Shown here: piece by piece, positions 1 through 64,000 of the stretch
Position numbering within the stretch: position 1 is the first letter of the stretch
Layout: each line of letters begins with the position of its first letter
From: Actinoallomurus soli
GTDB taxonomy: Bacteria > Actinomycetota > Actinomycetes > Streptosporangiales > Streptosporangiaceae
Direction of reading: 5' to 3'
DNA: 64,000 nt
Assembly: GCF_024055715.1 (NCBI RefSeq)
Contig: NZ_JAMXMV010000021.1
Span: forward strand, 1 to 64,000
Translations under genes and position numbers: made by a program
The notes under the pieces: generated by a model
Told to the model about the DNA's origin: nothing
Databases searched by the model: none
What the model saw: only the letters and a program-made list of their open reading frames with translations

Positions 1-2
1 AA

Positions 3-83
3 CGCTGGATCACCCGCTGGAAAGCAGCCCTGAACGCCTTCGAGATCACCTTCGAAGGCCGCCTGGCCGCCGCCCGCAACTAG
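3..83 (+). CDS. C-terminal end of an IS256-like (mutator) transposase, partial
   Basis: Only the last 26 codons are in the window; the frame is open to the left edge and stops at TAG 81-83. The tail contains RWKAALNAFEITFEGRL, which resembles the C-terminus of IS256/mutator transposases, where a pattern like LNQFAIYFEGRL is common. The family call is inference from this short tail. An apparent element terminus lies directly downstream (100-125), and the neighbouring SDR gene is interrupted there, which supports an insertion sequence. Catalytic DDE residues would lie outside the window. Confidence 0.45.
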   Translation, partial: RWITRWKAALNAFEITFEGRLAAARN

Positions 84-99
84 ACCCCGCAAGATCGAG

Positions 100-125
100 T
101 TACACCGTTAACTGGACAGACCCTC
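100..125. repeat. Putative right terminal end of the IS256-like element
   Basis: The 26 bp at 100-125 lie 16 bp after the transposase stop codon. They supply the last seven codons and the stop of the SDR gene on the opposite strand, where SDR similarity ends abruptly. That is the pattern of an element terminus joined to host sequence at about 123-125. The matching left inverted repeat and target duplication would be outside the window, so the boundary is inferred. Confidence 0.4.
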
Positions 126-675
126 GGGAGTCGGCGTCCCGGCTCATGTCAGTGTCGACGGGGCCGGTGAGGACGGCGTGAACACTAACGCCGTGCTCGG
201 TCAGAAGTGCGCGTAGCGACTGTGTCAGGTTGAACAGGGCCGCTTTGGAAGCCGAGTACGCCGGAATGACCGGGAAGGGGGCGAAGGCGTTCACCGACAG
301 GTTGTTCACGACCGCCCCTCCGGAACGGATCAGCAAGGGCAAGAACGCCTGAGTCACGTCGTAGGTGCCGAAGAGGTTGACGGCGAGGTGCTGTTCGATC
401 ACGCGACGGTCGCTCAGGTCGTCGTAAAGCGCGATGCCGGCGTTGTTGATGAGGACGTCGAGGGACTCGACCGCGTCCACTGCCCGCCGAATCTGTTCCC
501 TGTCCGTCACGCCGAGAGCCAGCGGCGTGACGCGCCCGTCCGGATGTTCCACCGGAGCGCGCGTACCGAGGTACACCCGGCTCGCGTCTCTTCTGAGGGC
601 CTCTTCGACCAGCGCCCGTCCGATACCGCGGTTGCCTCCGGTGATGAGAACTGCCTTGCCAGCGATGACGACCAT
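100..675 (-). pseudogene. SDR oxidoreductase, 3'-truncated by an insertion
   Basis: NAD(P)-dependent short-chain dehydrogenase with a Rossmann TGGNRGIG motif (about residues 12-19), the NNAG motif (about residue 77) and catalytic Ser, YSASK Tyr/Lys (about 137-141). It has 191 residues against the usual 230-250. Similarity ends after GPVDTDMSRDADSR; the last residues GSVQLTV are encoded by the IS terminus. The C-terminal helices and final strand, which form substrate-binding surface, are therefore missing, and the product is probably non-functional or altered. The start ATG at 675 directly precedes the first beta strand. It lies downstream of the ECF sigma gene on the same strand. Confidence 0.7.
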
Positions 676-761
676 GATGACGATGCCCTTTCTTCTGGAT
701 CGAACGCGCGCACCAGCCTTACGCGGAAGGCTCCCGGCCTACACCCGCGTGGGCGCCCGCT

Positions 762-1724
762 TCAGGTCGTGAGCTCGCGTGTGACCTCGAAGGTCGGTAC
801 GAGGTTCGGGTCGATGAATGCGGTGATGCGGCTGACCTGTGCCCCGATCAGGGTCAGGACCTGAATGCCGTACGGCTGATATCGGCCGTCGTCCGTGCGT
901 TCGTGGATGATGACGGCGAGCTGGCCGTTGGCATGGGTGGGGACCATCCGCCACAGCCCGCTGCGCAGGACCCGGCCCCTGAGGAAGCCGACCACCGCCG
1001 GTCGACCGGTGAACCAGGTCGGGATCGGCGGCATCTCCAACTCGACGTCGGCACGCAACAGTTTCACCAGCGCATCCGGATCCGCTCGGGTGAAGGCGTC
1101 GACATAGGCGTCGAGGAGGCCGCGTCGGGTGTCCTCGTCGGGCTCGGCGAGATCGTCCTGGACCGGTCCGGCCTGGGCGAGACGAGCCCGGGCCCGGCGG
1201 AGCGCGCTGTCGACGGCGGCGCTCGTCGTGTCGAGCATCTCGGCGACCTCGTCCGTACGGAACGCCAGCACGTCGCGCAATGTCAGCACGGCGCGCTGCC
1301 GAGCGGGGAGGAGCTGGAGCGCGGCGATGAAGGCGAGCCGTACGCCGGCCCTGCCGGCCACGATCACCGCCGGGTCGGCGATACCGAGCAACGTGTCCGG
1401 CGCCGGCTGAAGCCACGGCACCGACGGCTCACTCCGGGCCAGGGCCACCCTGTGGTCGTCCGATGGCGGGCCCAGTCCTGACGGGAGCGGGCGGCGGGCG
1501 CGCCTCTCGAGGGCCGTCAGGCAGGCCATGGTCGCGATCTTGTAGAGCCACCGCCGTATGGACGAGCGACCCTCGAATCGGCCGAAACCGCGCCACGCGC
1601 GCAGATAGGTCTCCTGCACGAGGTCCTCGGCATCGTGGATCGAGCCCAGGATCCGGTAGCAGTGCGCGAGCAGCTCGGGCCGGAAGGTCGCGGTCAGGGT
1701 GGTGAATTCGGTATCCGACGACAT
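762..1724 (-). CDS. ECF RNA polymerase sigma factor with C-terminal SnoaL-like domain
   Basis: Sigma-70 family ECF factor. Sigma region 2 is at the N-terminus ([20 protein letters not shown], about 18-37 from the chosen start), region 4 follows ([15 protein letters not shown] and the helix-turn-helix [17 protein letters not shown]), and then about 120 residues of SnoaL/NTF2-like fold. This layout fits the ECF41/ECF56 (SigJ or TIGR02960-type) groups, whose tail modulates activity instead of a classical anti-sigma factor. I chose ATG 1724 because a GGGAAGAA ribosome site sits about 7 nt upstream; an in-frame ATG at 1757 is an alternative. It is flanked on the same strand by two SDR genes, possible targets. 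Confidence 0.85.
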
Positions 1725-1771
1725 CGCAGGTTCTTCCCGGGTCGTGGTGTGGTCCACTGTCGGCGGCCGGC

Positions 1772-2512
1772 TCAGCCGACGGGGCGCAGCCCGGCACCGG
1801 TGATCAGGTAAGCCGGACCCGCGGCGGCATCGCCGGCAAGGTCCACGACGGCCACGGCGACCTGCTCCGGGGTGAGAACCGGCTGCAGGCCACGGGTGAA
1901 TGCGGCCTGGTCGACGCCCTGGCGCACGGCGTAATCCGCGACCGCCTCCGCGCCGAGGCCGGTGGTCGGCGTGAGCTGTGGAAGCAACGCGACGAAGCGG
2001 ACTCCCAGCCCGGACCTGGTGGACTCTTCGCGCGCGTAATCACTGATGTGACGCACGGCCGCCTTGGCGCCGGCATACCCGCCGCTGAGCGGGGAGCCTG
2101 CCACGACCGCGCCGCTGGACATCGTGACGACCGCGCTGCCCGGCGCCAACGGCCCGCGCAGCGCCGCACGGGTCCAGGCGAACGCGTGCCGGGTGTCGGC
2201 GTGCCAGTTACGACTGAAGGTCTCCCAGGTGTGCTCGTGCAGGGGGGCCAGGTGCGGCTTGACGCCCGCGTTGAGGACGAGGAGGTCGGGACGGTGATCG
2301 CGGATCACTTCCCGGGCGAGCGCCTCGTCGGTGGCGTCGGCGACGACGGGAGTGAAGCCCGCACCGAGTCCCTCGCGTACGGCGTCCAGTTCCCGTCGGT
2401 CACGGGCGATGCCGATGACGGGAGTGCCCGCGGTGACGAGCGCGGCGGCGATCGCACGCCCGAAGCCACGGCCGGCACCGGTCACGACGGCCATCTGGAA
2501 GGAATCGGACAT
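1772..2512 (-). CDS. SDR family NAD(P)-dependent oxidoreductase
   Basis: Complete 246-residue short-chain dehydrogenase. It has the cofactor motif [12 protein letters not shown] near residue 8, the LNAGVKP variant of NNAG in the middle, a catalytic Ser in TMSSG and the YAGAK Tyr/Lys pair. The upstream in-frame ATG at 2614 would add 34 residues with no SDR similarity, so ATG 2512 ([14 protein letters not shown]) is preferred, although its ribosome site is weak. Its stop is 47 bp from the start of the ECF sigma gene, so the two are probably co-transcribed. The substrate cannot be told from sequence. Confidence 0.8.
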
Positions 2513-2600
2513 CAGACGCTCCGAGGGTGGTGAACGAGTCGAGTCGATATCTAGACCAGCCGCCGGAAGGGAATCCGTCGTCGCCGCCCGGGTCCGAGGC

Positions 2601-2614
2601 GTGACGTGAGTCAC
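2601..2614. promoter_or_regulatory. Short dyad upstream of the SDR-sigma pair
   Basis: Inverted repeat GTGAC-gtga-GTCAC with perfect 5-bp arms, about 90 bp upstream of the SDR start at 2512. It may be an operator for the SDR-sigma unit. It is short enough to occur by chance. Confidence 0.2.
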
Positions 2615-2968
2615 AGAAGGTGGGCCGGCTGGGGCGCCGATGACGCCGGGCGGCGGGATCCGTACACGGCCGCTCCACCCGTACCGGCCAGAACTACCGG
2701 CCTACCGCCGCCGCATGGACGCCGATGTCCGCGCCGTCGGGGAGGATGACGACTCGACGGATTCGACGCGGATGCCGCGACCCTTCATCCGGCCCTGGGA
2801 AGGCTCATCACCGGGAAGCCGGAACTGAGCGAATCATCGGGGACGGCCGTGCCGTTGATTTCCACGGTCGGCGTCCAAGGCGCCCATTCCTGGAAATCGC
2901 CCTGACCATCGGCGTCCAGCCGCGGCAGGGTACCGGTTTTGTCGGTGGTGCAAGGAATCATCGGCAGC
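2615..2968. other. Intergenic region without a recognised gene
   Basis: 354 bp between the SDR promoter region and a small plus-strand ORF. A 63-codon minus-strand ORF (2785-2976) contains a stretch like the C-terminal part of thioredoxin-fold proteins (TPTVEING), but there is no Cys pair or full fold. I see no convincing gene, RNA or terminator here. Confidence 0.4.
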
Positions 2969-3277
2969 ATGTGCAAGGACGACCGGTCCGCAGTGAAATG
3001 CCCGAGCTGTCACACATCACTCGTGCTCGCCGCCGCCGGGAACGGCCCCTCGCCGGTACTGGCCCATCGGGATCCGCCGTACCCTCCGCCGGTGCATGAA
3101 GTGCTGGCCCAGTACGCGGGCCGGGCCGTCGATCCGGCAGCCGCCCGCAGCGGTGCCGCCCAGGTTCGCGCCCGCTTGACCGCAGCCCGCAGCGCGGCGG
3201 CCGAGCGCCGCGCCCGACAGGCGGAAGCCCGGCGTGCCGGTCCCGAGGTCCGAGGCGTCCCCCATCGCGCGGCGTGA
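2969..3277 (+). CDS. Small hypothetical protein with a CPSC motif
   Basis: 102-residue ORF starting at ATG 2969 with AAGGA about 12 nt upstream; a TTG at 2939 could extend it. Codon third positions are strongly GC-rich, as in neighbouring genes. Near the N-terminus is CPSCHTS, a possible half zinc ribbon, and an earlier Cys at residue 2. The C-terminal half is rich in Ala and Arg (AARSAAAERRARQAEARRAG) and is predicted to be one helical basic segment. I do not recognise a family; the second Cys pair expected for a zinc ribbon is absent. It could be a spurious ORF. Confidence 0.35.
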   Translation: MCKDDRSAVKCPSCHTSLVLAAAGNGPSPVLAHRDPPYPPPVHEVLAQYAGRAVDPAAARSGAAQVRARLTAARSAAAERRARQAEARRAGPEVRGVPHRAA

Positions 3278-3374
3278 CGATGCCGCGCTGAGAGCGGCGC
3301 CACCGCTGCCGGGCCCGGCGGCCGCCACAGCCGGTTGAGTCCCCGAGCCGCACGCCGACCCCGAGATGGTGGCG

Positions 3375-3650
3375 TCAGCGCCCGGTCGCGCCGTCGATCA
3401 GTTCGCGGAGGATGTCGGCGTGGCCCGCGTGACGGCCGGTCTCCTCGATCATGTGGGTGAGCGCCCAGCGGATGCTGGGCGCGAGGCGTTCCGACCGCGG
3501 TCGAGGAACCGGTGCCTCGAGATCGGCGCACCCGTCGAGCACGTCGTTCGCGCGTTCGACCGTCTCTCGGTAGCGGGCCGACGAAGCGCTCCTTGCCCGC
3601 ACCAAGGAGAGCCGGACCGGCGACCAGAACGAGGCCGACCCGGCCACCGC
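3375..3650 (-). pseudogene. C-terminal remnant of a DinB/DUF664-family protein
   Basis: The last 85-90 codons of a longer open frame read as the C-terminal half of a DinB-like (DUF664) protein: [18 protein letters not shown], then [33 protein letters not shown]. Family members are about 160-180 residues and carry an N-terminal metal-binding His helix, absent here. Upstream the frame runs into the VOC gene on the same strand, so the 5' half was probably lost when the VOC gene came to lie next to it. Product probably non-functional. Confidence 0.6.
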
Positions 3651-3654
3651 GAGA

Positions 3655-4392
3655 TCAGCGGGGGCTGAGGAGGCAGAACTCGTTGCCTTCGGGATCGACG
3701 AGGACCGTCCAGTGGAGGTCGGACTGATCGATGCCCGGGTCGGTGGCGCCCAGGGTGCGCAGGCGGGATTCCTCTGCCGCCGGGTCGTCGCCGGGGTAGG
3801 GGCAGATGTCGAGGTGGACGCGGTTCCACACGGTCTTGGGGCCGGGGGTGCGGATGAACTCCAGGTAGGGGCCGACGGCCGTGGCGGAGCGCATGACCGC
3901 GTGGTCGTCGGTGACCTCGTGCACGGTCCAGTCCATCGCCTCGCCCCAGAAGCGGGCCATGGCGCGCGGGTCGGTGCAGTCGACGACCACGGCGGCGATC
4001 GGGCCGGTGTCCTGGTAGAGGGGCCGGGGGTCCAGGACGCAGAACTCGTTGCCCTCCGGGTCGGCCATGACCGTCCAGGGGACATCGCCCTGGCCCACGT
4101 CGGCGGTGGTCGCGCCGAGCTCCTTGAGACGTGCGACCAGTTCCACCTGGTGGGCGGCCGAGGTGGTGGCCAGGTCGACATGCACGCGGTTCTTGACCGT
4201 CTTGGGCTCCGGGCGGGTGATGAGGTCGATACAGACGGCGGCGGGGTCGGGGTAGGCGAAGCCGACGGGTACGAGGCTGGTGCAGAAGGGGTCCTCGCTG
4301 TCGACGGCCCAGCCGAGCGCCTCCGCCCAGAACCGGCCGAGCGCGGAGGCGTCGTGGGCCTTCATATTGATCTGCACCAGTCTGGTCGCCAT
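3655..4392 (-). CDS. VOC-family protein with two glyoxalase-like domains
   Basis: 245-residue protein made of two tandem vicinal-oxygen-chelate domains. Domain 1 starts [20 protein letters not shown] and ends at [10 protein letters not shown]; domain 2 runs from about residue 125 to [10 protein letters not shown]. Both end in the same DPEGNEFC signature, a typical glyoxalase/bleomycin-resistance repeat. Such proteins bind small metabolites or antibiotics or act as metal-dependent isomerases or dioxygenases; the substrate is unknown. ATG 4392 is chosen because domain 1 begins there; the open frame continues to 4674 without similarity. Confidence 0.8.
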
Positions 4393-4579
4393 ACCGAAGA
4401 TCGTAAGGGCTGCCGTCACCCGCGTCAGCGCGGCATTCTCCCGGGGCGTGGACCGTGTCCGACCCCGGAGCGGACGGGCACCCTCACCGGAGGGCGTCAC
4501 CAGGTCGTGGCCGCCGTAGGCCACCCGAACCCGGCTTCGAGACAGGCCCGGGGCGACGTCGGTGAGCATGCCCCCTTTT

Positions 4580-5263
4580 TCAGGTTCGGCGGCGCGTCCG
4601 GCGGCGAGGCTTGGGAGTGGAGTGCTTCTGCGGGGGCTTCTTACGGGCGGGTTGTTGCTGGGGGGTGCGGCCACGGGTGCTGTTGGGGGTGCGGCCGCGG
4701 ACGATGCCGATCAGGTCCTCCATGAGGTCGGTCGTCTCGGCCTCGAGCCAGGCCAGGCCGATCTGGGACCGGGGGGCGTCGGTCACGGTGCGGTAGGTGA
4801 GGTCTTTGCGGTGGTGGAGGCGGGCCAGAGACTGAGGGAGCAGGAGGACTCCGGCCCCCGACGCCACCAGCTCGATCGCCTCCGCCGTGCTCTCGGGACG
4901 GGTGAAGGCGGGCTGCCCGGGGCGGTCGGCCCAGGACAAGACCTCGTCGAGCGGCTCGAACACATCCTCGTCGGCGAGGTCGGCGAGCTCCACCTCCTCG
5001 ACCGCGGCCACCACGTGATCCTTCGGCACCACCACCACGGTCGTCTCCACGTACAGCGGGATCACGTGGAGGGCCTCGCGGTCGACGGGCAGGCGCACGA
5101 ACACCGCGTCCACGCCGCCGTCCCGCAGCAGAGGGAGAGCCTCGGCGCCCGCCATCTGGATCAGCCGAAGCGGCACGTCCCGCACTCGCTCGGCCCACAG
5201 CCCGGCCCATTTCCCGGGCGTCACCCCCGGCGCGTAGGCCACCCGGAACTCACCCTTGGTCAC
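4580..5263 (-). CDS. Stand-alone LysR-type substrate-binding domain protein
   Basis: 227 residues resembling the LysR co-inducer-binding domain (periplasmic-binding-protein type 2 fold) without an N-terminal helix-turn-helix: FRVAYAPGVTPGKW, GVDAVFVRLPVD, VVVVPKDH, ASGAGVLLLPQSLA. The last 40 residues are an Arg/Lys/Pro/Gln-rich tail (ARKKPPQKHSTPKPRRRTRR) that could bind DNA or RNA non-specifically. It is divergent from the DUF5997 gene with 55 bp between starts, a pairing I recall from other actinomycetes. It may sense a ligand and act through another regulator; this is inference. Confidence 0.75.
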   Translation of the reverse strand: MTKGEFRVAYAPGVTPGKWAGLWAERVRDVPLRLIQMAGAEALPLLRDGGVDAVFVRLPVDREALHVIPLYVETTVVVVPKDHVVAAVEEVELADLADEDVFEPLDEVLSWADRPGQPAFTRPESTAEAIELVASGAGVLLLPQSLARLHHRKDLTYRTVTDAPRSQIGLAWLEAETTDLMEDLIGIVRGRTPNSTRGRTPQQQPARKKPPQKHSTPKPRRRTRRRT

Positions 5264-5318
5264 GCGCTCAGCCTAGCCGCGTCCAGAGGGCTCCCTCCCG
5301 CTGGCTACGCTTGATCTC

Positions 5319-5702
5319 ATGAGCACGTCCAAGGCGAAGACCCCGCAGACCATGAAGCCGGCGACCGCGGCCAAGAAGCTGGGGATCCTGCTGTCGGCAG
5401 CGCCCGCCGAATTCCAGGAGGGCGTCATCTCCCGGGACGAGCTGAACGCGCTCCAGGCCGACCCGCCCGCTTGGCTCGCCGAGCTGCGCCGCGTGGGCCC
5501 CCACCCCCGCCAGGTCGTCGCCGCCAGGCTCCGCGTCTCCGCCTCGGGCCTGGCCCGGGCCGGCATCACGGGCCCCCTCACCACCGCCGAGATCGAAGCC
5601 TTGAAGGCCGAAAACCCCGACTGGCTGGAGCGCGAGCAGGCCATCCGAACCAAGGTCCGCCAAGAGGAGCTCCGCCTCAAGCAGCAGCGCGCCAAGGCCT
5701 GA
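5319..5702 (+). CDS. DUF5997 family protein
   Basis: 127-residue soluble protein beginning MSTSKAKTPQTMKPATAAKK, followed by LGILLSAAPAEFQEGVISRD and a mostly helical C-terminus rich in Lys/Glu/Gln. It matches my memory of the actinobacterial DUF5997 family in length and opening motif. Function unknown. It is transcribed divergently from the ligand-binding-domain protein across 55 bp, so the two may share a bidirectional promoter. No signal peptide or membrane segment. Confidence 0.7.
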   Translation: MSTSKAKTPQTMKPATAAKKLGILLSAAPAEFQEGVISRDELNALQADPPAWLAELRRVGPHPRQVVAARLRVSASGLARAGITGPLTTAEIEALKAENPDWLEREQAIRTKVRQEELRLKQQRAKA

Positions 5703-5780
5703 CCCACAGGGACTCTCGGCTGAACGCCCCGACCAGAGCGAACGACGGGCGAACAGTGGCGCCCCAATGCCTCGCCATGC

Positions 5781-6959
5781 TCACGTCTGGAGCAGTTGCC
5801 GCACCCGGGCGGCCTCGCGGGTGAGGTGGTCGCGCTCTTGAACGCTGGTCGCCGCGCGGGATGCCTCGGCGTACAGCGCGGCGGCCCGCTCAAGGTCACC
5901 GGTGCGTTCGAGCAGGTAGGCCCGTACCGCGGCGTAACGGGGCAGGTCGGGACTCACCTCCGCCAGTGCCGCCAGGCCTGCCCGCGGTCCGTCGGCCTCG
6001 CCGACCGCCACCGCGCGGTTGAGCCGTACGACCGGGCTGCCGGTGAGGAGCAGCAACTCGTCGTACCACTCCACGATCTGCACCCAGTCGGTCTCGGAGG
6101 TGCTCGGGGCGTCCGCGTGCAGGGCGGCGATCGCGGCCTGCGCCTGGTATTCGCCCAGCCGGTCCTGGGCCAGCGCCGCCTGCAGGATGGCCACTCCCTC
6201 GGCGATCAGGTGCGTGTCCCAGCGCGATCGGTCCTGCTCGGCGAGCGGTACCAGGCGGCCTCCAGGGCCGGTGCGAGACGCGCGGCGCGCGTGGTGCAGC
6301 AGCATGAGCGCGAGCAGCCCTGCGACCTCGGGCTCGCCGGTCAGGGCGAAGAGCCGGCGGCAGAGGCGGATCGCCTCTGCCGCCGGATCGACGTCTCCGC
6401 CATGCCCCTCGTTGAACACGAGGTAGAGCACGCGCAGCACGGTCACCACGTTCCCGGGCCGGTTGAACCTCACGGACGAGACCGTCCGCTTGGCCCTGCT
6501 GATGCGCTGGGCCATGGTCGCCTCCGGCACGAGGTAGGCCCGCGCGATCTGGCGCGTGGTCAGGCCGCCGACCGCGCGCAGCGTGAGCGCGACGGCCGAG
6601 GCCGGTGTCAGGGACGGGTGCGCGCACAGGAAGTACAGCTGGAGCGTGTCATCCACCGCCTCCCCAGGACCTGGCACGGGCTCGGCCTCGACGCGTACCT
6701 CGCGGTGCCGTCGGGAGGTGTCGGCGCGCGCGGCGTCGAGGAACTTGCGCCAGGCCACGGTGATCAGCCACCCCTTGGGGTCGCCCGGCAGGTCGTCCGG
6801 CCACACGCGTACGGCCTCGACCAGGGCGTCCTGCACGGCGTCCTCAGCCGACGCGAAGTCGGCTCCGCGACGGACGAGGACGCCGATCACCGTGGGGGTG
6901 AGGGTCCGCAGGAGGGACTCGTCCACGGGCGTCAGTCCGTGATGGTCGGGAGCTCGCAC
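5781..6959 (-). CDS. ECF42-type RNA polymerase sigma factor with long C-terminal extension
   Basis: About 392-residue ECF sigma factor. Region 2 is near the N-terminus (FASAEDAVQDALVEAVRVWP), region 4 follows (ALTLRAVGGLTTRQIARAYL, then VPEATMAQRISRAKRTV), and a TPR-like helical extension of about 200 residues follows (LNRAVAVGEADGPRAGLAAL, RTGDLERAAALYAEA; DUF6596). ECF42 factors are known to lie beside DGPF/YCII proteins and to need this extension. The gene overlaps the DGPF gene just upstream by about 28 nt if GTG 6959 is used; the exact start is uncertain (6983 and a GTG just after the DGPF stop are alternatives). Overlap suggests translational coupling. Confidence 0.87.
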   Translation of the reverse strand: MRAPDHHGLTPVDESLLRTLTPTVIGVLVRRGADFASAEDAVQDALVEAVRVWPDDLPGDPKGWLITVAWRKFLDAARADTSRRHREVRVEAEPVPGPGEAVDDTLQLYFLCAHPSLTPASAVALTLRAVGGLTTRQIARAYLVPEATMAQRISRAKRTVSSVRFNRPGNVVTVLRVLYLVFNEGHGGDVDPAAEAIRLCRRLFALTGEPEVAGLLALMLLHHARRASRTGPGGRLVPLAEQDRSRWDTHLIAEGVAILQAALAQDRLGEYQAQAAIAALHADAPSTSETDWVQIVEWYDELLLLTGSPVVRLNRAVAVGEADGPRAGLAALAEVSPDLPRYAAVRAYLLERTGDLERAAALYAEASRAATSVQERDHLTREAARVRQLLQT

Positions 6960-7339
6960 ATGAACGGGCGCACCTCCAGCCACTCGTGGATCGGCTTCCC
7001 GCCCGCGCCCGGAGCCGCCGACAGCTCGCCTGCCAGCTCGAGCGCCCGCTCATAGCCGTCGACATCGATCACCAGCCAGCCGGCGATCAGGTCCTTGGTC
7101 TCCGCGAAGGGGCCGTCGGTGACCGGCGGCCGCCCCTCGCCGTCGTAGCGGACGAACGTGCCCTCCGGGGAGAGCGACTGGGTGTCGACGAACTCGCCGG
7201 TGCTCTCCAGCCGGGCGATGAAGTCCCGCATGTACTGCACGTGGGCCGAGACCTCCTCCGGCGTCCACTGGTCCATCGGCACGTCGGTGACCGGTGCGGG
7301 GCCGCCTCGGTAGTGCTTGAGCAGCAGGTACTTGGCCAT
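6932..7339 (-). CDS. DGPF/YCII-related domain protein
   Basis: 135-residue YCII-fold protein with the diagnostic DGPFAETKDLIAGW motif and the opening MAKYLLLKHYRGG. Two adjacent ATGs (7342, 7339) are possible; 7339 has the better spacing to GGAG. It is the first gene of the pair with the ECF42 sigma factor. ECF42 systems lack an anti-sigma factor, and the DGPF proteins are both the conserved neighbour and a target of the sigma factor in studied actinobacteria. Their biochemical role is unknown. Confidence 0.85.
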   Translation of the reverse strand: MAKYLLLKHYRGGPAPVTDVPMDQWTPEEVSAHVQYMRDFIARLESTGEFVDTQSLSPEGTFVRYDGEGRPPVTDGPFAETKDLIAGWLVIDVDGYERALELAGELSAAPGAGGKPIHEWLEVRPFMCELPTITD

Positions 7340-7370
7340 CATGTTCTCCTCGGTACGGTCGGGACCGTGT

Positions 7371-7868
7371 TCAGGCGCGCTCACGCTCGGCCCGCTGCCG
7401 GACCAGCTCCTCGACCGCGCTCGGCAGGGTCGTCTCGAAGTCGATCAGCTTCGCCCACGTCGGGGTCACCACGATCCGGACCATGCCGTCGTAGAGCGAG
7501 CGGACCTCGGCCTCCCACTCGACCCGCTGCTCGGGCGTCATCGCGTACGAGCCGTTGATCTGGAGGTACTCGTCCGGGATGCCGTCGACGACGTCCAGCT
7601 CGGCCCGGCCGCGGATCAGCAGGATCTTGGGCGGGTGCACCTCGGTGTCGATCGTCAGGGCGACCATCGGATTCTCGCGCAGAGCCGGGAGCTTGGGGGC
7701 ATTCTTCGTGGTGCACATGACGATCTGCGAACCGTTCCAGGTGAACGCGATCGGAACGTTACGGGGCGTGCCGTCCTTGGCGACGTACGCCAGCCGGGTC
7801 ACGTCCCGTGCCAACAGCTCTCGGCTGATCGGCCGGTCCAGAATCTCGGTGATCTCATTCGCTCGCAT
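7371..7868 (-). CDS. Pyridoxamine 5'-phosphate oxidase-fold protein
   Basis: 165 residues with the split beta-barrel PPOX fold: LAYVAKDGTPRNVPIAFTWN, MCTTKNAPKLPALRENP, VALTIDTEVHPPKILLIRG. Such small PPOX-like proteins bind FMN, F420 or heme; the cofactor here is not determined. ATG 7868 is chosen because the fold begins MRANEITEILDRPISRELLA; the much longer open frame upstream shows no similarity. It ends 32 bp upstream of the DGPF gene on the same strand, so it may belong to that unit. The 207-bp gap to the divergent MmcQ gene probably holds both promoters. Confidence 0.8.
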   Translation of the reverse strand: MRANEITEILDRPISRELLARDVTRLAYVAKDGTPRNVPIAFTWNGSQIVMCTTKNAPKLPALRENPMVALTIDTEVHPPKILLIRGRAELDVVDGIPDEYLQINGSYAMTPEQRVEWEAEVRSLYDGMVRIVVTPTWAKLIDFETTLPSAVEELVRQRAERERA

Positions 7869-8075
7869 GGCCGTCCCTCTGAAGTCGTCGTCGTGGTCCG
7901 CCCCGGGGACGGAGCCGTCGGAGCGTTCTCGACATCCGCCGGCCCCCGACTTCGCAGATTTCTTCCGGCCGCCACCGCCATGGCGGGCGCCAGGTCCCCC
8001 CGACTCGCCCCCGTTCGCGGTACCCGGCCCGATAGCCTGCCCATGTGCAGAAGACGGTGATCGGAAGCGGCCACG

Positions 8076-8414
8076 ATGGCTGACGACGATGACGTCCGCC
8101 GGTTGGCGCTCGCGCTGCCTGACGTGGTCGAGATCGACAGCGACGGCTTCGATTTCCGGGTCGCGGGCAAAGGGTTCGTCTGGTCCTACCCCGAGCGCAG
8201 ACCGGGGAAGCCGCGTGTCATCCGGACCGACATCGCCGTACTGTACGTCGGCGACGAGGCGGAGAAGCAGGCGTTGCTGCTCGGCGAGCCGGAACGCTTC
8301 TTCACCACGCCCGCCTACGACGGGATGCCTCTGGTCATGCTGTGGCTGGAAAAGGTGGACCTCGACCGTCTGGAAGAACTCGTCACCGACGCCTGGCGCA
8401 TGCGGGCCACGTAG
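8076..8414 (+). CDS. MmcQ/YjbR family protein
   Basis: 112 residues matching the MmcQ/YjbR family (double-wing DNA-binding-like fold): DVRRLALALPDVVEIDSDGF at the N-terminus, FRVAGKGFVWSYPERRPGK in the middle, and FFTTPAYDGMPLVMLWLEKV near the end. Family length is about 110-120, so it looks complete. The exact function is not established. ATG 8076 starts the similarity. Single gene, followed by an aldo/keto reductase on the same strand after 137 bp. Confidence 0.8.
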   Translation: MADDDDVRRLALALPDVVEIDSDGFDFRVAGKGFVWSYPERRPGKPRVIRTDIAVLYVGDEAEKQALLLGEPERFFTTPAYDGMPLVMLWLEKVDLDRLEELVTDAWRMRAT

Positions 8415-8551
8415 GCGGCGAAGCCGGCGGGCGTGCCACCGACATCGCCGGCTCGGCCCCTCGCCAGGCCGAAAACCGGTTGGATACGCGGGTCCGGCGC
8501 CGCGACACTCGGTGCGTCGCACGTGGACGCCGTACGGAGGAGACCGACCGG

Positions 8552-9535
8552 ATGAGGACGACACGGCTGGGGCGCAGCACGGTGGAGGTCACGGAGCTGG
8601 GCTTCGGCGGCGGCCCCCTGGGCGGCCTGTTCGCACCACTGGACGACGACACCGCCACCAGCACGCTCGAGGCGGCCTGGAGTTGCGGCATCCGCTACTT
8701 CGACACCTCGCCGCACTACGGCATCGGACACTCGGAGCGCCGAACCGGTGAGTTCCTCCGGGGCATGCCCCGAGGCGGCTTCACCCTCTCGACCAAGGTC
8801 GGACGGCTCCTCGTGGAGCAGGAGCCGGCCGGACGCCGGGACGAGTCGTTCCACGTGCCGGCCACGCACCGCCGGGTGTGGGACTTCTCCCGCGACGGCG
8901 TCCTGCGCAGTGTCGAGGACTCCCTGACCCGCATGGGCGTGGACCGCATCGACCTGCTGCTCCTCCATGACGCGGAGGAGCACTTCGAGGACGCGCTGCG
9001 CGACGGGTACCCGGCGCTGGCGGAGCTGCGCGCCCAGGGCGTGGTGGGCGCCATCGGGGCGGGCATGTACCACCCCGGCATGCTGACCAGACTGGTCGAG
9101 GAGACCGATGTCGATGCGGTGATGCTCTCCGGCCGCTACACGCTGCTGGACCACAGCGCGATCGAGGACCTGCTGCCGGCGTGCACCGCACGCGGCGTGT
9201 CGGTGCTGGCCGCCTCGATCTTCAACTCCGGCCTGCTCGCCACACCTCGCCCCGCCGAGGGAGCGTCCTTCGACTATGCCCCTGCCTCGCCGGAGATCCT
9301 GCGGCGGGCACGTCGGATCGCGGCCGTGTGCGAGGCGCACGGCGTGCCCCTCCCCCAGGCTGCGATGGCGTTCCCCCTGCTGCATCCGGCGGTCGCCGGC
9401 ATCGTGGTCGGCATGCGCTCACCGGACGAGGTACGGGACAACGTCGCCGCGTACCGGGCGGAGGTCCCGGATCAGATGTGGGCCGATCTGGTCGCGGCGG
9501 GCCTTCTCGACGAGCGGGCGCACGTGCGGGCCTGA
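8552..9535 (+). CDS. Aldo/keto reductase (L-fucose/D-threo-aldose dehydrogenase-like)
   Basis: 327-residue NADP-dependent TIM-barrel oxidoreductase. It opens MRTTRLGRSTVEVTELGFGG. The catalytic tetrad appears as Asp and Tyr in YFDTSPHYG, Lys in STKVGR and His in LLLLHDAEE. The motif GMYHPGMLTRLVEE and the region after it resemble D-threo-aldose 1-dehydrogenases (EC 1.1.1.122 type), which oxidise L-fucose and related sugars; this subfamily call is tentative. ATG 8552 has GGAGG about 11 nt upstream. It stands alone on the plus strand. Confidence 0.8.
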   Translation: MRTTRLGRSTVEVTELGFGGGPLGGLFAPLDDDTATSTLEAAWSCGIRYFDTSPHYGIGHSERRTGEFLRGMPRGGFTLSTKVGRLLVEQEPAGRRDESFHVPATHRRVWDFSRDGVLRSVEDSLTRMGVDRIDLLLLHDAEEHFEDALRDGYPALAELRAQGVVGAIGAGMYHPGMLTRLVEETDVDAVMLSGRYTLLDHSAIEDLLPACTARGVSVLAASIFNSGLLATPRPAEGASFDYAPASPEILRRARRIAAVCEAHGVPLPQAAMAFPLLHPAVAGIVVGMRSPDEVRDNVAAYRAEVPDQMWADLVAAGLLDERAHVRA

Positions 9536-9577
9536 ACGGCACGTTGGCCCATCGAGCGGGGGCGACTCCGTATCCAT

Positions 9578-9599
9578 TAGAAACTTAAATAAGTTACTG
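9578..9599. promoter_or_regulatory. Candidate MarR operator upstream of the MarR-epoxide hydrolase operon
   Basis: A-T-rich dyad centred on 9588-9589, with perfect core arms AACTTA / TAAGTT (9582-9595). It extends to 10-bp arms with 8 of 10 positions paired. It lies 15-36 bp upstream of the MarR start and is the only AT-rich stretch in the neighbourhood, as expected for an autoregulatory MarR site over the promoter. Confidence 0.5.
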
Positions 9600-9613
9600 A
9601 TACGGTTCTCCGC

Positions 9614-10078
9614 ATGCCAGGAGAGCGGACGCCCGAGTTGGATCCGGACGAGATGGCGGCGGTGGTCGAGGAGTTCAACGGCTTCTACATCCGGCTGCCG
9701 TCGATCCAGCGGCTCAGCTTCACCACGTTGTCGGTGCTGCACACGCTGGCCCGGCGGAGTCCGCTGCGGCTCGGCGAGCTCACCGCGACCGAGCAGGTCA
9801 CCCAGTCGGCCATCACGCAGATGGTGACCCGGCTCGAGAACGACGGGCTGGTCGAGCGGCGGCCCGACCCCCGTGACGGCCGGGCCGTGCTCATTCACCT
9901 CACTCCCGCGGGTGCCGCGGTCGTCGCGGCTCGCCGCGCCGACCGCGTCGCACGGCTCGCGCCGGTCCTCGATCGGCTCTCGGCCGAAGAACGCTCGGCG
10001 ATCGCCGCCGCGCTGCCCGCCCTGCGCCGCATCGCCGAGCTCGGCGAGTCCCAGAACGAACAGCGAGGACGAGCATGA
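9614..10078 (+). CDS. MarR family transcriptional regulator
   Basis: 154-residue winged-helix regulator. It has N-terminal dimerisation helices, the recognition region LTATEQVTQSAITQMVTRLE (about residues 56-75), the wing NDGLVERRPDPRDGRAVLIH with the conserved D-x-R-D-G-R pattern, and C-terminal dimer helices. Its stop overlaps the start of the epoxide hydrolase gene (ATGA, 10075-10078), so the two are translationally coupled. It probably represses this operon through the palindrome at 9578-9599 and is relieved by a ligand linked to epoxide metabolism; that role is inferred. Confidence 0.88.
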   Translation: MPGERTPELDPDEMAAVVEEFNGFYIRLPSIQRLSFTTLSVLHTLARRSPLRLGELTATEQVTQSAITQMVTRLENDGLVERRPDPRDGRAVLIHLTPAGAAVVAARRADRVARLAPVLDRLSAEERSAIAAALPALRRIAELGESQNEQRGRA

Positions 10079-11295
10079 CCGCCTTTCCCCTGACACCGAC
10101 GCCGATCCGCGTGCCCGACGACGTCCTCACCGACCTGCGGCGGCGGCTCGCCTTCACCCGCTGGCCGGTCGACGCGGGCAACGACGACTCCTACTACGGC
10201 GTGCGCCGCACCTACCTGCAGGAGCTCGTCGAGTACTGGCGCGACGAGTACGACTGGCGCAAGGCCGAGGCGGCGATCAACGCGTACGAGCACTACCGCG
10301 TCGAGGTGAACGGCGTGCCGGTGCACTTCATGCGCCGCCCCGGCGTCGGGCCGAACCCGACCCCGCTGATCCTCACGCACGGCTGGCCCTGGACGTTCTG
10401 GCACTGGTCCAAGGTCGTCGACCCCCTCGCCGACCCCGGGGCCTACGGGGGCGACCCGGCCGAGGCGTTCGACGTGATCGTGCCCTCGTTCCCCGGGTTC
10501 GGGTTCTCCGCACCGCTGCCGGACCACCCGGACATGAACTACTGGAAGGTCGCCGACCTCTGGCACACCCTGATGACCGAGACGCTCGGCCACGAGCGGT
10601 ACGCCGCCGCCGGCTGCGACGTCGGGGCGCTCGTCACCGGTCAGCTCGGGCACAAGTACGCCGACGAGCTGTACGCCATCCACATCGGCTCCGGCCTGAA
10701 GCTCGATCTGTTCAACGGCGACCGGGCCTGGGACTTCAGCGGCGGCCGGCCCATCCCCGACGACATGCCCGCCGACGCGCGCGCCCGGCTGGTGACGATC
10801 GAGAAGCGGTTCGCTGTCCACCTCGCCGCGCACATGCTCGACTCGAGCACTCTTTCGTACGGGCTGTCGGACTCCCCCGCCGGGATGCTCGCCTGGATCC
10901 TCCAGCGTTGGACGAGCTGGAGCGACGATGGCGGCGACATCGAGACGGTCTTCTCAAAGGACGACCTGCTCACCCATGCCATGATCTTTTGGGCGAACAA
11001 CGCGATCGGCACCTCGATTCGCACCTACGCCAACAACAACCGCTACCCGTGGACGCCGTCGCACGACCGCCGGCCGGTCGTGGAGGCCCCCACCGGCATC
11101 ACCTTCGTCGGGTACGAGAACCCGCCGGGCGTGACCACCGAGCAGCGGATCCGCCACTTCCTCGACAGCGACCGGGCCGACTGGTACAACCACGTCAACC
11201 TCACCGTCCACGACCGCGGCGGCCACTTCATCCCATGGGAGATCCCCGGAGAGTGGGTCGAGGACCTGCGCCGCACCTTCCGCGGCCGCCGCTGA
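10075..11295 (+). CDS. Epoxide hydrolase (EHN domain, alpha/beta hydrolase fold)
   Basis: 406-residue protein with the N-terminal EHN domain typical of microsomal-type epoxide hydrolases (FPLTPTPIRVPDDVLTDLRR, RLAFTRWP) followed by an alpha/beta hydrolase core. It has the oxyanion motif LTHGWPWTFWHW, the nucleophile Asp in AAGCDVGALVTG, and the His in DRGGHFIPWEIP near the C-terminus. It should open epoxides to diols in the cytosol; no signal peptide is visible. Start overlaps the MarR stop. The order of motifs and the length match the family well. Confidence 0.87.
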   Translation: MTAFPLTPTPIRVPDDVLTDLRRRLAFTRWPVDAGNDDSYYGVRRTYLQELVEYWRDEYDWRKAEAAINAYEHYRVEVNGVPVHFMRRPGVGPNPTPLILTHGWPWTFWHWSKVVDPLADPGAYGGDPAEAFDVIVPSFPGFGFSAPLPDHPDMNYWKVADLWHTLMTETLGHERYAAAGCDVGALVTGQLGHKYADELYAIHIGSGLKLDLFNGDRAWDFSGGRPIPDDMPADARARLVTIEKRFAVHLAAHMLDSSTLSYGLSDSPAGMLAWILQRWTSWSDDGGDIETVFSKDDLLTHAMIFWANNAIGTSIRTYANNNRYPWTPSHDRRPVVEAPTGITFVGYENPPGVTTEQRIRHFLDSDRADWYNHVNLTVHDRGGHFIPWEIPGEWVEDLRRTFRGRR

Positions 11296-11332
11296 CGGGC
11301 GCCCCACCGGGCGGCGAGAGGAGCATGGACGC

Positions 11333-11434
11333 GGAGATCAAGACGGTGGCGTAGGTCCAGCAGGGCCGCAGCGAGAAGTCATCCACGCCCAGCACCCGCG
11401 GCGTCGTCACGGTCGGCAGCGGGATCTCCCCGGC
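11333..11434 (-). mobile_element. ISL3-family transposase fragment
   Basis: About 34 codons in a minus-strand frame read PLPTVTTPRVLGVDDFSLRP and then CWTYATVLI. This matches the stretch around the first catalytic Asp of ISL3 transposases (pattern PRVLGVDDFALRRG.VYGTVLVD). No other part of the transposase is present, so this is a decayed relic. It sits downstream of the epoxide hydrolase gene. Confidence 0.55.
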
Positions 11435-11451
11435 GGCACACCGGCAAGGAG

Positions 11452-11484
11452 CTGGGCGCTCTCGGTAGCGCCGAGAGCGCCCAG
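11452..11484. terminator. Strong hairpin between convergent genes
   Basis: Perfect 14-bp inverted repeat (arms 11452-11465 and 11471-11484, loop TAGCG). It lies between the plus-strand epoxide hydrolase and the minus-strand LigB-type dioxygenase, so it can act as a bidirectional intrinsic terminator. No T-run follows, which is common in actinobacteria. Confidence 0.6.
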
Positions 11485-11588
11485 TCTCTGTTTCAGGGCG
11501 GTTTGGCGGCGGTGGTCGCTCCGGGTGGTCGACATCGCCGCGTTGCTCGATGAGATCGAGTACAACGACGTGTGGCCGCCGGCTCGGA

Positions 11589-12476
11589 TCAAGCGACTTG
11601 GAAGGACCGCTTGGACAGCCCGAACCGGTAGCCCTCGATCGTCGTCCGTACGGGTGCTGCGGCGTCGGTCGCGACCCCGAGGGTGACGAACATCGGCGTG
11701 TAATGCTCGACGGTGGGATGCGCATAGTGCACTGCGGGGGCGAGACTGCGGTAGCCGGCCAAGGTGTCGACGTCACCACGGGCGAGGGCGTCGGCCGCCC
11801 AGGCGTCGAAGTCGGCGGACCAGGGCGGCACGATGTTGTGCACGAACTGGTCCCGGGTGAGGAAGGGAACCCCGTGCGTCATGTAACCCGACCCGATCAC
11901 GAGCACGCCTTCCTCGCGCAGGGGCCGCAGCCGACGGCCGATGTTCATCAGCCGTGCGGGGGCGTGGGTGGGCAAGGACATCTGTAGGACTGGTACGTCG
12001 CCGTAGGGGTACATGGTCTTCAGCGGGACCCACGCGCCGTGGTCCAGGCCGCGGACGGCGTGTTGGTGGACCGGTTCACTGTCCGGCATTGAGGCCATGA
12101 CGCGGGCGGCCAGTGCGCCGGCGTCCGGCGTTTCGTAGGTCATCCGGAAGTACCGCTGGGCGAAGCCCCCGAAGTCGTAGACCAACGGCGTGCGCGGACC
12201 CGACGCCGACAGGCCGAGCGGCGCCGATTCCCAGTGCGCGCTGACGATCAGGATCGCTGTCGGCTTGGGCAGTGCCTGGGACCAGCCGAACAACTCGCTC
12301 ATCCACAACGCGTCCTCGAACAGCGCTGGGGAGCCATGGCTGAGGTAGAGCGCGGGCATTGGGCCATCGGCCGGCGTCCAGCGACGCTGACCGCGACTGG
12401 CGGGAGCCTGCTCTTCCATGAACCGGTCGTAGACGGCCGCGGGATCGGAAGCAGCTTTCATGTTCGCCTTCTTCAT
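11589..12476 (-). CDS. DODA-type extradiol aromatic ring-opening dioxygenase (LigB/YgiD-like)
   Basis: 295-residue member of the class III extradiol/DOPA 4,5-dioxygenase family. Conserved metal-site histidines are visible in YLSHGSPAL, IVSAHWES and PTVEHYTPMF, with LDHGAWVPL in between. These enzymes open dihydroxylated aromatic rings next to the diol, using non-haem Fe(II) or Zn. ATG 12476 has AGGA with 6-nt spacing. It is the last gene of the minus-strand aromatic operon, 47 bp after the intradiol dioxygenase, so one operon carries both cleavage types. It may act on the same catechol-like intermediate or protect against a dead-end one (inference). Confidence 0.83.
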   Translation of the reverse strand: MKKANMKAASDPAAVYDRFMEEQAPASRGQRRWTPADGPMPALYLSHGSPALFEDALWMSELFGWSQALPKPTAILIVSAHWESAPLGLSASGPRTPLVYDFGGFAQRYFRMTYETPDAGALAARVMASMPDSEPVHQHAVRGLDHGAWVPLKTMYPYGDVPVLQMSLPTHAPARLMNIGRRLRPLREEGVLVIGSGYMTHGVPFLTRDQFVHNIVPPWSADFDAWAADALARGDVDTLAGYRSLAPAVHYAHPTVEHYTPMFVTLGVATDAAAPVRTTIEGYRFGLSKRSFQVA

Positions 12477-12523
12477 CGCAGGTCCTCGTCTCTCTCCGTC
12501 TGCGTGTGCCGACTCTGAACCGT

Positions 12524-13399
12524 TCACCGCGCAGTGAGCGCGGCGCCTTCGGCGGTGGGGCGCAGGACGAAGTCGTAGGTGAGGGTGCGGTAGGGCCGGT
12601 CGAGGCCGCGAGCAAGATGGTCGTCGTGACGGGTGGTCGCCTTGACCGCATCGGCGGGGACGGGGCCTTCGACGGTGCTGTCGACCAGTGGGTCGCCGTC
12701 AAAGTAGATCTGGGTGGTCAGTGGCAGGCATCCGTCCGCGGAGACGATGGAGTGGATGTGCAGGGGGCGCAGGCCTTCAAGCCGCAACGCCTGGGTCAGC
12801 GCGGCCAGCGGGCTGTCCATGGCCAGGCCGAAGGTTTCGGTGCCGGGCATCACCGTGCGGAACTCGTAGCGGCCGGCGGCGTCGGCGATGATCCTGGCGC
12901 GGAGGTTGTCGGCGGGGATGCCGGTGGAGTCGTTGGGGATGTTCAGCGGCTCGAAGTCGCTGCTGTCCATGCCGGAATAGACGTCGTCGGCGTCGATCTG
13001 CCAGATCTCGAGGGCCGCTCCGGGCAGCGGGTCGCCTGTGGTGGTGCGCACAGTCCCGGACACGATGAGGGGTTCGCCAGGTTCGTCGGAGCGCATGGGC
13101 AGCACAGCGGGGCTGTGCAGGACAGGAGCGCCGGGGCGGTGGGCGGGGCCCTCCATCTCCCAGTGGCTCGCGCCGTCCTTCTCCGGGTGGGCGTAAGTCG
13201 CGCCCGCGGTTGCTTTCAGGACGGTCTTGTAGAAGAAGATGCTCGCGGACGGCAGTTCGCCGGCGTCGGCGACCCGCTGCAGCCATTCGATGGCGGCGAG
13301 CAGTTCCTCGAGGGTTACCTGGTGCTTCAGAATGACGTCGTCTATGGCACGGCGCAGATCGGCGAACACGACCTGCAGCCGGGTTTGGGCCTGGCTCAT
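12524..13399 (-). CDS. Intradiol ring-cleavage dioxygenase (catechol/hydroxyquinol 1,2-dioxygenase type)
   Basis: 291-residue non-haem Fe(III) dioxygenase with an N-terminal helical dimerisation part (DLRRAIDDVILKHQVTLEEL) and a beta-sandwich catalytic domain. Iron ligands can be placed: Tyr in DDVYSGMDS, Tyr in GRYEFRTVMPG, and the His pair in RPLHIHSIVSADG. GEPLIVSGTVRTTTGDPLPG and ALEIWQIDADD are classic intradiol motifs. With the decarboxylase-like gene just upstream, hydroxyquinol or catechol are the likely substrates; sequence alone does not decide. ATG 13399 (MSQAQTRLQ) follows an AAGGAG site. Confidence 0.86.
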   Translation of the reverse strand: MSQAQTRLQVVFADLRRAIDDVILKHQVTLEELLAAIEWLQRVADAGELPSASIFFYKTVLKATAGATYAHPEKDGASHWEMEGPAHRPGAPVLHSPAVLPMRSDEPGEPLIVSGTVRTTTGDPLPGAALEIWQIDADDVYSGMDSSDFEPLNIPNDSTGIPADNLRARIIADAAGRYEFRTVMPGTETFGLAMDSPLAALTQALRLEGLRPLHIHSIVSADGCLPLTTQIYFDGDPLVDSTVEGPVPADAVKATTRHDDHLARGLDRPYRTLTYDFVLRPTAEGAALTAR

Positions 13400-13496
13400 G
13401 TGCCTTGGCTCCTTTTCGGTGCGAAGAGAGCGCGGCTTGGACGGACGCGGTGACGCGTCAGGGCATGAATTCGACGTGCCCTTTCGGCGCGATCGG

Positions 13497-14486
13497 TCAG
13501 CGTCGGATACCGGCGACGAGCTCTTCCCAGTTCCGGTAGGCGATGCGCTCGCGGTCGGCCTCGCCGATCGGCGCCGTGTCCAGGAAGCGCTTCGCGGATC
13601 CGGCATGCTCTCTGTTGAACGGGTAGTCGGAGGCGTACATGATCCGCTCGATCCCCACCGTCTCCAGGCTCCACCGCAGATACTTGTGGCTGGAGATGCC
13701 GCCCGGGGTGATGAAGATGTTCGAGCGGAAATACTCCGCGATCGGGCGCCGCAGGCTGGTGAGCTTGTCCATGGCCGCGATGCGGTCCAGATAGAACAGC
13801 ACGACTTCGCCCCAGTGCCCCAGGATGACCTGCAGTTCGGGGAACCGGTCGAAGACGCCGGCGATGATCATCCGGAGCACGGTCAGCCCGGCGTCGTAGT
13901 GCCAGCCGAACGCACCGGTGGCCAGCATGCTGTCCACCGGTGCGCCGAAGCCGCGGTAGTAGGCCTCGGTGACGGCCGGGAACGGAACGCTCGGATGCAG
14001 GTAGACGGGCGCGCGCAGGTCCTCGGCAGCCTCGTAGACGTCCCAGAATTCAGGCGCGTCCAGGGCCCGGCCACCGGAGTTGGCGTTGACGAGCGTGCCG
14101 TTGAGCCCCAGCTCGGTGACCGCGCGCCGCAGTTCGGCGGCTGCGGCCGATGGAGCGGAGGTGGCGAGCGCCGCGAACCCCTGGAAGCGCCCGGGGTGGC
14201 GGCGCACGGCGGCGGCGATCGCGTCGTTCGTGGGTCCTTGCAGGGCGACCGCCTCCGCCGTGTCGAGGTTCTGCAGCCCCGGTGTCGTGAGGGACAGCAC
14301 CGACACGTCGATCCCGGCGTCGTCCATCGCGGCGATGCGTCCGCCGTCGAGATCCAGCAGCGCCGGCGTGATGTCACTGGCGACGGCCCACTTCATCATC
14401 GGTTCGGCGAGCTGGGGGTCGCGCCGCTTCCACGCCGCGACCACGTCGGCGGTGACGAAGTGCTCTTCGAGGCCGGAGAGCTTCAT
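13497..14486 (-). CDS. Amidohydrolase-family decarboxylase, gamma-resorcylate decarboxylase-like
   Basis: 329-residue TIM-barrel protein of the ACMSD/amidohydrolase_2 group. It opens LSGLEEHFV, where the E-x-H pattern as LEEHF (not the usual D-x-H) is typical of 2,6-dihydroxybenzoate decarboxylases. Other metal and active-site residues appear in VYLHPSVPF, VILGHWGE and YASDYPFNREHAG. These enzymes reversibly decarboxylate hydroxybenzoates (for example 2,6-dihydroxybenzoate to resorcinol). Its start is 1 bp after the stop of the FMN reductase gene, so the two are co-translated. With the following ring-cleavage enzymes it suggests catabolism of a hydroxybenzoate; substrate inferred. Confidence 0.8.
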   Translation of the reverse strand: MKLSGLEEHFVTADVVAAWKRRDPQLAEPMMKWAVASDITPALLDLDGGRIAAMDDAGIDVSVLSLTTPGLQNLDTAEAVALQGPTNDAIAAAVRRHPGRFQGFAALATSAPSAAAAELRRAVTELGLNGTLVNANSGGRALDAPEFWDVYEAAEDLRAPVYLHPSVPFPAVTEAYYRGFGAPVDSMLATGAFGWHYDAGLTVLRMIIAGVFDRFPELQVILGHWGEVVLFYLDRIAAMDKLTSLRRPIAEYFRSNIFITPGGISSHKYLRWSLETVGIERIMYASDYPFNREHAGSAKRFLDTAPIGEADRERIAYRNWEELVAGIRR

Positions 14487-14487
14487 C

Positions 14488-15051
14488 TCAGCTGCGAACG
14501 GACTTGAGCGCGCCGGCCCAGGACTCGAGCTGGTCGAACAGGACGGAAGCAGAGTTGGCGTGCATCGGGGAGGGCTTGAACACCGAGAAGTTCTCGAAGT
14601 CGGTGAGCAACGAGAAGGAGAGCTGCTGGCGCACGTGGGCCAGTTGCAGCTCGCTCGAGATCGCCCGCAGGTGCTCGATCGCCCGCGTACCGCCGAGCGA
14701 GCCGTACGACACGAAGGCGGCGGCCTTGTTGTTCCACTCCGTGTAGAGGTAGTCGATGGCGTTCTTCAGCACCCCAGAGGTCGAGTGGTTGTACTCCGGG
14801 GTGACGAAGACGTACCCGTCGAACTCCTTGATCTTGGTGGACCAGGCCTTCGTGTGCTCGCCGGCGTACACGCCCCGGCTCGCAGGCACGGCCTCGTCCA
14901 GATGCGGCAGCGGGTAGTCGAGCAGGTCGATCAGCTCGTAGTCGGCGTTGGCGCGCTCCTTGGCCTTGGTCAGCACCCAGTTCGCCACCGCTTCGCCGTT
15001 ACGGCCGGGGCGGGTGCTGCCGAGGATGATGGCTATCTTCAGGTTGTTCAT
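14488..15051 (-). CDS. NAD(P)H-dependent FMN reductase
   Basis: 187-residue flavodoxin-like reductase. It has the FMN phosphate loop GSTRPGRNGEAVANW near the N-terminus and the family signature PEYNHSTSGVLKNAIDYL. ATG 15051 follows GGAAGGA. It is the first gene of the aromatic operon, so it could supply reduced flavin to a flavin-dependent hydroxylase; no hydroxylase gene is in this operon, so a partner elsewhere or a quinone-reductase role is possible. Its promoter lies in the region with two perfect palindromes shared with the divergent MarR gene. Confidence 0.85.
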   Translation of the reverse strand: MNNLKIAIILGSTRPGRNGEAVANWVLTKAKERANADYELIDLLDYPLPHLDEAVPASRGVYAGEHTKAWSTKIKEFDGYVFVTPEYNHSTSGVLKNAIDYLYTEWNNKAAAFVSYGSLGGTRAIEHLRAISSELQLAHVRQQLSFSLLTDFENFSVFKPSPMHANSASVLFDQLESWAGALKSVRS

Positions 15052-15080
15052 GGACGGTCCTTCCGATCCGAGCGGCAAGT

Positions 15081-15100
15081 TCACTTGAAGATTCAAGTGA
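15081..15100. promoter_or_regulatory. Palindromic operator 1 (MarR)
   Basis: Perfect 9-bp arms TCACTTGAA / TTCAAGTGA with a 2-bp centre. It lies 30 bp upstream of the FMN reductase start and is near identical to the site at 15119-15138. Confidence 0.8.
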
Positions 15101-15118
15101 CAACACCGTACAGCACCC

Positions 15119-15138
15119 TCACTTGAATCTTCAAGTGA
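15119..15138. promoter_or_regulatory. Palindromic operator 2 (MarR)
   Basis: Perfect 9-bp arms TCACTTGAA / TTCAAGTGA, differing from site 1 only in the 2-bp centre. The centres are 38 bp apart, between the divergent FMN reductase operon and the MarR gene. The pair is a classic bidirectional MarR control region. Confidence 0.8.
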
Positions 15139-15190
15139 GACCTCGGTTGCGCGGTAGACTGCGCACGTGTCTGTCCAAGAGGAGTCCAAG

Positions 15191-15718
15191 GTGTCCGAGC
15201 CACGCTGGCTCACCACCGACCAGCTGGCGGCGTGGCGCGGGTTCATGAGGCTCCTCCAGCGACTGCCGGCGGCGCTGGAGTCGCAGCTCCAGCAGGACTC
15301 GAAGCTCAGCTTCTTCGAGTACTACGTGCTGGCACACCTGTCCGATCAGCCCGAGCGCCGCATGAGAATGAGCGAGCTCGCACTCCTGGCCAACACGGAG
15401 CTGTCCCGCCTGTCCCACATGATGGGCCGGCTCGAGAAACGCGGGTTCGTGCGCCGCGAACCCGACCCGCACAACGGGCGGTACACGCAAGCGATCCTGA
15501 CCGAGGCCGGCTACGCCCACCTGGCGGACGCGGCACCCGGACACGTGGCCCGGGTGCAGGACCTGTTCGTCGACGTCCTGACCCCGGACGACCTGCGGAC
15601 GCTGCAACGGATCTCCGACAAGGTGCTCGCCCGCATCGAGCACTCACAGGGGCGAACGACGAGCGACCGCCCGGCGGATCGGGCCCCGAAGGGTGCGGCT
15701 CGGTTCGGAGGACGGTGA
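15191..15718 (+). CDS. MarR family transcriptional regulator of the aromatic operon
   Basis: 175-residue winged-helix regulator. The recognition region is LALLANTELSRLSHMMGRLE, the wing is KRGFVRREPDPHNGRYTQAI, and a long C-terminal dimer helix ends in a basic, disordered tail. GTG 15191 is chosen since AAGAGGAG lies 6 nt upstream; GTG 15167 is an alternative. It is divergent from the FMN reductase/decarboxylase/dioxygenase operon, and two identical palindromes lie between them, so it very likely represses both directions and responds to an aromatic ligand (inference). Confidence 0.88.
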   Translation: MSEPRWLTTDQLAAWRGFMRLLQRLPAALESQLQQDSKLSFFEYYVLAHLSDQPERRMRMSELALLANTELSRLSHMMGRLEKRGFVRREPDPHNGRYTQAILTEAGYAHLADAAPGHVARVQDLFVDVLTPDDLRTLQRISDKVLARIEHSQGRTTSDRPADRAPKGAARFGGR

Positions 15719-15744
15719 CCGCGGTCGATGCCGCGGGATGCGGG

Positions 15745-15780
15745 CCCCCGGCCCCCGCGGGGGGACGCGGGGGCCGGGGG
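15745..15780. terminator. GC-rich hairpin between MarR and chitinase genes
   Basis: Perfect 14-bp stem (15745-15758 with 15767-15780) and an 8-nt loop, placed between the convergent MarR and chitinase genes. It serves as a bidirectional terminator. Confidence 0.7.
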
Positions 15781-15791
15781 GGACTACGAGG

Positions 15792-17180
15792 TCAGCCGAG
15801 GGTCCAGCTCTGGTTGGCGGTGCCGGTGCAGGTCCAGATCTGCAACTGGTTGCCGTCGGCGGTGCTCCAGTCGGTGTCGTCGAGGCACTTGCCGGAGTTG
15901 GTGTTGACCAGGCCGTTGCCGGCGCCGACGGTCCAGGACTGGGCGCCCGTGCCATTGCAGTCGTACAGCTGCACCTTGGTGCCGTTGGCGGTGCCGGCCG
16001 CGGTCACGTCGAGGCACTTGCCGAGCGCCTGGAAGGTGTTGCCGCTGTGGGTCCACAGCTGCGCGCTGGTGCCGTTGCAGGTGTAGAGGTCCACCTTGGT
16101 GCCGTTGGCGGTGCCGGCGCCGGCGACGTCGACGCACTTGCCGCCGTAGCCGTGGATGGGGGTGGCGCCCGGCGGCGGGTTGGTCGTGCCGCCGCCGGTG
16201 ATCGCCTTGAAGATGCCGGTGAACTGGTAGGTGCTCTGCGGGGTGCCGCTGGAGCCCTGGTCGTCCCGGCCGAGCGACCAGAAGGTGAGCTCCTGGATGC
16301 CGTTGCTCGCGGCGAAGGATTCCAGGTCCTGGGCGTCCGAGGTGGTGAACACCTCGGTGCTGACGTCGTTGACGCCGATCATCGGGCAGTTGCCCTCCAT
16401 CGCCCACAGCTGGCTGGAGGTCTTGCTGGTCCAGATCTGACCCAGCTGGGTGTGCAGGCCGTTCGCCGCGCTGATCGCGGCCTGGCCCATGTCCATGGAC
16501 CCGCCGTAGTCCATGGTCATGATGTTGACGAGGTTGACGTTGAGACTGTGGCTCTTGGCGTTCTGCAGCAGGGCGACGCCGTTGGATTCCAGGCCGGAAG
16601 GGCTGACCGGCAGGGTGTAGTCGACGGTCAGGGTCTTGCCCTGCGCCGCGTACTGCTGCTGGAGGTTGGCGAGGGCCTGGTTGCGCCGGTCGTTGGCGGC
16701 CGTGTCGTCCAGCGTGGAGCCCTCGATGTCGAGGTCGATGCGGGTGAGATCGAACTGGTCGATGACCTTCTGGTACTGCGCCTGCATCGCCGCCACGGTG
16801 CCGCACGAGGTCAGTTCGGTGCCGCCCGCACCGCCGAAGGACACGATCACGTCGCCGCCGGCCGCGCGCAGGTTGTTGACGGCGTTGTTCCAGCCCGCGT
16901 CGGTGATCGGCGTGTCACCGTTGATCGTCGCGTTGCAGGTGCCCTGGCTGATGACGAAGGCCAGCGTGTAGTACTTGTTGCCGGTGGCGTTGTAGGCGTT
17001 CATGAGCGTGGACGGGTCGTTCCACATCTCCGCGTACGGGGCGGCGTAGTGCGCGGGGAATCCGGGGCCCGGGTTGGCGGCGGCCGACGCCGAGCCGGCC
17101 GCGACGCCCATGAGCGCGGCGGCGGCCAACGGCACCGCGGCGAGCGCGGCGATGAGCCGTCTGATGCGGGGGCGGGTCAT
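15792..17180 (-). CDS. Secreted GH18 chitinase with C-terminal ricin-type lectin domain
   Basis: 462-residue secreted hydrolase. Signal peptide: basic start, hydrophobic core AALAAVPLAAAALMGVAAG, AxA site SASAAA. The GH18 barrel carries the catalytic DxDxE motif as TRIDLDIEG (catalytic Glu153); other features are VIVSFGGAGG, NIMTMDYGGSMDMG and LTFWSLGRDDQ. After a Gly/Thr/Pro linker comes a ricin B-type beta-trefoil of about 125 residues, with repeats such as GKCVDVAGAGTANGTKVDLY and final QSWTLG. It degrades chitin-like polymers outside the cell, and the lectin anchors it to glycans. It is 84 bp downstream of the lectin/beta-helix gene, and both are divergent from the LacI regulator. Confidence 0.9.
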   Translation of the reverse strand: MTRPRIRRLIAALAAVPLAAAALMGVAAGSASAAANPGPGFPAHYAAPYAEMWNDPSTLMNAYNATGNKYYTLAFVISQGTCNATINGDTPITDAGWNNAVNNLRAAGGDVIVSFGGAGGTELTSCGTVAAMQAQYQKVIDQFDLTRIDLDIEGSTLDDTAANDRRNQALANLQQQYAAQGKTLTVDYTLPVSPSGLESNGVALLQNAKSHSLNVNLVNIMTMDYGGSMDMGQAAISAANGLHTQLGQIWTSKTSSQLWAMEGNCPMIGVNDVSTEVFTTSDAQDLESFAASNGIQELTFWSLGRDDQGSSGTPQSTYQFTGIFKAITGGGTTNPPPGATPIHGYGGKCVDVAGAGTANGTKVDLYTCNGTSAQLWTHSGNTFQALGKCLDVTAAGTANGTKVQLYDCNGTGAQSWTVGAGNGLVNTNSGKCLDDTDWSTADGNQLQIWTCTGTANQSWTLG

Positions 17181-17264
17181 GCGGGGTCTCCTCCTGTGGT
17201 GGGGGTGGGGGCACGGAGGGCGGGTGAGGGCGGGGGCGGAGCCCTCGCTCCCGTGGCTCTCGGA

Positions 17265-19487
17265 TCAGAGGCCGCTGGTCAGGTAGGCGACGGTGCTCCC
17301 GGAGCGGACGGCGCCGCCGGAGTTGTTGATGATGTGGCTGATGGTGCCGGTGCCGCCGAGGGAGACGGTGACCATGTCGTGGAAGGCCGAGCCGCTGGAG
17401 GGGACCTCGATGGCCCGATCGGCGACCACGCCCGGGTTCGTACTGAAGTAGCAGTAGACGCCGAGCCCCCATGCCTGGTGGGAGGTGACGCCCGCGGCGA
17501 CCTTGTAGGAGGCGTAGCCGTTGGTGCCGCCGCCCGGCGTCCAGCTCGCGTTGCCGGGGACGTCGTACGGCATCTCGGACTGGTAGAAGTACGTGCGGCC
17601 GCCGTTGCCGTTCCACAGCACCTGGTACTGCTGGTAGTGCTCGGTGAAGAGCCCGTACGCCGTGACGTTCGCGCCGTTGACAACGAGACCGTTGGCGGCG
17701 GTGTTGGTGTTCCAGCCGACGGTGCCGCCGTTGCCGTGGTCGGCGCGCCAGAGCCACGAATGGTCGATGATCGTGTTGTTGCTGTTGACCACCAGTGACT
17801 GGGTGGCCTTCCCGGCGACGTCGCCGCCGACGCGGAAGAACACGTCGTGCAGGGTGATGGGGTCGGCGGAGTGGCCGGCGGAGGAGCCCGCGGGGCCGAC
17901 CTGCATGAGCGTCTGGCTGTTCGTGGTGCCGGCGCTGATGAGCAAGCCGGAGATGTCGATGCCGTCGACGTCGGCGGTGGTGATGGCCGTGACGCCGTTG
18001 TCCGGGACGAACGTGGCCAGGCCGAGGCCGAGCACGACGGTGTCGGGCCGCGTGATGTTCAGAGGCGCGTTCAGGTGGTAGACGCCCGGGGTCACCAGCA
18101 GGTTCTTGCCGGACGCGAGGGCGGCGTTGATGGTCGCCGCGGTGTCGCCGGACTTGACCACGTAGAACTGGGTGATGGGAATGGTGGTGCCGGCCGTGCT
18201 GCCGGAGGTCCAGTCGGTCCCGACCGAGTTGGTGCGCTGAGCGGGGACGCGCACGTTGTAGAGGCCGGTGGAGTCGACGTAGAGGTACGGCTTCTCACGC
18301 AGGGTCGGGGTGGCGGAGACGTTGGTGTACGTCGGGAACGACTGCCCGGGTGCGCCGGTGTCGCCGACGAACACCATGTTCCAGTTCGAGCCGGTCCAGC
18401 CGCCCATCGCGGTGTTGCGGGTGAGGAACTGCTGCTGGGTGCCGGAGTTGATCTGACCCGAGACCCGGCTGTCGCCGATGTATCCGCCGGACGACCAGTT
18501 GCTCGAGGTGTTGCCCGAGGTGTAGTCGTCCAGCGTCATGTTGCCGTGGACGTCGACGCGCCGGAACGGGTCGGCCTGCGAGACGGCCCATTCCAGGGTG
18601 CCGGAGCCGGGCGTGTCCGAGAGGTTCTCGACTCCGCGCCAGAAGTTCTGCGTGGCGTTGCCGCCGGACCAGGCCGCGTCCACGTGCACGCCGCCGCCGG
18701 TCAGCGAGACGTCGGTGGGCTGGGCACCGAGCCCGGCCACCTGGGTGTAGAAGCCGACGGGGACGTCGACGTTGTAGCTGCCGGGCCTGAACAGCAGTGC
18801 GTACCGGTTCGTCCCGAACTGGTTGCTCTCCTGGGAGCCGTAGACCGAGTTGATCGTGGACTGGATGCTCGACGCCGGCATCGACGGGTCGAAGATCTTG
18901 ACGTTCGGTCCGAGGTCGGGATTGTTCGGGTTGGTCGGCACGCTCCCGCCCACGGGGGTGAGGGCGAACGACTGGGCGGCCGTACCGTTGCAGGTGTACT
19001 GCTGGAGCTGCACGCCGTCGGCCGTCGACGCCCCGGGGACGTCCAGGCATTTCCCGCTGTAGCGGTTGACGAAGTGGTAGTTCGCGCCGGACTCCTGCAC
19101 CGGCTGCCACTCCTGACTGGCCCAGCCGCCGTTGGTCCACAGATGGATCTTCGCGCCGTCGGCGGTCGAGGGGCCGTCGACGTCGACCGCGGGCTGGGAT
19201 CCGTTGGAGTTGACGATCACGTAATAGCCGGTGTCTGCGGCGGTCTTCAGCTGCCATTGCTGGGCGGTGGTGGCGTTACAGGTGTACTGCTGCACGGCGG
19301 TGCCGTCGGCGGTTCCGGCCGCGGCGGCGTCGACGCACTTGCCGCTGCCGGCGTTGACGAAGGTGTAGGGCGTGTCGACCGCGGGGGCCGCGGACGCGGG
19401 CGCTGCGGTGAGGGCGCAGAGGGCGGCGGCCGTGAGCACGGTCGCCCAGCTCAGCGCGAGCGCGCGTCTACCGGACAGATGTCGCAT
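17265..19487 (-). CDS. Secreted ricin-lectin / right-handed beta-helix protein
   Basis: 740-residue secreted protein. Signal peptide ends near APASAAPAV; a ricin-type beta-trefoil covers about 33-175 (repeats like GKCVDAAAAGTADGTAVQQY, QQW motifs); a beta-helix domain fills 180-740. That domain opens PDLGPNVKIFDPSMPASSIQ and holds FRPGSYNVDVPVGFYTQVAG, VTPGVYHLNAPLNITRPDTV and FHDMVTVSLGGTG. Homologs I recall in Streptomyces carry unhelpful names (coagulation factor 5/8 type, 'adenylyl cyclase'). The fold suggests a polysaccharide lyase or GH55-like hydrolase, but no catalytic residues can be assigned. It is the first gene of the pair with the chitinase. Confidence 0.75.
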   Translation of the reverse strand: MRHLSGRRALALSWATVLTAAALCALTAAPASAAPAVDTPYTFVNAGSGKCVDAAAAGTADGTAVQQYTCNATTAQQWQLKTAADTGYYVIVNSNGSQPAVDVDGPSTADGAKIHLWTNGGWASQEWQPVQESGANYHFVNRYSGKCLDVPGASTADGVQLQQYTCNGTAAQSFALTPVGGSVPTNPNNPDLGPNVKIFDPSMPASSIQSTINSVYGSQESNQFGTNRYALLFRPGSYNVDVPVGFYTQVAGLGAQPTDVSLTGGGVHVDAAWSGGNATQNFWRGVENLSDTPGSGTLEWAVSQADPFRRVDVHGNMTLDDYTSGNTSSNWSSGGYIGDSRVSGQINSGTQQQFLTRNTAMGGWTGSNWNMVFVGDTGAPGQSFPTYTNVSATPTLREKPYLYVDSTGLYNVRVPAQRTNSVGTDWTSGSTAGTTIPITQFYVVKSGDTAATINAALASGKNLLVTPGVYHLNAPLNITRPDTVVLGLGLATFVPDNGVTAITTADVDGIDISGLLISAGTTNSQTLMQVGPAGSSAGHSADPITLHDVFFRVGGDVAGKATQSLVVNSNNTIIDHSWLWRADHGNGGTVGWNTNTAANGLVVNGANVTAYGLFTEHYQQYQVLWNGNGGRTYFYQSEMPYDVPGNASWTPGGGTNGYASYKVAAGVTSHQAWGLGVYCYFSTNPGVVADRAIEVPSSGSAFHDMVTVSLGGTGTISHIINNSGGAVRSGSTVAYLTSGL

Positions 19488-20082
19488 GGGGGTCCTTCGC
19501 TTGGCGGGGCGGGATCGCGGTGGATCCCAGCGGAGGCATGGCGGGTCTCGTGGGCCCGGCGCGCGCCGGCGGGCACGTGCCGGGCCCGGTCGGGACGGTC
19601 CGATTTCCGGTTCGGTCCGCCCGTTGCCGCCGTCGAGGCACGGCGGGGCTCAGCGGTGGGTCAGGCGAGAAGGCTCCGGCTGCGATGAGGCGTGCGGGGG
19701 AACGTGAAGGCGGCGGCGCACGGAGACGGGTGATCTGGTCGAGGCATGCCGGAGCTCCCTGGTCGAGAGTGCCCGTCGCGCCAGGCGGACGCCGGCGTCG
19801 GCGGGGACGGTCGGGGCCGGACCCCGTCACTCTGGAGAGCGTGACGGTCCTCGAAGGTCCGATGCGTGCGGTGCCGCCGCCGGACCCGGACGTCGCAACG
19901 GTGGCAACTGGAAGGAAACACCGAACACATCAAGGTGTCAATCAGATGACTCAACTTTTTTCTCGCCGTGAAGAAAGTAGTACTCTCCGTTTCGACAGAG
20001 CCTTCGCGTCCCCGGATGATGGGCTCGAGGCGTCGGGAGGCCGTCGGTTACCCTCGGGAAAGGAGGCCACATGTAACGGGCG
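19488..20082. other. 595-bp divergent regulatory region, lectin/beta-helix gene versus LacI gene
   Basis: Contains no supported gene. The right part (about 19900-20000) is AT-richer than its surroundings and probably holds the promoters of the divergent pair. A minus-strand -35-like TTGACA (read from 19941 to 19936) lies there, without a good -10. I see no clear LacI-type palindrome. Confidence 0.4.
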
Positions 20083-21102
20083 ATGAAAGAGGATCAGCCT
20101 GTGCGACAGCGAGCAACCGTCCGGCAGGTCGCCGAGGAGACCGGGCTGTCGATCGCCACCGTCTCCCGCGTGCTCAACGGCCAGAACAACGTCGCCCCGC
20201 GCACGCGTGAGGTGGTGCTGGAGGCCGCCGGGAGGCTCGGCCGCCGCCCGCCGCACCGGCGCTCCCCCGTCATCTACGTCCGCTGCCCGTACGTCCTGAG
20301 CGACTACTTCGGCCTGATCGTCTCCTCGATCGCCGAGGCCGCGGCCACCCAGCGGCTGGAGGTGCTTCTCAACGCCGGCGAGTCCGCCCAGCGCACCGAC
20401 GCGTTGCGCCGCCTGCCCTCACGGACCGGGATCGGCGGCGCCATCCTCATTCTGCCGCCCGAACCTGCCGACGACCTCGTCCGGCTGCGGGACAGCGGCT
20501 TCCCCTTCGTCGTCGTCGACCCTCGCACGACTCCCCCGCGCGACCTCGCGGCGGTCTCGGCCGCCCACTTCACCGGGGCCCGCGCGCTCATGGCCCATCT
20601 GGTCGCCCTCGGGCACCGTCGCGTCGGCATCATCGCCGGCCCGCGCGACTGGCTCGTCACCGACGCCCGTACCGCCGGTCATCTCGCCGCGCTCGCCGAC
20701 GTCGGTGTCCTGCCCACCCCGGACCTCATGCGGCACGTCCCCGAGCCCACCGTCGATCACGGCCACCGGGCCGCCGGCGAACTGCTCGACCAGCCCGACC
20801 CGCCCACGGCGCTGGTCGGCTTCAACGACAAGATGGCCGTCGGCGCCCTGCGCGCCGCCGCCGAGCGCGGCCTGCGGGTCCCGGACGACCTCTCGATCGC
20901 CGGCTTCGACGACATCGATCTGAGCCGCGCGACCCACCCGCAGTTGACCACCGTCCGGCAGCCGCTGGCCGAGATGGGCCGCATGGCCGTCACGCTCTAC
21001 ACGCGGCTGCTCGACCAGCAGGAGCACGAGGCGCTGCACGTCGAGCTCGCGACCGAGCTCATCGTCCGCTCCTCCACCGGCCCCGTCCCGCTCCAGGCGT
21101 GA
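20083..21102 (+). CDS. LacI family transcriptional regulator
   Basis: 339-residue regulator. The LacI helix-turn-helix and hinge start is ATVRQVAEETGLSIATVSRV, LNGQNNVAPRTREVVLEAAG. A periplasmic-binding-like ligand domain follows, with LGHRRVGIIAGP, TALVGFNDKMAVGALRAAAE and DDLSIAGFDDIDLSRATHPQ. ATG 20083 and GTG 20101 (VRQRATV) are both possible; 20101 has GAGGA at good spacing. It is divergent from the secreted lectin/beta-helix and chitinase genes and probably represses them until a sugar released from a polysaccharide binds (inference). It converges with mgtA across only 20 bp. Confidence 0.88.
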   Translation: MKEDQPVRQRATVRQVAEETGLSIATVSRVLNGQNNVAPRTREVVLEAAGRLGRRPPHRRSPVIYVRCPYVLSDYFGLIVSSIAEAAATQRLEVLLNAGESAQRTDALRRLPSRTGIGGAILILPPEPADDLVRLRDSGFPFVVVDPRTTPPRDLAAVSAAHFTGARALMAHLVALGHRRVGIIAGPRDWLVTDARTAGHLAALADVGVLPTPDLMRHVPEPTVDHGHRAAGELLDQPDPPTALVGFNDKMAVGALRAAAERGLRVPDDLSIAGFDDIDLSRATHPQLTTVRQPLAEMGRMAVTLYTRLLDQQEHEALHVELATELIVRSSTGPVPLQA

Positions 21103-21122
21103 CCGGGCCCGCCGTGCCGCCG

Positions 21123-23831
21123 CTACGTACGCCGGTCCAGCTTCTGCCACACGGCTTTGGCCGCGCCGATCAGAAGGCAGTAGAGGGCGAGTACGAGGAC
21201 CAGTGCCAGCAGGCAGACCACGGGTAGGGCCGTCATTCTCAGCGGGACGACCAGGGGCGACCACGGCAGGACCAGGGCGATGGTCACGATCGCCGCCGTA
21301 CCCAGCAGGACGGGAAACGCGGCGTGGTCGCGCAGCGAGGGCAGCCGGCGGCTGCGCAGTAGGTGGACCGCGGCCGCCTGGGTGAGCAGGTTCTCGACGA
21401 ACCAGCCGGTGTGAAAGATCGCCTGGGCGGCCGGTCCGGGATGGTGGCCGGTGATGTGCAACAAGATGCCGAACGCGGTCAGATCGGCCAGGGTGTTGAC
21501 CGGTCCGAGCCACAGGACGAATCGGGTCAGGCGAGCCGAGTCGAACGTCCGCGGCCGGCGCAGCGCACGCTGGTCGACGTGGTCGAAGGCGAGCGGCAGC
21601 AGGCACAGGTCGAAGCAGAGGTTCTGGACGAGGATCTGCAACGGCAGCATCGGGAGGAACGGCAGCAGGACGCTGGCCGCCAGCATCGAGAGCACGTTGC
21701 CGAAGTTCGAGGAGATGGTGATCTCCAGGTACTTCTTGATGTTCGCGAAGGTGCGCCGCCCTTCGGTGATGGCCTCGGCGACCGACAACAGGTCTCCGCG
21801 CAGCAGGACGACGTCGGCGGACTCGCGCGCGATGGCGACCGCGCCGTCCACGGTGATCCCGACATCGGCGTCGCGGAGAGCGGGCGAGTCGTTGACTCCG
21901 TCGCCGAGGAACCCCACCGTACGGCCGGCCGCCCGCAGTACACGGACGATCCGCGCCTTTTGCTCCGGGTCGATGCGCGCGAACACGGTGGTCTGGTCGG
22001 CGAGGTCACCGAGTTCGGCGTCGCCGTACGCATCGATGTCGTCCCCCAGCACGATCCGCCCCGGATCGATGCCGGCGTCCCGGCAGATACGGGCGGCGAC
22101 CAGCGGATGGTCTCCGGTGAGAACCTTCACGGCGACGCCGCGCGCCGCGAGGGACTGGACCGCCGCGGCCGCCGACTCGCGCGGACGGTCACGGAAGCCG
22201 ACGAACCCGATCAGTGTGAGGTCTCGTTCGTCACCGCGTCCGTAACCGCGCGGGCGTACCGGTTTGTCGGCGATGGCGACGGCCAGCAGCCGTACCCCGT
22301 CGGCGGCGTACCGGTCGCCGACGTCGCTGAGCCGTTGCCGGTCCGCGGGTGTGAGGGGGACGTCACCGTCCTGGCGGCGCATCCGGGTGCAACATTCCAG
22401 GACCTGCTCCACGGCGCCTTTGGTGATCATGATGTCGGTCCCCAGGCGGTCCGCTCGCACGACGACGCTGCTGCGGCGGCGCGTGGAATCGAAGGCGACG
22501 ACGTCCACGGTGGTGACGTCGTCGACCGGAACGCTCATCTGATCGGCATAGGCCAGCAATGCCTCATCGAGCTCGTTGAACAGGATCATCGCGTCGCCGT
22601 GCGCCGCGATGGCGCTGTTGAGCACCGCCCAGCGGACGACCTGTGGGTCGGATCGGCCGTCGAGGTCGATGTGGCAGTCGACGCCCACCTGGTCCTGGGT
22701 GAGTGTGCCGGTCTTGTCCGTGCACAGCACGTCCATCGCGCCGAGGTTGTGGATGGCGGGCAGCCGCTTGATGACCGCCTTGTGGCGGACGGCGGCTCGC
22801 GCTCCTCGGGCCAGCGCGGTGCTCACCATGACCGGCAGCATCTCCGGTGTCAGGCCGACCGCGACCGATATGGCGAACCACAGGGCGGCGAACCGGACGC
22901 CGTGGACGGCGGCGTTGACGATGAACACCAGCGGGGCGCACACGAGCATCAGGCCGATGAGCGCCCGTGACACCCCCTTGACGCCGCGGTCGAAGGCGGT
23001 CTCGGCGCGTCGTGGCGCCAGGTGGGCGTGCATGGCGCCGAAATAGGTCGCGGCGCCCGTGGCGAGGACCACTGCCGTACCGGTGCCGGCGGTGACCGTG
23101 CTGCCCATGAAGCACAGCCACGGGCAGTCGATCGTCGCCAGATCGCCGGTCGACCGGCCGACGGCCGAGGCGTCCGGGACGGCGTCCTCAGGAGTGGCCT
23201 GCTTGGGGACCGGGAGCGCCTCCCCCGTCAGTACGGCCTGATCCACGGCCAGGCTCGCCGACCGCAGCAGCCGTACGTCGGCAGGGATCATGTCGCCGGG
23301 GCCCAGGGTCACGATGTCACCGGGGACGAGCTGGTCGACCGGGATCTCCCGGCTGGTGGGGGGCGCCTCGGTGCTCGCGCGGCGTACGACGGTCGTCGTG
23401 GTGACCACCATCGCCCGCAAGGTGTCGGCGACCCGATCGAACCGTTGCTCCTGGCGGGCCTGCAGCCAGCAACTGATCAGCACCATCACGCCGATCACGG
23501 TGGCCGCGCCGATCGCGCCCAGGGCCGCCGACACCCCACCGAGCACGAGCAGAATGCCGACGAACGGGTTGGTCAGCGCGTGCAGGACGCGGGCACTCCG
23601 ACGCGATGCCGCGGAAGCGGCGATGACGTTCTCGCCCCAACGCGCCAGCAGCGCCTGTGCCCTGTCCTCCTCCAGCCCCCGCGGTCCACTGTCCAGTCGC
23701 CGGAGCGCCTGAAGGACCGGCATGGAGGCGTATTCGGCGAGCCGGCCGCGTACTTCGGGAAGTCGTGGCTCGTCGGCCGCATCGGGCGGCGGTTCGGGGA
23801 GGGCGGAGGCGGATTCAGGCGCCCACGCCAC
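21123..23831 (-). CDS. mgtA: Magnesium-transporting P-type ATPase (MgtA type)
   Basis: 902-residue P3B-type ATPase. Phosphorylation motif DKTGTLTQD (Asp372), TGEAL in the actuator domain, LTGDHPLVAARICRDAG and GDGVNDSPALRDADVG in the P domain; transmembrane segments surround the N/P domains and five or six lie at the C-terminus. Length and the N-terminal cation-ATPase segment (LQALRRLDSGPRGLEEDRAQ) fit MgtA/MgtB, which import Mg2+ with the gradient. The GTG start at 23831 overlaps the end of the ArsR gene by 17 nt, so the pair is coupled. I saw no Mg riboswitch-like leader; control is probably by ArsR. Confidence 0.85.
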   Translation of the reverse strand: MAWAPESASALPEPPPDAADEPRLPEVRGRLAEYASMPVLQALRRLDSGPRGLEEDRAQALLARWGENVIAASAASRRSARVLHALTNPFVGILLVLGGVSAALGAIGAATVIGVMVLISCWLQARQEQRFDRVADTLRAMVVTTTTVVRRASTEAPPTSREIPVDQLVPGDIVTLGPGDMIPADVRLLRSASLAVDQAVLTGEALPVPKQATPEDAVPDASAVGRSTGDLATIDCPWLCFMGSTVTAGTGTAVVLATGAATYFGAMHAHLAPRRAETAFDRGVKGVSRALIGLMLVCAPLVFIVNAAVHGVRFAALWFAISVAVGLTPEMLPVMVSTALARGARAAVRHKAVIKRLPAIHNLGAMDVLCTDKTGTLTQDQVGVDCHIDLDGRSDPQVVRWAVLNSAIAAHGDAMILFNELDEALLAYADQMSVPVDDVTTVDVVAFDSTRRRSSVVVRADRLGTDIMITKGAVEQVLECCTRMRRQDGDVPLTPADRQRLSDVGDRYAADGVRLLAVAIADKPVRPRGYGRGDERDLTLIGFVGFRDRPRESAAAAVQSLAARGVAVKVLTGDHPLVAARICRDAGIDPGRIVLGDDIDAYGDAELGDLADQTTVFARIDPEQKARIVRVLRAAGRTVGFLGDGVNDSPALRDADVGITVDGAVAIARESADVVLLRGDLLSVAEAITEGRRTFANIKKYLEITISSNFGNVLSMLAASVLLPFLPMLPLQILVQNLCFDLCLLPLAFDHVDQRALRRPRTFDSARLTRFVLWLGPVNTLADLTAFGILLHITGHHPGPAAQAIFHTGWFVENLLTQAAAVHLLRSRRLPSLRDHAAFPVLLGTAAIVTIALVLPWSPLVVPLRMTALPVVCLLALVLVLALYCLLIGAAKAVWQKLDRRT

Positions 23832-24168
23832 GGCGGCGTCCCAAACCGGTGGATCGGTCTCGCATGCGGTCGACCATCTGCCGCACGATCGTCACGATGT
23901 GCGGGTCGTCGACCAGGTAGATCTGGTGCCGGCCTTCCCTGCGGGACCGCACCAGCCCTGCCAGCTTGAGCTTGGCCAGGTGATGGCTGACGGTCGGGAC
24001 GCTCCCGCCGGTGTGCCCGGCGATCGTCCCGACGTCGCAGGCGCCGTGGGCCAGCACCCACATGATGTGCAGGCGCATCGTCGAGGCCAGCAGCCCGAAG
24101 GTGCCTGCCATGTCCTGGAGCAGCTCGGGCGACAGATGTTCCGGCTCACCGGCACCGGTATCCGTCAT
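23815..24168 (-). CDS. ArsR/SmtB family transcriptional regulator
   Basis: 117-residue winged helix. It has AGTFGLLASTMRLHIMWVLA, then HGACDVGTIAGHTGGSVPTV (recognition helix SVPTVSHHLAKLKLAGLVRS) and the wing SRREGRHQIYLVDDPHIVTI. Metal-binding candidates include the single Cys in HGACDV and His residues of the C-terminal helix (DDPHIV); no CxC motif is present, so an alpha5-type site is possible. Start ATG 24168. Its 3' end overlaps the mgtA start, so it probably senses a divalent metal and represses the operon. The exact metal is unknown. Confidence 0.85.
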   Translation of the reverse strand: MTDTGAGEPEHLSPELLQDMAGTFGLLASTMRLHIMWVLAHGACDVGTIAGHTGGSVPTVSHHLAKLKLAGLVRSRREGRHQIYLVDDPHIVTIVRQMVDRMRDRSTGLGRRRGVGA

Positions 24169-24311
24169 GAAACCTCCACGTCTGCTCGGCGACCGCCTGT
24201 TCCCGATGACCAGCCTCTCGGAGAAGACCTTCGGTGCGCAAACGGCCCCGCCACGTTCGGCCTGCTCCGCGAGACCTTCTCGAGTCTCGGCATCCACACC
24301 GAGTTCCAGGT

Positions 24312-25793
24312 TCAGCCGCAGACGTTCTTCAGCGAGACGGCACCGCCGTCGGCGCCCGCCGAGGCCGTAGGGGTGGTCACCGTCGCCGTGTGCTTCTTCT
24401 TCGGGATGGAGGCCGGCGTGCTCGATGGCCGCGGGTTCCCACCACCCGCGATCGCGTCGGCGGCCACACGGCGCATCACGGCCACGCTGGGCTGGTAGAC
24501 GTGGAATCCGGGGATCTTGTACGGGTTGTAGGCCATGTTCTCGATGTCGGCCCCGTGCTTCACCGTGCCGGACAGCTTCACCAATGCGGGCAGCAGCGCC
24601 GACGGGATGTTGGTGAAGATGGTGTTCTGCGCCGCTTTGGCGAGTTGTTCGAAATGGGTGACGACCGTCTGCGGATCGGCCTGGTCGGCGATGTCCTTCA
24701 GCAGACACTTCTGGCGGTCCATCCGGTGGAAGTCATCATCGGCGTGCCGGCTGCGCCCGTACCACAATGCCTTCTCGCCATCGAGCTTGTGCCAGCCGGG
24801 TTCGAGATAGCCGGACGGTGGGATTCCCCGCTCGGGTTCACCGCCGATCGGCAGCCGTTTCTCGATGTGCACCCGCACGCCGCCCATGGCGTCGACGATG
24901 TCCTTGAAGCCACTCAGGTTGACAAGGACGTAGTAGTCGATCCTCAGGCCCAGCAGATATCCGATCACGTCTTCGAGCAGATGCGGACCGCGCTGCCCCT
25001 TCTTGTAGCCGGGCTCGAGCTCGGGGTGCCGCTCCCCGATGATGTACAGCTCATTCAGCAGCCCTTGGTCGCCGGGGTCGCCCGTGTAGCCGTTCGGCCA
25101 CCGGGAACGCAGCCGGGGGGGCATCTGGAACTTCTGCAGACTCCTGGGCAGGCCGAAGAGCACCGTGTCGCCGGTCTTGGTATCGATGCTGGCGACCGTC
25201 ATGCTGTCGGTGCGGATCCCGGTGCGGTCCTTACCTCCATCACCGCCCAGCAGCAGCACGTTGAGCCGGGGCAGGTTCTTCCACGGGTTCGCGGCGTTCA
25301 CCGGCTGCCCGGAGTGGTCGTCTCCGGGGAAGATGTTGGACAGCGTGTTACGGAGCACGTAGACGCTGTTCGCCGCGTACACCAGAGGTGTGCAGACCAA
25401 CAGAGTCATCACCACGACCAAAGAGCCCGCCACCGCCCGCATCGCGGGCGGCAGGCCGACCGGCCGGACCACCTGGTAGGAGCGGACGACGACGCCTGCC
25501 CAGACCAGGGCGAGGACGAGGAGACCGATCGTGATGGCACCGAGCCACGTGTGCTGTACAGCGATCTGCCGAATTCTCTCCTGAAACGACAGCCCGGCCG
25601 TCACAGTGGCCGCCACCAGCGCCACGTACGACCCCATCAGGGCGAAGCCCGCCAGGCGGCGACCGGCCCGCAGATGCGCCAGGCCCCACACGAACGCCGA
25701 AGCCGATGTGAGGCCCAGCGCCCGCCACAATCCCGCCACCGGAACCGGTGAGCGGCCCGAGACCACGCGCCGGTCGACCTGACGCAGAGCCAT
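24312..25793 (-). CDS. LytR-CpsA-Psr (LCP) family protein, multi-spanning membrane form
   Basis: 493-residue LCP protein. About three hydrophobic segments lie in the first 145 residues (for example WLGAITIGLLVLALVWAG and AVAGSLVVVMTLLVCTPLVY), more than the single anchor of typical LCP proteins. The LCP domain follows (about 175-400): NVLLLGGDGGKDRTGIRTDS, TVLFGLPRSLQKFQ, GFKDIVDAMGGVRVHIEK, ALWYGRSRHADDDFHRMDRQ. The Asp and Arg residues in these motifs bind polyprenyl-pyrophosphate glycans, which LCP enzymes attach to peptidoglycan. The C-terminal tail is Thr/Pro/Lys-rich. ATG 25793 starts the conserved part; the open frame to 25934 is not conserved. Confidence 0.85.
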   Translation of the reverse strand: MALRQVDRRVVSGRSPVPVAGLWRALGLTSASAFVWGLAHLRAGRRLAGFALMGSYVALVAATVTAGLSFQERIRQIAVQHTWLGAITIGLLVLALVWAGVVVRSYQVVRPVGLPPAMRAVAGSLVVVMTLLVCTPLVYAANSVYVLRNTLSNIFPGDDHSGQPVNAANPWKNLPRLNVLLLGGDGGKDRTGIRTDSMTVASIDTKTGDTVLFGLPRSLQKFQMPPRLRSRWPNGYTGDPGDQGLLNELYIIGERHPELEPGYKKGQRGPHLLEDVIGYLLGLRIDYYVLVNLSGFKDIVDAMGGVRVHIEKRLPIGGEPERGIPPSGYLEPGWHKLDGEKALWYGRSRHADDDFHRMDRQKCLLKDIADQADPQTVVTHFEQLAKAAQNTIFTNIPSALLPALVKLSGTVKHGADIENMAYNPYKIPGFHVYQPSVAVMRRVAADAIAGGGNPRPSSTPASIPKKKHTATVTTPTASAGADGGAVSLKNVCG

Positions 25794-26073
25794 GCAGTCT
25801 CCCGATCTGCCGATCGCCGACACGAGGGTCGGGCGTTCTGAGCCCGAAGCCGAGCCCGAAGTCACTCCGTCATACGGGCTTGCGGCATTGATCGGATCCA
25901 TCGACCCCGATCCGACAGTTGCTGGGTTGTACAAATATCAGATGCGGACAAGCCACTCAACCGATTGCGGACGAATCAGCGACCACGCGCGGGATGCCAC
26001 CGATCCACCGATCTCGGCCGGTCCGCGAAGATGCCGACGCCGAGCCGGCCTTGGCCGCGGCCGGGTGGCGCGC

Positions 26074-26400
26074 TCAGGTCGCCTCGGTGTCGTACGGCGC
26101 GTGTCCCCCGCCGCGGAGACCCCCGTCGACGTCACGCCGCCCGGCCTCGCGCGACCCATCGAGGTCCTCGATCACGTGCTTCTGGATGAAGCGACGCGGG
26201 CTGAGGTCGGCGAGGTCCAGATCGGCGTATTCGGGGCCGAGTCCTTCCTTGAGGTCGTTGGTGGCGTCCGCGGCCAGGCGGCGGAGTTGACGGAGCGTCT
26301 GGCCTGTCTGGCGGGCGACCCGGGGCAACTGGTCGGGTCCAAAGATGATCAGTGCCAGGACCAGGAGCAGCGCGAACTTCTCGATTCCGATGTCGAACAT
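26074..26400 (-). CDS. tatB: Sec-independent protein translocase subunit TatB
   Basis: 108 residues. Short N-terminal transmembrane helix FALLLVLALIIFGPDQLPRV with the Phe-Gly-Pro hinge, then the amphipathic helix VARQTGQTLRQLRRLAADAT and the actinobacterial TatB signature DLADLSPRRFIQKHV. TatB binds twin-arginine substrates together with TatC. It lies 53 bp downstream of a tatA-like gene on the same strand, but no tatC is in this window, so the core complex must be encoded elsewhere. Confidence 0.82.
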   Translation of the reverse strand: MFDIGIEKFALLLVLALIIFGPDQLPRVARQTGQTLRQLRRLAADATNDLKEGLGPEYADLDLADLSPRRFIQKHVIEDLDGSREAGRRDVDGGLRGGGHAPYDTEAT

Positions 26401-26453
26401 CGCCTCTCCCCCTCACCCGGCCGTCGCGGACGCGAACCCGCCCGGCGCCAGGG

Positions 26454-26750
26454 TCACCGACCGTCCTCGCCCGACCGGGCGGACGCGGTCTCGGCCGACG
26501 CGCCGACCACGCCTATCCCCAGGGGCGAGTGCCCGGCCGGGACCGTGGTGACGTCGACGGACCGCTGAGGCGCGGCGGCCATGTCCGGGGGCGAGGTCTC
26601 CTCGCCGGCACGCAGGCCGCCGACCTCGGATTTGAAGATCCTCAGCGAGCGTCCGAGCGAACGGGCCGCGTCCGGGAGTCTCTTGGATCCAAAGAGCACG
26701 AGCGCGACCGCTGCGACAATCAGCCAATGCCACGCGGACAACTCCCCCAT
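26454..26750 (-). CDS. tatA: TatA-type twin-arginine translocase subunit
   Basis: 98 residues. N-terminal membrane helix [20 protein letters not shown] with the FG hinge, amphipathic helix [18 protein letters not shown], then a Pro/Ser/Gly-rich disordered tail. TatA oligomers form the protein-conducting part of the Tat system. ATG 26750 has GGAGG directly upstream; the open frame to 26777 is not needed. It heads the two-gene tatA-tatB unit, with an AT-rich promoter region upstream. Confidence 0.82.
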
Positions 26751-26833
26751 CGTCGCCTCCTTTGACGCACCTACCACCAGGTCGAGTACTGCGTGCTACG
26801 GCGGGCTCCGCCGAAGCACCACCATACTTGCAG

Positions 26834-26845
26834 ACTTGCACAAGT
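26834..26845. promoter_or_regulatory. Dyad near the tatA promoter
   Basis: ACTTG-ca-CAAGT palindrome preceded by a direct copy of ACTTGCA. It lies about 85 bp upstream of tatA in an AT-rich island, a candidate operator. On the plus strand, TTGCAG (26828-26833) and TATAAC (26852-26857), 18 bp apart, also look like promoter boxes. Confidence 0.35.
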
Positions 26846-26940
26846 GATAGGTATAACAAATGCGTAGGGCAAGGCATCGCCGTAAGCCTTGATGAAGCGG
26901 TGCCAGGGAACGCCGTCGGGGCCCTGATGGCAGGGAACGA

Positions 26941-26960
26941 AGACGGCGTCAACGCCGTCT
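26941..26960. terminator. Small perfect hairpin in the tatA-channel intergenic region
   Basis: Arms AGACGGCG / CGCCGTCT (8 bp) with loop TCAA. It could end a short plus-strand transcript that starts near 26864. No T-run is present. Confidence 0.3.
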
Positions 26961-27232
26961 CACGGCCGGAACACCGCAGAAGAGGGCGGGTGTTCGTGTC
27001 CTCGGGCACTCACCTGTGTGATCCGTACGATCGCGATGACGGGCCACAGCCGTCCCCGGCATGGCGATCCGCCATGGCCGGACAACGGAACCGGTGGGCG
27101 GCCGTCACCTTCTGGGCGTTCAACACCGTTCTCGTCGTGTCCGACGTTCTCGATAGGACGTGGACCGCAGCGCGTCTGTGATCGTCCCTCATGGTCTGCG
27201 GCGCCCCGCGCAGATCGGGCCGTGCGGCGGCC

Positions 27233-29107
27233 TCACTCTTCGGCCAGGACGATGACGCGGTCGTCGGCGGACAGCGTGAGCGGGGCGGCCTTGTCGGGGT
27301 TGAGCACCACGCCGTAGCCGGGCGGCCGGTGGAACCCGTCACGCCGCCGGTATCCCAGCGCCGTCTGCCCGCGCCTGCGCGCGGCTTCGACGACGGTGGC
27401 GAAGTTGGCGGACGCGCCGGGCAGCAGGTAGTCGCCGGCCGGCTTGAGGTAGATCTCCGACCCGGTCGGATCCAGGAGGTTGGCGAACACCTCCCGCAGG
27501 TGGTGGTTCTCGGTGAGCTGGGTGAGCAGCAGGCTGATGAGCCGGGCGCTGACGACGAAGTCGTCGGCCTTGGTGACCTGGGCGACCTCGCGGTTGCCCT
27601 CGTCGTTGATCTCGCTGACGATCGAGTACGGGTCGCCGATGCGCTCTTCCATGTCCCGCAGGTGCAGCAGGGTGACCAGCGTGCGCGCGTCGGCGTGCTG
27701 TGGCTCGCAGGTGTCGTCGGACAGCACGATGACGTGCTGGTAGGAGCCCACGTCCAGGGTCTCCAGCGCGGCCCGGTCGGTCGGGTCGCACCGGGTGAAG
27801 CCCATCGTGAGGTTCTGGAGGGCGACCGGTTGCTCACGGGGGTCGTCCTGGGGAGCCGCGATGTCGAGGACCGATCCCGGCTGCGCGAACGCGTCCAGCA
27901 GGCTGATGATCTTCGGTGCGCGGTGGTTCCAGCCGACCAGCAGCGTCCGGGCGGGCTTCGCGGGCTGGGGCTCCGTGGTGCTGAGCGCTTCGGCGACGAC
28001 CGGCGGCGGATCGTCGGTGAGCCGGATCAGCAGGTCGTCCTCCGCCAGCACGATGATCTCGTCGTCGGCCTGGATGACGGTGTCCATGGGCGGGTTCACC
28101 AGGACGGCCCCGTCCGCCCGCCGGAGCCCGGTCGGGATGCCGAGTTCGTACGCGTCGAGCGCGTCGCCGTACGTCCTGCCCGCCAGAGACGGCTCGGAGC
28201 GCAGATAGAACTCGTTGCCGGAGAAGTCCAGCAGGTCGGTGCAGACGGTCGACAGTCCCGACTGGCGGTGTGACTGCACGACGAGCCGGACGCCGATGTC
28301 ATCGGCGTCGACGACGTGCGCGGCCGGGCCGCCCGCGAGCCGCGCCGCGGGCAGATTGGCCGAATCGGTCACGGCGGCCACGACCGGCGGCCGGTGCGCT
28401 CCCCACTCCCGCGCTCCGAGCGAGAGCAGCACCTTGATCACGTGGATGTCGGGATCGTCGGCGAGCGGCGCGAGCACCATGATGGACCGGGCGGTTCCGG
28501 GGCTGACCAGTTCCAGGTCGGCGGGTTTGAGGGGATCGCCCCGGCGACAGACCACCCGGGTCTTGCCGGTGTCGCCGAGGCGGTGGCGGATCGCCTCGTC
28601 CATGTCGACCTTGTCCTGGTCGGCGAGGATCGCCACGCAGGAGCGGCGCTCGCTCTGGTTCGCCTTGACCAGCTCGGACACCACCGTGAAGACCTGGTCC
28701 GACCAGCCCAGCAGCACGATGTGGTTCCGCTCGATGATCTTCGAGTGGCCTTTCCGCAGGTCCGCGATCTTCGTTTCCAGGCCGGTGGTCAGGACACCGA
28801 TCAGGGCGCTCACGATGAAGATGCCGCCGACCGTGACGGCGAGCATCAGCCCCAGGAACATCGGGGTGCCGGTGTCCCCGGCCACGGTGCCGGGGTCGAT
28901 GGCGCGCATCAGGGTCCGCCAGAGCATCCCCGGCCAGTGCCCGTTGTGCTCGGCGTCGGCCGGCGCGAGCGCCACCGTCAGGGAGGCGAACACGACGATC
29001 AAGATCGCCGAGGCCAGGCCGAGCCACCCGATCAGCGCCGGCGTGCCCCTCGACATCGTGTTGTCGAAGGCGTACCGCGCCCGGCCCCGCCACCGCGCCT
29101 GAGCCAC
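27233..29107 (-). CDS. CASTOR/POLLUX-like ion channel with RCK/TrkA-N domains
   Basis: 624-residue membrane protein. Transmembrane segments LIGWLGLASAILIVVFASLT (about 26-45) and FLGLMLAVTVGGIFIVSALI (about 84-103) flank a pore-like loop. Long cytosolic Rossmann-type RCK regions follow (HIVLLGWSDQVFTVVSEL; TLLVGWNHRAPKIISLLDAF; repeated DDEIIVLAEDD and DDRVIVLAEE ends). This matches bacterial relatives of the plant nuclear channels CASTOR/POLLUX, thought to conduct K+ or Ca2+. GTG 29107 is chosen since AGGGGGA lies 6-7 nt upstream and homology begins there; the longer frame to 29401 is not conserved. Confidence 0.82.
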   Translation of the reverse strand: MAQARWRGRARYAFDNTMSRGTPALIGWLGLASAILIVVFASLTVALAPADAEHNGHWPGMLWRTLMRAIDPGTVAGDTGTPMFLGLMLAVTVGGIFIVSALIGVLTTGLETKIADLRKGHSKIIERNHIVLLGWSDQVFTVVSELVKANQSERRSCVAILADQDKVDMDEAIRHRLGDTGKTRVVCRRGDPLKPADLELVSPGTARSIMVLAPLADDPDIHVIKVLLSLGAREWGAHRPPVVAAVTDSANLPAARLAGGPAAHVVDADDIGVRLVVQSHRQSGLSTVCTDLLDFSGNEFYLRSEPSLAGRTYGDALDAYELGIPTGLRRADGAVLVNPPMDTVIQADDEIIVLAEDDLLIRLTDDPPPVVAEALSTTEPQPAKPARTLLVGWNHRAPKIISLLDAFAQPGSVLDIAAPQDDPREQPVALQNLTMGFTRCDPTDRAALETLDVGSYQHVIVLSDDTCEPQHADARTLVTLLHLRDMEERIGDPYSIVSEINDEGNREVAQVTKADDFVVSARLISLLLTQLTENHHLREVFANLLDPTGSEIYLKPAGDYLLPGASANFATVVEAARRRGQTALGYRRRDGFHRPPGYGVVLNPDKAAPLTLSADDRVIVLAEE

Positions 29108-29327
29108 CCGTGTCCCCCTGTCCGGCCGTACATCCCGTCTCGCGCCGCACGAAGTTATCAGCCCCGGCGGGCGAGGCTCGGCCGAGCGCCGATACGCGTG
29201 CGACGGTGGTCCCCCGCAACCGGCGTCGCGCGGGGTACGCCGGTTCCCTGAACGGAAGCACCGATCGGTGGTGACGCCACCACCGCCCGCTACGTCAGGG
29301 CCCTGCCGGCCACGCGGGAGCGGCTGG

Positions 29328-29457
29328 TTCATCACGGAGCCCCTCGAACGGGCGGGGATTCCCGTGTTCGAGCTTCGCGCCGACAACGTCGACCAGCGCA
29401 CGTACGATCTGACCGCCGTCCGGGCCGCGATCGACGACTGGCTCCCGATCGGTAGGT
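29328..29457 (+). pseudogene. Possible C-terminal relic of a 2-hydroxyacyl-CoA dehydratase-like protein
   Basis: A short frame reads ITEPLERAGIPVFELRADNV then DQRTYDLTAVRAAIDDWL. The pattern 'gly-ile-pro-val-leu-glu ... asp-asn-val-asp ... tyr-asp ... ile-asp-xx-leu' resembles the C-terminal end of BcrC/HgdB-type subunits. No upstream part of such a gene is present. The assignment is weak. Confidence 0.3.
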
Positions 29458-29535
29458 CAAAACCCGGAAACGGCCTGCGGGCAGCGGAGTCCGTGACCGC
29501 TCATCCGGCATCGGCACAAAGATGTGACCCACTGG

Positions 29536-29551
29536 GTAGTCGTGCGACTAC
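29536..29551. promoter_or_regulatory. Perfect palindrome upstream of gadB
   Basis: GTAGTCG-tg-CGACTAC, 7-bp perfect arms, centred 83 bp upstream of the gadB start. It probably is a regulator site for gadB; no cognate regulator is adjacent. Confidence 0.5.
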
Positions 29552-29626
29552 TTTGAGTATTCCATGCTGGTGGCGCGCCAGGCAGGCGCCATGGACATGC
29601 CACGAACACGCCAGGGAGACGTCGAC

Positions 29627-31030
29627 ATGGTCAAGCAGGTGCATCGCGAGCGTCGGAACGTGGAGCTGGCCGTGGCGCCGCTGTACAGCGGGCTGGTGCC
29701 GACCGGCGGAATCCCTCGCTACCGGCTGGCACCCGGTCCGATGGCGCCGGACTCGGCCGCCGCGCTGGTCCGGGACGAGATCATGCTGGACTCCAACGCC
29801 CGCCTCAACCTCGCCACCTACTGCACCACCTGGATGGAACCCCAGGCCAAGGGATTGATCGCCGATTCTCTGGACCGCAACCTGGTGGACCACGACCAGT
29901 ACGGCCAGACGGCGGAGCTGGAGACACGGTGCGTGAACATCCTGGCCAACCTCTGGAACGACCCGGGCACCAACGGTGTCGGGTGTTCGACCGGCGGCTC
30001 CAGCGAGGCGACGATGCTGGCCGGGCTGGCGATGAAGTTCAACTGGCGCGCGCGGCGACGAGCGCGGGGTCTGCCGGCCGACAGGCCCAACCTGGTGATG
30101 CCCAGCGTGGTGCACACCTGTTGGCCGAAATTCTGCCGCTACTGGGATGTCGAGCCGCGCTACGTGCCGATCCGGGAGCCGGGCTTCACCGTCGACCCGG
30201 CCGAGGTGGCGAGCCTCTGCGACGAGAACACCATCGGCGCGGTGGCCATTCTCGGGTCCAGCGCGCTGGGGATCTACGACCCGGTGGCCGAGATGGCGTC
30301 CGCGTTGGATCGGCTCCAGGCCGAACGGGGAGTGGACGTGCCGCTGCACGTCGACGCCGCGGTGGGCGGTTTCATCGCTCCGTTCCTCGAGCCCGACCTG
30401 GTGTGGGACTTCCGCGTGCCTCGGGTGCTGTCCATCAACACCTCGGGCCACAAATTCGGACTGGTCTACCCGGGCATCGGGTGGATCATCTGGCGCGACA
30501 AGAAGGCGCTGCCGAAGGAGCTGATCTTCGACTGCGAGCTGCTCGGCGGCAGCGTGCCCACCTTCACGCTCAACTTCTCCCGGTCAGGCGCGCCGGTGGT
30601 GGCGCAGTACTACACCTTCCTGCGCCTCGGGTTCGAGGGCTATCGCGCGGTGCAGCAAGCCTGCCGTGATGTGGCGTCCTATCTGGCCGACCAGATCGCG
30701 AAGATCCCCGCGCTGGAGGTCATCTCCGATGGCACCCATCTGCCGGTCGTGGCCTTGCGGATGCGCCCCGAGACCACCACGACCGTCTTCGACCTCCACG
30801 ACCGGATGCGTAAACACGGGTGGCAGATACCCGCCTACCACCTGCCCGACGCCCTCGGCGACACGGCCGTGATGCGCATGGTGATCCGCAACGGCTTCAG
30901 CCGCGACACCGCGGACATCCTGCTGAACGCGCTGCGCGCCGAGCTGGCCGAGCCGTCGCCCGCGCCCACGGCGCAGGCCGACACGCCCGCCGTGCCGGCA
31001 CCGCGACGACGTGGTCCCGTGTACCACTGA
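29627..31030 (+). CDS. gadB: Glutamate decarboxylase
   Basis: 467-residue PLP enzyme converting L-glutamate to GABA and CO2 with uptake of a proton. The Schiff-base lysine is in NTSGHKFGLVYPG and falls on residue 276, the same number as in E. coli GadB (466 residues), which supports ATG 29627; AGGGAG lies 8 nt upstream. Other motifs are CTTWMEPQAKGLI, GCSTGGSSEATMLAGLAMKF and VDAAVGGFIAPFLEPDL. The C-terminal tail ends PVYH. No GABA antiporter gene is adjacent. A palindrome upstream suggests regulation. A role in acid or osmotic tolerance, or in GABA-shunt metabolism, is inferred. Confidence 0.92.
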   Translation: MVKQVHRERRNVELAVAPLYSGLVPTGGIPRYRLAPGPMAPDSAAALVRDEIMLDSNARLNLATYCTTWMEPQAKGLIADSLDRNLVDHDQYGQTAELETRCVNILANLWNDPGTNGVGCSTGGSSEATMLAGLAMKFNWRARRRARGLPADRPNLVMPSVVHTCWPKFCRYWDVEPRYVPIREPGFTVDPAEVASLCDENTIGAVAILGSSALGIYDPVAEMASALDRLQAERGVDVPLHVDAAVGGFIAPFLEPDLVWDFRVPRVLSINTSGHKFGLVYPGIGWIIWRDKKALPKELIFDCELLGGSVPTFTLNFSRSGAPVVAQYYTFLRLGFEGYRAVQQACRDVASYLADQIAKIPALEVISDGTHLPVVALRMRPETTTTVFDLHDRMRKHGWQIPAYHLPDALGDTAVMRMVIRNGFSRDTADILLNALRAELAEPSPAPTAQADTPAVPAPRRRGPVYH

Positions 31031-31102
31031 GCGGAGGCCCGTGGAAGACGACCTCGGCCTCGACGAGACCGAACAGGCGGCGCTGCGCGCGGGCGGCGTC
31101 CT

Positions 31103-31133
31103 GGAGGGATGCCGCCGCCGACGGCGTCCCTCC
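31103..31133. terminator. Hairpin downstream of gadB
   Basis: 12-bp stem with one G-T wobble (31103-31114 with 31122-31133) and a 7-nt loop, about 70 bp after the gadB stop. A second 9-bp hairpin (31187-31195 with 31204-31212) follows before the next gene. Confidence 0.5.
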
Positions 31134-31269
31134 GGGGCCGGGTCGGGCCACCTGACGCGCCGATTCCGCCGAGGCCCGCCGACCCCGGAGTCGCGTGCCG
31201 CGCCGCGACTCCTACGCTCATCTCCCGGGGCCGCAGACCGCCCTCGTTCGCCTTGGCAGAGGAGCACGC

Positions 31270-32220
31270 GTGAGTGAGGTTCGGGTCGCCGTTCTGGACG
31301 ACTATCAGCGGGTGGCCGCCTCGATGGCGGACTGGGAGGGACTGCCGGGCGTCTCGACGCGGTTCTTCGCGGAGCACATCGCCGACCCCGACGCCCTCGT
31401 GGCCGCGCTGGAACCGTTCGAGGTGATCGTGGCGATGCGCGAGCGCACGCCGCTCCCGCGCGACGTGCTCGCGCGGCTGCCACGGCTGCGGCTGCTGGTC
31501 ACGACGGGGATGCGCAATGCCTCGATCGACCTGGACGCGGCGCGGGAACTCGGTGTCGTCGTCTCCGGTACCCGCGGCAGCGCCGGAAGCACGGCCGAGC
31601 TCACCTGGGCTCTGATCCTCGGTCTCGTACGGACCGTCGCGGCCGACGATGCCCGGATCCGGGCGGGACGCTGGCAGGAGGCCGTCGGCCTCGACCTGGA
31701 CGGTCGTACGCTCGGCGTCGTGGGGCTCGGCCGGCTGGGCGCGCGGGTGGCCCGCGTCGGCCTGGCCTTCGGCATGAACGTCATCGCATGGAGCCCGAAC
31801 CTGACGGCGGAGCGGGCCGCCGAGCACCAGGTGACCCTGGCGGACAGGCGCGAGCTGTTCGCCTCGGCGGACATCGTGTCGCTGCACATGGCGCTGAGCG
31901 ACCGTACCCGAGGCCTCGTCGGGGACGCCGATCTGCGGGCGATGAAGCCCAGCGCGTTCTTCGTCAACACCTCACGCGCCGGGCTGGTGGACCAGGACGC
32001 TCTCCGCAGAGCGCTGGAAGAAGGCCGGATCGCCGGCGCCGGGCTCGACGTGTTCGACGTCGAGCCGCTACCGGAAGATCACTGGCTGCGCTCCTCACCG
32101 CGCACGCTCCTGTCACCGCACATGGGGTACGTCACCGAACACAGCTACCGGGTCTTCTACTCGGATGCGGTGGAGGACATCGCCGCCTTCCTGAAGGGTG
32201 CGCCGGTCCGCACGCTGTAG
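31270..32220 (+). CDS. D-2-hydroxyacid dehydrogenase
   Basis: 316-residue NAD-dependent dehydrogenase of the D-isomer-specific family. The Rossmann motif GVVGLGRLGARVARVGLAFG is near residue 152. The catalytic Arg is in FFVNTSRAGLVDQDALRRAL, the Glu in GLDVFDVEPLPEDH and the His in LLSPHMGYVTEHSY. GTG 31270 has GAGGA upstream. It reduces 2-oxoacids to D-2-hydroxyacids or the reverse; the substrate cannot be told. It faces the PucR gene tail to tail, so it is probably not part of that operon, though it also acts on D-configured compounds. Confidence 0.85.
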   Translation: MSEVRVAVLDDYQRVAASMADWEGLPGVSTRFFAEHIADPDALVAALEPFEVIVAMRERTPLPRDVLARLPRLRLLVTTGMRNASIDLDAARELGVVVSGTRGSAGSTAELTWALILGLVRTVAADDARIRAGRWQEAVGLDLDGRTLGVVGLGRLGARVARVGLAFGMNVIAWSPNLTAERAAEHQVTLADRRELFASADIVSLHMALSDRTRGLVGDADLRAMKPSAFFVNTSRAGLVDQDALRRALEEGRIAGAGLDVFDVEPLPEDHWLRSSPRTLLSPHMGYVTEHSYRVFYSDAVEDIAAFLKGAPVRTL

Positions 32221-32248
32221 CCGGCCTCCCGGCCGGACACCACTGCCG

Positions 32249-33949
32249 TCAAGGGTCGGGGGGCGAGTCGACGCGGAGTACCTGCAGTTGCACCATCAAG
32301 GCGAACCGCTGGTCGGGATCGCCGAGATCGCACTGCCCGACCTCGGTGACCCGCCGGAGCCGGTACCGGAAGGTGTTCTGGTGGACGGCGATCGATTCGG
32401 ACGCCGTGACGACGTCGCCGAACGCGTGCAGCCAGGCGCAGAGTGTCCGGACGAGATCGCCGCGGCGCCGGCGGTCGTAGTCGATCAGCCGTGCCAACGC
32501 TCCCGTCGGCTCCTCGCCTCGGGCCGTGGCGAGGTCCCGCAACTCCGAGATCAGAGCTTCGCCCTGCAGCTCGTCGAACCGGCCGATCCGCCGGTGGAGG
32601 CGTCCCTCGCGGAGCACTCGCAGGACCCTGTCGACACAGGAGCGGCTGTGGGCCACATCGGACAGGTCGAGCGCCACCGGGGCCACCGCGGTGATCGGCG
32701 GCAGCCGGTCCCCCACCCGGTCCAGGAAGTCCTGGAGGATCCCCACCGCGCGTGTCCCGGCCGTCTCCACGGCTCCGGTCATGGGCACCAGCCCATAGGT
32801 GACCGCGCCGATCGCCGCCGCCGCGGCTCGAGGGTGGATCGCCGACAGGTGCAGGGCGAACGCGTCGCTGAGCCGCTGCCGGTCGTGGACCACGGTCGCG
32901 CTGCCGGAGTTGTCATAGCGCGGGCCTCGTTCGTCGAGAGCCACGCCCAGCACCAGCAGCGGCTGACCCGCCAGACCGAGCCGTTCGAGCGCCTCACCTG
33001 CGCCGACCCCGCCTTCCAGCGCGGTGCTCAGCAGGTCGGTCCGCATTCGCCGCTGCACGTCGGCGCCGGCGCGGACCCGGAGCATGTGCAGGGCGACCAG
33101 CTTGGCCGACTCGCGCAGCGCCTCGTTGCGCTCGTCGCTGAGACGGCCGGGCACCACTGCCCAGATGGAACCGAGCACCTCATCACCCGCCCGTACGGAG
33201 ATGGCGACGCGTGGCAGCGTGGTGCCGCCCATCCCGTCGGAGAAGGGTTCGATGTAGACGGTCTGGTCGCTGCGGAGCAGATCCCGGAAGTCCCCCCGCT
33301 CGTGCAGAACGCGCGCGTACCGCTCCGGCACCTGGCGGCCGAGGATCGTTTCGACGCGGGAAGGGTCGGCCTCGTCCTGGCGGCCGGAGAAGGCGAGCAC
33401 GCGGGAGTTGCGGTCCTCGATGGTGATCGGTGCGTCGAGAAGCGCCGCGATCGCGTTGGCGACCGCGAACAGGTCACCCGCGGGCAGCCCGCCGAGCGAC
33501 TCCTCATCGGCGGGCCCTGCGCCTGCGCCCTGGGCGAGCAGGGAGCGGAGCATCTCGCTGAGGTGGCCCCAGGGGGCACCTCGGCGCAGGCCGAGCACGG
33601 CGACCGCCGCTTCGTCGGCGGCGGCCCGTACCTCGTCGGTGAGCGGGACCGGCGCGCGGACAACGAGCGCGGCCGCGTTCTGCTCCCCCAGCCGGCGCAG
33701 GAGAGCGGCGACGTGACCGGGAGCCTCCACCCCGACACCGAGCACCAGCGCGTGGGAGGGCAGCACCGGCTGATCGAGTGGGTCATGGAACACGACGGCG
33801 CTGATCTCCCCGGGACGGTCGGGGTCGCCGTGGGCGAGTTCGAGCAGGGTCGCGCCGAGGTCGTCGACGACCCGTCCGAGATTCGCGCGGGGACGCGCGG
33901 TGCCGGCGTGCTGCACGGTCTCACCGTAGACGCGCGAGATCACGCTCAA
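32249..33949 (-). CDS. PucR family transcriptional regulator
   Basis: About 566-residue regulator with an N-terminal sensor region and the C-terminal PucR helix-turn-helix (RTLCAWLHAFGDVVTASESI, then AVHQNTFRYRLRRVTEV). In between is a GGDEF-like/CdaR segment (TSLLALGV-type fold; here FALHLSAIHPRAAAAAIGAV). The start is uncertain: TTG 33949, GTG 33943 or a later GTG near 33913 are possible and none has a strong ribosome site. It is the last gene of the long peptide/amino-acid operon, 50 bp after the racemase, and is its likely controller. PucR regulators often sense nitrogen compounds such as amino acids or purines. Confidence 0.82.
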   Translation of the reverse strand: MSVISRVYGETVQHAGTARPRANLGRVVDDLGATLLELAHGDPDRPGEISAVVFHDPLDQPVLPSHALVLGVGVEAPGHVAALLRRLGEQNAAALVVRAPVPLTDEVRAAADEAAVAVLGLRRGAPWGHLSEMLRSLLAQGAGAGPADEESLGGLPAGDLFAVANAIAALLDAPITIEDRNSRVLAFSGRQDEADPSRVETILGRQVPERYARVLHERGDFRDLLRSDQTVYIEPFSDGMGGTTLPRVAISVRAGDEVLGSIWAVVPGRLSDERNEALRESAKLVALHMLRVRAGADVQRRMRTDLLSTALEGGVGAGEALERLGLAGQPLLVLGVALDERGPRYDNSGSATVVHDRQRLSDAFALHLSAIHPRAAAAAIGAVTYGLVPMTGAVETAGTRAVGILQDFLDRVGDRLPPITAVAPVALDLSDVAHSRSCVDRVLRVLREGRLHRRIGRFDELQGEALISELRDLATARGEEPTGALARLIDYDRRRRGDLVRTLCAWLHAFGDVVTASESIAVHQNTFRYRLRRVTEVGQCDLGDPDQRFALMVQLQVLRVDSPPDP

Positions 33950-33999
33950 CTAGTCGAATCCGCCGAATCCAGCCGCTCTCTTTCGTCCTGTTCGACCAT

Positions 34000-35106
34000 T
34001 CACCCGGTGAGCCACTCGGCGGCGGTGGTGACCTCGGCGAGCCGGTCCGGCACCGGCACCAGTCCGAGCCCGGGGCCGGTGGGAACCTCGAGGTGGCCGT
34101 CGTCGAGGACGAACGGCTCGGTGATGTCCGAGGCGTAGTACCGTCCGGACGCCGAGGTGTCGCCGGGCAGAGTGAAGCCGGGCATGGCGGCGAGCGCGAC
34201 GTTGGCGGCCCGGCCGAGGCCGGTCTCCAGCATCCCGCCGCACCACACCGGGATGCCGTGAGCGGCGCAGACGTCGTGGATCCGACGGGCCTCGAGATAT
34301 CCGCCGACCCGTCCGGGCTTGATGTTCACCACCTGGCAGGCGCCCAGCCGGATCGCCGCCGCGGCGTCGCGGGCCGACGTGATGGACTCGTCCAGGCAGA
34401 TCGGCGTCCGGATCTGCCGGGCCAGCTCCACGTGGCCGAGCACGTCCTCCTCGTCGAGGGGCTGCTCGATCAACAGAAGGTCGAAGGGGTCCAGCCGGGC
34501 CAGCTGTCGCGCGTCGGCCAGGGTATAGGCCGTGTTGGCGTCCACCTGGAGCAGGAGGTCATCGCCGTACCGCTCGCGGACCGCGCGAACCGGCGCGAGA
34601 TCCCAGCCGGGCTCGATCTTGAGCTTGATGCGGACGTAGCCCTCGGCCAGGTAGCCGTCAACGGCGTCGAGGAGCTCGGGAACGCTGTCCATGATCCCGA
34701 CCGAGACACCGCACGGGACCCGGTCGCGCACGGCGCCGAGCTCGCGACCGAAGGAGCGGCCCTCGGTGCGCAGTTCGGCGTCCAGTACCGCCATCTCGAG
34801 CGCCGCCTTGGCCATGCGGTGGCCCTTGAACGGCGCGAGGATCTCGGCGACGGCGTGGGCCGTCGGCGGGCCGGCCGCCATCACCGCCGGAACGAGGAAC
34901 CGGCGCAGCACGTCCGCGGCCGCGTCGACGTACTCAGAGGAGTAGAGGGGGTCGGTCATCGCCACGCACTCGCCCCACCCTTCGGCGTCGTCCGTCGCCA
35001 CGCGCACGAGCAGGATGTCGCGGGTGGTCTGGGTGCCGAACGATGTACGGAACGGCGCGACCAGGGGCATGGAGATCCGTCGCAGTTCGACGCCGGTGAG
35101 TTTCAT
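34000..35106 (-). CDS. N-succinylamino acid racemase / o-succinylbenzoate synthase (enolase superfamily)
   Basis: 368-residue member of the NSAR/OSBS group, the same length as the Amycolatopsis N-acylamino acid racemase. Catalytic residues fall on the same numbers as in that enzyme: acid/base Lys163 (in RIKLKIEPG), metal ligands Asp189 (QVDAN), Glu214 (IEQPL), Asp239 (LDESI), and Lys263 (IKPGRVGG). It should interconvert N-succinyl-D- and L-amino acids; OSBS activity for menaquinone synthesis is the alternative. The start overlaps the GNAT stop (ATGA). Its neighbours, a GNAT acyltransferase and an M20 hydrolase, point to racemisation rather than menaquinone. Confidence 0.88.
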   Translation of the reverse strand: MKLTGVELRRISMPLVAPFRTSFGTQTTRDILLVRVATDDAEGWGECVAMTDPLYSSEYVDAAADVLRRFLVPAVMAAGPPTAHAVAEILAPFKGHRMAKAALEMAVLDAELRTEGRSFGRELGAVRDRVPCGVSVGIMDSVPELLDAVDGYLAEGYVRIKLKIEPGWDLAPVRAVRERYGDDLLLQVDANTAYTLADARQLARLDPFDLLLIEQPLDEEDVLGHVELARQIRTPICLDESITSARDAAAAIRLGACQVVNIKPGRVGGYLEARRIHDVCAAHGIPVWCGGMLETGLGRAANVALAAMPGFTLPGDTSASGRYYASDITEPFVLDDGHLEVPTGPGLGLVPVPDRLAEVTTAAEWLTG

Positions 35107-35975
35107 GATTCCCTCCGTACGATGTACCAGCCGGCACGGTCGAAGCCGTCGATCCGGCCACCGCGGCCGGTCAGGCCGATGAGCGCCTCGCGCACGGCGA
35201 GCCGCCAGCGCCGTGCCAGTTCGGGTTCGGTCGCGCGGAGCGCCGTGATGTCCCGGGGCACGGCGACGAGTGAGGTCGCACCGTCAAGGCTGCCGGGTAC
35301 CGGGCTGCCGTCCTCCGCGATGCCCAGCGCGAGGACGGCACCCGCCCTCATCTCGTCTTCGGCCACCTCACCGGCGCCGCCCCCGAGGCCGGCGAGGGCG
35401 ACCGTGCCGTCGCGGAGCCGCCAGCGCACCAGGAGCCGGTCGGACTCCCCGTCGCTGTTGATGGCGTCGACCATCGGGCCATAGAAGTTCGGCAGGTACT
35501 CGACCGGCCGCGCGGCCAGCTTCACGAGGTTGAAGTAGGCGTTCCGCGCCACCAACGGGTCGAACGTCCAGGCGATCTCGGAGACACCGCGCAGCAACGC
35601 CCATGCCCGTTGGTGCAATTTGAGCGCGAAGCCGACACTGCGGCCGGTGACGGCCGCGGAGACACCGGCGATGTGGCTGTGGAGAGCGCCGCCCGCCGGG
35701 GCGAAGAAGCCCACACAGGCGCCGACCAGACGGTCGCCGTCGAAGGCGCCGGCCACATAGTTGCCGGCCTTGGTGAAGGCACGCAGCAGTTCGATCGTCA
35801 CCGGCGGGTTCGCGGAGCGGCCCCAGATGGTGGCGAACAGGCTGACCACACTGGTGAGCTCAGTGATGTCGGTGAGCTCGCGCACCGAGACGCCGGCCGC
35901 CTCGGCCGCGGCCTCCGCGGCCCGCACCGCGTGGTCCAGCACCGGCTCCGCGGCCGGGACGCTGATATCGGTCAC
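35103..35975 (-). CDS. GNAT-family acyltransferase, candidate D-amino acid N-succinyltransferase
   Basis: 290-residue protein of the COG3375-type GNAT group: VVSLFATIWGRSANPPVTIE, YVAGAFDGDRLVGACVGFFA, GRSVGFALKLHQRAWALLRG (acyl-CoA-binding region), EIAWTFDPLVARNAYFNLVK. In Geobacillus a protein of this sort, next to NSAR, succinylates D-amino acids with succinyl-CoA. GTG 35975 is set by the repeat structure: the preceding micro-ORF ends TGA inside GTGA. It overlaps the racemase start downstream. Role follows family and context; the acyl donor is unproven. Confidence 0.82.
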   Translation of the reverse strand: MTDISVPAAEPVLDHAVRAAEAAAEAAGVSVRELTDITELTSVVSLFATIWGRSANPPVTIELLRAFTKAGNYVAGAFDGDRLVGACVGFFAPAGGALHSHIAGVSAAVTGRSVGFALKLHQRAWALLRGVSEIAWTFDPLVARNAYFNLVKLAARPVEYLPNFYGPMVDAINSDGESDRLLVRWRLRDGTVALAGLGGGAGEVAEDEMRAGAVLALGIAEDGSPVPGSLDGATSLVAVPRDITALRATEPELARRWRLAVREALIGLTGRGGRIDGFDRAGWYIVRRES

Positions 35976-36043
35976 GGGGCCTCCTTCGTCGGCCCCGTGA
36001 CCACGGTGCTGTGCATACCGGTTCCCTCGCTTCGCTCGGTCAC
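35972..36043 (-). CDS. Micro-ORF C (23 codons), directly upstream of GNAT
   Basis: GTG at 36043, TGA ending at 35972. The peptide begins MTERSEGTGM and ends GPTKEAP. Its TGA overlaps the GNAT GTG start (GTGA). The ribosome site for GNAT (AAGGAGG) lies inside its last codons. Probably a coupling element rather than a functional peptide. Confidence 0.5.
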   Translation of the reverse strand: MTERSEGTGMHSTVVTGPTKEAP

Positions 36044-36176
36044 GGAGCCTCCTTCGTCAACCCCGCGACCACGGTGCTGTGCATACCGGTTCCCTCGCTT
36101 CGCTCGGTCACGGAGCCTCCTTCGTCGGCCCCGCCACCACGGTGCTGCGCATACCGGTTCCCTCGCTTCGCTCGGT
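35973..36176. repeat. Three tandem 68-bp repeats between M20 and GNAT genes
   Basis: Copies at 35973-36040, 36041-36108 and 36109-36176, each exactly 68 bp with only a few differences. On the minus strand every copy carries GTGACCGAGCGAAGCGAGGG at its head and GACGAAGGAGG, a strong ribosome site, at its end. The spacing makes each copy an ORF overlapping the next by GTGA. Confidence 0.92.
36040..36111 (-). CDS. Micro-ORF B (23 codons)
   Basis: GTG at 36111, TGA ending at 36040; peptide begins MTERSEGTGM and ends GLTKEAP. Overlaps micro-ORF A and C by GTGA at each end. Nearly the same protein as its neighbours, since the copies differ by only a few bases. Confidence 0.5.
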   Translation of the reverse strand: MTERSEGTGMHSTVVAGLTKEAP

Positions 36177-36215
36177 CATGGCGTTCCTGCTCCTCAGCTC
36201 GTCGAGGGTCGTCAC
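36108..36215 (-). CDS. Micro-ORF A (35 codons), starts inside the M20 stop
   Basis: GTG at 36215 overlaps the M20 stop (GTGA), reads VTTLDELRSRNA and then the repeat peptide MTERSEGTGMRS...GPTKEAP, stopping in GTGA at 36108. The internal ATG at 36179 has its own site AGGAGCAGGA. It links M20 translation to the repeat chain. Confidence 0.5.
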   Translation of the reverse strand: MTTLDELRSRNAMTERSEGTGMRSTVVAGPTKEAP

Positions 36216-37342
36216 GGGCGTGCCGCGGTGGGCGTGGTGAACGGGTCCGGCGAGCCCGCAGGCAGCTGTTCGATCAGTGCGCGCACCAGCGCCGTCCGCG
36301 CGGGCATCTCCGCGACCAACACGTGTTCGTCGGCGGCATGCGCGCCGCCGCCGACCGCGCCGAGGCCGTCCAGGGTGGGCGTGCCGACGCCGGCGGTGAG
36401 GTTCCCGTCGGACGCGCCGCCGACCGCGGCCCGAGCGGGCTCGGGCAGTCCCCGGTCCAGGGCGATCCGGCACAGCAACGCGTAGAGCGCGGCCGAGGCC
36501 GCCGCCTCGAGCGGGGGACGGCTCGAGCCGTCGGTGAGCTCGACGCGGGCGCCGGGCACCCTGGGCCGCAGCGCGCGGAGCGCCCGGTCGACCCGTTCCT
36601 GTTCCACCGCGGTCCTGGCCCGTACGTCGACGGCGAACGTGCCCTCGGCCGGGACGGTGTTGGCGGTCGTGCCGGCACGGGCGACGGTCGGCGTGACCGT
36701 GGTACCGGCCTTCGGGTCGGCGAGCGCGCTGACGGCCAGCACCTGGTGAGCCAGCTCCAGCGTGGCGTTCACGCCCCGATCCGGCTCCAGTCCGGCGTGG
36801 GCCGCGCGTCCGGCCACGCGTATCTCGTACTGCGCGGCGCCTTTGCGCTCGGTCTTGAGGGCACCGCCGTCGGCGGACGCCTCGAACACCAGGGCGGCCG
36901 TCGCCGCCCTGGCCTCCTGCTCGATCAACGCGCGGGAGCTGGGCGAGCCGATCTCCTCGTCGCCGGTCACGAGCAGGGTGACACCGTCGAGGCCGGCGGC
37001 CGCGTGGAACGCCATGACCAGGCCGGCCTTCATGTCGAAGCAGCCGGGTCCGCGCAGGATCCCGTCCTCGACGGTGCAGGGGTGGTCGGCCAGCGTGCCG
37101 AGTGGCCACACCGTGTCGTGGTGGCCGAGGAGCAGCACGCGGGACGGTCCCGTGCCGAGCCGCCAGCGCAGGTGTGTTCGACCGTCGAGCACGATCCGCT
37201 CGGGTGCGACGCCGAGGCGTGCGGTGCCGACCCGGGCGACGACCTCGGCGGAGCGTGCGACGGCGGCCAGGTCGGTGGAGGGTGACTCGCACTCGATGAG
37301 GGCGCGTACGTCGGCGAGCAGGTCGCGAAGGGCGGCCGTCAC
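36212..37342 (-). CDS. M20 family metallohydrolase (carboxypeptidase G2/desuccinylase-like)
   Basis: 376-residue M20 hydrolase. Zinc ligands and catalytic acids appear in LLLGHHDTVWP, GPGCFDMKAGLVMAF, TGDEEIGSPSS, ERKGAAQYEIRVAGRAAHAG and GGAHAADEHVLVAE near the C-terminus. The group includes carboxypeptidase G2 and N-succinyl/N-acyl-L-amino acid deacylases. In the NSAR context it could remove succinate from N-succinyl-L-amino acids, making the D-to-L conversion irreversible. GTG 37342 overlaps the S9 stop by GTGA. No signal peptide, so it acts in the cytosol. Confidence 0.87.
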   Translation of the reverse strand: MTAALRDLLADVRALIECESPSTDLAAVARSAEVVARVGTARLGVAPERIVLDGRTHLRWRLGTGPSRVLLLGHHDTVWPLGTLADHPCTVEDGILRGPGCFDMKAGLVMAFHAAAGLDGVTLLVTGDEEIGSPSSRALIEQEARAATAALVFEASADGGALKTERKGAAQYEIRVAGRAAHAGLEPDRGVNATLELAHQVLAVSALADPKAGTTVTPTVARAGTTANTVPAEGTFAVDVRARTAVEQERVDRALRALRPRVPGARVELTDGSSRPPLEAAASAALYALLCRIALDRGLPEPARAAVGGASDGNLTAGVGTPTLDGLGAVGGGAHAADEHVLVAEMPARTALVRALIEQLPAGSPDPFTTPTAARP

Positions 37343-40300
37343 AGGTGCACCCGCGGGGTCGCGCGTGCGCCGAAGTGCAGGTACCGCTCACCGGTCGGCA
37401 GCTCGTAGAAGGTGACCGGCGCCCAGGTCTGCGCCTCGGGCGGCCTGACGGCGAACAGGGCCGGACCGGCCGGCACCAGCGCGTGCTCTTCGACCGGGTC
37501 CGGCAGCAGCTCGGCGAGCGGACCGGTGATGGTGGTCCGGAGCAGTGGTCCCTCCGAGCCGTTCTCGACCTCCATGCGCACCCCGGACCGCTCGTAGACG
37601 CCGACGTGGGGTGCCGCGTCGGCGGTCACCGGTTCGGGCGGCGGCGCGAACGGCGGGGGCATCGTGACGCCGGCGACCTCGGCGAAGATCTCCCGGTACA
37701 GGTCCTGGTAGAGGCCGCGGGCGTCACCGCCGTTGGTGAGCAGGGCGACGGCGAGTCCCTGTTCGGGCAGCACCCGCAGGAACGCCGCCTGGCCGAGCGT
37801 GTTGCCGTCGTGGCCGATCAGGCGGTGCCCGTCCCAGCCGAACCGGATCCAGCCGAGCCCCCATGAGTCGCCGAGGGTGTGTTCGTCGGGCAGGTCGGTC
37901 TCGTGCGCGGCCATGGCTGCGGCGCCGTCCGCGCTGAGGATCCGCGTGCCGTCGGCCGCGAGACCGCCGGTCAGATGCAGCCGCGCGAAGGCCAGGACCT
38001 CGGCGGCGGTGGAGGTGATCAGCCCGGCCGGGCCGATCGAGCGGGGCAGCGTCCAGGCGGGTGCCGGGACGGGCTCGCCCTCATACTCGTCGTGGCCGAC
38101 CGCGGCGGAGAAGAGCAGTGCCTCCTCGGGCAGGGTCACCGTGTGCGTCAGTCCGAGCGGGGCGCACAGCCGGTCGCGCAGCGCTCGGTCCCACGTCTGC
38201 CCGGTGACCTTCTCGATCACCCGGCCCAGGAGCGCGTACCCCGCGTTGCAGTAGGAGAAGGTGGCGCCCAGCGGGTGGTTCTGCCCGGCGTCGCCGAGGA
38301 GGTCGACGTACTTCTCCAGGCAGTCGTCGCCGCGGCCGGTGTCGGTGAACACGTCGCCGTCGATGCCGCTGGTGTGGGTGAGCAGGTGCCGCACCGTGAC
38401 CGACTTCGTGACGTCGGGGTCGGCGAGCCGCAGCTCCGGCAGGACGTCGGCGACCGGGGTGTCCAGCGCGAGCGATCCCTCGTCGATCAGGGTCATGGCC
38501 ACGGTCGCGGTCCAGACCTTGGTGATCGAGCCGATCTGGAACAGCGAGTCGGTGGCGACGGGTGCGCCGGTGCGGACGTGCAGGACGCCGTGGGCGGCCT
38601 CGACCAGCTCGTCGTCGAGTCCGTTCGTTCCGATGCGGAGGATGCCGAGCTGCGCGCCGGGGACGTTGTGCCGCTCGGCGAGCCGGGCCAGCCGCCGCCG
38701 CCAGTGCGCGCCGTCGACGCGGGCCCGGCCTGCCCGGCCGGTGTGCTGTTCGAGCCAGTCCAGCACCCGGTGGTTGAAGTCGAGCCGCTGCGAGGGCGGG
38801 CCGAGCAGGATGAACAGGTGGGACGCGTCCGGGTAGACCACCAGCCGGGTCGGGACGCCTCGCTCCCGCAGCGCGGTGTGCCACTGCTGAGCCTGCCCGA
38901 GCGGGCAGGTCAGGTCGGCGGCGCCGTGGAACAGCAGCGTCGGCGTACGGACGTCGGCCACGCGGGTGAGCGGTGACATGGCGGCGTACTCCGCCGGCTT
39001 CTGCCACGGGGTGCCGTCGAGTTCATGGACGCTGAGAAGGTGGCCTTCGTCGCTGGAGCCGGCCAGGCTCACCAGGTCGCTGACCGTGCCGCCGGCGACG
39101 GCCACCGCGAACCGGTCGTCGTGACCGGTCAGCCAGCAGGTCATGAACCCGCCGTAGCTGTATCCCGCCACCGCGAGCCGGTCCGGGTCCGCGAATCCCT
39201 CGGCCACGAGCCGGTCGAGCGGCTCGAGGAAGTCGGCCGCGTCGGCGATGCCCCAGCCACCGCGGACACCGTCGTAGAACGCCTCGCCGTATCCGTCGCT
39301 GCCGCGCGGGTTGACCAGCAGCACCGCCCAGCCGCGGGCGACCAGTTCCTGGTGGTAGAGGTGGATCTCGTCGGCCGCCGCGTTCCACGCGTTGTGCGGG
39401 CCGCCGTGCACGTCGAGGAGGACCGGCCGCGGGCCGGTGCGCGCGGGGTCGTGCATGAGCCATGCCTGCACCTCGGTGCCGTCGGAGACGGTGAACCACC
39501 GCTCCTCGCGGGGGTACAGGTCCACGCCGGCGAGTGCGGCGCCATGGTCGGTCAGCACGGTCTCGGCCCCGGTCGCCGGCTCCACGACCGCGATCTCGCC
39601 GAATGACGTGGGGGTGGTGAGGGCCACCGCGGCGCGGCCGCCGCCGGCCGACAGCCCCGAGACGACCCGGCCGGGCCCGGTGATGACCGGGCGCGCGTCG
39701 TCCCCGCCGGTCGTGACCGACCACAGGTGGGTGCAGCCGTGGTCACGCAGGCAGAAGAGGATCCGGCCGTCGTCCTCATGCGGCAGGCCGCCGGGATAGG
39801 CGGGACCGCCGGGCATCACGTTGCGGTCGAGGGCGTCCGACAGGTCGGTGACCTCGCCGCCGGCGGCATCGACGCGGTACAGGTGGGCGTGTCCGACCGG
39901 GTCGCCGGACCAGCCGGTCACGAGCAGCGCGGAGCCGTCGGCGACCCAGCCGACGGTGCTGGCCACCCCGTCGGCGAAGGCGAGGATTCGTGCCCGTGCG
40001 TACGGCGTGTCCACCTCCAGCAGGTGCACGGGGGTGCGGTGGCGCAGGTCGCCGTCGGCACCGGCCCCGCGGGTGAAGGCGAGAGCGATGCCGTCCGGTG
40101 ACCAGGCCGGGGTGCCGGCGCTCTCCGGTCCGTCGGTGAGCTGCCGGACCTTGCGGCCGTCCAGGTCCAGAACGTGCAACTGCCGGCGCACCGGGCCGCG
40201 GAACCCCTGCCCGTCGGCCTGGTAGTCGAGGCCGTCGGAGACCATCGGCCCCCGCGCGCCGCCGGTCGGGTCGACCGGTGCGGTGAAGGCGAGCCGGCGG

Positions 40301-40641
40301 CCGTCCGGGCTCCAGCGCGGCGCCCCGGCCCCGAGCGGCAGGTCGGTCACCTGCTCGGGCTCCCCTCCTGCGGCATCGAGCACGGCGACCTGCCCGTCGC
40401 GGAGGAAGGCGAGCCGGCGGCCGTCCGGCGACCAGGCCGGCGCGGTGTCGTCCGGCCCGGAGGTGAGGCGACGGGGCGAGTCGCCGTCGACGCCGACCAG
40501 CCACAACTGATCGACGGTACGGTCGCCCGCCCCGTCCAGGGTCCGGAGCACGTAGGCGATCCGGCTTCCGTCCGCCGAGAGCACCGGTTGTGACGGCACC
40601 GCCAGGTCGGTGAGGTCCTCGATGCGCGGTCGTCGGCTCAT
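37339..40641 (-). CDS. S9 prolyl-oligopeptidase fused to a beta-lactamase-fold serine hydrolase
   Basis: 1100-residue two-enzyme fusion. The N-terminal half is an S9 peptidase: WD40-like beta-propeller repeats (APAWSPDGRRLAFLRDGQ and similar, about 60-390), then an alpha/beta hydrolase with nucleophile Ser495 (GYSYGGFMTCW), and acid/base in PDASHLFILLG. The C-terminal half (about 640-1100) is a class C beta-lactamase/esterase-type domain: Ser705-x-x-Lys708 (GSITKVW), Tyr797 (FSYCNAGY), and LTHTSGIDGDVFTDTG. The C-terminal domain is paralogous to the free hydrolase at 46072-47460. ATG 40641 has AAGGAGG upstream; the frame extends to 40710. No signal peptide is visible, so both activities are probably cytosolic. 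Confidence 0.88.
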   Translation of the reverse strand: MSRRPRIEDLTDLAVPSQPVLSADGSRIAYVLRTLDGAGDRTVDQLWLVGVDGDSPRRLTSGPDDTAPAWSPDGRRLAFLRDGQVAVLDAAGGEPEQVTDLPLGAGAPRWSPDGRRLAFTAPVDPTGGARGPMVSDGLDYQADGQGFRGPVRRQLHVLDLDGRKVRQLTDGPESAGTPAWSPDGIALAFTRGAGADGDLRHRTPVHLLEVDTPYARARILAFADGVASTVGWVADGSALLVTGWSGDPVGHAHLYRVDAAGGEVTDLSDALDRNVMPGGPAYPGGLPHEDDGRILFCLRDHGCTHLWSVTTGGDDARPVITGPGRVVSGLSAGGGRAAVALTTPTSFGEIAVVEPATGAETVLTDHGAALAGVDLYPREERWFTVSDGTEVQAWLMHDPARTGPRPVLLDVHGGPHNAWNAAADEIHLYHQELVARGWAVLLVNPRGSDGYGEAFYDGVRGGWGIADAADFLEPLDRLVAEGFADPDRLAVAGYSYGGFMTCWLTGHDDRFAVAVAGGTVSDLVSLAGSSDEGHLLSVHELDGTPWQKPAEYAAMSPLTRVADVRTPTLLFHGAADLTCPLGQAQQWHTALRERGVPTRLVVYPDASHLFILLGPPSQRLDFNHRVLDWLEQHTGRAGRARVDGAHWRRRLARLAERHNVPGAQLGILRIGTNGLDDELVEAAHGVLHVRTGAPVATDSLFQIGSITKVWTATVAMTLIDEGSLALDTPVADVLPELRLADPDVTKSVTVRHLLTHTSGIDGDVFTDTGRGDDCLEKYVDLLGDAGQNHPLGATFSYCNAGYALLGRVIEKVTGQTWDRALRDRLCAPLGLTHTVTLPEEALLFSAAVGHDEYEGEPVPAPAWTLPRSIGPAGLITSTAAEVLAFARLHLTGGLAADGTRILSADGAAAMAAHETDLPDEHTLGDSWGLGWIRFGWDGHRLIGHDGNTLGQAAFLRVLPEQGLAVALLTNGGDARGLYQDLYREIFAEVAGVTMPPPFAPPPEPVTADAAPHVGVYERSGVRMEVENGSEGPLLRTTITGPLAELLPDPVEEHALVPAGPALFAVRPPEAQTWAPVTFYELPTGERYLHFGARATPRVHL

Positions 40642-40710
40642 GAGTCCTCCTTCGTCGGAGGAGTGACCAGGGGCGCTGTGTTCATTGATGCACTCGCTCC
40701 GCTCGTTCAT
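40642..40710 (-). promoter_or_regulatory. Junction module upstream of the S9 gene, related to the 68-bp repeats
   Basis: 69 bp starting at ATGA that overlaps the ATPase stop. It carries GAGCGGAGCGAG at the head and GACGAAGGAGG at the end, the same plan as the repeats at 35973-36176. Here the module stays in frame with the S9 gene, so it could encode a 23-residue N-terminal extension or act only as coupling leader. Confidence 0.55.
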
Positions 40711-41453
40711 GGCCTGCTCCTTCGTGTCGTTCGCCCGGGTACGGCGGCGAGCAGTTCGCGGGTGAAGTCGTGACCGGGCTCGGTGAGCACCCGTGTCGTC
40801 GGTCCCTGCTCGACGAGCCGGCCGTGCCGCATGACCGCGACGTGCGAGGCGACATAGCGGACGACCGCGAGGTCGTGGGAGATGAACAGCATCGCCAGGC
40901 CCAGCTCGCGCTGGAGCTCACGGACGAGGTTGAGCACGGCCCCCTGGACCGAGACGTCCAGGGCGGAGGTGATCTCGTCGGCGATGATCACGCGCGGGCG
41001 CGCCGCGAGCGCCCGCGCCAGTGCGACCCGCTGCCGCTGACCGCCGGACAGCCGGGACGGGACGGCACCGGCACAGACCGGGTTCAGGTGCACCAGTTCG
41101 AGCAGCCGCTCGACCTCGGCTCGCCGGTCGGCGCGTGAGCCGCCCGGCGGCATCGCCTCGGCCACACTCTGTGCGACCGTCATCCGGGGGTCGAGCGATG
41201 AATAGGGGTCCTGAAAGACCATCTGCAGCGGACGCGGCCGGCCTCGTGCCGGGACCGGCGCGCCGCCGAGGGTGATCCGGCCGCCGGCGAGCGGAGCCAG
41301 GCCGACGGCGGCCCGGGCCAGCGTGGACTTGCCGGAGCCGGACTCACCGACGAGCCCGACCACCGCGCCCTCGGGGACCGTCAGGCTGACCCCGTCGACG
41401 GCGGTCGTCCGGCCGTAGCGGACCGTGACATCCTCGAAGCGCAGCTCACTCAC
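40707..41453 (-). CDS. Peptide ABC transporter ATP-binding protein (OppF/DppF type)
   Basis: 248-residue ATPase. Walker A is GESGSGKSTLARAAVGLAPL, the Q-loop region MVFQDPYSSLDPRMTVAQSV, the signature LSGGQRQRVALARALAARPR, and Walker B VIIADEITSALDVS with H-loop LFISHDLAVVRY. The GTG start overlaps the stop of the permease-ATPase fusion (GTGA). With the second ATPase domain in the fusion it forms the usual heterodimeric Opp/Dpp pair powering peptide import. Confidence 0.9.
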   Translation of the reverse strand: MSELRFEDVTVRYGRTTAVDGVSLTVPEGAVVGLVGESGSGKSTLARAAVGLAPLAGGRITLGGAPVPARGRPRPLQMVFQDPYSSLDPRMTVAQSVAEAMPPGGSRADRRAEVERLLELVHLNPVCAGAVPSRLSGGQRQRVALARALAARPRVIIADEITSALDVSVQGAVLNLVRELQRELGLAMLFISHDLAVVRYVASHVAVMRHGRLVEQGPTTRVLTEPGHDFTRELLAAVPGRTTRRSRP

Positions 41454-43405
41454 GGCGACTCCACCAGGTCATCGATGCTCCTGTCGTCCGGTCGGACCGG
41501 CAACGGCTCCCCCGCTTGCCAGCACGCCACCCGGTGGCGTGGCGAGTCGGCCGGGGCGGCCGGGTCGGCCGCCAGCAGCGGGTCCTCGGCCTCGCAGCGG
41601 GCGTCGGCGAGCGGGCACCGGTCGGCGTAGGCACAGCCGGGCGGCACGTCGGCCGGGTCGACCGGGCGGCCCGGGATCGTCGCGAGCGGCTCCGTCGGGT
41701 CCGTGTTCATGTCGGGCACCGCGTCGACCAGCGCCCGGGTGTAGGGGTGCCGGGCGGCGGTGGCCAGCTCGGCGGCCGGCAGGTCCTCGACGATCCGGCC
41801 GGCGTACATCACCAGGATCCGGTCGCAGACCTCACCGACCACCGTGACGTCGTGGCTGATCAGGATCAGCGCGACATCGTCCGCTTCGCGGATCGCGGCG
41901 AGCAGGTCCAGCACCTGTTGCTGCACCGTGACGTCGAGAGCGGTGGTCGGCTCGTCCGCGACGATCAGCGCCGGGGCGCCCATCAGCCCCATCCCGATCA
42001 TCGCCCGCTGGCGCATCCCGCCGGAGAACTCGTGGGGGTACTGCCGGGCACGCCGGTCCGCGTCCGGAATCCGGACCGCCGTCAACCGGTCGACGGCGCG
42101 GGCCATCGCCTCCTTGCGGCTCCTGCCCTGGTGGCGCGTGGCCACTTCCGCCAGCTGGGCACCGATCCGGCGGGTGGGGTTGAAAGCGGTCATCGGGTCC
42201 TGGAAGACCATGGCCAGCGTGGTGCCCAGTGTCCGGCGCCTGACCGCGGTGTCCGGCGCCAGCAGATCGTCCCCGAGGAATTCGAGCCGGGAGGCGTCGA
42301 CACGGCCGTGGTCGGCGAGCAGCCGGGTGACCGCGAGCGCGGTCATGGACTTGCCGGAGCCCGACTCCCCGACGATGCCGATCGCCTCGCCGCGGCGTAC
42401 GTCGAAGGACACCCCGCGGACCGGCCGTACGGGACCCGACGGCCCGGAGACGGTGACCTCGAGGTCGCGGACGTCGAGCACCACCTCCGGCGACCGGTCC
42501 CCGGCCTCCTCGCCCTGATCCGTACGCTCCGGCCCGCTCGCCGCCCCGGCGCGGGCGGACCCCACCCCGCGCAGGCCGCCGCCGACGGGGACGCCGAGCC
42601 CCTTGGCGACCGACTCGCCGAAGAGGTTGAACGCCAGCCCGGCCAGCAGCACCGCCGCGCCCGGGGCGAGCGCCGCGGGCGCGTTCACGTAGATCATGCC
42701 GATGCCGTCGTAGAGCAGACGGCCCCAGTCATAGGAAGGCGACTGGACGCCGAGGCCGAGGAACGACAGCCCGGCGAAGGACAGGAGTGCGGTGCCGGCG
42801 CCGATGGTGGCGTTGACGACCAAGGGCTCGGCGATGTTGGGCAGCACGTGGCGGAGGAGGATCCGGAACCGGCCGATCCCAACCGCCCGGGCCGCCGCGA
42901 CGTAGTCCCGCGCCGCGACCCCGGCGACGAGCGTCTGAGTGAGGCGCGCGAACGCCGGGGCGCCCGCGAGGCCGATGGCCAGGACCGCGCCGGTCGCGCC
43001 GACACCGAACACGACCGCGAAGAACAGCGCCAGCAGCAACCCCGGGAACGCGACGGCGATGTTCACTCCGGCCGACACCCACCGGCCGGTCCGGCGGCCG
43101 AGCACGAACGGCGCCGACCCCAGCAGCGACCCGGCGACCACGGCGATCACGGTGGCGAGCAGGGCGAGCAGGATCGACAGCCGGGACGCGACGAGGACCC
43201 GCAGGAGGATGTCCCGGCCCAGGTTGTCCGTTCCCGCCCAGTGCCGAGCGGAGGGCCGGGCCAGGATGGCGTCGGTGTCGACGGCGCCGGCGCCGGATCC
43301 CCACAGAACCGGTCCCAGGACGGCCAGGGCGACGACCGCCACCACGAGCACGGTCGCCGTGAGGCCCAGTGGCGTGCGGACGACCCGCCTCCAGCGTCCT
43401 TGCAT
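41450..43405 (-). CDS. Fused peptide ABC transporter permease (DppC) and ATPase (DppD)
   Basis: 651 residues. About 1-270 form a DppC-type permease with transmembrane helices and the EAA-like loop (DYVAAARAVGIGRFRILLRH, VLPNIAEPLVVNATIGAGTA). From about 315 on lies a DppD-type ATPase: GIVGESGSGKSMTALAVTRL (about 345), the Q-loop MVFQDPMTAFNP, signature FSGGMRQRAMIGMGL (about 460) and the OppD C-terminal region with cysteine-rich CAYADRCPLADARCEAEDP. Such permease-ATPase fusions are known in Actinobacteria. It follows the permease gene after 3 bp and overlaps the next ATPase. Confidence 0.9.
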   Translation of the reverse strand: MQGRWRRVVRTPLGLTATVLVVAVVALAVLGPVLWGSGAGAVDTDAILARPSARHWAGTDNLGRDILLRVLVASRLSILLALLATVIAVVAGSLLGSAPFVLGRRTGRWVSAGVNIAVAFPGLLLALFFAVVFGVGATGAVLAIGLAGAPAFARLTQTLVAGVAARDYVAAARAVGIGRFRILLRHVLPNIAEPLVVNATIGAGTALLSFAGLSFLGLGVQSPSYDWGRLLYDGIGMIYVNAPAALAPGAAVLLAGLAFNLFGESVAKGLGVPVGGGLRGVGSARAGAASGPERTDQGEEAGDRSPEVVLDVRDLEVTVSGPSGPVRPVRGVSFDVRRGEAIGIVGESGSGKSMTALAVTRLLADHGRVDASRLEFLGDDLLAPDTAVRRRTLGTTLAMVFQDPMTAFNPTRRIGAQLAEVATRHQGRSRKEAMARAVDRLTAVRIPDADRRARQYPHEFSGGMRQRAMIGMGLMGAPALIVADEPTTALDVTVQQQVLDLLAAIREADDVALILISHDVTVVGEVCDRILVMYAGRIVEDLPAAELATAARHPYTRALVDAVPDMNTDPTEPLATIPGRPVDPADVPPGCAYADRCPLADARCEAEDPLLAADPAAPADSPRHRVACWQAGEPLPVRPDDRSIDDLVESP

Positions 43406-43408
43406 CCG

Positions 43409-44416
43409 TCAGTCCTCCCGGATCTTCGAGCGGGGGTCGAGCAGGGCGATGGCGACGTCGACGACGAGGTTGACGATCAGCACGCCGACGCCGTACACGA
43501 GGACGATCGCCTGCACCACCGGATAGTCCTTGGTGATGATGGAACGCACGATCGTGCTGCCGAGGCCCGGCCAGGCGAAGACGTTCTCGACGAGGACGGT
43601 GCCGGCGACCAGCGCGCCCAGCAGGAGCCCGCCCACCGTCAGCGCGGCGGTGACGGCGTTGGGCAGCGCGTGGCCGACGTAGATCGCCCGGGCGGGCAGG
43701 CGCTTGGCCCGGGCGGTCCGGATGAAGTCGGCCTCGAGCACTCCGACCATCTCGACGCGGACGATGCGGGCGAGGATCGCCGCCGGCCCGATCGCCAGTG
43801 AGAACACCGGCAGCACGTACGCCGACGCGGTGGCGTCACCGGCGACGGGCAGCCACCCGAGCTGGATCGCGAAGACGTACACCAGCGCGACACCGATCAG
43901 GAAGTCCGGGATGGTCGCCACGATGATGCTGGTCGTGGTGAAGGCGAGCTCGGTGCGTCGTCCGCGGCCACGCCGGGTCAGCACGCCCGTGACGACGCCC
44001 AGCGGGATCGCCAGGACCACGGCCGTCAGGAAGGCGAGCCCGGCCAGGATGAGCGTGGCCGGCAGCCGCTGGGCGACCACGTCGGAGACCGGAAGCTGCG
44101 AGGCGAGCGACGTGCCGAGGTCTCCGGTCACCAGCCCCTTCAGATAGTGGAGGTACTGGACGAGGATCGGGCCGTCCAGGCCCAGGGCGTGCCGGCGGGC
44201 CGCGACCAGGTCCGCCGGAGCGGTCGGACCCAGCGCTCCCCGGACCGGGTCCCCCGGGATGAGGTGGATCATCGCGAAGGACGCCGTCACCAGGACCCAC
44301 AGCGAGACCAGCAGCCGCCTCAGGCGCCGGACGCCGAACCGTACCGACGGAAGAGCCCAGAGTCGTGGTCGCGCGGGGTCCACGGGCGGGCTCGGGACGG
44401 TCAGAGTCGCCGGCAT
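43409..44416 (-). CDS. Peptide ABC transporter permease (DppB type)
   Basis: 335-residue permease. The first helix follows a basic N-terminus (RLLVSLWVLVTASFAMIHLI, PGDPVRGALGP), and the typical DppB motif LGLDGPILVQYLHYLKGLVT follows. The loop FIRTARAKRLPARAIYVGHA, LPNAVTA is the EAA cytoplasmic motif that contacts the ATPases. Six helices are expected. It sits 18 bp after the binding protein gene and 3 bp before the fusion gene. Complete length for DppB. Confidence 0.9.
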   Translation of the reverse strand: MPATLTVPSPPVDPARPRLWALPSVRFGVRRLRRLLVSLWVLVTASFAMIHLIPGDPVRGALGPTAPADLVAARRHALGLDGPILVQYLHYLKGLVTGDLGTSLASQLPVSDVVAQRLPATLILAGLAFLTAVVLAIPLGVVTGVLTRRGRGRRTELAFTTTSIIVATIPDFLIGVALVYVFAIQLGWLPVAGDATASAYVLPVFSLAIGPAAILARIVRVEMVGVLEADFIRTARAKRLPARAIYVGHALPNAVTAALTVGGLLLGALVAGTVLVENVFAWPGLGSTIVRSIITKDYPVVQAIVLVYGVGVLIVNLVVDVAIALLDPRSKIRED

Positions 44417-44434
44417 GTCCGCTCTCCCCCTTCC

Positions 44435-46030
44435 CTACTTCGCCAGCATGCGGATGCTGGTGGGAACGAGCTCGCCTGGCGTCTGGAATTCCGCGGACTT
44501 GCCGAACGTGCGCACGACATCGCCGGCGAACGGCACGACGTCCGCCTTGGCGATCAAGCCGGACTCCGCGGCGAGCCAGTCGTGGCACCCGGCCGTGCCC
44601 TGGATCGCCATCGCCGACTTCGCCGCCGCGTCGTAGTCCGGGTCGGAGATCGCGGCGAAGTTGTTGCCCTGCGGCGCCGCCGGTCCGGAGAGGAAGGGCA
44701 TGAGCTGGTCCGGGGCGTTGACGTTGACCGGGGCCCAGGCGACGTCCCAGTTGCCGGTGCCGAAGATCGTGTTCGTCAGGGTCGTCTCGTTCTGGCTGTG
44801 CGCGGTGGCCTCCACGCCGATCGCCTTCCACTGCCGCACCGCCAGCTCGGCCGCCGCGTCGCCGCTGGTGCCGTTCCTGTTCTCGTAGACGAGGGTCAGC
44901 TGCAGCGGTCTGCCGTTCTTGGTGCGCCTGCCGTCGCTTCCCCTGGCCCAGCCCGCCTGGTCGAGCAGAGCGCCCGCCGCCTGCGGGTCACGGGCCGGCA
45001 GAGCGTGGGAGACGGAGTCACCGTGACAGGCGACCGGCTCGTTCACTGCCAGCGTCGTCGCCGCGGTGCCGCGGCCCGACGTGAGCACCTTCTGCAACTG
45101 GCCGAGGTCGAGCGCCTGAGTCAGCGCCTTCCGGACCCTGGGGTCGCCGGTGGCCCGGCCGGCGCGCTGGTTGTACCACTGCTCGCCGACGATGTTCGGG
45201 GTCCTGGCCGCGTACAGGCCGGCCTTCTCCAGCCGCTCCGCATCGGGCCCGACGATCTGAGCGCCGTTCAGGCCGCCCGAAAGCAGGAGGTTCGCCGCGG
45301 TCGTCGGGTTCTCGACCACCTTGATCACGACGGTCTTCGGCAGTCCCCTGGTCGCGGTCGTCGCACCGTTCGGACCCCAGGTGTAGCCGTCGCGGATCGC
45401 GTACGTGTAGTGGTCACCCGGCGCGGCCTGGGTCAGCTTGTAGGGCCCGGTGCCGGCCGTCGCCGTCCGCAGCGAGGACCGGTCGGCCATGCCGCCGGGG
45501 CAGACGATCGGCAACTCGGCCAGTCCGTTGAGGACGAACGGGGCCGGCCGGGCCAGTGTGAGCGTCACGACGCGGGTGGCGTCGTCGCCCTTCGCCGTGA
45601 CGCCGGCCGGGAGGAAGGTCCCCAGGAAGGGGCTCTTGTTCTTCGGATCGGCGACGAAGTCGAGGTTCTTCGCCACGTCGGAGGCGGTGAGGCGAGTGCC
45701 GTCGGAACAGGTGATGCCGTCGGCCAGCGTCAGCGTGACCGATCTGCCGTTGCTCTGCCAGCTCTTGGCCAGCGCCGACCGGATCGCGCCGGTCGTGCCG
45801 TCGACGCTGACCAGCGAGTCGTAGGCGAACCGGGAGACCGTGAACAGAGAGGTGCCCGCACCCATCTGCGGGTCGAGGTTGCCCGGGTCCGAAGAGAGCC
45901 CGTAAGTGAAGGTGCCGCCGTCGACGACCCCGGCTTTGCCGCCGCCGTTCGCGGCGCCCCCGCAGGCGGTGAGCGCGGCCGCGGCCAGGGCGAGGCAGAG
46001 GCCGTGAATGCCCAGACTGGTCAGCTTCAT
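44435..46030 (-). CDS. Peptide ABC transporter substrate-binding lipoprotein
   Basis: 531-residue family 5 (Opp/Dpp) binding protein. Lipobox LTACGG with Cys23 after a hydrophobic signal sequence marks it as a lipoprotein. Body motifs: FTYGLSSDPGNLDPQMGAGT, FAYDSLVSVDGTTGAI, GTGPYKLTQAAPGDHYTYAI, DPRVRKALTQALDLGQLQKV. It captures peptides (or other oligomeric ligands) outside the membrane and delivers them to the permeases encoded downstream. ATG 46030 is the start of the signal; the longer frame to 46600 is a shadow of the next gene. Confidence 0.88.
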   Translation of the reverse strand: MKLTSLGIHGLCLALAAAALTACGGAANGGGKAGVVDGGTFTYGLSSDPGNLDPQMGAGTSLFTVSRFAYDSLVSVDGTTGAIRSALAKSWQSNGRSVTLTLADGITCSDGTRLTASDVAKNLDFVADPKNKSPFLGTFLPAGVTAKGDDATRVVTLTLARPAPFVLNGLAELPIVCPGGMADRSSLRTATAGTGPYKLTQAAPGDHYTYAIRDGYTWGPNGATTATRGLPKTVVIKVVENPTTAANLLLSGGLNGAQIVGPDAERLEKAGLYAARTPNIVGEQWYNQRAGRATGDPRVRKALTQALDLGQLQKVLTSGRGTAATTLAVNEPVACHGDSVSHALPARDPQAAGALLDQAGWARGSDGRRTKNGRPLQLTLVYENRNGTSGDAAAELAVRQWKAIGVEATAHSQNETTLTNTIFGTGNWDVAWAPVNVNAPDQLMPFLSGPAAPQGNNFAAISDPDYDAAAKSAMAIQGTAGCHDWLAAESGLIAKADVVPFAGDVVRTFGKSAEFQTPGELVPTSIRMLAK

Positions 46031-46071
46031 GGCTGTTCCGTTTCCGTACGTTCTCGTGGCGGGGTTCGGCG

Positions 46072-47460
46072 TCAGGCGCCGGCGCGGCGCACCGCGCGGC
46101 CGAGGTGCAGGTACAGCGCGTGGCCGGTGCCGTCGTCGCCCAGGAACGCGTGCGGCATGTACATGCCGCGATCGGCGCGGACCGGAATCAGCATGTCGTC
46201 GCGGTAGTGGACGAGTTCGGTACGCTCGGCCCGCCCGCCCAGCTCCTCGAAGACGCCCTTGGGAGTCTGTTCGATCCAGATCCGCTGATCGTCGTCCTGG
46301 CTGACGGTGAGGTCGAAGACCGAGGCCGAGTAGGTGCCGACGTACCGCTCGGCGTCGATCCGCCGGGGCTCCGCGGGCGGGACGGGGAGGGGCGGCAGAC
46401 CGACCTCGGTGAGCTCGCCCAGCACCTGGCCCACGACGTCGCGGTAGAGCGAGACGGCGTCGCCGCCGTTGGTCAGCAGCGCGACGGCCAGTCCTGCCTC
46501 GGGGACCATCCGCAGGAACGCCGCCTGCCCGATGGTGTTGCCGTCGTGCCCGATGATGGTGCCGTCCGGCGTGTCGAACCGTTCGAAACCGAGGCCCCAC
46601 GACGTCCCCATGAGACCGAGCTCGGGCAGGTCGACCTCCCGATCGTGCATCCGGGCGGCGGTTCCCGCAGCCAGCACCCGGGTGCCGTCGGCCGCCCGGC
46701 CGTCCTCGAGGTGCATCCGCGCGAAGGCGACCAGGTCCCGCGGCCGCATCGCGAGCATCGAGCCGGCCGGGGCGTTCGACCGCGCCATGGCCCAGATCGG
46801 CGCCGGCACGTAACCGGCACCCGGTTCCGTCTCGATGTGCCCCACCGCGGCGCGGAACATGATCGCCTCATAGGGGCCGGTGGCGGTGTGGGTGAGCCCC
46901 AGTGGCGCGATGAGGTGTTCGCGCAGGCACGCGTCGTACGGCTGCCCGCGCAGCACCTCGACGAGCCGGCCGAGCACGCAGTAGCCGGCGTTGTTGTACG
47001 AGAAGCGCTCGCCGGGCGGGAACAGCTGCGGCACCTCGTGCAGGGTCGCGACGTACTTCTCGAGACAGTCGTCGCCCACCCCGGTGTCGGTGAAGATGTC
47101 CCCCTCGAACCCGGCCGTGTGGTCGAGCAACTGCCGGACGGTGATCCGCTCGGCCGCCTCCTCGTCGGCGACGCGGAACTCCGTCAGATAGGTGCGCACC
47201 GGTCGGTCGAGGTCGACCGCGCCCTCGTCGACCAGCTGCATGACCAGCGTGGCGGTCCAGAGCTTGGTGACCGACCCGATCTGAAACACCGAGTCCGCGG
47301 TCGCCTCCACCCCGGTCGTCCTGCTGAGCAGGCCGGCTGCTCCGTCGACCACCCGGTCGTCCTGCACAACGGCCCACCCCACGCCCGGAACATCGTGTTC
47401 CTCGAGCAACCGTGGAAGCTGCTCATCGAGCCGAGCGTGGATGTCGTCAAGGTTGCCCAT
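46072..47460 (-). CDS. Beta-lactamase-fold serine hydrolase (class C type)
   Basis: 462-residue serine hydrolase of the beta-lactamase/penicillin-binding superfamily. Catalytic Ser63-x-x-Lys66 in QIGSVTKLW, Tyr-Asn motif in FSYNNAGYCVLG, and LDHTAGFEGDIFTDTGVGDD, GWGFERF-like third region, then a small C-terminal beta-domain. The family includes D-aminopeptidases, esterases and DD-peptidases. It is paralogous to the C-terminal half of the S9 fusion. ATG 47460 gives a start at MGNLDDIHARLDEQLPRLLE; no signal peptide. First gene of the operon, 41 bp upstream of the binding protein. Confidence 0.87.
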   Translation of the reverse strand: MGNLDDIHARLDEQLPRLLEEHDVPGVGWAVVQDDRVVDGAAGLLSRTTGVEATADSVFQIGSVTKLWTATLVMQLVDEGAVDLDRPVRTYLTEFRVADEEAAERITVRQLLDHTAGFEGDIFTDTGVGDDCLEKYVATLHEVPQLFPPGERFSYNNAGYCVLGRLVEVLRGQPYDACLREHLIAPLGLTHTATGPYEAIMFRAAVGHIETEPGAGYVPAPIWAMARSNAPAGSMLAMRPRDLVAFARMHLEDGRAADGTRVLAAGTAARMHDREVDLPELGLMGTSWGLGFERFDTPDGTIIGHDGNTIGQAAFLRMVPEAGLAVALLTNGGDAVSLYRDVVGQVLGELTEVGLPPLPVPPAEPRRIDAERYVGTYSASVFDLTVSQDDDQRIWIEQTPKGVFEELGGRAERTELVHYRDDMLIPVRADRGMYMPHAFLGDDGTGHALYLHLGRAVRRAGA

Positions 47461-47496
47461 GCGTTGTGATGCTAAGCACGATGCCGTACGAAGAGT

Positions 47497-47512
47497 TCGT
47501 CGTCCTCGACGA
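47497..47512. promoter_or_regulatory. Dyad upstream of the peptide/D-amino acid operon
   Basis: TCGTCG-tcct-CGACGA, 6-bp perfect arms, 37-52 bp upstream of the first gene. Candidate operator, possibly for the PucR regulator at the other end of the operon. Short, so chance is possible. Confidence 0.25.
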
Positions 47513-47629
47513 CTTGCCGGCGCCGAATGGTGGTCTCCGACCAAGGGCGCGCGCGACGGGCACCGAACCGGCCCGGCGACGCGCCTGTCCGTTCGGACGT
47601 CGGTTCCGCGCGTGCCAGGGCCGGGCCGG

Positions 47630-48799
47630 TCAAGTGAACGACAGGCCCTCGGCGCCGAAGACGAGCCGCGCGAAGTTCTCGGCGATACGCCGGTGTCCCG
47701 CCGGGTCGGGATGGATCTCGTCGGGCAACGGCAGTTCGGCGTAGTCCTTCTCGCCGTAAAGGTCGCGGCCGTCCAGGTAGTGCAGGTTCGAGTCGTCGGA
47801 CGCCCGCTCTTGGACGATCCGGGCGAGTTCGTCGCGGATGACGTTGAGCGTCAGGCGCCCGACGGCGCGTTCCGCCGGGTCGCCCATGGCCTTGAACCGC
47901 AAGGTCCCCTCACTGAGGTCGGGCATGAGTGGGCCGGGGGTGTCCTCCTGGACCGGGCACAGGATGGGGGACACGACCAGCAGGGGCGTGGTCGGATGCC
48001 CCTCGCGGATGGTGTCGAGGAAGCCGTGTACCGCAGGGGTGAAGGCGCGCAGGCGCATCGCGTCGGCGTTGACGATATTGATGCCGATCTTGATGCTGAT
48101 CAGGTCGGCGGGGGTGTCCCGCATCGCGCGGGCGGTGAACGGGTCGAGCAGCGCACTGCCGCTGAAGCCCAGGTTGACCAGGTCCACGCCGCCCTGGGCG
48201 GCGGCCAGGGCCGGCCAGGTGGCGGTCGGGTGGTCGGCGTTCGAGCCGTGGCTGATGGAACTGCCGTGGTGCAGCCACACCCGTCGTCCGTCGTCCGTCG
48301 CCGGCTCGACCGGGGCGTCGGTGCGCAGGGCGATCACCTCGGTGATCTCCGCATGCGGAAGCCAGATCTCGATCGCCTTGTCGCGCGGGGGCAGATCAGT
48401 GAACCGGGCGGTGCCGGGACGACCTTCCCGAAGCTCGGCGGCCTGGGTCACCATGTCGACGATCGTGCGGAGGTTGCCGCCGGGCACCGTGGCCTGGGCG
48501 GCGAGACGGCCGTCGACCAGCAGGTCGTACGCGCCGTCCGCCGGGGCCGGGAAACCTCGGTAGACCCGCTTGGTGGGCAGCGTCTCCAGTTCGATCGTGG
48601 TGGCCCTGGTGCGAAAGACCAGCCGCACGCCGGACGGCTGGGCCTCGGCCACGGCCAGTTGGTCGTCCGGGATCTGCCGACGAGCACGAGCGGGCAGCCG
48701 GTGCGGCAACAGCCCGTGCGCCGTGCGCTCCACGTCGAGGGCGCCCCGCAGCATGGCGGCGGTGACGGGTGTGGTGATCAGATTCTGTTCGGTGTTCAT
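47630..48799 (-). CDS. SGNH/GDSL-type hydrolase
   Basis: 389-residue protein with an N-terminal beta-sandwich-like region and a C-terminal SGNH esterase domain. Nucleophile Ser in WLHHGSSISHGSN, oxyanion Gly in NLGFSGSALLDP, Asn in IKIGINIVNAD, and Asp-His in LPDEIHPDPAGHRRIAENFA. It probably deacylates a carbohydrate or lipid ester. ATG 48799 starts MNTEQNLITTPVTAAM. It lies on the same strand as, and 55 bp after, the TetR gene, so TetR may control it. No signal peptide is visible. Confidence 0.8.
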   Translation of the reverse strand: MNTEQNLITTPVTAAMLRGALDVERTAHGLLPHRLPARARRQIPDDQLAVAEAQPSGVRLVFRTRATTIELETLPTKRVYRGFPAPADGAYDLLVDGRLAAQATVPGGNLRTIVDMVTQAAELREGRPGTARFTDLPPRDKAIEIWLPHAEITEVIALRTDAPVEPATDDGRRVWLHHGSSISHGSNADHPTATWPALAAAQGGVDLVNLGFSGSALLDPFTARAMRDTPADLISIKIGINIVNADAMRLRAFTPAVHGFLDTIREGHPTTPLLVVSPILCPVQEDTPGPLMPDLSEGTLRFKAMGDPAERAVGRLTLNVIRDELARIVQERASDDSNLHYLDGRDLYGEKDYAELPLPDEIHPDPAGHRRIAENFARLVFGAEGLSFT

Positions 48800-48854
48800 T
48801 GCCTCACCCTGTTGATCGGGATGGGCCGGACGCGCGGCGCGCCCGGCCTGATGG

Positions 48855-49424
48855 TCAGTGCGCGGCGCGAGCGCGCAGCAGGGCGTCGAGGGAATCCACG
48901 ATCCAGGACCAGGATTCCTGCGGGTCGACGGCGGTGTGGCTGAAGCCTCCGGCCATCTCCAGGCTGACGTAGCCGTGGAAGACGCTGCCCAGCATCCGGA
49001 CCGCGTGCGTCTGGTCCGGCTCCGTCAGGTCGTAACCGCGCAGGATCGCCCGCGTCATCTGCGCGTGCCTGACGCCGGCGCTGGCGGCCGCCGTCTCGGG
49101 GTCGAGTCTGAGCCGGGCGGCGTCGTAGCGGCCCGGGTGCTCGCGGGCGTAGTCGCGGTAGGTGTCCGCGAAGGCGATCAGGGCGTCCCTGCCGGCGCGC
49201 CCGGCCACGGCGTCGGCGGCCCGGTCGGCGAGTTCCTCCAAGGCGAACAGGGCGATCCTGGTCTTGAGGTCCTGGGAGTTCTTGACGTGCGAGTACAGAC
49301 TCGCGACCTTGACGCCGAAGCGCCGGGCGAGGGCCGACACGGTCACGTGGTCGAAGCCGACCTCGTCGGCCAGTTCCGCCCCTGCCCGGGTCAGGCGATC
49401 CGGGGTCAGCCCCACTCGAACCAT
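48855..49424 (-). CDS. TetR family regulator (TetR/AcrR, WHG-type C-terminus)
   Basis: 189-residue regulator. The N-terminal helix-turn-helix is VGLTPDRLTRAGAELADEVG, FDHVTVSALARRFGVKVASL, YSHVKN; the C-terminal ligand domain ends RMLGSVFHGYVSLEMAGGF, SWSWIVDSLDALL, typical of WHG-domain TetRs. ATG 49424 has AGGATC close upstream; the open frame to 49469 is not conserved. A perfect palindrome between -35 and -10 boxes just upstream indicates autoregulation. It is in line with the SGNH hydrolase gene downstream. Confidence 0.86.
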   Translation of the reverse strand: MVRVGLTPDRLTRAGAELADEVGFDHVTVSALARRFGVKVASLYSHVKNSQDLKTRIALFALEELADRAADAVAGRAGRDALIAFADTYRDYAREHPGRYDAARLRLDPETAAASAGVRHAQMTRAILRGYDLTEPDQTHAVRMLGSVFHGYVSLEMAGGFSHTAVDPQESWSWIVDSLDALLRARAAH

Positions 49425-49471
49425 GATCCTACTCCGAGCTACCGAAATCCTTCTGCCATCTGCCGACATCG

Positions 49472-49501
49472 ATTATGCAACTACCTAAAGGCTTTAGGCA
49501 A
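49472..49501 (-). promoter_or_regulatory. Promoter of the TetR gene
   Basis: On the minus strand: -35 TTGCCT (plus-strand 49496-49501) and -10 CATAAT (plus-strand 49472-49477), 18 bp apart. The TetR operator lies in the spacer and overlaps the -35, so bound TetR would block RNA polymerase. Confidence 0.5.
49484..49498. promoter_or_regulatory. TetR operator palindrome
   Basis: CCTAAAG-g-CTTTAGG, perfect 7-bp arms. It lies 60 bp upstream of the TetR start within the predicted promoter. Confidence 0.65.
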
Positions 49502-49560
49502 ACCTCCCACCTCCTGCGGATGGCATCGAACGCGAGATTCACACGCGTGCTCGCCGTAGC

Positions 49561-49616
49561 GAAGCGTCAGTGACACCCGTCCTAGAAGGAAGCGTCAGTG
49601 ACACCCGTCCTAGAAG
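49561..49616. repeat. Two perfect 28-bp tandem copies
   Basis: The unit begins GAAGCGTCAGTGACACCCGT and is repeated exactly once (49561-49588, 49589-49616). It lies just upstream of a DUF2255 relic. It may mark a slippage or insertion junction; no function is visible. Confidence 0.8.
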
Positions 49617-49617
49617 A

Positions 49618-49775
49618 AGGTGGGCAGCCGAGGCGCGTACGGGTCCTCGAGCGTCTGGATCGTCGCCGACGGCCACCGAATCTTCGTCCGCTCCGCGAAC
49701 GACCGCAGCGGGGCCTGGTTCCGCGCGGCGATCGCCACAGGCCGCTTGATCCGACCAGGCCCACGCCAGCGACAT
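49618..49775 (+). pseudogene. DUF2255-like gene relic
   Basis: The frame reads SSVWIVADGHRIFVRSANDR, SGAWFRAAIATGRL. This resembles the core of DUF2255 proteins (pattern VWVVR.G..LYVRS..G..GAWFR). The N-terminal part is cut off by the 28-bp repeats, and the C-terminal part does not continue. Decayed fragment. Confidence 0.45.
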
Positions 49776-49869
49776 GAAGCGGTTATGTTCGGTCGTCTCG
49801 CATCACGCATCGCTGATTCCGGTGCTCACACGGAACAGCGCCGGAACAAGAGCACGCACGGAGGCGGCC

Positions 49870-50316
49870 ATGGCAATGCCGAAGAAGGGCTCACGGCTCA
49901 TCACCGTCGACGGCACCACCTACCGCTGGCGAGTCGGGCACAAGCCGACCTACAGGCAGGGCGACAGCCGGGTCCCGCTCACCTTCGCCGTTGAGCGCGC
50001 CGAGGAACCGGTAAGCGTTCTTTCGGTGACACTCCCCTGCGCCCGACCAGACAACTGGCAGGGAGAGCGAACGATCGCAATCCGCCCCATTCTCGTCAGT
50101 GGCTGCATCCGACGGGCCATCGAACAAGGATGGGACTCGCGACAGGCGGGCCCGGGATTCACCCTCACCGTTCCTGAGCACGACCTCCCCGCGCTCCTGG
50201 GCGAATCACCTCAGTACCTGATCCCCTTCCTCTGGGGCATGATCCCCGAAGGCGGCGGCATCCAGGACCTCCCGCGAGCCGTTCAAATCTGGAGCCGAGA
50301 CCAGACCGCACCCTGA
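49870..50316 (+). CDS. Hypothetical protein, unknown family
   Basis: 148 residues, ATG 49870 with GGAGG upstream. N-terminus MAMPKKGSRLITVDGTTYRW, then RVGHKPTYRQGDSRVPLTFA; middle VLSVTLPCARPDNWQGE; near the end LPRAVQIWS. It seems a soluble beta-rich domain, no signal peptide or membrane segment. I have seen similar short proteins as unannotated ORFs in actinomycetes, but I do not know the function. Third-codon GC is lower than in neighbouring genes, consistent with recent arrival. Confidence 0.6.
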   Translation: MAMPKKGSRLITVDGTTYRWRVGHKPTYRQGDSRVPLTFAVERAEEPVSVLSVTLPCARPDNWQGERTIAIRPILVSGCIRRAIEQGWDSRQAGPGFTLTVPEHDLPALLGESPQYLIPFLWGMIPEGGGIQDLPRAVQIWSRDQTAP

Positions 50317-50842
50317 ATCCGCGCCCGGGACGCCGGGGAGAGGGTGTGACCGTGTCTGACACCGTACGGCCTTGCATGCGGCGCTGCCGTGCATCAGCGG
50401 CAAAGCCCGCGACGCGGTCTGATTCAGAACCCGCTCGGACTGCACGAGCGACGACGCCGGCTCGATCTGTGCGGTGCCTCGCGAGTGCCGGATCCTGCTG
50501 CGCGACTCTCCGATCAGCGCCGCGTCACCGAGCTGAGGCACTGCGGCCTCGCCGGCGCGCAACGGCTCATGGACGTACCGGAATGAGCGCCGCAGCGGGA
50601 CGTGCGACAACGTGGCCTGCCTCTTGACCTGGTCGTGACCGCAGGCTAACGCAAAAGGAGGGCATTCCGCCGCGAACCTCGGCGGAGGTCTCAGGTGACC
50701 AGGCCGTTGGTAGGCGGTGACCAGCGCCTGCACGCGACCTCGTCGGTCACTGCGCCTTCAGCCGCTCACGGTCTGTATAGTTCCCCCACTGTCTGTATGT
50801 CTTCACCGGCAGCGGCCGTAGCGAAGACGGAACAGGATCGGA
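50317..50842. other. Intergenic region with no supported gene
   Basis: 526 bp. Several short ORFs on both strands, none with recognisable motifs or ribosome site plus coherent codon use. It may be decayed coding DNA. Confidence 0.4.
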
Positions 50843-51346
50843 ATGCCGGAACAGGTGGTGACTGCGGCGCTGGTCGTGATTCCGGGGCCGCGGGAGACGG
50901 TGACCTTCGTTCGGCAAGAACGCGGCCCGTACGCGGGCTTTTGGTTGCTGCCAGGCGGCAAGGTGGAGTTCGGTGAGCCCATCGTCGAGGCGGCACGGCG
51001 TGAGGCCGTTGAGGAATCCGGCTGCCATGTCGCGGATCTGCTGCTGACCGGAGCGTACGAGATTCTCGGGCCGAGCCACCACTTCGTGATGTGGGCCTAC
51101 CGCAGCAAGCACATCCTCCAGGTGCCGGAGGACTTCCAGGGGCATCATGTGGCCGGCGTTCGGCAGGTGCCATGGACGGCCGTGGAACCGCACCCGACCG
51201 ACATGCCCATCCTCAACGACGCAGGCGCTGCGGACTACGCCGGGGAATTGATCGAGGATCGCATGCGGGGCCAAGGCATCGTGATGACGAACCTGCTGAG
51301 CGGAGAGGTATTCGGAGCCACCGAGGCCTCCGCCGGACGCCCGTAA
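50843..51346 (+). CDS. NUDIX hydrolase
   Basis: 167 residues. The Nudix box is present as GGKVEFGEPIVEAARREAVE, ESG (pattern Gx5Ex7REUxEExGU) at about residues 38-60. The N-terminus VVTAALVVIPGPRETVTFVR and the rest of the fold are complete. It hydrolyses a nucleoside diphosphate linked to another moiety; the substrate is unknown. ATG 50843 has AGGA upstream. Stands alone between two gene-poor stretches. Confidence 0.85.
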   Translation: MPEQVVTAALVVIPGPRETVTFVRQERGPYAGFWLLPGGKVEFGEPIVEAARREAVEESGCHVADLLLTGAYEILGPSHHFVMWAYRSKHILQVPEDFQGHHVAGVRQVPWTAVEPHPTDMPILNDAGAADYAGELIEDRMRGQGIVMTNLLSGEVFGATEASAGRP

Positions 51347-51413
51347 CGCATCCACCGGCCACCAGGATCATCACCTCGCGTGGCCCGTACTCAACCCTCC
51401 TGGTCAGTACACC

Positions 51414-51427
51414 TAGTGCTGTGACCG
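51414..51427. repeat. Left 14-bp inverted repeat flanking the SnoaL gene
   Basis: TAGTGCTGTGACCG, exactly the reverse complement of 52042-52055. The two copies bracket 642 bp including one small gene, and 3-bp ACC flanks both outer ends. May mark a small mobile unit. Confidence 0.5.
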
Positions 51428-51497
51428 GGATGGTCCACCGTGATCGGAAGGCGGCTCGCGGGACGCGCGTACGCGCGACGGCTGGTATTACTGGGGC

Positions 51498-51875
51498 ATG
51501 CGGGAAGAGGCGGCACGCTCCGCGATCGACACGTTCATCTCCGCGTTCAACGCCTCGGACGACAGCCATGTGACTGCCCTGCTCTCCCAGGCCCTGACCT
51601 CAGACGTGATCTTCTGGGGGCCGTTGGGTCGCAGCGAAGGAATCGCGGCGGTCGAGCGGTTCGTGCTGGACATCCGGCGCCACCCGGCGGGGACCGGCAC
51701 GATGATGCGCTGCTCAGCGGTGGACATGCCTGATGAGTGGGCCCGGTACCAGTGGGTCTTCACCACGCCGGATGGAGGCATCCGCCTGGCGGGAACGGAC
51801 GTCGTCCATCTGCGGCGGAGCCTCATCGACCAGGTCATCGTCTTTGCGGGGGAGATCGAGCCGTCCGCCTCCTGA
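51498..51875 (+). CDS. SnoaL-like (NTF2-fold) protein
   Basis: 125 residues. NTF2-like cone fold: AIDTFISAFNASDDSHVTAL, then DVIFWGPLGRSEGIAAVERF and a C-terminal sheet YQWVFTTPDGGIRLAGTDVV, DQVIVFAGEIEP. Family includes cyclases, isomerases and binding proteins; no clear catalytic set is visible. It is framed by two copies of a 14-bp inverted repeat. Start ATG 51498. Confidence 0.78.
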   Translation: MREEAARSAIDTFISAFNASDDSHVTALLSQALTSDVIFWGPLGRSEGIAAVERFVLDIRRHPAGTGTMMRCSAVDMPDEWARYQWVFTTPDGGIRLAGTDVVHLRRSLIDQVIVFAGEIEPSAS

Positions 51876-52208
51876 GTCGTCCCTCTGTCGCCGTCCTTCT
51901 CGTGAACTTCCTTTCGGCACTCCGGGGCTGCGGTGCGCGGTCGGTCAGGCGGACCGGCTGGGCGATCATCGGCACCCGGTTTCCGCCCGCCGAAGCAAGC
52001 AGCATCATCGCCCGCAGGTAACGCACCGAACTCGTGCTGCGCGGTCACAGCACTAACCCGCCGCGGCTCCGCGCACTGCCGACACCAGCCCGGTAAGCGC
52101 CTCGGCGTCGGCGACCGGGCGAGTTCTCACGGACGACGCACCGCCGCGACACCGGCGGGTGCCGTGGCGCGTCTGAGAAATGTCGCCTGCGAGTCCCCAG
52201 GAGGTCCG
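51876..52208. other. Intergenic region upstream of hemF
   Basis: 333 bp with the right inverted repeat (52042-52055) and the hemF ribosome site AGGAGG. No gene is supported. Confidence 0.4.
52042..52055. repeat. Right 14-bp inverted repeat flanking the SnoaL gene
   Basis: CGGTCACAGCACTA, the exact reverse complement of 51414-51427. See that entry. Confidence 0.5.
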
Positions 52209-53120
52209 ATGAGCCACGCCACGGGCATCGCCGAGATGCTGCGCACCGAACAATCCAGGCTGGTCGCCGAGTTCGAACGTTATGACCAGGACGGACGGTT
52301 CCGCGTCTGGGAGTGGAACCGGTCCCGGCTCGGTGGCGGCCGCGCATGCGTGCTGGAGCAGGGGCGCATCTTCGAACGCGCCGGGGTGAACGTCTCTCTC
52401 GTCCACGGCGACCGGGTGCCACCCACGATCGCCGAAACGGTCCCGGGCACCGACGGCCGGCCGTTCACCGCCACCGGGATTTCGATGGTGGTGCATCCGC
52501 TCAACCCCTACGCGCCGTCATTCCACGCGAACTTCCGATTCTTCAGCGTGACCGGCGGCGGCCCGGAGGAATGGTGGTTCGGCGGCGGCTGCGACCTGAC
52601 GCCGGCATACGGCTTCGAGGCCGACGCCGTCCATTTCCACAGGACGCTCAAGGCGTGGTGCGAGCACCACCCGCCCGGCCGGTACGCCGAGTGGAAGGCC
52701 GCCTGCGACGACTACTTCACCATCCCCCACCGCGGAGAGATGCGCGGCATCGGCGGAGTGTTCTTCGACCACCTGACCGATCAGGGCCCGGCCGGGTTCG
52801 ACCGGTGCCTCGCCCTCGTCGAGGACGGCCTCGCCACCATCCTGCCGGCCTACCTGCCGATACTCGACCGGCGCTGCCGAATGCCGTACGGGGAGCGGCA
52901 ACGCGCCTGGCAGTTGCAGCGGCGGGGGCGGTATGCCGAGTTCAATCTCGTCTACGACAGAGGAACGCGGTTCGGCCTGCAGACACGCGGGAACATCGAG
53001 GCCGTTTTAATGTCGCTACCGCCCCTGGCCCGCTGGGACTTCGACACCCATCCCGAGCCCGACTCCCCCGAGAGCGAACTGGCCGCCTTCTTGCAACCCC
53101 GGGACTGGACTCGCCAGTGA
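52209..53120 (+). CDS. hemF: Oxygen-dependent coproporphyrinogen III oxidase
   Basis: 303-residue HemF. Family landmarks: GISMVVHPLNPYAPSFHANF (substrate-site His), WWFGGGCDLTPAYGFEADAV, HRGEMRGIGGVFFDHL, RRGRYAEFNLVYDRGTRFGL, SLPPLARWDF. It would oxidatively decarboxylate coproporphyrinogen III to protoporphyrinogen IX with O2, in the cytosol. ATG 52209 has AGGAGG. Unusual: most Actinobacteria make haem by the coproporphyrin-dependent route and lack HemF, so this gene is either acquired or has a special use. No other haem gene is adjacent. Confidence 0.88.
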   Translation: MSHATGIAEMLRTEQSRLVAEFERYDQDGRFRVWEWNRSRLGGGRACVLEQGRIFERAGVNVSLVHGDRVPPTIAETVPGTDGRPFTATGISMVVHPLNPYAPSFHANFRFFSVTGGGPEEWWFGGGCDLTPAYGFEADAVHFHRTLKAWCEHHPPGRYAEWKAACDDYFTIPHRGEMRGIGGVFFDHLTDQGPAGFDRCLALVEDGLATILPAYLPILDRRCRMPYGERQRAWQLQRRGRYAEFNLVYDRGTRFGLQTRGNIEAVLMSLPPLARWDFDTHPEPDSPESELAAFLQPRDWTRQ

Positions 53121-53277
53121 TCCTCCCGAACTCCAGGATCCTGACGTTAGGGCTCGGCCTTTGGCCGGTGTCGTGCCTTAAGAGAGCCCGGGAGCACTCA
53201 AGCCGTCCGGCGGTCTCGGGCCGGTTCGCCTGACCACAGCTCCCCCGCGTCGTACCCCGGGCTCGGTTCAGCGGTCG

Positions 53278-54465
53278 TCAGGCGGGGAGCTGGTGCCAGA
53301 CATCGTCCAGGGCCATGCGCAGGGCACCGGTCAGGATCGTGTCCTCGGCCAGACCGGAGATCCCCACGTCGGGTGGGGTGAGGGTCAGATCGGCCAGGTG
53401 CCGGGTGATGGCCGCGAGCAGGACGGTTCCGGCGCGGGCCACCCCGCCGCCGATCACGACCGCGTCGGGGGCCAGGACCAGGACGGCCGGCGCGATGGCC
53501 TGGGCGAAGGTCCTGGCGACGTCGTCCACGACGCGCGCGGCCACCGCATCCCCGGCGGCGGCCGCGGCGAAGACGGCGGCGGTGTCGATCGGGCCGTCGC
53601 GCAGGACCGATTCGGGGTGCGCGCGGGCGGCCCGGCGGGCCTGTTCGGTGATGGCCTCGGCACCGATGGCGCGTTCGAGGGGGCCCCTGCCGTCGTCGGT
53701 GTCGGGGACACGACCGGGTGGCCGGATGAAGCCGATCTCACCCGCCGCTCCGGTACCCCGGTGGAGACGTCCGTCGATCACGACGCCGGCGCCGAGCCGC
53801 TCTCCCCACTGGACGGCCAGCAGGGTGCCGGGCCCGGTCCGTTCCCCCGCGACGGCCAGGGCGGCGAGGTTGGCGTCGTTCTCCACCCGCACCGGGCAGC
53901 GGAACCGGTCGCGGAGATGATCGGAGAGGTTCACCGAGGTCCATCCCGACACGCTGGGCGCCAGGAGGATCCGGCCTGAGCCGGAGTCGACGATCCCTGG
54001 GGTGGCGACGACCACCGCGGCGATCTCGTCCGCACCGAGGCCGGCCTCCTCGAGGGCGCGCGCGATGACCGCGTCGACCACGGTCAGGACGCGGCTGGCC
54101 CTGTTGTGGTCGACCGATCGGCGCACCGCGGCCAGGCGGCGGCCGGCCAGGTCGTCGATCCCCGCGCTGACCGTGTGCGGGCCGACGTCGAGGCCCAGCA
54201 CGGGCGCGGCGCGGCCCCGGAGGGAGACGCGGACGGCCGGACGGCCGCCCTTCCGGGAGGCGGCGGCCGGGTGGTGGTGCTGGACCCAGCCCGCCTCGAC
54301 CAGGTCCTCCACCGCCTGCCCCACGGTAGGACGGGTGAGGCCGGTCAGCTTGACCAGTTCGGCCAGCCGTACGGGGTCGGGTGCGCAGTCGCGCACCGCA
54401 CGCAGCACGGAAGCGGTGTTGAGGCGGCGCAGAACGGGAGTGCCGACCGCACGCTCGTCTCCCAT
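53278..54465 (-). CDS. ROK family transcriptional regulator
   Basis: 395 residues. N-terminal winged helix (LNTASVLRAVRDCAPDPVRL, LTGLTRPTVGQAVEDLVEAG), then a ROK sugar-kinase-like domain with VLGLDVGPHTVSAGIDDLAG, VVVATPGIVDSGSGRI, VENDANLAALAVAGE and GAAGEIGFIRPPGRV. The classic ROK zinc cysteines are not obvious, so it may be a variant. ATG 54465 has GGAGGGG upstream. Divergent from the GH89 gene, with a dyad between them, so it probably represses it in response to a sugar such as N-acetylglucosamine (inference). Confidence 0.86.
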   Translation of the reverse strand: MGDERAVGTPVLRRLNTASVLRAVRDCAPDPVRLAELVKLTGLTRPTVGQAVEDLVEAGWVQHHHPAAASRKGGRPAVRVSLRGRAAPVLGLDVGPHTVSAGIDDLAGRRLAAVRRSVDHNRASRVLTVVDAVIARALEEAGLGADEIAAVVVATPGIVDSGSGRILLAPSVSGWTSVNLSDHLRDRFRCPVRVENDANLAALAVAGERTGPGTLLAVQWGERLGAGVVIDGRLHRGTGAAGEIGFIRPPGRVPDTDDGRGPLERAIGAEAITEQARRAARAHPESVLRDGPIDTAAVFAAAAAGDAVAARVVDDVARTFAQAIAPAVLVLAPDAVVIGGGVARAGTVLLAAITRHLADLTLTPPDVGISGLAEDTILTGALRMALDDVWHQLPA

Positions 54466-54520
54466 TGTTCCCCTCCGAAAGATCCACTGGCCCCCTGGAC
54501 CGCAGAGTCCAGCATGCACA

Positions 54521-54554
54521 TTATTAATGCGAGGTTTTGTAAAGACCTTAATAA
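54521..54554. promoter_or_regulatory. Candidate ROK operator between ROK and GH89 genes
   Basis: Arms TTATTAA (54521-54527) and TTAATAA (54548-54554), perfect inverted repeats 20 bp apart, with an inner AGGT/ACCT dyad. It lies 28-61 bp upstream of the GH89 start in an AT-rich island. Confidence 0.5.
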
Positions 54555-54581
54555 ACTTCCTTCGGTGGAGGTGCCGCCATC

Positions 54582-57500
54582 GTGTTGGGCCGACGACTAG
54601 GAAGACGATCGGGCGTCAGGCGCCGATCTCACGCACTCATCGCCGCCATGGCGGCGGCGCTGGCCGTGCCGTTGGCCGTGGCGCCACCGGCGACGGCACA
54701 ACCCACACGCGCGACGGCCGCCGCGCGTGACAACGGACCGGCCGCCCAGGCGCTGGAGCGGATTCTCGGTAAGAGCCGGGCCGACCAGGTCACGTTGCGG
54801 ACGATCGACAAGGGCACGGGCGCCGACCGTTTCCAGGTCTCCGCCGAGGGCGGGCACCTGTTGGTCGCGGGCACCTCCCCGGCCGTGCAGCTCACCGGGT
54901 TCGGCTGGTACCTGCGCAAGGTCGCGCACGCCAACGTCTCGATCGGCGGTTCGCAGCTCGACCTTCCCGCGCGGTTGCCGCTGCCGTCCGCACCGATCGC
55001 GCAGGACGCGTCGGTCGCCAACCGGTTCGCGCTCAATGACACCAATGAGGGATACGGCGGCGCGTACCTGAGCTGGCAGGAGTGGCAACATCGCATCGAC
55101 GTGCTCGCACTTCTCGGCATCAACCAGGTGCTGGTCTACGAGGGGCAGGAGGCCGTCTACGAGCAGGCCTTCCAGCAGTTCGGCTACAGCGCGGCGGACA
55201 TGCGAAAGTGGATCCCCGAGCCGGCCCACCAGGCGTGGTGGCTGCTGCAGAACATGTGCTGCACCGGCTCACCGATCTCCCAGCAGCTGATCGACCGTCG
55301 CGTCGCGCTCGCCCGGCGCATCGTCGACCGGCTGCGCGAACTGGGCATGACGCCGGTGCTGCCCGGCTACTACGGCACGGTCCCGACCGACTTCGCCACG
55401 CGGAACCCGGGGGCGAACACCGTCCCGCAGGGCACCTGGAACGGCCTGCAGCGTCCCGACTGGCTCGACCCGACCGGCCCGCAGTTCGGCAAGGTCGCGG
55501 CGGCGTTCTACCAGGCACAGACCGAGCTCTTCGGCACCTCCACGATGTACAAGATGGACCTGCTGCACGAGGGCGGCACCGCCGGGTCGGTACCGGTGGG
55601 CCCGGCGTCGAAGGCCGTCCAGGACGCGCTCGAGGCCGCCCACCCGGGTGCGATCTGGGTGATCCTCGGCTGGCAGAGCAACCCCCTGCCGGCGACGCTC
55701 CAGGCGGTCGACCGATCGAAGATGTTCGTCGTGGACGGCCTCAGCGAACAGCCCGGCATCACCGACCGCGACAAGGACTTCCTCGGCACTCAGTACGCCT
55801 TCGGCACGATCTGGAACTTCGGCGGCCATCAGAACTTCGGTGCCAGCCTCACCGTGTGGAACGAGAAGTTCAACGCCTGGCGCGCCAAACCGGGCAACGC
55901 CATGAACGGCATCGCACTGATGCCCGAGGCCATCGACAACAACCCGGCCGCAGTGGAGTTCTTCGCCGACATGCCGTGGGAGAACGGCCCGGTCGACATG
56001 GACGCCTGGTTCGCCGAGTACGCCACCGCCCGCTACGGTGCCGCCGACCCGCACGCCGTGGCGGCCTGGCAGATCATCGAGCGCACGGCGTACTCCTGGC
56101 CTGCGGGCAAGGACACCCGGCACGTGACCGCCCTGTTCGATGACCAGCCGAGCCTCACCGACATCGGGCAGGCGGCGCTGCAGTACGACCCTGCCGAGTT
56201 CGAGAAGGCGCTCCATGAGCTGCTTCAGGTGGATCCGCGGCTGCGCCACTCCGACGCGTACCGCTATGACCTCGTCGATGTCACTCGTCAGGTGCTCGCC
56301 AACCGCAGCAGAGCACTCCTGCCGCAGATCCTCGCCGCCTATCGCGACCGCGACAGCGCCGCCTTCGGGCGACTCACCGACCGGTGGATGGCCGAGATGA
56401 AGCTGATGGACGAGGTGCTCGGCGCCGATCCGCACTTCCTGCTCGGCACGTGGCAGCAGGAGGCGGCCCGCCAGGCCGCGAACCCGAAGGAGGCCGCGAC
56501 CCTTGATTACGGCCTGAAGTCGCTGGTGACCCTGTGGCAGACCGAGAGCCCCGGGATTCAGGACTACGCGCGCCGGGACTTCAACGGTCTGGTCGGCGGC
56601 TACTACGCCGAGCGCTGGAAGATGTTCTTCGGCGAGCTGAAGGACTCGCTGAAGACCGGTGACGAGCCGCAGCCGATCGACTGGCGCGCGGTCGCCGAAA
56701 GCTGGGCGCACGCGGGCACCCGCTACGCGGCCGTGCCGCACGGCGACGCCTACCGGCTGGCCACGAAGGCGGCCGACGAGGCGTCCGGTGTGCTGACCCT
56801 GGTCTCCGACCGGAAGGGTGTCACCCCGGGCGGTACCGTCCACGTCACCGCCACCTTCACGAGCGACTCGGCGCTGAGCACCGCGCACGAGGTGGGCTTC
56901 GCGTTGACCGCGCCACACGGCTACGCCGTCCGTCCCGCGACCGGCACCACCGGCCCCGGAAACGACGTCGATCCCGGCAAGACCGTGACCGCTGCCTGGA
57001 CGGTGACCGCCCCGGCCGACGCCGCGGCCGGTTCCCTGCCCGAGCTGAAGGCCACGGCCTCCTGGCGTACCGCCGCGGGCGCGTCCGGACGGGCGACCGC
57101 GCACTCCCTCCTCATGGTCGGCGGGAGTACGGTCGCGGCGCCGTACAAGACGGCTGCCTCCGCACCGGCCGAGTTCGCGCGAACGGGCGATACGACGGGC
57201 ATCGCCGCCGGTGGCAAGGACATGTGGGGTGCCACCAACGAACTCGCGACCGTCTACGACGGCGGCGGGCTCACCTCGGGTCACGCGGTGTCCACGAAGG
57301 TGACCAGGCTGGACGGGGCGTCCCCGTGGTCCCGCGCCGGCCTGGTCGTCAGCAACGACCTGTCCAAAACCGGGTCCGCCGGGTACGCCGACATCGCCGT
57401 CACCCCCGAGCACGGCTGCGTCTTCTCCTATGACGCCGACGGCGACGGCGGCCTCGATCACATGACCGAGGTCGGCGGGTTCACCGCCGGCGAGGTCTAC

Positions 57501-58136
57501 GTACGACTGCGCACGGACGGCGGCCGCGTGACCGGCTCCTGCAGCTCCGATGACAAGAACTGGACCGTGATCGGATCCGGCACGGTCGCCGGCGCGTCGG
57601 GCACGCAGGACGTCGGCATGTTCGTCAGCGCGGTCAACGCCCACACCGCACAGGAGGCGATCGCGCTCTTCGCCGGCGGCATCGCCGACGAGCCCGACAC
57701 CTCCCGCGACGGGTCCGGCGACGTCCTGCAGAGCCTCCACAAGCCGGTGACGGCACTGTCGTCAGAGTCCGGCCACCCGGCCGAGGCCGCCAACGACGGC
57801 AGCCGCGCCAACTCCCCGTACTGGGGCGGGCCGATGACGTACGGCCAGACCTGGTGGCAGGTCGACCTCGGCGCGGTCGATGACGTGTCCCGCGTCAACG
57901 TCCGCAACTACGTCGACGGCACCCGTTACTACACCTACCGGCTGGAGGGCAGCGCCGACGGCACCCACTGGTTCACCCTCGGCGGCCGGAACGGGCCCGC
58001 CCCCGCCACGGACGCGGGCGACACGATGAACACCGAGGCCAAGGCCCGATACGTCCGGGTGACCGGCCTCGGCAACACCGCCAACGCCACCTTCCACCTC
58101 ACCGAAGTCAGCGTCTACGGCACCCCGCCGTCCTAA
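54582..58136 (+). CDS. Secreted alpha-N-acetylglucosaminidase (GH89) with accessory domains
   Basis: 1184-residue extracellular enzyme. Signal peptide HALIAAMAAALAVPLAVAPP with cleavage near ATAQP. GH89 N-terminal domain (LVAGTSPAVQLTGFGWYLRK), TIM barrel (WQEWQHRIDVLALLGINQVL; EGGTAGSVPVGPASK; WNFGGHQNFGAS) and helical C-domain to about residue 740. Then NEW3-type beta domain, a DUF1349-like sandwich (GVDA-rich, about 860-1030) and a C-terminal F5/8 type C carbohydrate-binding domain (SGHPAEAANDGSRANSPYWG; WWQVDLGAVDDVSRV). It releases terminal alpha-linked GlcNAc from glycans. GTG 54582 follows GGAGG. Probably controlled by ROK. Confidence 0.9.
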   Translation: MLGRRLGRRSGVRRRSHALIAAMAAALAVPLAVAPPATAQPTRATAAARDNGPAAQALERILGKSRADQVTLRTIDKGTGADRFQVSAEGGHLLVAGTSPAVQLTGFGWYLRKVAHANVSIGGSQLDLPARLPLPSAPIAQDASVANRFALNDTNEGYGGAYLSWQEWQHRIDVLALLGINQVLVYEGQEAVYEQAFQQFGYSAADMRKWIPEPAHQAWWLLQNMCCTGSPISQQLIDRRVALARRIVDRLRELGMTPVLPGYYGTVPTDFATRNPGANTVPQGTWNGLQRPDWLDPTGPQFGKVAAAFYQAQTELFGTSTMYKMDLLHEGGTAGSVPVGPASKAVQDALEAAHPGAIWVILGWQSNPLPATLQAVDRSKMFVVDGLSEQPGITDRDKDFLGTQYAFGTIWNFGGHQNFGASLTVWNEKFNAWRAKPGNAMNGIALMPEAIDNNPAAVEFFADMPWENGPVDMDAWFAEYATARYGAADPHAVAAWQIIERTAYSWPAGKDTRHVTALFDDQPSLTDIGQAALQYDPAEFEKALHELLQVDPRLRHSDAYRYDLVDVTRQVLANRSRALLPQILAAYRDRDSAAFGRLTDRWMAEMKLMDEVLGADPHFLLGTWQQEAARQAANPKEAATLDYGLKSLVTLWQTESPGIQDYARRDFNGLVGGYYAERWKMFFGELKDSLKTGDEPQPIDWRAVAESWAHAGTRYAAVPHGDAYRLATKAADEASGVLTLVSDRKGVTPGGTVHVTATFTSDSALSTAHEVGFALTAPHGYAVRPATGTTGPGNDVDPGKTVTAAWTVTAPADAAAGSLPELKATASWRTAAGASGRATAHSLLMVGGSTVAAPYKTAASAPAEFARTGDTTGIAAGGKDMWGATNELATVYDGGGLTSGHAVSTKVTRLDGASPWSRAGLVVSNDLSKTGSAGYADIAVTPEHGCVFSYDADGDGGLDHMTEVGGFTAGEVYVRLRTDGGRVTGSCSSDDKNWTVIGSGTVAGASGTQDVGMFVSAVNAHTAQEAIALFAGGIADEPDTSRDGSGDVLQSLHKPVTALSSESGHPAEAANDGSRANSPYWGGPMTYGQTWWQVDLGAVDDVSRVNVRNYVDGTRYYTYRLEGSADGTHWFTLGGRNGPAPATDAGDTMNTEAKARYVRVTGLGNTANATFHLTEVSVYGTPPS

Positions 58137-58192
58137 CCCGTTTCCAGCGTGGTGTCGCCGTCGGTTCCATTCCAGCCTCTCCGGCAATCGGG

Positions 58193-59635
58193 TCAGGTAC
58201 CCTCCGCCTCGTCGGCCCCCACGCTTCGATGGTTCTCCGGCGAACCGTCACTGGCCGGCGACAAAGTGATGACGACGCGGGCGCCGCCGCCCGAGGCGTC
58301 GGTGATGACGATGTGACCGTCGTGCGCCGTGGCGATCTCCCTCGCGATCGCCAGGCCCAGGCCGGTGGAGCCGCTCGCGCGCTGGCGGCTGGCGTCCAGG
58401 CGCACGAAGCGGTCGAAGACCCGCTCGCGCTCCTCGACCGGGATGCCGGGACCATCATCGTTGATCTCGACCCGGACCGTCTCGGGTGTGGCGGCGGCCG
58501 CGATCAGCACTCTGTGCTCGGCGTGGCGGATCGCGTTGTCCAGAACGTTGCGGAACATCCGGGACAGGTGCTCGGGATTGCCGATCGTGACCGCGTCCGG
58601 TGCCGCGGTGATCTCGACGTCGATGTGGCCGGCCACGGTCGTGGCACGGATCTCCTCCAGCAGCGCTCCGAGTGCGACGGGCCGCCGCTGCGCCGCCAGC
58701 TGCCGGTCGTCGGCCTTGGCCAGCAGCAGCAACTGCTGGACGAGGTCTTCAAGGCGCGCCGACTGGCGCACCGCGCGCTGCGCGATATCCGGCCAGGGCG
58801 CTCGGTCGGGGTGCATGATGCCGACCTCGAGAGTGGTGCGGATGGCGGCCAACGGACTGCGCAGCTCATGCGAGGCGTCCGCGACGAACCGGCGCTGCCG
58901 GAGCGCGGAGTCCTCGAGCCGGGTCAGCATGTCGTTCATCGTCTGGGCGAGGTTCCCGATCTCGTCACCCGTACCGGGCTCGGGCACCCGTCGGGACAGA
59001 TCGGCCGCGGTGATCTCGGTGACCGCATGCCGAATCTTCTCCACCGGGCGCAGCGCCCAACCCACGACCAGCCACACCGTGCCCGCGGCCAGGACCAGGA
59101 TCCCCGGCACGCCGACGAGCAGCAGCCGGGCGAAGGTCTCGTTGACCTGGCCGGACAGGCCAGTCGACGTTACGGTGATGATCGTGACCGGGCTCCCGGC
59201 GACGGAGATGCGCAACGCGGTGACCCGCACCTCGGTGGGGATGACACCGTCGGCGGCCTTCTGCCGTACGGGGGCGCTCGCCCCTGCGGGCTGCGCGTAG
59301 ACGGCGGGCAGGCCCTGCAGGGAGCGGGTGGCGGCGAGTACCCTGCCATCTGCGGCGAGGACCTGCGCCTGGGCATTCGGGTCGAGCGTGGAGGGCGGTA
59401 GCGGCCGAGGCCACGGACCATCGCCCTGCACCGACTGCGCGAGCTGCGTCGCGTACGTGCGGAGTTCCCCGTCGACGGTCCTGCGCGCCGACTCTCTTTG
59501 CACCAGGTACATGATCACCAGCCCCAGCACCACGGCAGCGGTCAGCGCCAGCCCCGCGACGACGGTGACCCGGGTCCGCAGAGTGCGGGGCCTTGCCCGC
59601 CAGAGCCCGCGCGTGGACGTTCCGGTTGCGGTCAT
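58193..59635 (-). CDS. Two-component sensor histidine kinase
   Basis: 480-residue membrane kinase. Transmembrane helices near 25-47 and 170-195 (LLVGVPGILVLAAGTVWLVV) bracket an extracytoplasmic sensor of about 120 residues; then HAMP, HisKA with phospho-acceptor His256 (FVADASHELRSPLAAIRTTL), and HATPase_c with NVLDNAIRHAEH, INDDGPGIPVEERERVFDRF and GSTGLGLAIARE. It overlaps the response regulator by 4 bp and is translated with it. The signal is unknown; nearby targets may include the membrane protein genes upstream. Confidence 0.9.
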   Translation of the reverse strand: MTATGTSTRGLWRARPRTLRTRVTVVAGLALTAAVVLGLVIMYLVQRESARRTVDGELRTYATQLAQSVQGDGPWPRPLPPSTLDPNAQAQVLAADGRVLAATRSLQGLPAVYAQPAGASAPVRQKAADGVIPTEVRVTALRISVAGSPVTIITVTSTGLSGQVNETFARLLLVGVPGILVLAAGTVWLVVGWALRPVEKIRHAVTEITAADLSRRVPEPGTGDEIGNLAQTMNDMLTRLEDSALRQRRFVADASHELRSPLAAIRTTLEVGIMHPDRAPWPDIAQRAVRQSARLEDLVQQLLLLAKADDRQLAAQRRPVALGALLEEIRATTVAGHIDVEITAAPDAVTIGNPEHLSRMFRNVLDNAIRHAEHRVLIAAAATPETVRVEINDDGPGIPVEERERVFDRFVRLDASRQRASGSTGLGLAIAREIATAHDGHIVITDASGGGARVVITLSPASDGSPENHRSVGADEAEGT

Positions 59636-60309
59636 GCGACGTTGTCCCGGATCAGGTAGCCCTCGCCGCGGACGGTCACGATCACCGGTTCGCCGGTGGG
59701 TGAATCGATCTTGCGGCGCAGCCGGTGGACGTGCACCTCGACTACGGCGGGGCCGCCGTCGTACGCGACGTCCCAGCAGTGGTCGAGCAGCTCGGTCTTG
59801 GACACCACACGCCCTTTGTGCCGCATCAGGTGCTCCAGGACGGCGACCTCGCGGCCGGTCAGGTCCAGCGCCACTCCGTCGCGGGTCACCGTACGGCTGG
59901 CCGGATCCAGAGTCAGGCCGGCCGCGGTGAGCACCGCCGGCCTGGCACCGAGAGTCCGGCGGGTGAGCGAGCGCAGGTGCGCGAGCAGGACCGGGTAGGA
60001 GAAGGGCTTGGCCAGATAGTCATCGGCGCCGCTGTCCAGCCCCTCGGCGTGGTCGAGGTCCTCGTCCATCGCCGTCAGCATCAGGATCGGAGTCCACAGA
60101 CCCTGCTCGCGGAGTTTGCGGCACACCTGATAGCCGTCGATGCCCGGTAGCATCACGTCGAGGATGATGACGTCGTGCGGGCTCTCCCGCGCCTTCCACA
60201 GTCCTTCCTCGCCATTGTCCGCCACGTCCACGACGTAGCCTTCGGCCCGTAGTCCCCAGGTCAGAGCCTCGGCGATGTCCGGCTCGTCCTCTACTACCAG
60301 TACCCTCAT
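59632..60309 (-). CDS. OmpR family response regulator
   Basis: 225 residues. Receiver domain with acidic pocket (VVEDEPDIAEAL), phospho-acceptor Asp51 (IILDVMLPGIDG), Thr (MLTAMDE) and Lys (YLAKPFSYPVLLAHL). The winged-helix output domain follows (LTGREVAVLEHLMRHKGRVV, SKTELLDHCWDVA; VEVHVHRLRRKID). ATG 60309. It starts the two-gene operon with the kinase. Confidence 0.92.
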   Translation of the reverse strand: MRVLVVEDEPDIAEALTWGLRAEGYVVDVADNGEEGLWKARESPHDVIILDVMLPGIDGYQVCRKLREQGLWTPILMLTAMDEDLDHAEGLDSGADDYLAKPFSYPVLLAHLRSLTRRTLGARPAVLTAAGLTLDPASRTVTRDGVALDLTGREVAVLEHLMRHKGRVVSKTELLDHCWDVAYDGGPAVVEVHVHRLRRKIDSPTGEPVIVTVRGEGYLIRDNVA

Positions 60310-60312
60310 GAC

Positions 60313-60662
60313 TCATGCGTCCCCGATCGGCAACGGGATGCGTTCCTGCCGGTGTTCCGTTCCAGAGCCGTCTGGCTTCAGACGTGGCAGACATACGGCC
60401 CGCTCCGGCATCCACCAGTTCCAGCCGCTGAACAACGGCAGCAGCGCCGAAACCAGCAGCATACGCACCAGCACGGCGTCCACCAGCGCTCCTGTGGCCA
60501 GGCCCGCCGCGGTCTCCCGGACGGTGACGTCGTTCGCGGTCGACGGCGACGCGGCCGGTCCACCCGCGAGCCGAGCTCGGACAGGACGGCGGGCAGCAGC
60601 GTAAGCGTGACCAGGGTCGCGGTAGAGGGGATGAGGGGTCCAGAGATGCCGTTGCCGTGCAC
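60313..60662 (-). pseudogene. C-terminal relic of an MMPL/RND transporter, frameshifted
   Basis: Two frames together give the C-terminus of an MMPL protein: TATLVTLTLLPAVLSELGSR in one, then (other frame) GLATGALVDAVLVRMLLVSA, LLPLFSGWNWWMPERA. MMPL proteins end in such helices (typical pattern GVLLDTFVVR...LLG.WNWW.P). The frame breaks in between and the N-terminal 600 or more residues are absent, so it is a dead fragment. It lies just upstream of the two-component operon, on the same strand. Confidence 0.65.
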
Positions 60663-60799
60663 CGGCGAGTTGGGCCCAACGATCAGAGCGAACGTGCCGT
60701 CGACGGTCGGGCCGGCGGCCGTGGCCTTGGGCCGCGCGGGTCAGCCCATCGCCGCGCGATCCGCACATTCGGGAGAATCTCATCGACGATCCGGCCCGG

Positions 60800-61606
60800 T
60801 CAGACAAGGAGGTTGGAGTCGGGTTCCGGTGCCTGTCGGTGGCCTCGGGCGGGTGGGGGCTGCTGGATGTCCTTGCGAGTGCGGGCGACGAAGGCGACCA
60901 GAACGACCAGGACGGCTGCCGAGATGAAAGTCGTGGCGGCGGAACTGATCCCCTTGAAGTAGTCCGCGAAGGATGCCCCCAGGGGACGGGTGACCACGTA
61001 GGCGGACCAGAAGGCGACGATCGGGTTGAGGTGGAAGCGCGATCGGGCCACGGCGGGGATGAGGATGATCCCGGTGAAGATGATGCCGGAGGTCAGGAAA
61101 CCCCAGTGGAGGGCGCTACCGGTGAGGTCGCCCAAGGCGGTGCCGAAGGCGAACGTGGCGAAGACCGTGGCCCAGTAGTACTTCTCGCGACGCCTGGTGG
61201 TGATGCTGTGGATCGAGAGGGTGCCCTCGGTGTGGTGCCACCGCCAGAAGATGAGGGCGAGAACCCCGGCCCACAGCGCAGCGGTTCCTGCGTACGGGAT
61301 ACCTACCAGGACGTGCAACGCGTCGGCTATGCCGGTGCCGAAGATGGCGATGGCCATGGCCAGGAACCAGTAGGCGGCGGCCACGTAGTGGCGGGTGCGG
61401 AACTGTAGCCACAGCGCGATGACGAAGAGGAGGACCTCGACGACCGCGCCGACCGCCATGTTGACGCCCTTCAGGAGGAAGTCGGATGTCGCTTCGCCCA
61501 TGAAAGTCGTCACGATCTTGATCACCCAGAAGAGGGCGATGGCCTCCGGCACTTTGGCCGCACGCGGTTCCCGGACGGATTTGGAGCGACGTGAAAGAGA
61601 CAGCAT
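60800..61606 (-). CDS. Multi-pass membrane protein, COG4705-like
   Basis: 268-residue integral membrane protein with about seven to eight helices (for example IALFWVIKIVTTFMGEATSD, VVEVLLFVIALWLQFRT, AALWAGVLALIFWRWHH, FISAAVLVVLVAFVA). The repeated pattern KIVTTFMGEATSDFLLK ... FGTALGDLTGSALHWG ... VTRPLGASFADYFKG resembles COG4705 membrane-anchored proteins, of unknown function. ATG 61606. The next gene upstream on the same strand is a second membrane protein, 203 bp away. Confidence 0.75.
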   Translation of the reverse strand: MLSLSRRSKSVREPRAAKVPEAIALFWVIKIVTTFMGEATSDFLLKGVNMAVGAVVEVLLFVIALWLQFRTRHYVAAAYWFLAMAIAIFGTGIADALHVLVGIPYAGTAALWAGVLALIFWRWHHTEGTLSIHSITTRRREKYYWATVFATFAFGTALGDLTGSALHWGFLTSGIIFTGIILIPAVARSRFHLNPIVAFWSAYVVTRPLGASFADYFKGISSAATTFISAAVLVVLVAFVARTRKDIQQPPPARGHRQAPEPDSNLLV

Positions 61607-61809
61607 GGTGTGATTCCTTGGAGTGAGGACGGCGTCGCTGACACGCGACGCGCGGGTGGTGCGGTGCGTTCTGGACCGCCCATGCGGCACGTACCGGTCA
61701 GCCCATGAAGCTCCCGTGAAAGAGATGACGAGAGGCCGGTGTTCCGTGTACGCGGAGAACTTCGCCCCCGGCCCGCAACGTGCCTTCGGTCAGAAGCGGC
61801 CGTGGCCGC

Positions 61810-62445
61810 TCAGAGGTGACCCGAGTAGCGGAGGAGGTATTCTGCGCAGTGCCGGGCCATCAGGGGGGCCAGACCCGCGCCTGTGGCCAGTGCCGCGATC
61901 AGAACTCCCCGCCGGGCGCGTGCTCCTGAGACCCTCAGGCCGGTCCGGCGGAAGATGTCCGCCACAGCAAGTCGTACCGCTCGCGAGTAGTGAGGAACGG
62001 CGTGCATGCTGACGGCGATCAGCCAGAGGTAGAACGTCGCCTTGTGCGCCAACAGCGCGGCTGACGCCCAAACGCCGGTACCCAGGAAGGCCGTTGACCC
62101 ACTGGCGAGAAGAACCACCGTCAGGATGGTGAGCAGCGGGCCCAGGATGCGAAAGTACATTCGCGGTGGTCCGGCCCTTCTGACATCACGATCCCCCCGG
62201 TAGTAGTGCACGATCCGCCATCCGGTGCTCAGGATTTTCACGCCGACGACGGGCATGAGCACGGTGCCGATGACCACATGCGCGGAGAGCACGCTGGTCA
62301 CCCCGAGTACGACCGTGACGATCTGGGCTGCGAACAGAGCGAGCAGGCAGACGCCGGTGATCGCCGTCAGCCGGGAGTTGCCGGCCACGCGGGCGTCGGC
62401 CGCAGCCTCGCCAGGGAGCATGGTGGTGGGTGCTATCCGTTTCAT
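61810..62445 (-). CDS. Membrane protein resembling cytochrome b561-type proteins
   Basis: 211 residues with four or five helices (ITGVCLLALFAAQIVTVVLG, ILTVVLLASGSTAFLGTGVW, LAHKATFYLWLIAVSMHAVP). Candidate haem ligands occur in paired helices: His in SAHVVIGTV, His in RIVHYYRGDRD, His in LAHKATF, and two in MHAVPHYSR. This pattern is like cytochrome b561/ferric-reductase type electron carriers. Family is tentative. ATG 62445 is coupled to the ABC ATPase fragment by ATGA. Confidence 0.6.
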   Translation of the reverse strand: MKRIAPTTMLPGEAAADARVAGNSRLTAITGVCLLALFAAQIVTVVLGVTSVLSAHVVIGTVLMPVVGVKILSTGWRIVHYYRGDRDVRRAGPPRMYFRILGPLLTILTVVLLASGSTAFLGTGVWASAALLAHKATFYLWLIAVSMHAVPHYSRAVRLAVADIFRRTGLRVSGARARRGVLIAALATGAGLAPLMARHCAEYLLRYSGHL

Positions 62446-62765
62446 CGCTCCCCGCTCTCAGGCGTCCCGGCGTCGAGCATCCACAGGTGGGTGTGGGCAC
62501 TGCGACTGGGATGGATCGCCTTGGCCTCCAGCAGCGCGCCGGCTTCGCGCAGCGGCCGGCGCAGTTGGCCGTGCGGCTTCCCGTTGATCAGAGCGGTGCC
62601 GGACGTGGGAGTGCCGAGTCCCATGATCGTGCGCATCGTCGTCGACTTGCCCGACCCGTTCGGTCCGAGGAAGCCGGTGACCTTTCCCGGTTCCACGATG
62701 AGACTGAGGCCCCGCACCCCATATCGGCTTCCATGGCGTTCGGTGAACGCTCGAACGTCGATCAC
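62442..62765 (-). pseudogene. N-terminal fragment of an ABC transporter ATPase (CcmA type)
   Basis: 107 codons from GTG 62765 (AAGGGA upstream). It has the A-loop Y and Walker A GFLGPNGSGKSTTMRTIMGL, then TPTSGTALINGKPHGQLRRP, REAGALLEAKAIHPSRSA, and breaks off as THLWMLDAGTPESGER. The signature motif, Walker B and the rest (about 200 residues) are missing, so it cannot hydrolyse ATP. Its stop overlaps the start of the b561-like gene (ATGA), so the fragment may survive as a coupling leader. It was probably truncated by deletion or insertion. Confidence 0.75.
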
Positions 62766-63251
62766 GACTGGTCCCTTCCGGATCGTCGCCCGCTGTGGGT
62801 CGACCTGGTGCCTCATCTGGCAGGGACCATCGTGGTCGGCGGCTCCTTACAGTTCCCTTTCGCCGCAGGCATGACGACCTCATCGACGCCGTCGACTCGG
62901 CGCGGGCGTGCGCCATGGTCGAGGCGGCGATGGGCCGGGGCGGACCTGCTCTGGTGCGTGATGGTCACATCGCGTGGCAGGGGCGGGTGTGCGGACGGGA
63001 CGCGGTGGCCGCCGACAAGATCGCGACGAACGAGCGAACATCTCCGGGACCGGCGGGGAATCCGCAGGTCATTGGCTAGTCGATGGGGAGGGCGCCTGCT
63101 CCGCTTTCCCATGCATCGGCCCGACGCTGTACCGGTCGCCAGCGGGGGGTGCCGCGACATGACCGAGGTGACAACTCGGTGTTCGGATTCCGCGCGGGCG
63201 TGGGTGCGGTGCTGCCGGCTCCCGCGGTATTGCCGCGGGAGCCGGCAGACT
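62766..63251. other. Intergenic region before the right-edge secreted protein
   Basis: 486 bp with no supported protein gene; one 94-codon plus-strand ORF (62795-63079) lacks recognisable motifs. The strong hairpin at 63212-63248 lies in its last part. Confidence 0.4.
63212..63248 (-). terminator. Strong intrinsic hairpin after the right-edge gene
   Basis: Perfect 16-bp stem (63212-63227 with 63233-63248) and loop TATTG, directly downstream of the minus-strand stop at 63252. Typical rho-independent stem without a long T-run. Confidence 0.75.
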
Positions 63252-64000
63252 TCAGTTGATCGTGAGGCTGTCCACGTTGACGCTGCCCGAGTCATTCGGC
63301 CCGACGTACAGGGTGACGGGATCGTCGCCGGCCGGCAGATCCACCTGCACGGTCACCGTCCCCCAACTGTCCCAGCTTCCGGTGACCGGCAGCGACACCT
63401 GGTGGTTCACGCCGCCCGCCGCGAGACTGATCGTGCGGGTGACGTTCTCCAGCGGGGGCCGCCGGCCGCCCAGCGAGTTGGCATACCGGAGGGTGACGGA
63501 GTGGCTGCCGCCGGTCGGCACGTGGACAAGGACGGTGTCGGCGGCCCCGGGGTAGAGCCCGGCGACGAATCCCCGGCCGGTGTAACCGCCGTGGTCGGCG
63601 GCGAGTTGGGCGCCGCCGCTCAGGGCGCCGTCTTCGGCCTCCACCGTGCCCAGGCCGACCGGCTTCATCACCGGCAGCAGGGTGGCAGCGGTGCTGGAGT
63701 CCCGCGCCGCGACGCCGTCCCAGCTGGTGGTGGCGGTGAGTGCGCCTGCCGTGGCGGCCTGGTCTGCGGGTGGGGTCACCGTCCACTGCACCACGGCCTG
63801 GCCTCCCTTCGGGATGGAGACGGCCTTTGGATCGGGCGTGACCTGCCAGCCCGTCGGCACCTGGAGGTGACTCGTCACGTTGCGGGCGTCGCTGCCGCCG
63901 TCCGAGGTCAGGGCGAGCCGCACCGCGCTCGCCGTGCCGGGGGCGACGGCCGCGGGGGCGGTGAGCACACCGGTGATGTCTGCGGCCTCGGCGCGGGGCA
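63252..64000 (-). CDS. C-terminal part of a secreted carbohydrate-active protein (NEW3 plus CBM)
   Basis: The frame stays open to the right edge, so only the C-terminus (about 249 codons) is seen. A NEW3-type beta domain comes first (DARNVTSHLQVPTGWQVTPD, GQAVVQWTVTPPADQAATAG), then a CBM6/CBM35-like domain (TVEAEDGALSGGAQLAADHG, GFVAGLYPGAADTVLVHV, LRYANS, WDSWGTVTVQVDLPAGDDPV). This layout ends many secreted glycoside hydrolases, such as alpha-glucosidases/galactosidases. The catalytic domain lies beyond the window. Confidence 0.75.
   Translation of the reverse strand, partial: PRAEAADITGVLTAPAAVAPGTASAVRLALTSDGGSDARNVTSHLQVPTGWQVTPDPKAVSIPKGGQAVVQWTVTPPADQAATAGALTATTSWDGVAARDSSTAATLLPVMKPVGLGTVEAEDGALSGGAQLAADHGGYTGRGFVAGLYPGAADTVLVHVPTGGSHSVTLRYANSLGGRRPPLENVTRTISLAAGGVNHQVSLPVTGSWDSWGTVTVQVDLPAGDDPVTLYVGPNDSGSVNVDSLTIN

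Follow-up and report, generated by a model that had tools for sequence, protein, structure and literature searches.

RESULTS

Organization of the locus

Analysis of a 64,000-nt stretch of Actinoallomurus soli DNA (the window, to whose numbering all positions refer) showed ten co-oriented genes on the minus strand, running from the ATG of an S12 hydrolase gene at 47460 to the stop codon of a PucR gene at 32249. Their order is SH (S12), SBP, PermB, PermC-ATPase, OppF-type ATPase, S9-S12 fusion, M20, GNAT, NSAR, and PucR.

46072..47460, minus strand: SH, S12 (beta-lactamase fold) serine hydrolase, 462 aa, first gene (PF00144, 228 bits)
44435..46030, minus strand: SBP, lipoprotein-type solute-binding protein, family 5, 531 aa (PF00496, 174 bits)
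43409..44416, minus strand: PermB, Opp-type permease, 335 aa (PF00528 and PF19300)
41450..43405, minus strand: PermC fused to an OppD-type ATPase, 651 aa (PF00528, PF00005, and PF08352 in one frame)
40707..41453, minus strand: OppF-type ATPase, 248 aa (PF00005, 104 bits; 4-nt overlap with the PermC-ATPase gene)
40642..40710, minus strand: a single degenerate MIRU-like unit where the S9-S12 gene begins (repeat comparison)
37339..40641, minus strand: S9-S12 fusion peptidase, 1100 aa, or 1123 aa from 40710 (PF07676, PF00326, and PF00144 in one frame)
36212..37342, minus strand: M20 metallohydrolase, 376 aa (PF01546 and PF07687; 4-nt GTGA overlap with the fusion gene)
35976..36181, minus strand: three tandem 68-bp MIRU-like units in the M20-GNAT gap (repeat comparison)
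35103..35975, minus strand: GNAT acyltransferase, 290 aa, with an extra C-terminal domain (fold match)
34000..35106, minus strand: NSAR (N-succinylamino acid racemase), 368 aa (4-nt overlap with GNAT)
32249..33943, minus strand: PucR-type regulator, 564 aa (PF13556, 62 bits)

Coordinates and domain searches confirmed the ten minus-strand genes, their order, and the families named in the initial annotation. That annotation also described tiny gaps or GTGA/ATGA overlaps, a description that fits the other junctions and fails at M20-GNAT, where 236 nt separate the two genes. The remaining spacings are 41 nt (SH-SBP), 18 nt (SBP-PermB), 3 nt (PermB-PermC), −4 nt (PermC-OppF), 65 nt (OppF-fusion; with a fusion start at 40710 the two genes would instead share 4 nt, ATGA), −4 nt (fusion-M20), −4 nt (GNAT-NSAR), and 56 nt (NSAR-PucR). 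Judged from this spacing, the operon may be read as a single transcript. A scan of the region found no sigma-70-like promoter, and the number of terminator-like sites was at chance level. Each of the repeat units in the M20-GNAT gap carries a mini-ORF and a ribosome-binding-site-like AAGGAGG; the label MIRU-like follows the description of MIRUs in an excerpt of PMC12548453.

Predicted peptide importer

The five domains of the importer are encoded by four genes, since one permease and one ATPase form a single protein. A family 5 SBP, two BPD permeases, and two ATPases with oligo_HPY are all present, and by these domains the system belongs to the Opp class with a predicted peptide ligand, in line with the peptide-type assignment made at first. 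Hydropathy analysis of the SBP showed an N-terminal hydrophobic segment with LTAC. The best NCBIfam match of PermB was Opp2B at 277 bits, below the cut-off of 350, and none of the importer proteins scored above its NCBIfam cut-off. Among solved chains, the nearest to the SBP were a mixture of NikA, murein-peptide, and other binders, its likeness being spread alike over nickel, peptide, and, weakly, opine-type binders. With relatives this mixed and no cut-off passed, sequence comparison did not lead to a ligand.

S12 and S9 hydrolases

SH carries the SxxK, YxN, and HxG motifs, which were kept in 40/40 aligned S12 sequences, SH orthologues and fusion S12 domains taken together (here and below, matches of <150 bits or <80% coverage were left out of residue counts). 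A structure search matched the SH fold to IS11, SurE, 2qmi, Lip3, and Ulm16. Of the 50 matches listed, the best over the full length was IS11, an enzyme described as an esterase, and many were class C beta-lactamases. The matches included SurE, in one entry with D-Leu, an octameric homologue from Pyrococcus abyssi, a DL-peptidase, the R61 DD-peptidase, a D-aminopeptidase, a D-amino acid amidase, and an alkaline D-peptidase. Thus, as far as the predicted structure indicates, the S12 fold resembles several D-stereospecific enzymes, in keeping with the D-aminopeptidases and DD-peptidases that the initial annotation named among beta-lactamase-fold enzymes. The Foldseek match to 2qmi, which bears on whether SH shares the CubicO arrangement of an S12 domain with a C-terminal beta domain, was full length with a TM score of 0.63-0.66, but its rmsd was 11.6. 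The CubicO motifs quoted in an excerpt of PMC2651629 (YAEAF/L, FFYLN, and C-terminal ERY) are absent from the SH sequence, and for this reason SH is not classed as a CubicO (Pab87) peptidase.

The fusion combines a beta-propeller, an S9 alpha/beta hydrolase of the oligopeptidase type, and an S12 domain. Its S495, D576, and H608 were kept in 39/39 sequences and its S12 motif residues in 42/42, and in all 38 relatives having both domains, S9 and S12 share one open frame. Among 246 genomes of the class, all 25 full-length fusions had a GNAT no more than 15 kb away; a further ten rows with a partial S9 or S12 were counted separately, and 4 of them lay within that distance. Hydropathy shows no N-terminal hydrophobic segment in SH, so it is probably cytosolic, and the fusion lacks such a segment as well. 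The earlier idea that cutting takes place inside the cell is therefore consistent with both S12 enzymes, whose cytosolic location would follow from this absence.

M20 hydrolase, GNAT, and NSAR

The nearest solved relative of the M20 protein is carboxypeptidase G2, and residues H74, D76, D103, E129, E130, E154, and H335 were kept in 53/53 sequences. The initial annotation had likened this enzyme to the M20 desuccinylase of Geobacillus. Membership in the M20 family held up, whereas the type differed from that of a Firmicutes cassette in Priestia: the operon enzyme is closest to carboxypeptidase G2, the Priestia one is a TIGR01891 protein, and their best local match was 27% identity over 74 residues with no full-length similarity. 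Since both belong to PF01546, they may still share a role.

The GNAT scored 18 bits against Pfam, below the curated cut-off of 22, and a sequence-profile search found no solved relative at E 0.1; the fold was searched instead. The AlphaFold2 model (mean pLDDT, 89.5) gave Foldseek matches to GNATs with an E value of 1.6e-7 and TM scores of 0.83 by target length and 0.46 by query length; in this model, the GNAT fold covers the N-terminal half of the protein. The GNAT that adjoins NSAR on a Priestia plasmid is 30% identical over 265 residues (E 1e-41), and on this sequence comparison with Priestia the partner is of the same family as the Firmicutes one.

NSAR matches the Amycolatopsis NSAR/OSBS (1sja) at 628 bits, and its K161, K163, D189, E214, D239, K263, and R266, the last of which is important for NSAR, were kept in 59/59 sequences. 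Both the family assignment and the intact catalytic residues uphold the identity first given to it. Automatic annotation of its relatives would make it instead the o-succinylbenzoate synthase (MenC) of menaquinone synthesis. It passes TIGR01928 (316 bits; cut-off, 200.65), a 45% relative is located in a men cluster, and MenD occurs in 58/70 NSAR genomes compared to 118/176 others (two-sided Fisher p 0.013). However, NSAR is not the only OSBS candidate of the genome, in which MenD (C60:17932-19173) lies 23 nt from another enolase-superfamily gene. Moreover, profile searches found no men gene among the operon genes, and 12/70 NSAR genomes had no MenD match at E 1e-60. NSAR is thus probably not the menaquinone enzyme, going by these profile matches, and a MenC role is extremely unlikely; at the level of genomes, the MenD-adjacent gene and the 12 genomes speak against a protein with only OSBS activity in that pathway, the main one of the outcomes under which the first interpretation was to fall.

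Conservation of the gene set

Whether the gene set is conserved elsewhere had been raised with the first reading of this DNA; the set recurs in many genera. Of 59 loci seeded with GNAT, 28 (11 genera by record title) keep NSAR, M20, PucR, S9, S12, and the importer, and PucR is within reach of GNAT in 53. Because no flank exceeded 10 kb and some contigs stop short, absences in these loci are lower-bound evidence. Presences in the class-wide survey of 246 genomes are likewise lower bounds, since scoring was limited to some of the first-look candidates.

Some trends were apparent. First, the pairing of NSAR with GNAT is near-obligate, in line with the initial annotation: all 70 NSAR genomes also have the GNAT (one-sided Fisher p 1.7e-58), and 61/77 NSARs lie within 1.5 kb of a same-strand GNAT, the other 16 not being beside one. 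This co-occurrence, with the recurrence of the order in many actinobacterial loci, places the arrangement beyond chance. Second, the M20 linkage is looser than the NSAR-GNAT pairing. M20 was present at cut-off in 56/70 NSAR genomes and missing from 14/70, 34 genomes have M20 without NSAR (n=246), and M20 is within 5 kb of NSAR for 41/77 NSARs; two Pseudonocardia loci have no M20, with relatives elsewhere at 46% only. In two genomes (L031 and L059), the importer has no adjacent NSAR and M20, both of which are together at a second locus with a GNAT between them. Third, other front ends occur next to the core, namely M19 dipeptidases, which have specificity for L-D dipeptides, PRK09061-type amidohydrolases, and amino acid importers. 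The open-license PMC literature gave no useful source for the L-D specificity of M19. Finally, streamlined genomes of 1.2-1.5 Mb (G114, G142, G195, and G221) retain the NSAR-GNAT pair.

The amidohydrolases beside the core also bear on a different reading of the operon, in which amino acids that are N-acylated or otherwise blocked, or opine-like compounds, enter through the importer, NSAR works on the N-acyl compounds so taken up, and the S12 enzymes serve as esterases or amidases. The likeness of the SBP to NikA and, weakly, to opine-type binders agrees with such a role, as does the esterase that is the best structural match of SH. However, it leaves the GNAT without a task, although this is the most constant partner of NSAR (70/70 genomes), and the S9 domain of the fusion is of the oligopeptidase type. 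We consider this reading unlikely.

DISCUSSION

Soil is rich in peptides with D-residues, which come from cell walls and from nonribosomal synthesis, and their uptake by bacteria and the recovery of their amino acids are poorly mapped. Based on gene content and motifs, the operon probably imports oligopeptides containing D-residues and yields their amino acids in the L-form. The SBP and the Opp importer would take up short peptides. In the cytosol, two S12 enzymes, SH and the fusion's S12 half, would then cleave at D-residues while the S9 half cleaves at L-residues. The freed D-amino acids would be acylated by GNAT, the N-acyl-D forms epimerized to N-acyl-L by NSAR, and the acyl group taken off the L form by M20, with PucR regulating the gene set. 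Because M20 would deacylate the L form, the reversible racemase would be pulled in one direction. The gene content, the intact active-site motifs, the conserved linkage, and the GNAT and S12 folds are directly supported. The chirality of the substrates, the acyl donor, the direction, and the cytosolic location are inferred.

The direction deserves attention because the reversibility of the racemase would also permit the opposite flow, in which the cassette would turn L- into D-amino acids destined for a product or for the cell wall, with the stereospecificity of GNAT and M20 setting the direction. The surrounding genes, however, are for uptake and degradation and not for biosynthesis, and M20 enzymes of this sort are as a rule specific for L forms. 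Such a reverse flow is very improbable.

The same chemistry might also serve to disarm or recycle bioactive nonribosomal peptides such as antibiotics and lipopeptides, and not for feeding. The hosts belong to the actinobacteria, many of which make bioactive nonribosomal peptides, and among the relatives of the S12 enzyme are a DL-peptidase, Lip3, and two PBP cyclases, SurE and Ulm16. However, the importer and three enzymes that rescue amino acids point to use of the products, and detoxification is less expected in the 1.2-1.5 Mb genomes that keep NSAR-GNAT. This aim seems improbable to us. As to the source of the peptides, N-acyl Met, Phe, and phenylglycine are given as substrates of such NSARs in an excerpt of PMC8142540, so a peptidoglycan origin appears to fit less well than hydrophobic D-residues.

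More tentatively, the fusion may be a two-handed peptidase in which S9 removes L-residues and S12 removes D-residues, so that a single polypeptide could digest mixed-chirality peptides and the operon would be a full route from such peptides to L-amino acids. If the proposed uptake and recovery holds, the operon would represent a conserved actinobacterial D-peptide route open to testing, give a natural role to NSAR enzymes widely annotated as menaquinone enzymes, and provide a candidate peptidase for mixed-chirality peptides with potential use in biocatalysis.

Several known systems share parts of this arrangement, among them the pathway for S-(2-succino)cysteine encoded by yxe genes in Bacillus subtilis (PMC9706529). 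The Amycolatopsis NSAR/OSBS (1sja), a full-length match with identical catalytic residues, was characterized alone. The yxe pathway reportedly proceeds by import, N-acylation by a GNAT, masked conversion, and unmasking by an M20 enzyme; its middle step is said not to be a racemase and it is said to have no peptidase, whereas the operon has NSAR and peptidases. Sulfitobacter and Deinococcus plasmid loci also have NSAR with a GNAT nearby, with amino-acid-type uptake genes in place of the Opp importer and no S9, S12, or M20 gene annotated in the viewed stretches. A Priestia megaterium plasmid cassette contains a regulator, M20, pieces of an amino acid permease, GNAT, and NSAR, and in an Amycolatopsis jejuensis genome (L092) the core has an amidohydrolase in front.

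The excerpt of PMC2651629 describes Pab87 of Pyrococcus abyssi as an S12 enzyme degrading D-residue peptides, with a D-aminoacylase as well as a dipeptide ABC transporter in its vicinity, for which processing of environmental D-peptides was proposed. SH lacks the CubicO-specific motifs quoted in the excerpt, which makes no mention of a GNAT-NSAR-M20 inversion like the one proposed for the operon. None of the open-license PMC papers listed for NSAR and its partners, a scope outside which most subscription papers fall, described this gene set in its title or abstract opening.

A further close counterpart is the pathway of Geobacillus kaustophilus, in which NSAR, a GNAT succinyltransferase, and an M20 desuccinylase are reported to convert D- to L-amino acids via N-succinyl intermediates. 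By this account, both place NSAR next to a GNAT, each of the same family in the two systems, and include an M20 hydrolase; the carboxypeptidase-G2-type M20, PucR, and the joined Opp importer and S12/S9 peptidases belong to the operon. The back end thus corresponds to the reported Geobacillus pathway, and its coupling to import and S12/S9 peptidases appears to be new.

Organization of the operon

The operon at 32249-47460 (minus strand) contains ten genes, which code in order for an S12-family serine hydrolase (SH), a solute-binding protein (SBP), the permease PermB, a fusion of the permease PermC to an ATPase, a second ATPase, an S9-S12 peptidase fusion, an M20 hydrolase, a GNAT acyltransferase, an N-succinylamino acid racemase (NSAR), and a PucR regulator. 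The families, order, and single strand proposed in the initial annotation thus hold. The tiny gaps or overlaps that it described were borne out in part: 4-nt overlaps occur at four junctions if the S9-S12 fusion starts at 40710, or at three if it starts at 40641, just upstream of which lies AAGGAGG, but M20 and GNAT are separated by 236 nt. This spacer contains three tandem 68-bp repeats, and the repeated element is found at start codons:

35976-36181, minus strand, MIRU-like 68-bp element
40642-40710, minus strand, MIRU-like 68-bp element

It also occurs in the stretches L105 to L116 and L023, L026, and L069. Its 17-base core has 15 copies in the genome, three of them in the window, compared to none for a reversed control. 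A ribosome-binding-site-like motif precedes the next start codon in 11 of the 12 copies outside the window, and the mini-ORF in these 12 has a TGA overlapping the next start in six and is read in frame into the start in four. Among eight relatives examined, three have the element (one of them in triplicate, the other two as a single copy) and the remaining five lack it. MIRUs are described for mycobacteria in PMC12548453, and the 68-bp element may be of the same kind.

PucR is flanked by a convergent gene for a 2-hydroxyacid dehydrogenase, which terminates 29 nt away; at the other end, upstream of SH, the operon strand also encodes a GDSL hydrolase. Farther out are an RCK domain-containing protein resembling the Castor/Pollux ion channels (27233-29401, minus strand) and an oxygen-dependent coproporphyrinogen III oxidase (51933-53120, plus strand; PF01218, 384 bits), an enzyme unusual in actinobacteria, which mostly use the coproporphyrin-dependent heme route.

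Conservation of the gene set

A GNAT scan restricted to one genome per species gave 59 loci. The closest named relatives of the operon GNAT are from Actinoallomurus. Conservation of the gene set, a question raised with the initial annotation, was confirmed: NSAR, M20, PucR, S9, S12, and the importer (counted when three or more of its four subunits matched at 55% identity) recur together in 28 of the 59 loci, from 11 genera by record title. The individual counts beside GNAT were 56 loci for NSAR, 53 for PucR, 51 for M20, 41 for an S12 domain, 38 for S9, and 36 for the importer; absences are soft, as the loci were selected by GNAT, the flanks were limited to 10 kb, and a number of contigs stop short. 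S9 and S12 form a single open frame in all 38 loci having both in line. The core lacks this importer and fusion in the Nonomuraea and Streptosporangium loci and in most Microbacterium loci.

A less biased view came from 246 genomes drawn evenly from the class (E values of 1e-90 for NSAR, 1e-20 for GNAT, and 1e-60 for M20). Part of the first-look candidates was scored, making presences lower bounds: NSAR occurs in at least 70 genomes and GNAT in at least 73. All 70 NSAR genomes have GNAT, and three (G070, G127, and G172) have GNAT without NSAR. A same-strand GNAT lies within 1.5 kb of 61 of the 77 NSARs, and 16 have none so placed. Each of the 25 full-length S9-S12 fusions is within 15 kb of a same-strand GNAT, and 24 are near an NSAR. 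M20 is more loosely linked, being found in 56 of the 70 NSAR genomes (14 have none at this cutoff), in 34 genomes without NSAR, and within 5 kb on either strand of 41 of the 77 NSARs.

Some exceptional loci are informative. First, in Umezawaea and Amycolatopsis jejuensis, NSAR and M20 are absent from the importer locus and lie together elsewhere, in a second locus with M20, GNAT, and NSAR in line, to which Umezawaea adds S9, S12, and PucR. Second, the Actinomadura rubrisoli locus (L066) lacks NSAR, a 74% relative being on a different contig. Third, two Pseudonocardia loci keep NSAR without M20 (their genomes having relatives at only 46%), and no M20 was detected beside GNAT in L061, where a 62% relative lies elsewhere; a strict requirement for this M20 therefore does not fit.

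The GNAT-NSAR pair is also retained in streamlined ~1.2-Mb genomes (L082 in G142, where MFS transporters adjoin it, and L134 in G114). The window's genome has two more pairs, C16:72798-73871 (L019) and C11:930452-931531 (L021), with NSAR identities of 70% and 45% and a diverged M20 near one. Two record labels are of note: the title Bifidobacterium breve looks doubtful for one MAG contig (L080; 42% GC, NSAR 59% identical to the window's), and a plasmid record named Pseudomonas fluorescens (L100, NZ_CP100662.1; 39% GC), on which a men cluster occurs together with a cspD-type gene and the sporulation gene yteA, resembles Bacillus DNA and is perhaps a misassigned contig.

NSAR, GNAT, and M20

The NSAR aligns full length with the Amycolatopsis NSAR/OSBS (628 bits), and all 59 sequences compared retain K161, K163, D189, E214, D239, K263, and R266, the last of which favors NSAR activity. 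The automatic model TIGR01928 labels the protein MenC, as public records do its relatives. MenD is somewhat commoner in genomes with NSAR (58 of 70 compared to 118 of 176; P = 0.013) and a 45% relative lies within a men cluster, so the wider family does include OSBS enzymes. However, another enolase-superfamily gene lies 23 nt from this genome's MenD, and 12 of the 70 NSAR genomes gave no MenD match, making it highly improbable that the window NSAR is the MenC.

In the GNAT predicted structure (mean pLDDT, 89.5), the N-terminal half matches GNAT acyltransferases, and the structure match gave no assignment for the C-terminal domain. The protein is 30% identical to an NSAR-adjacent GNAT on a Priestia plasmid. 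Among solved structures, the operon M20 is closest to carboxypeptidase G2, and it is unlike the Priestia M20; its likely metal ligands are kept in 53 of 53 sequences.

Peptidases

Over 392 residues, SH shares 50% identity with the S12 half of the fusion. All 42 fusion S12 domains retain the S12 motif (residues S, K, Y, N, H, and G), as do all 40 members of the SH set, a mixture of SH orthologues and fusion domains; S495, D576, and H608 of the fusion S9 are kept in 39 of 39. SH and the fusion lack an N-terminal hydrophobic segment, whereas SBP has a lipoprotein-like one, so the two hydrolases are probably cytosolic.

The SH predicted structure (mean pLDDT, 86.6) best matches IS11, described as an esterase, followed by SurE (also with D-Leu), an octameric Pyrococcus abyssi homologue, the DL-peptidase Lip3, Ulm16, and the R61 DD-peptidase. 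Lower among the best 50 matches are a D-aminopeptidase, a D-amino acid amidase, a D-stereospecific hydrolase, and an alkaline D-peptidase, along with numerous class C beta-lactamases. With D-stereospecific enzymes among these fold matches, D-specificity is the favored prediction. Judging from organism and octamer, the P. abyssi entry (2qmi) would be Pab87, which degrades D-residue peptides and has a D-aminoacylase encoded nearby as well as a dipeptide ABC transporter (PMC2651629).

Alternative front ends and comparison with known systems

Other lineages have different partners beside the GNAT-centered core. M19 dipeptidases, which cleave L-D dipeptides, are encoded at the core in L090, L057, and twice in L103 (Pfam confirmed), with 75 to 87% relatives in L124, L155, and L156, from the genus of L090; in several genomes of that genus (L090, L155, and L156) NSAR is located elsewhere. 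PRK09061-type amidohydrolases (PRK09061 was once named D-glutamate deacylase) occur in L089, L092, and L101, with 57 to 66% relatives in L086, L119, and L127. Other loci have a two-piece amino acid permease (L099), a polar amino acid ABC importer (L104), or a family 3 binding protein (L098). Across lineages, the pattern appears to be a constant inversion cassette paired with exchangeable ways to obtain D-amino acids, and this is the main argument that the operon would import D-residue peptides, cleave them, and epimerize the freed D-amino acids. Since N-acyl Met, Phe, and phenylglycine are among the NSAR substrates given in a review (PMC8142540), hydrophobic D-residues may suit better than peptidoglycan D-Ala or D-Glu.

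The comparator for the back end is the reported Geobacillus pathway, and by analogy the predicted back end is expected to work like it. In the strict sense the operon falls outside that pathway, as its M20 is of a different subfamily. What is new here is that a predicted inversion back end of known type is coupled to an importer and to S9/S12 peptidases, with a PucR protein as regulator.
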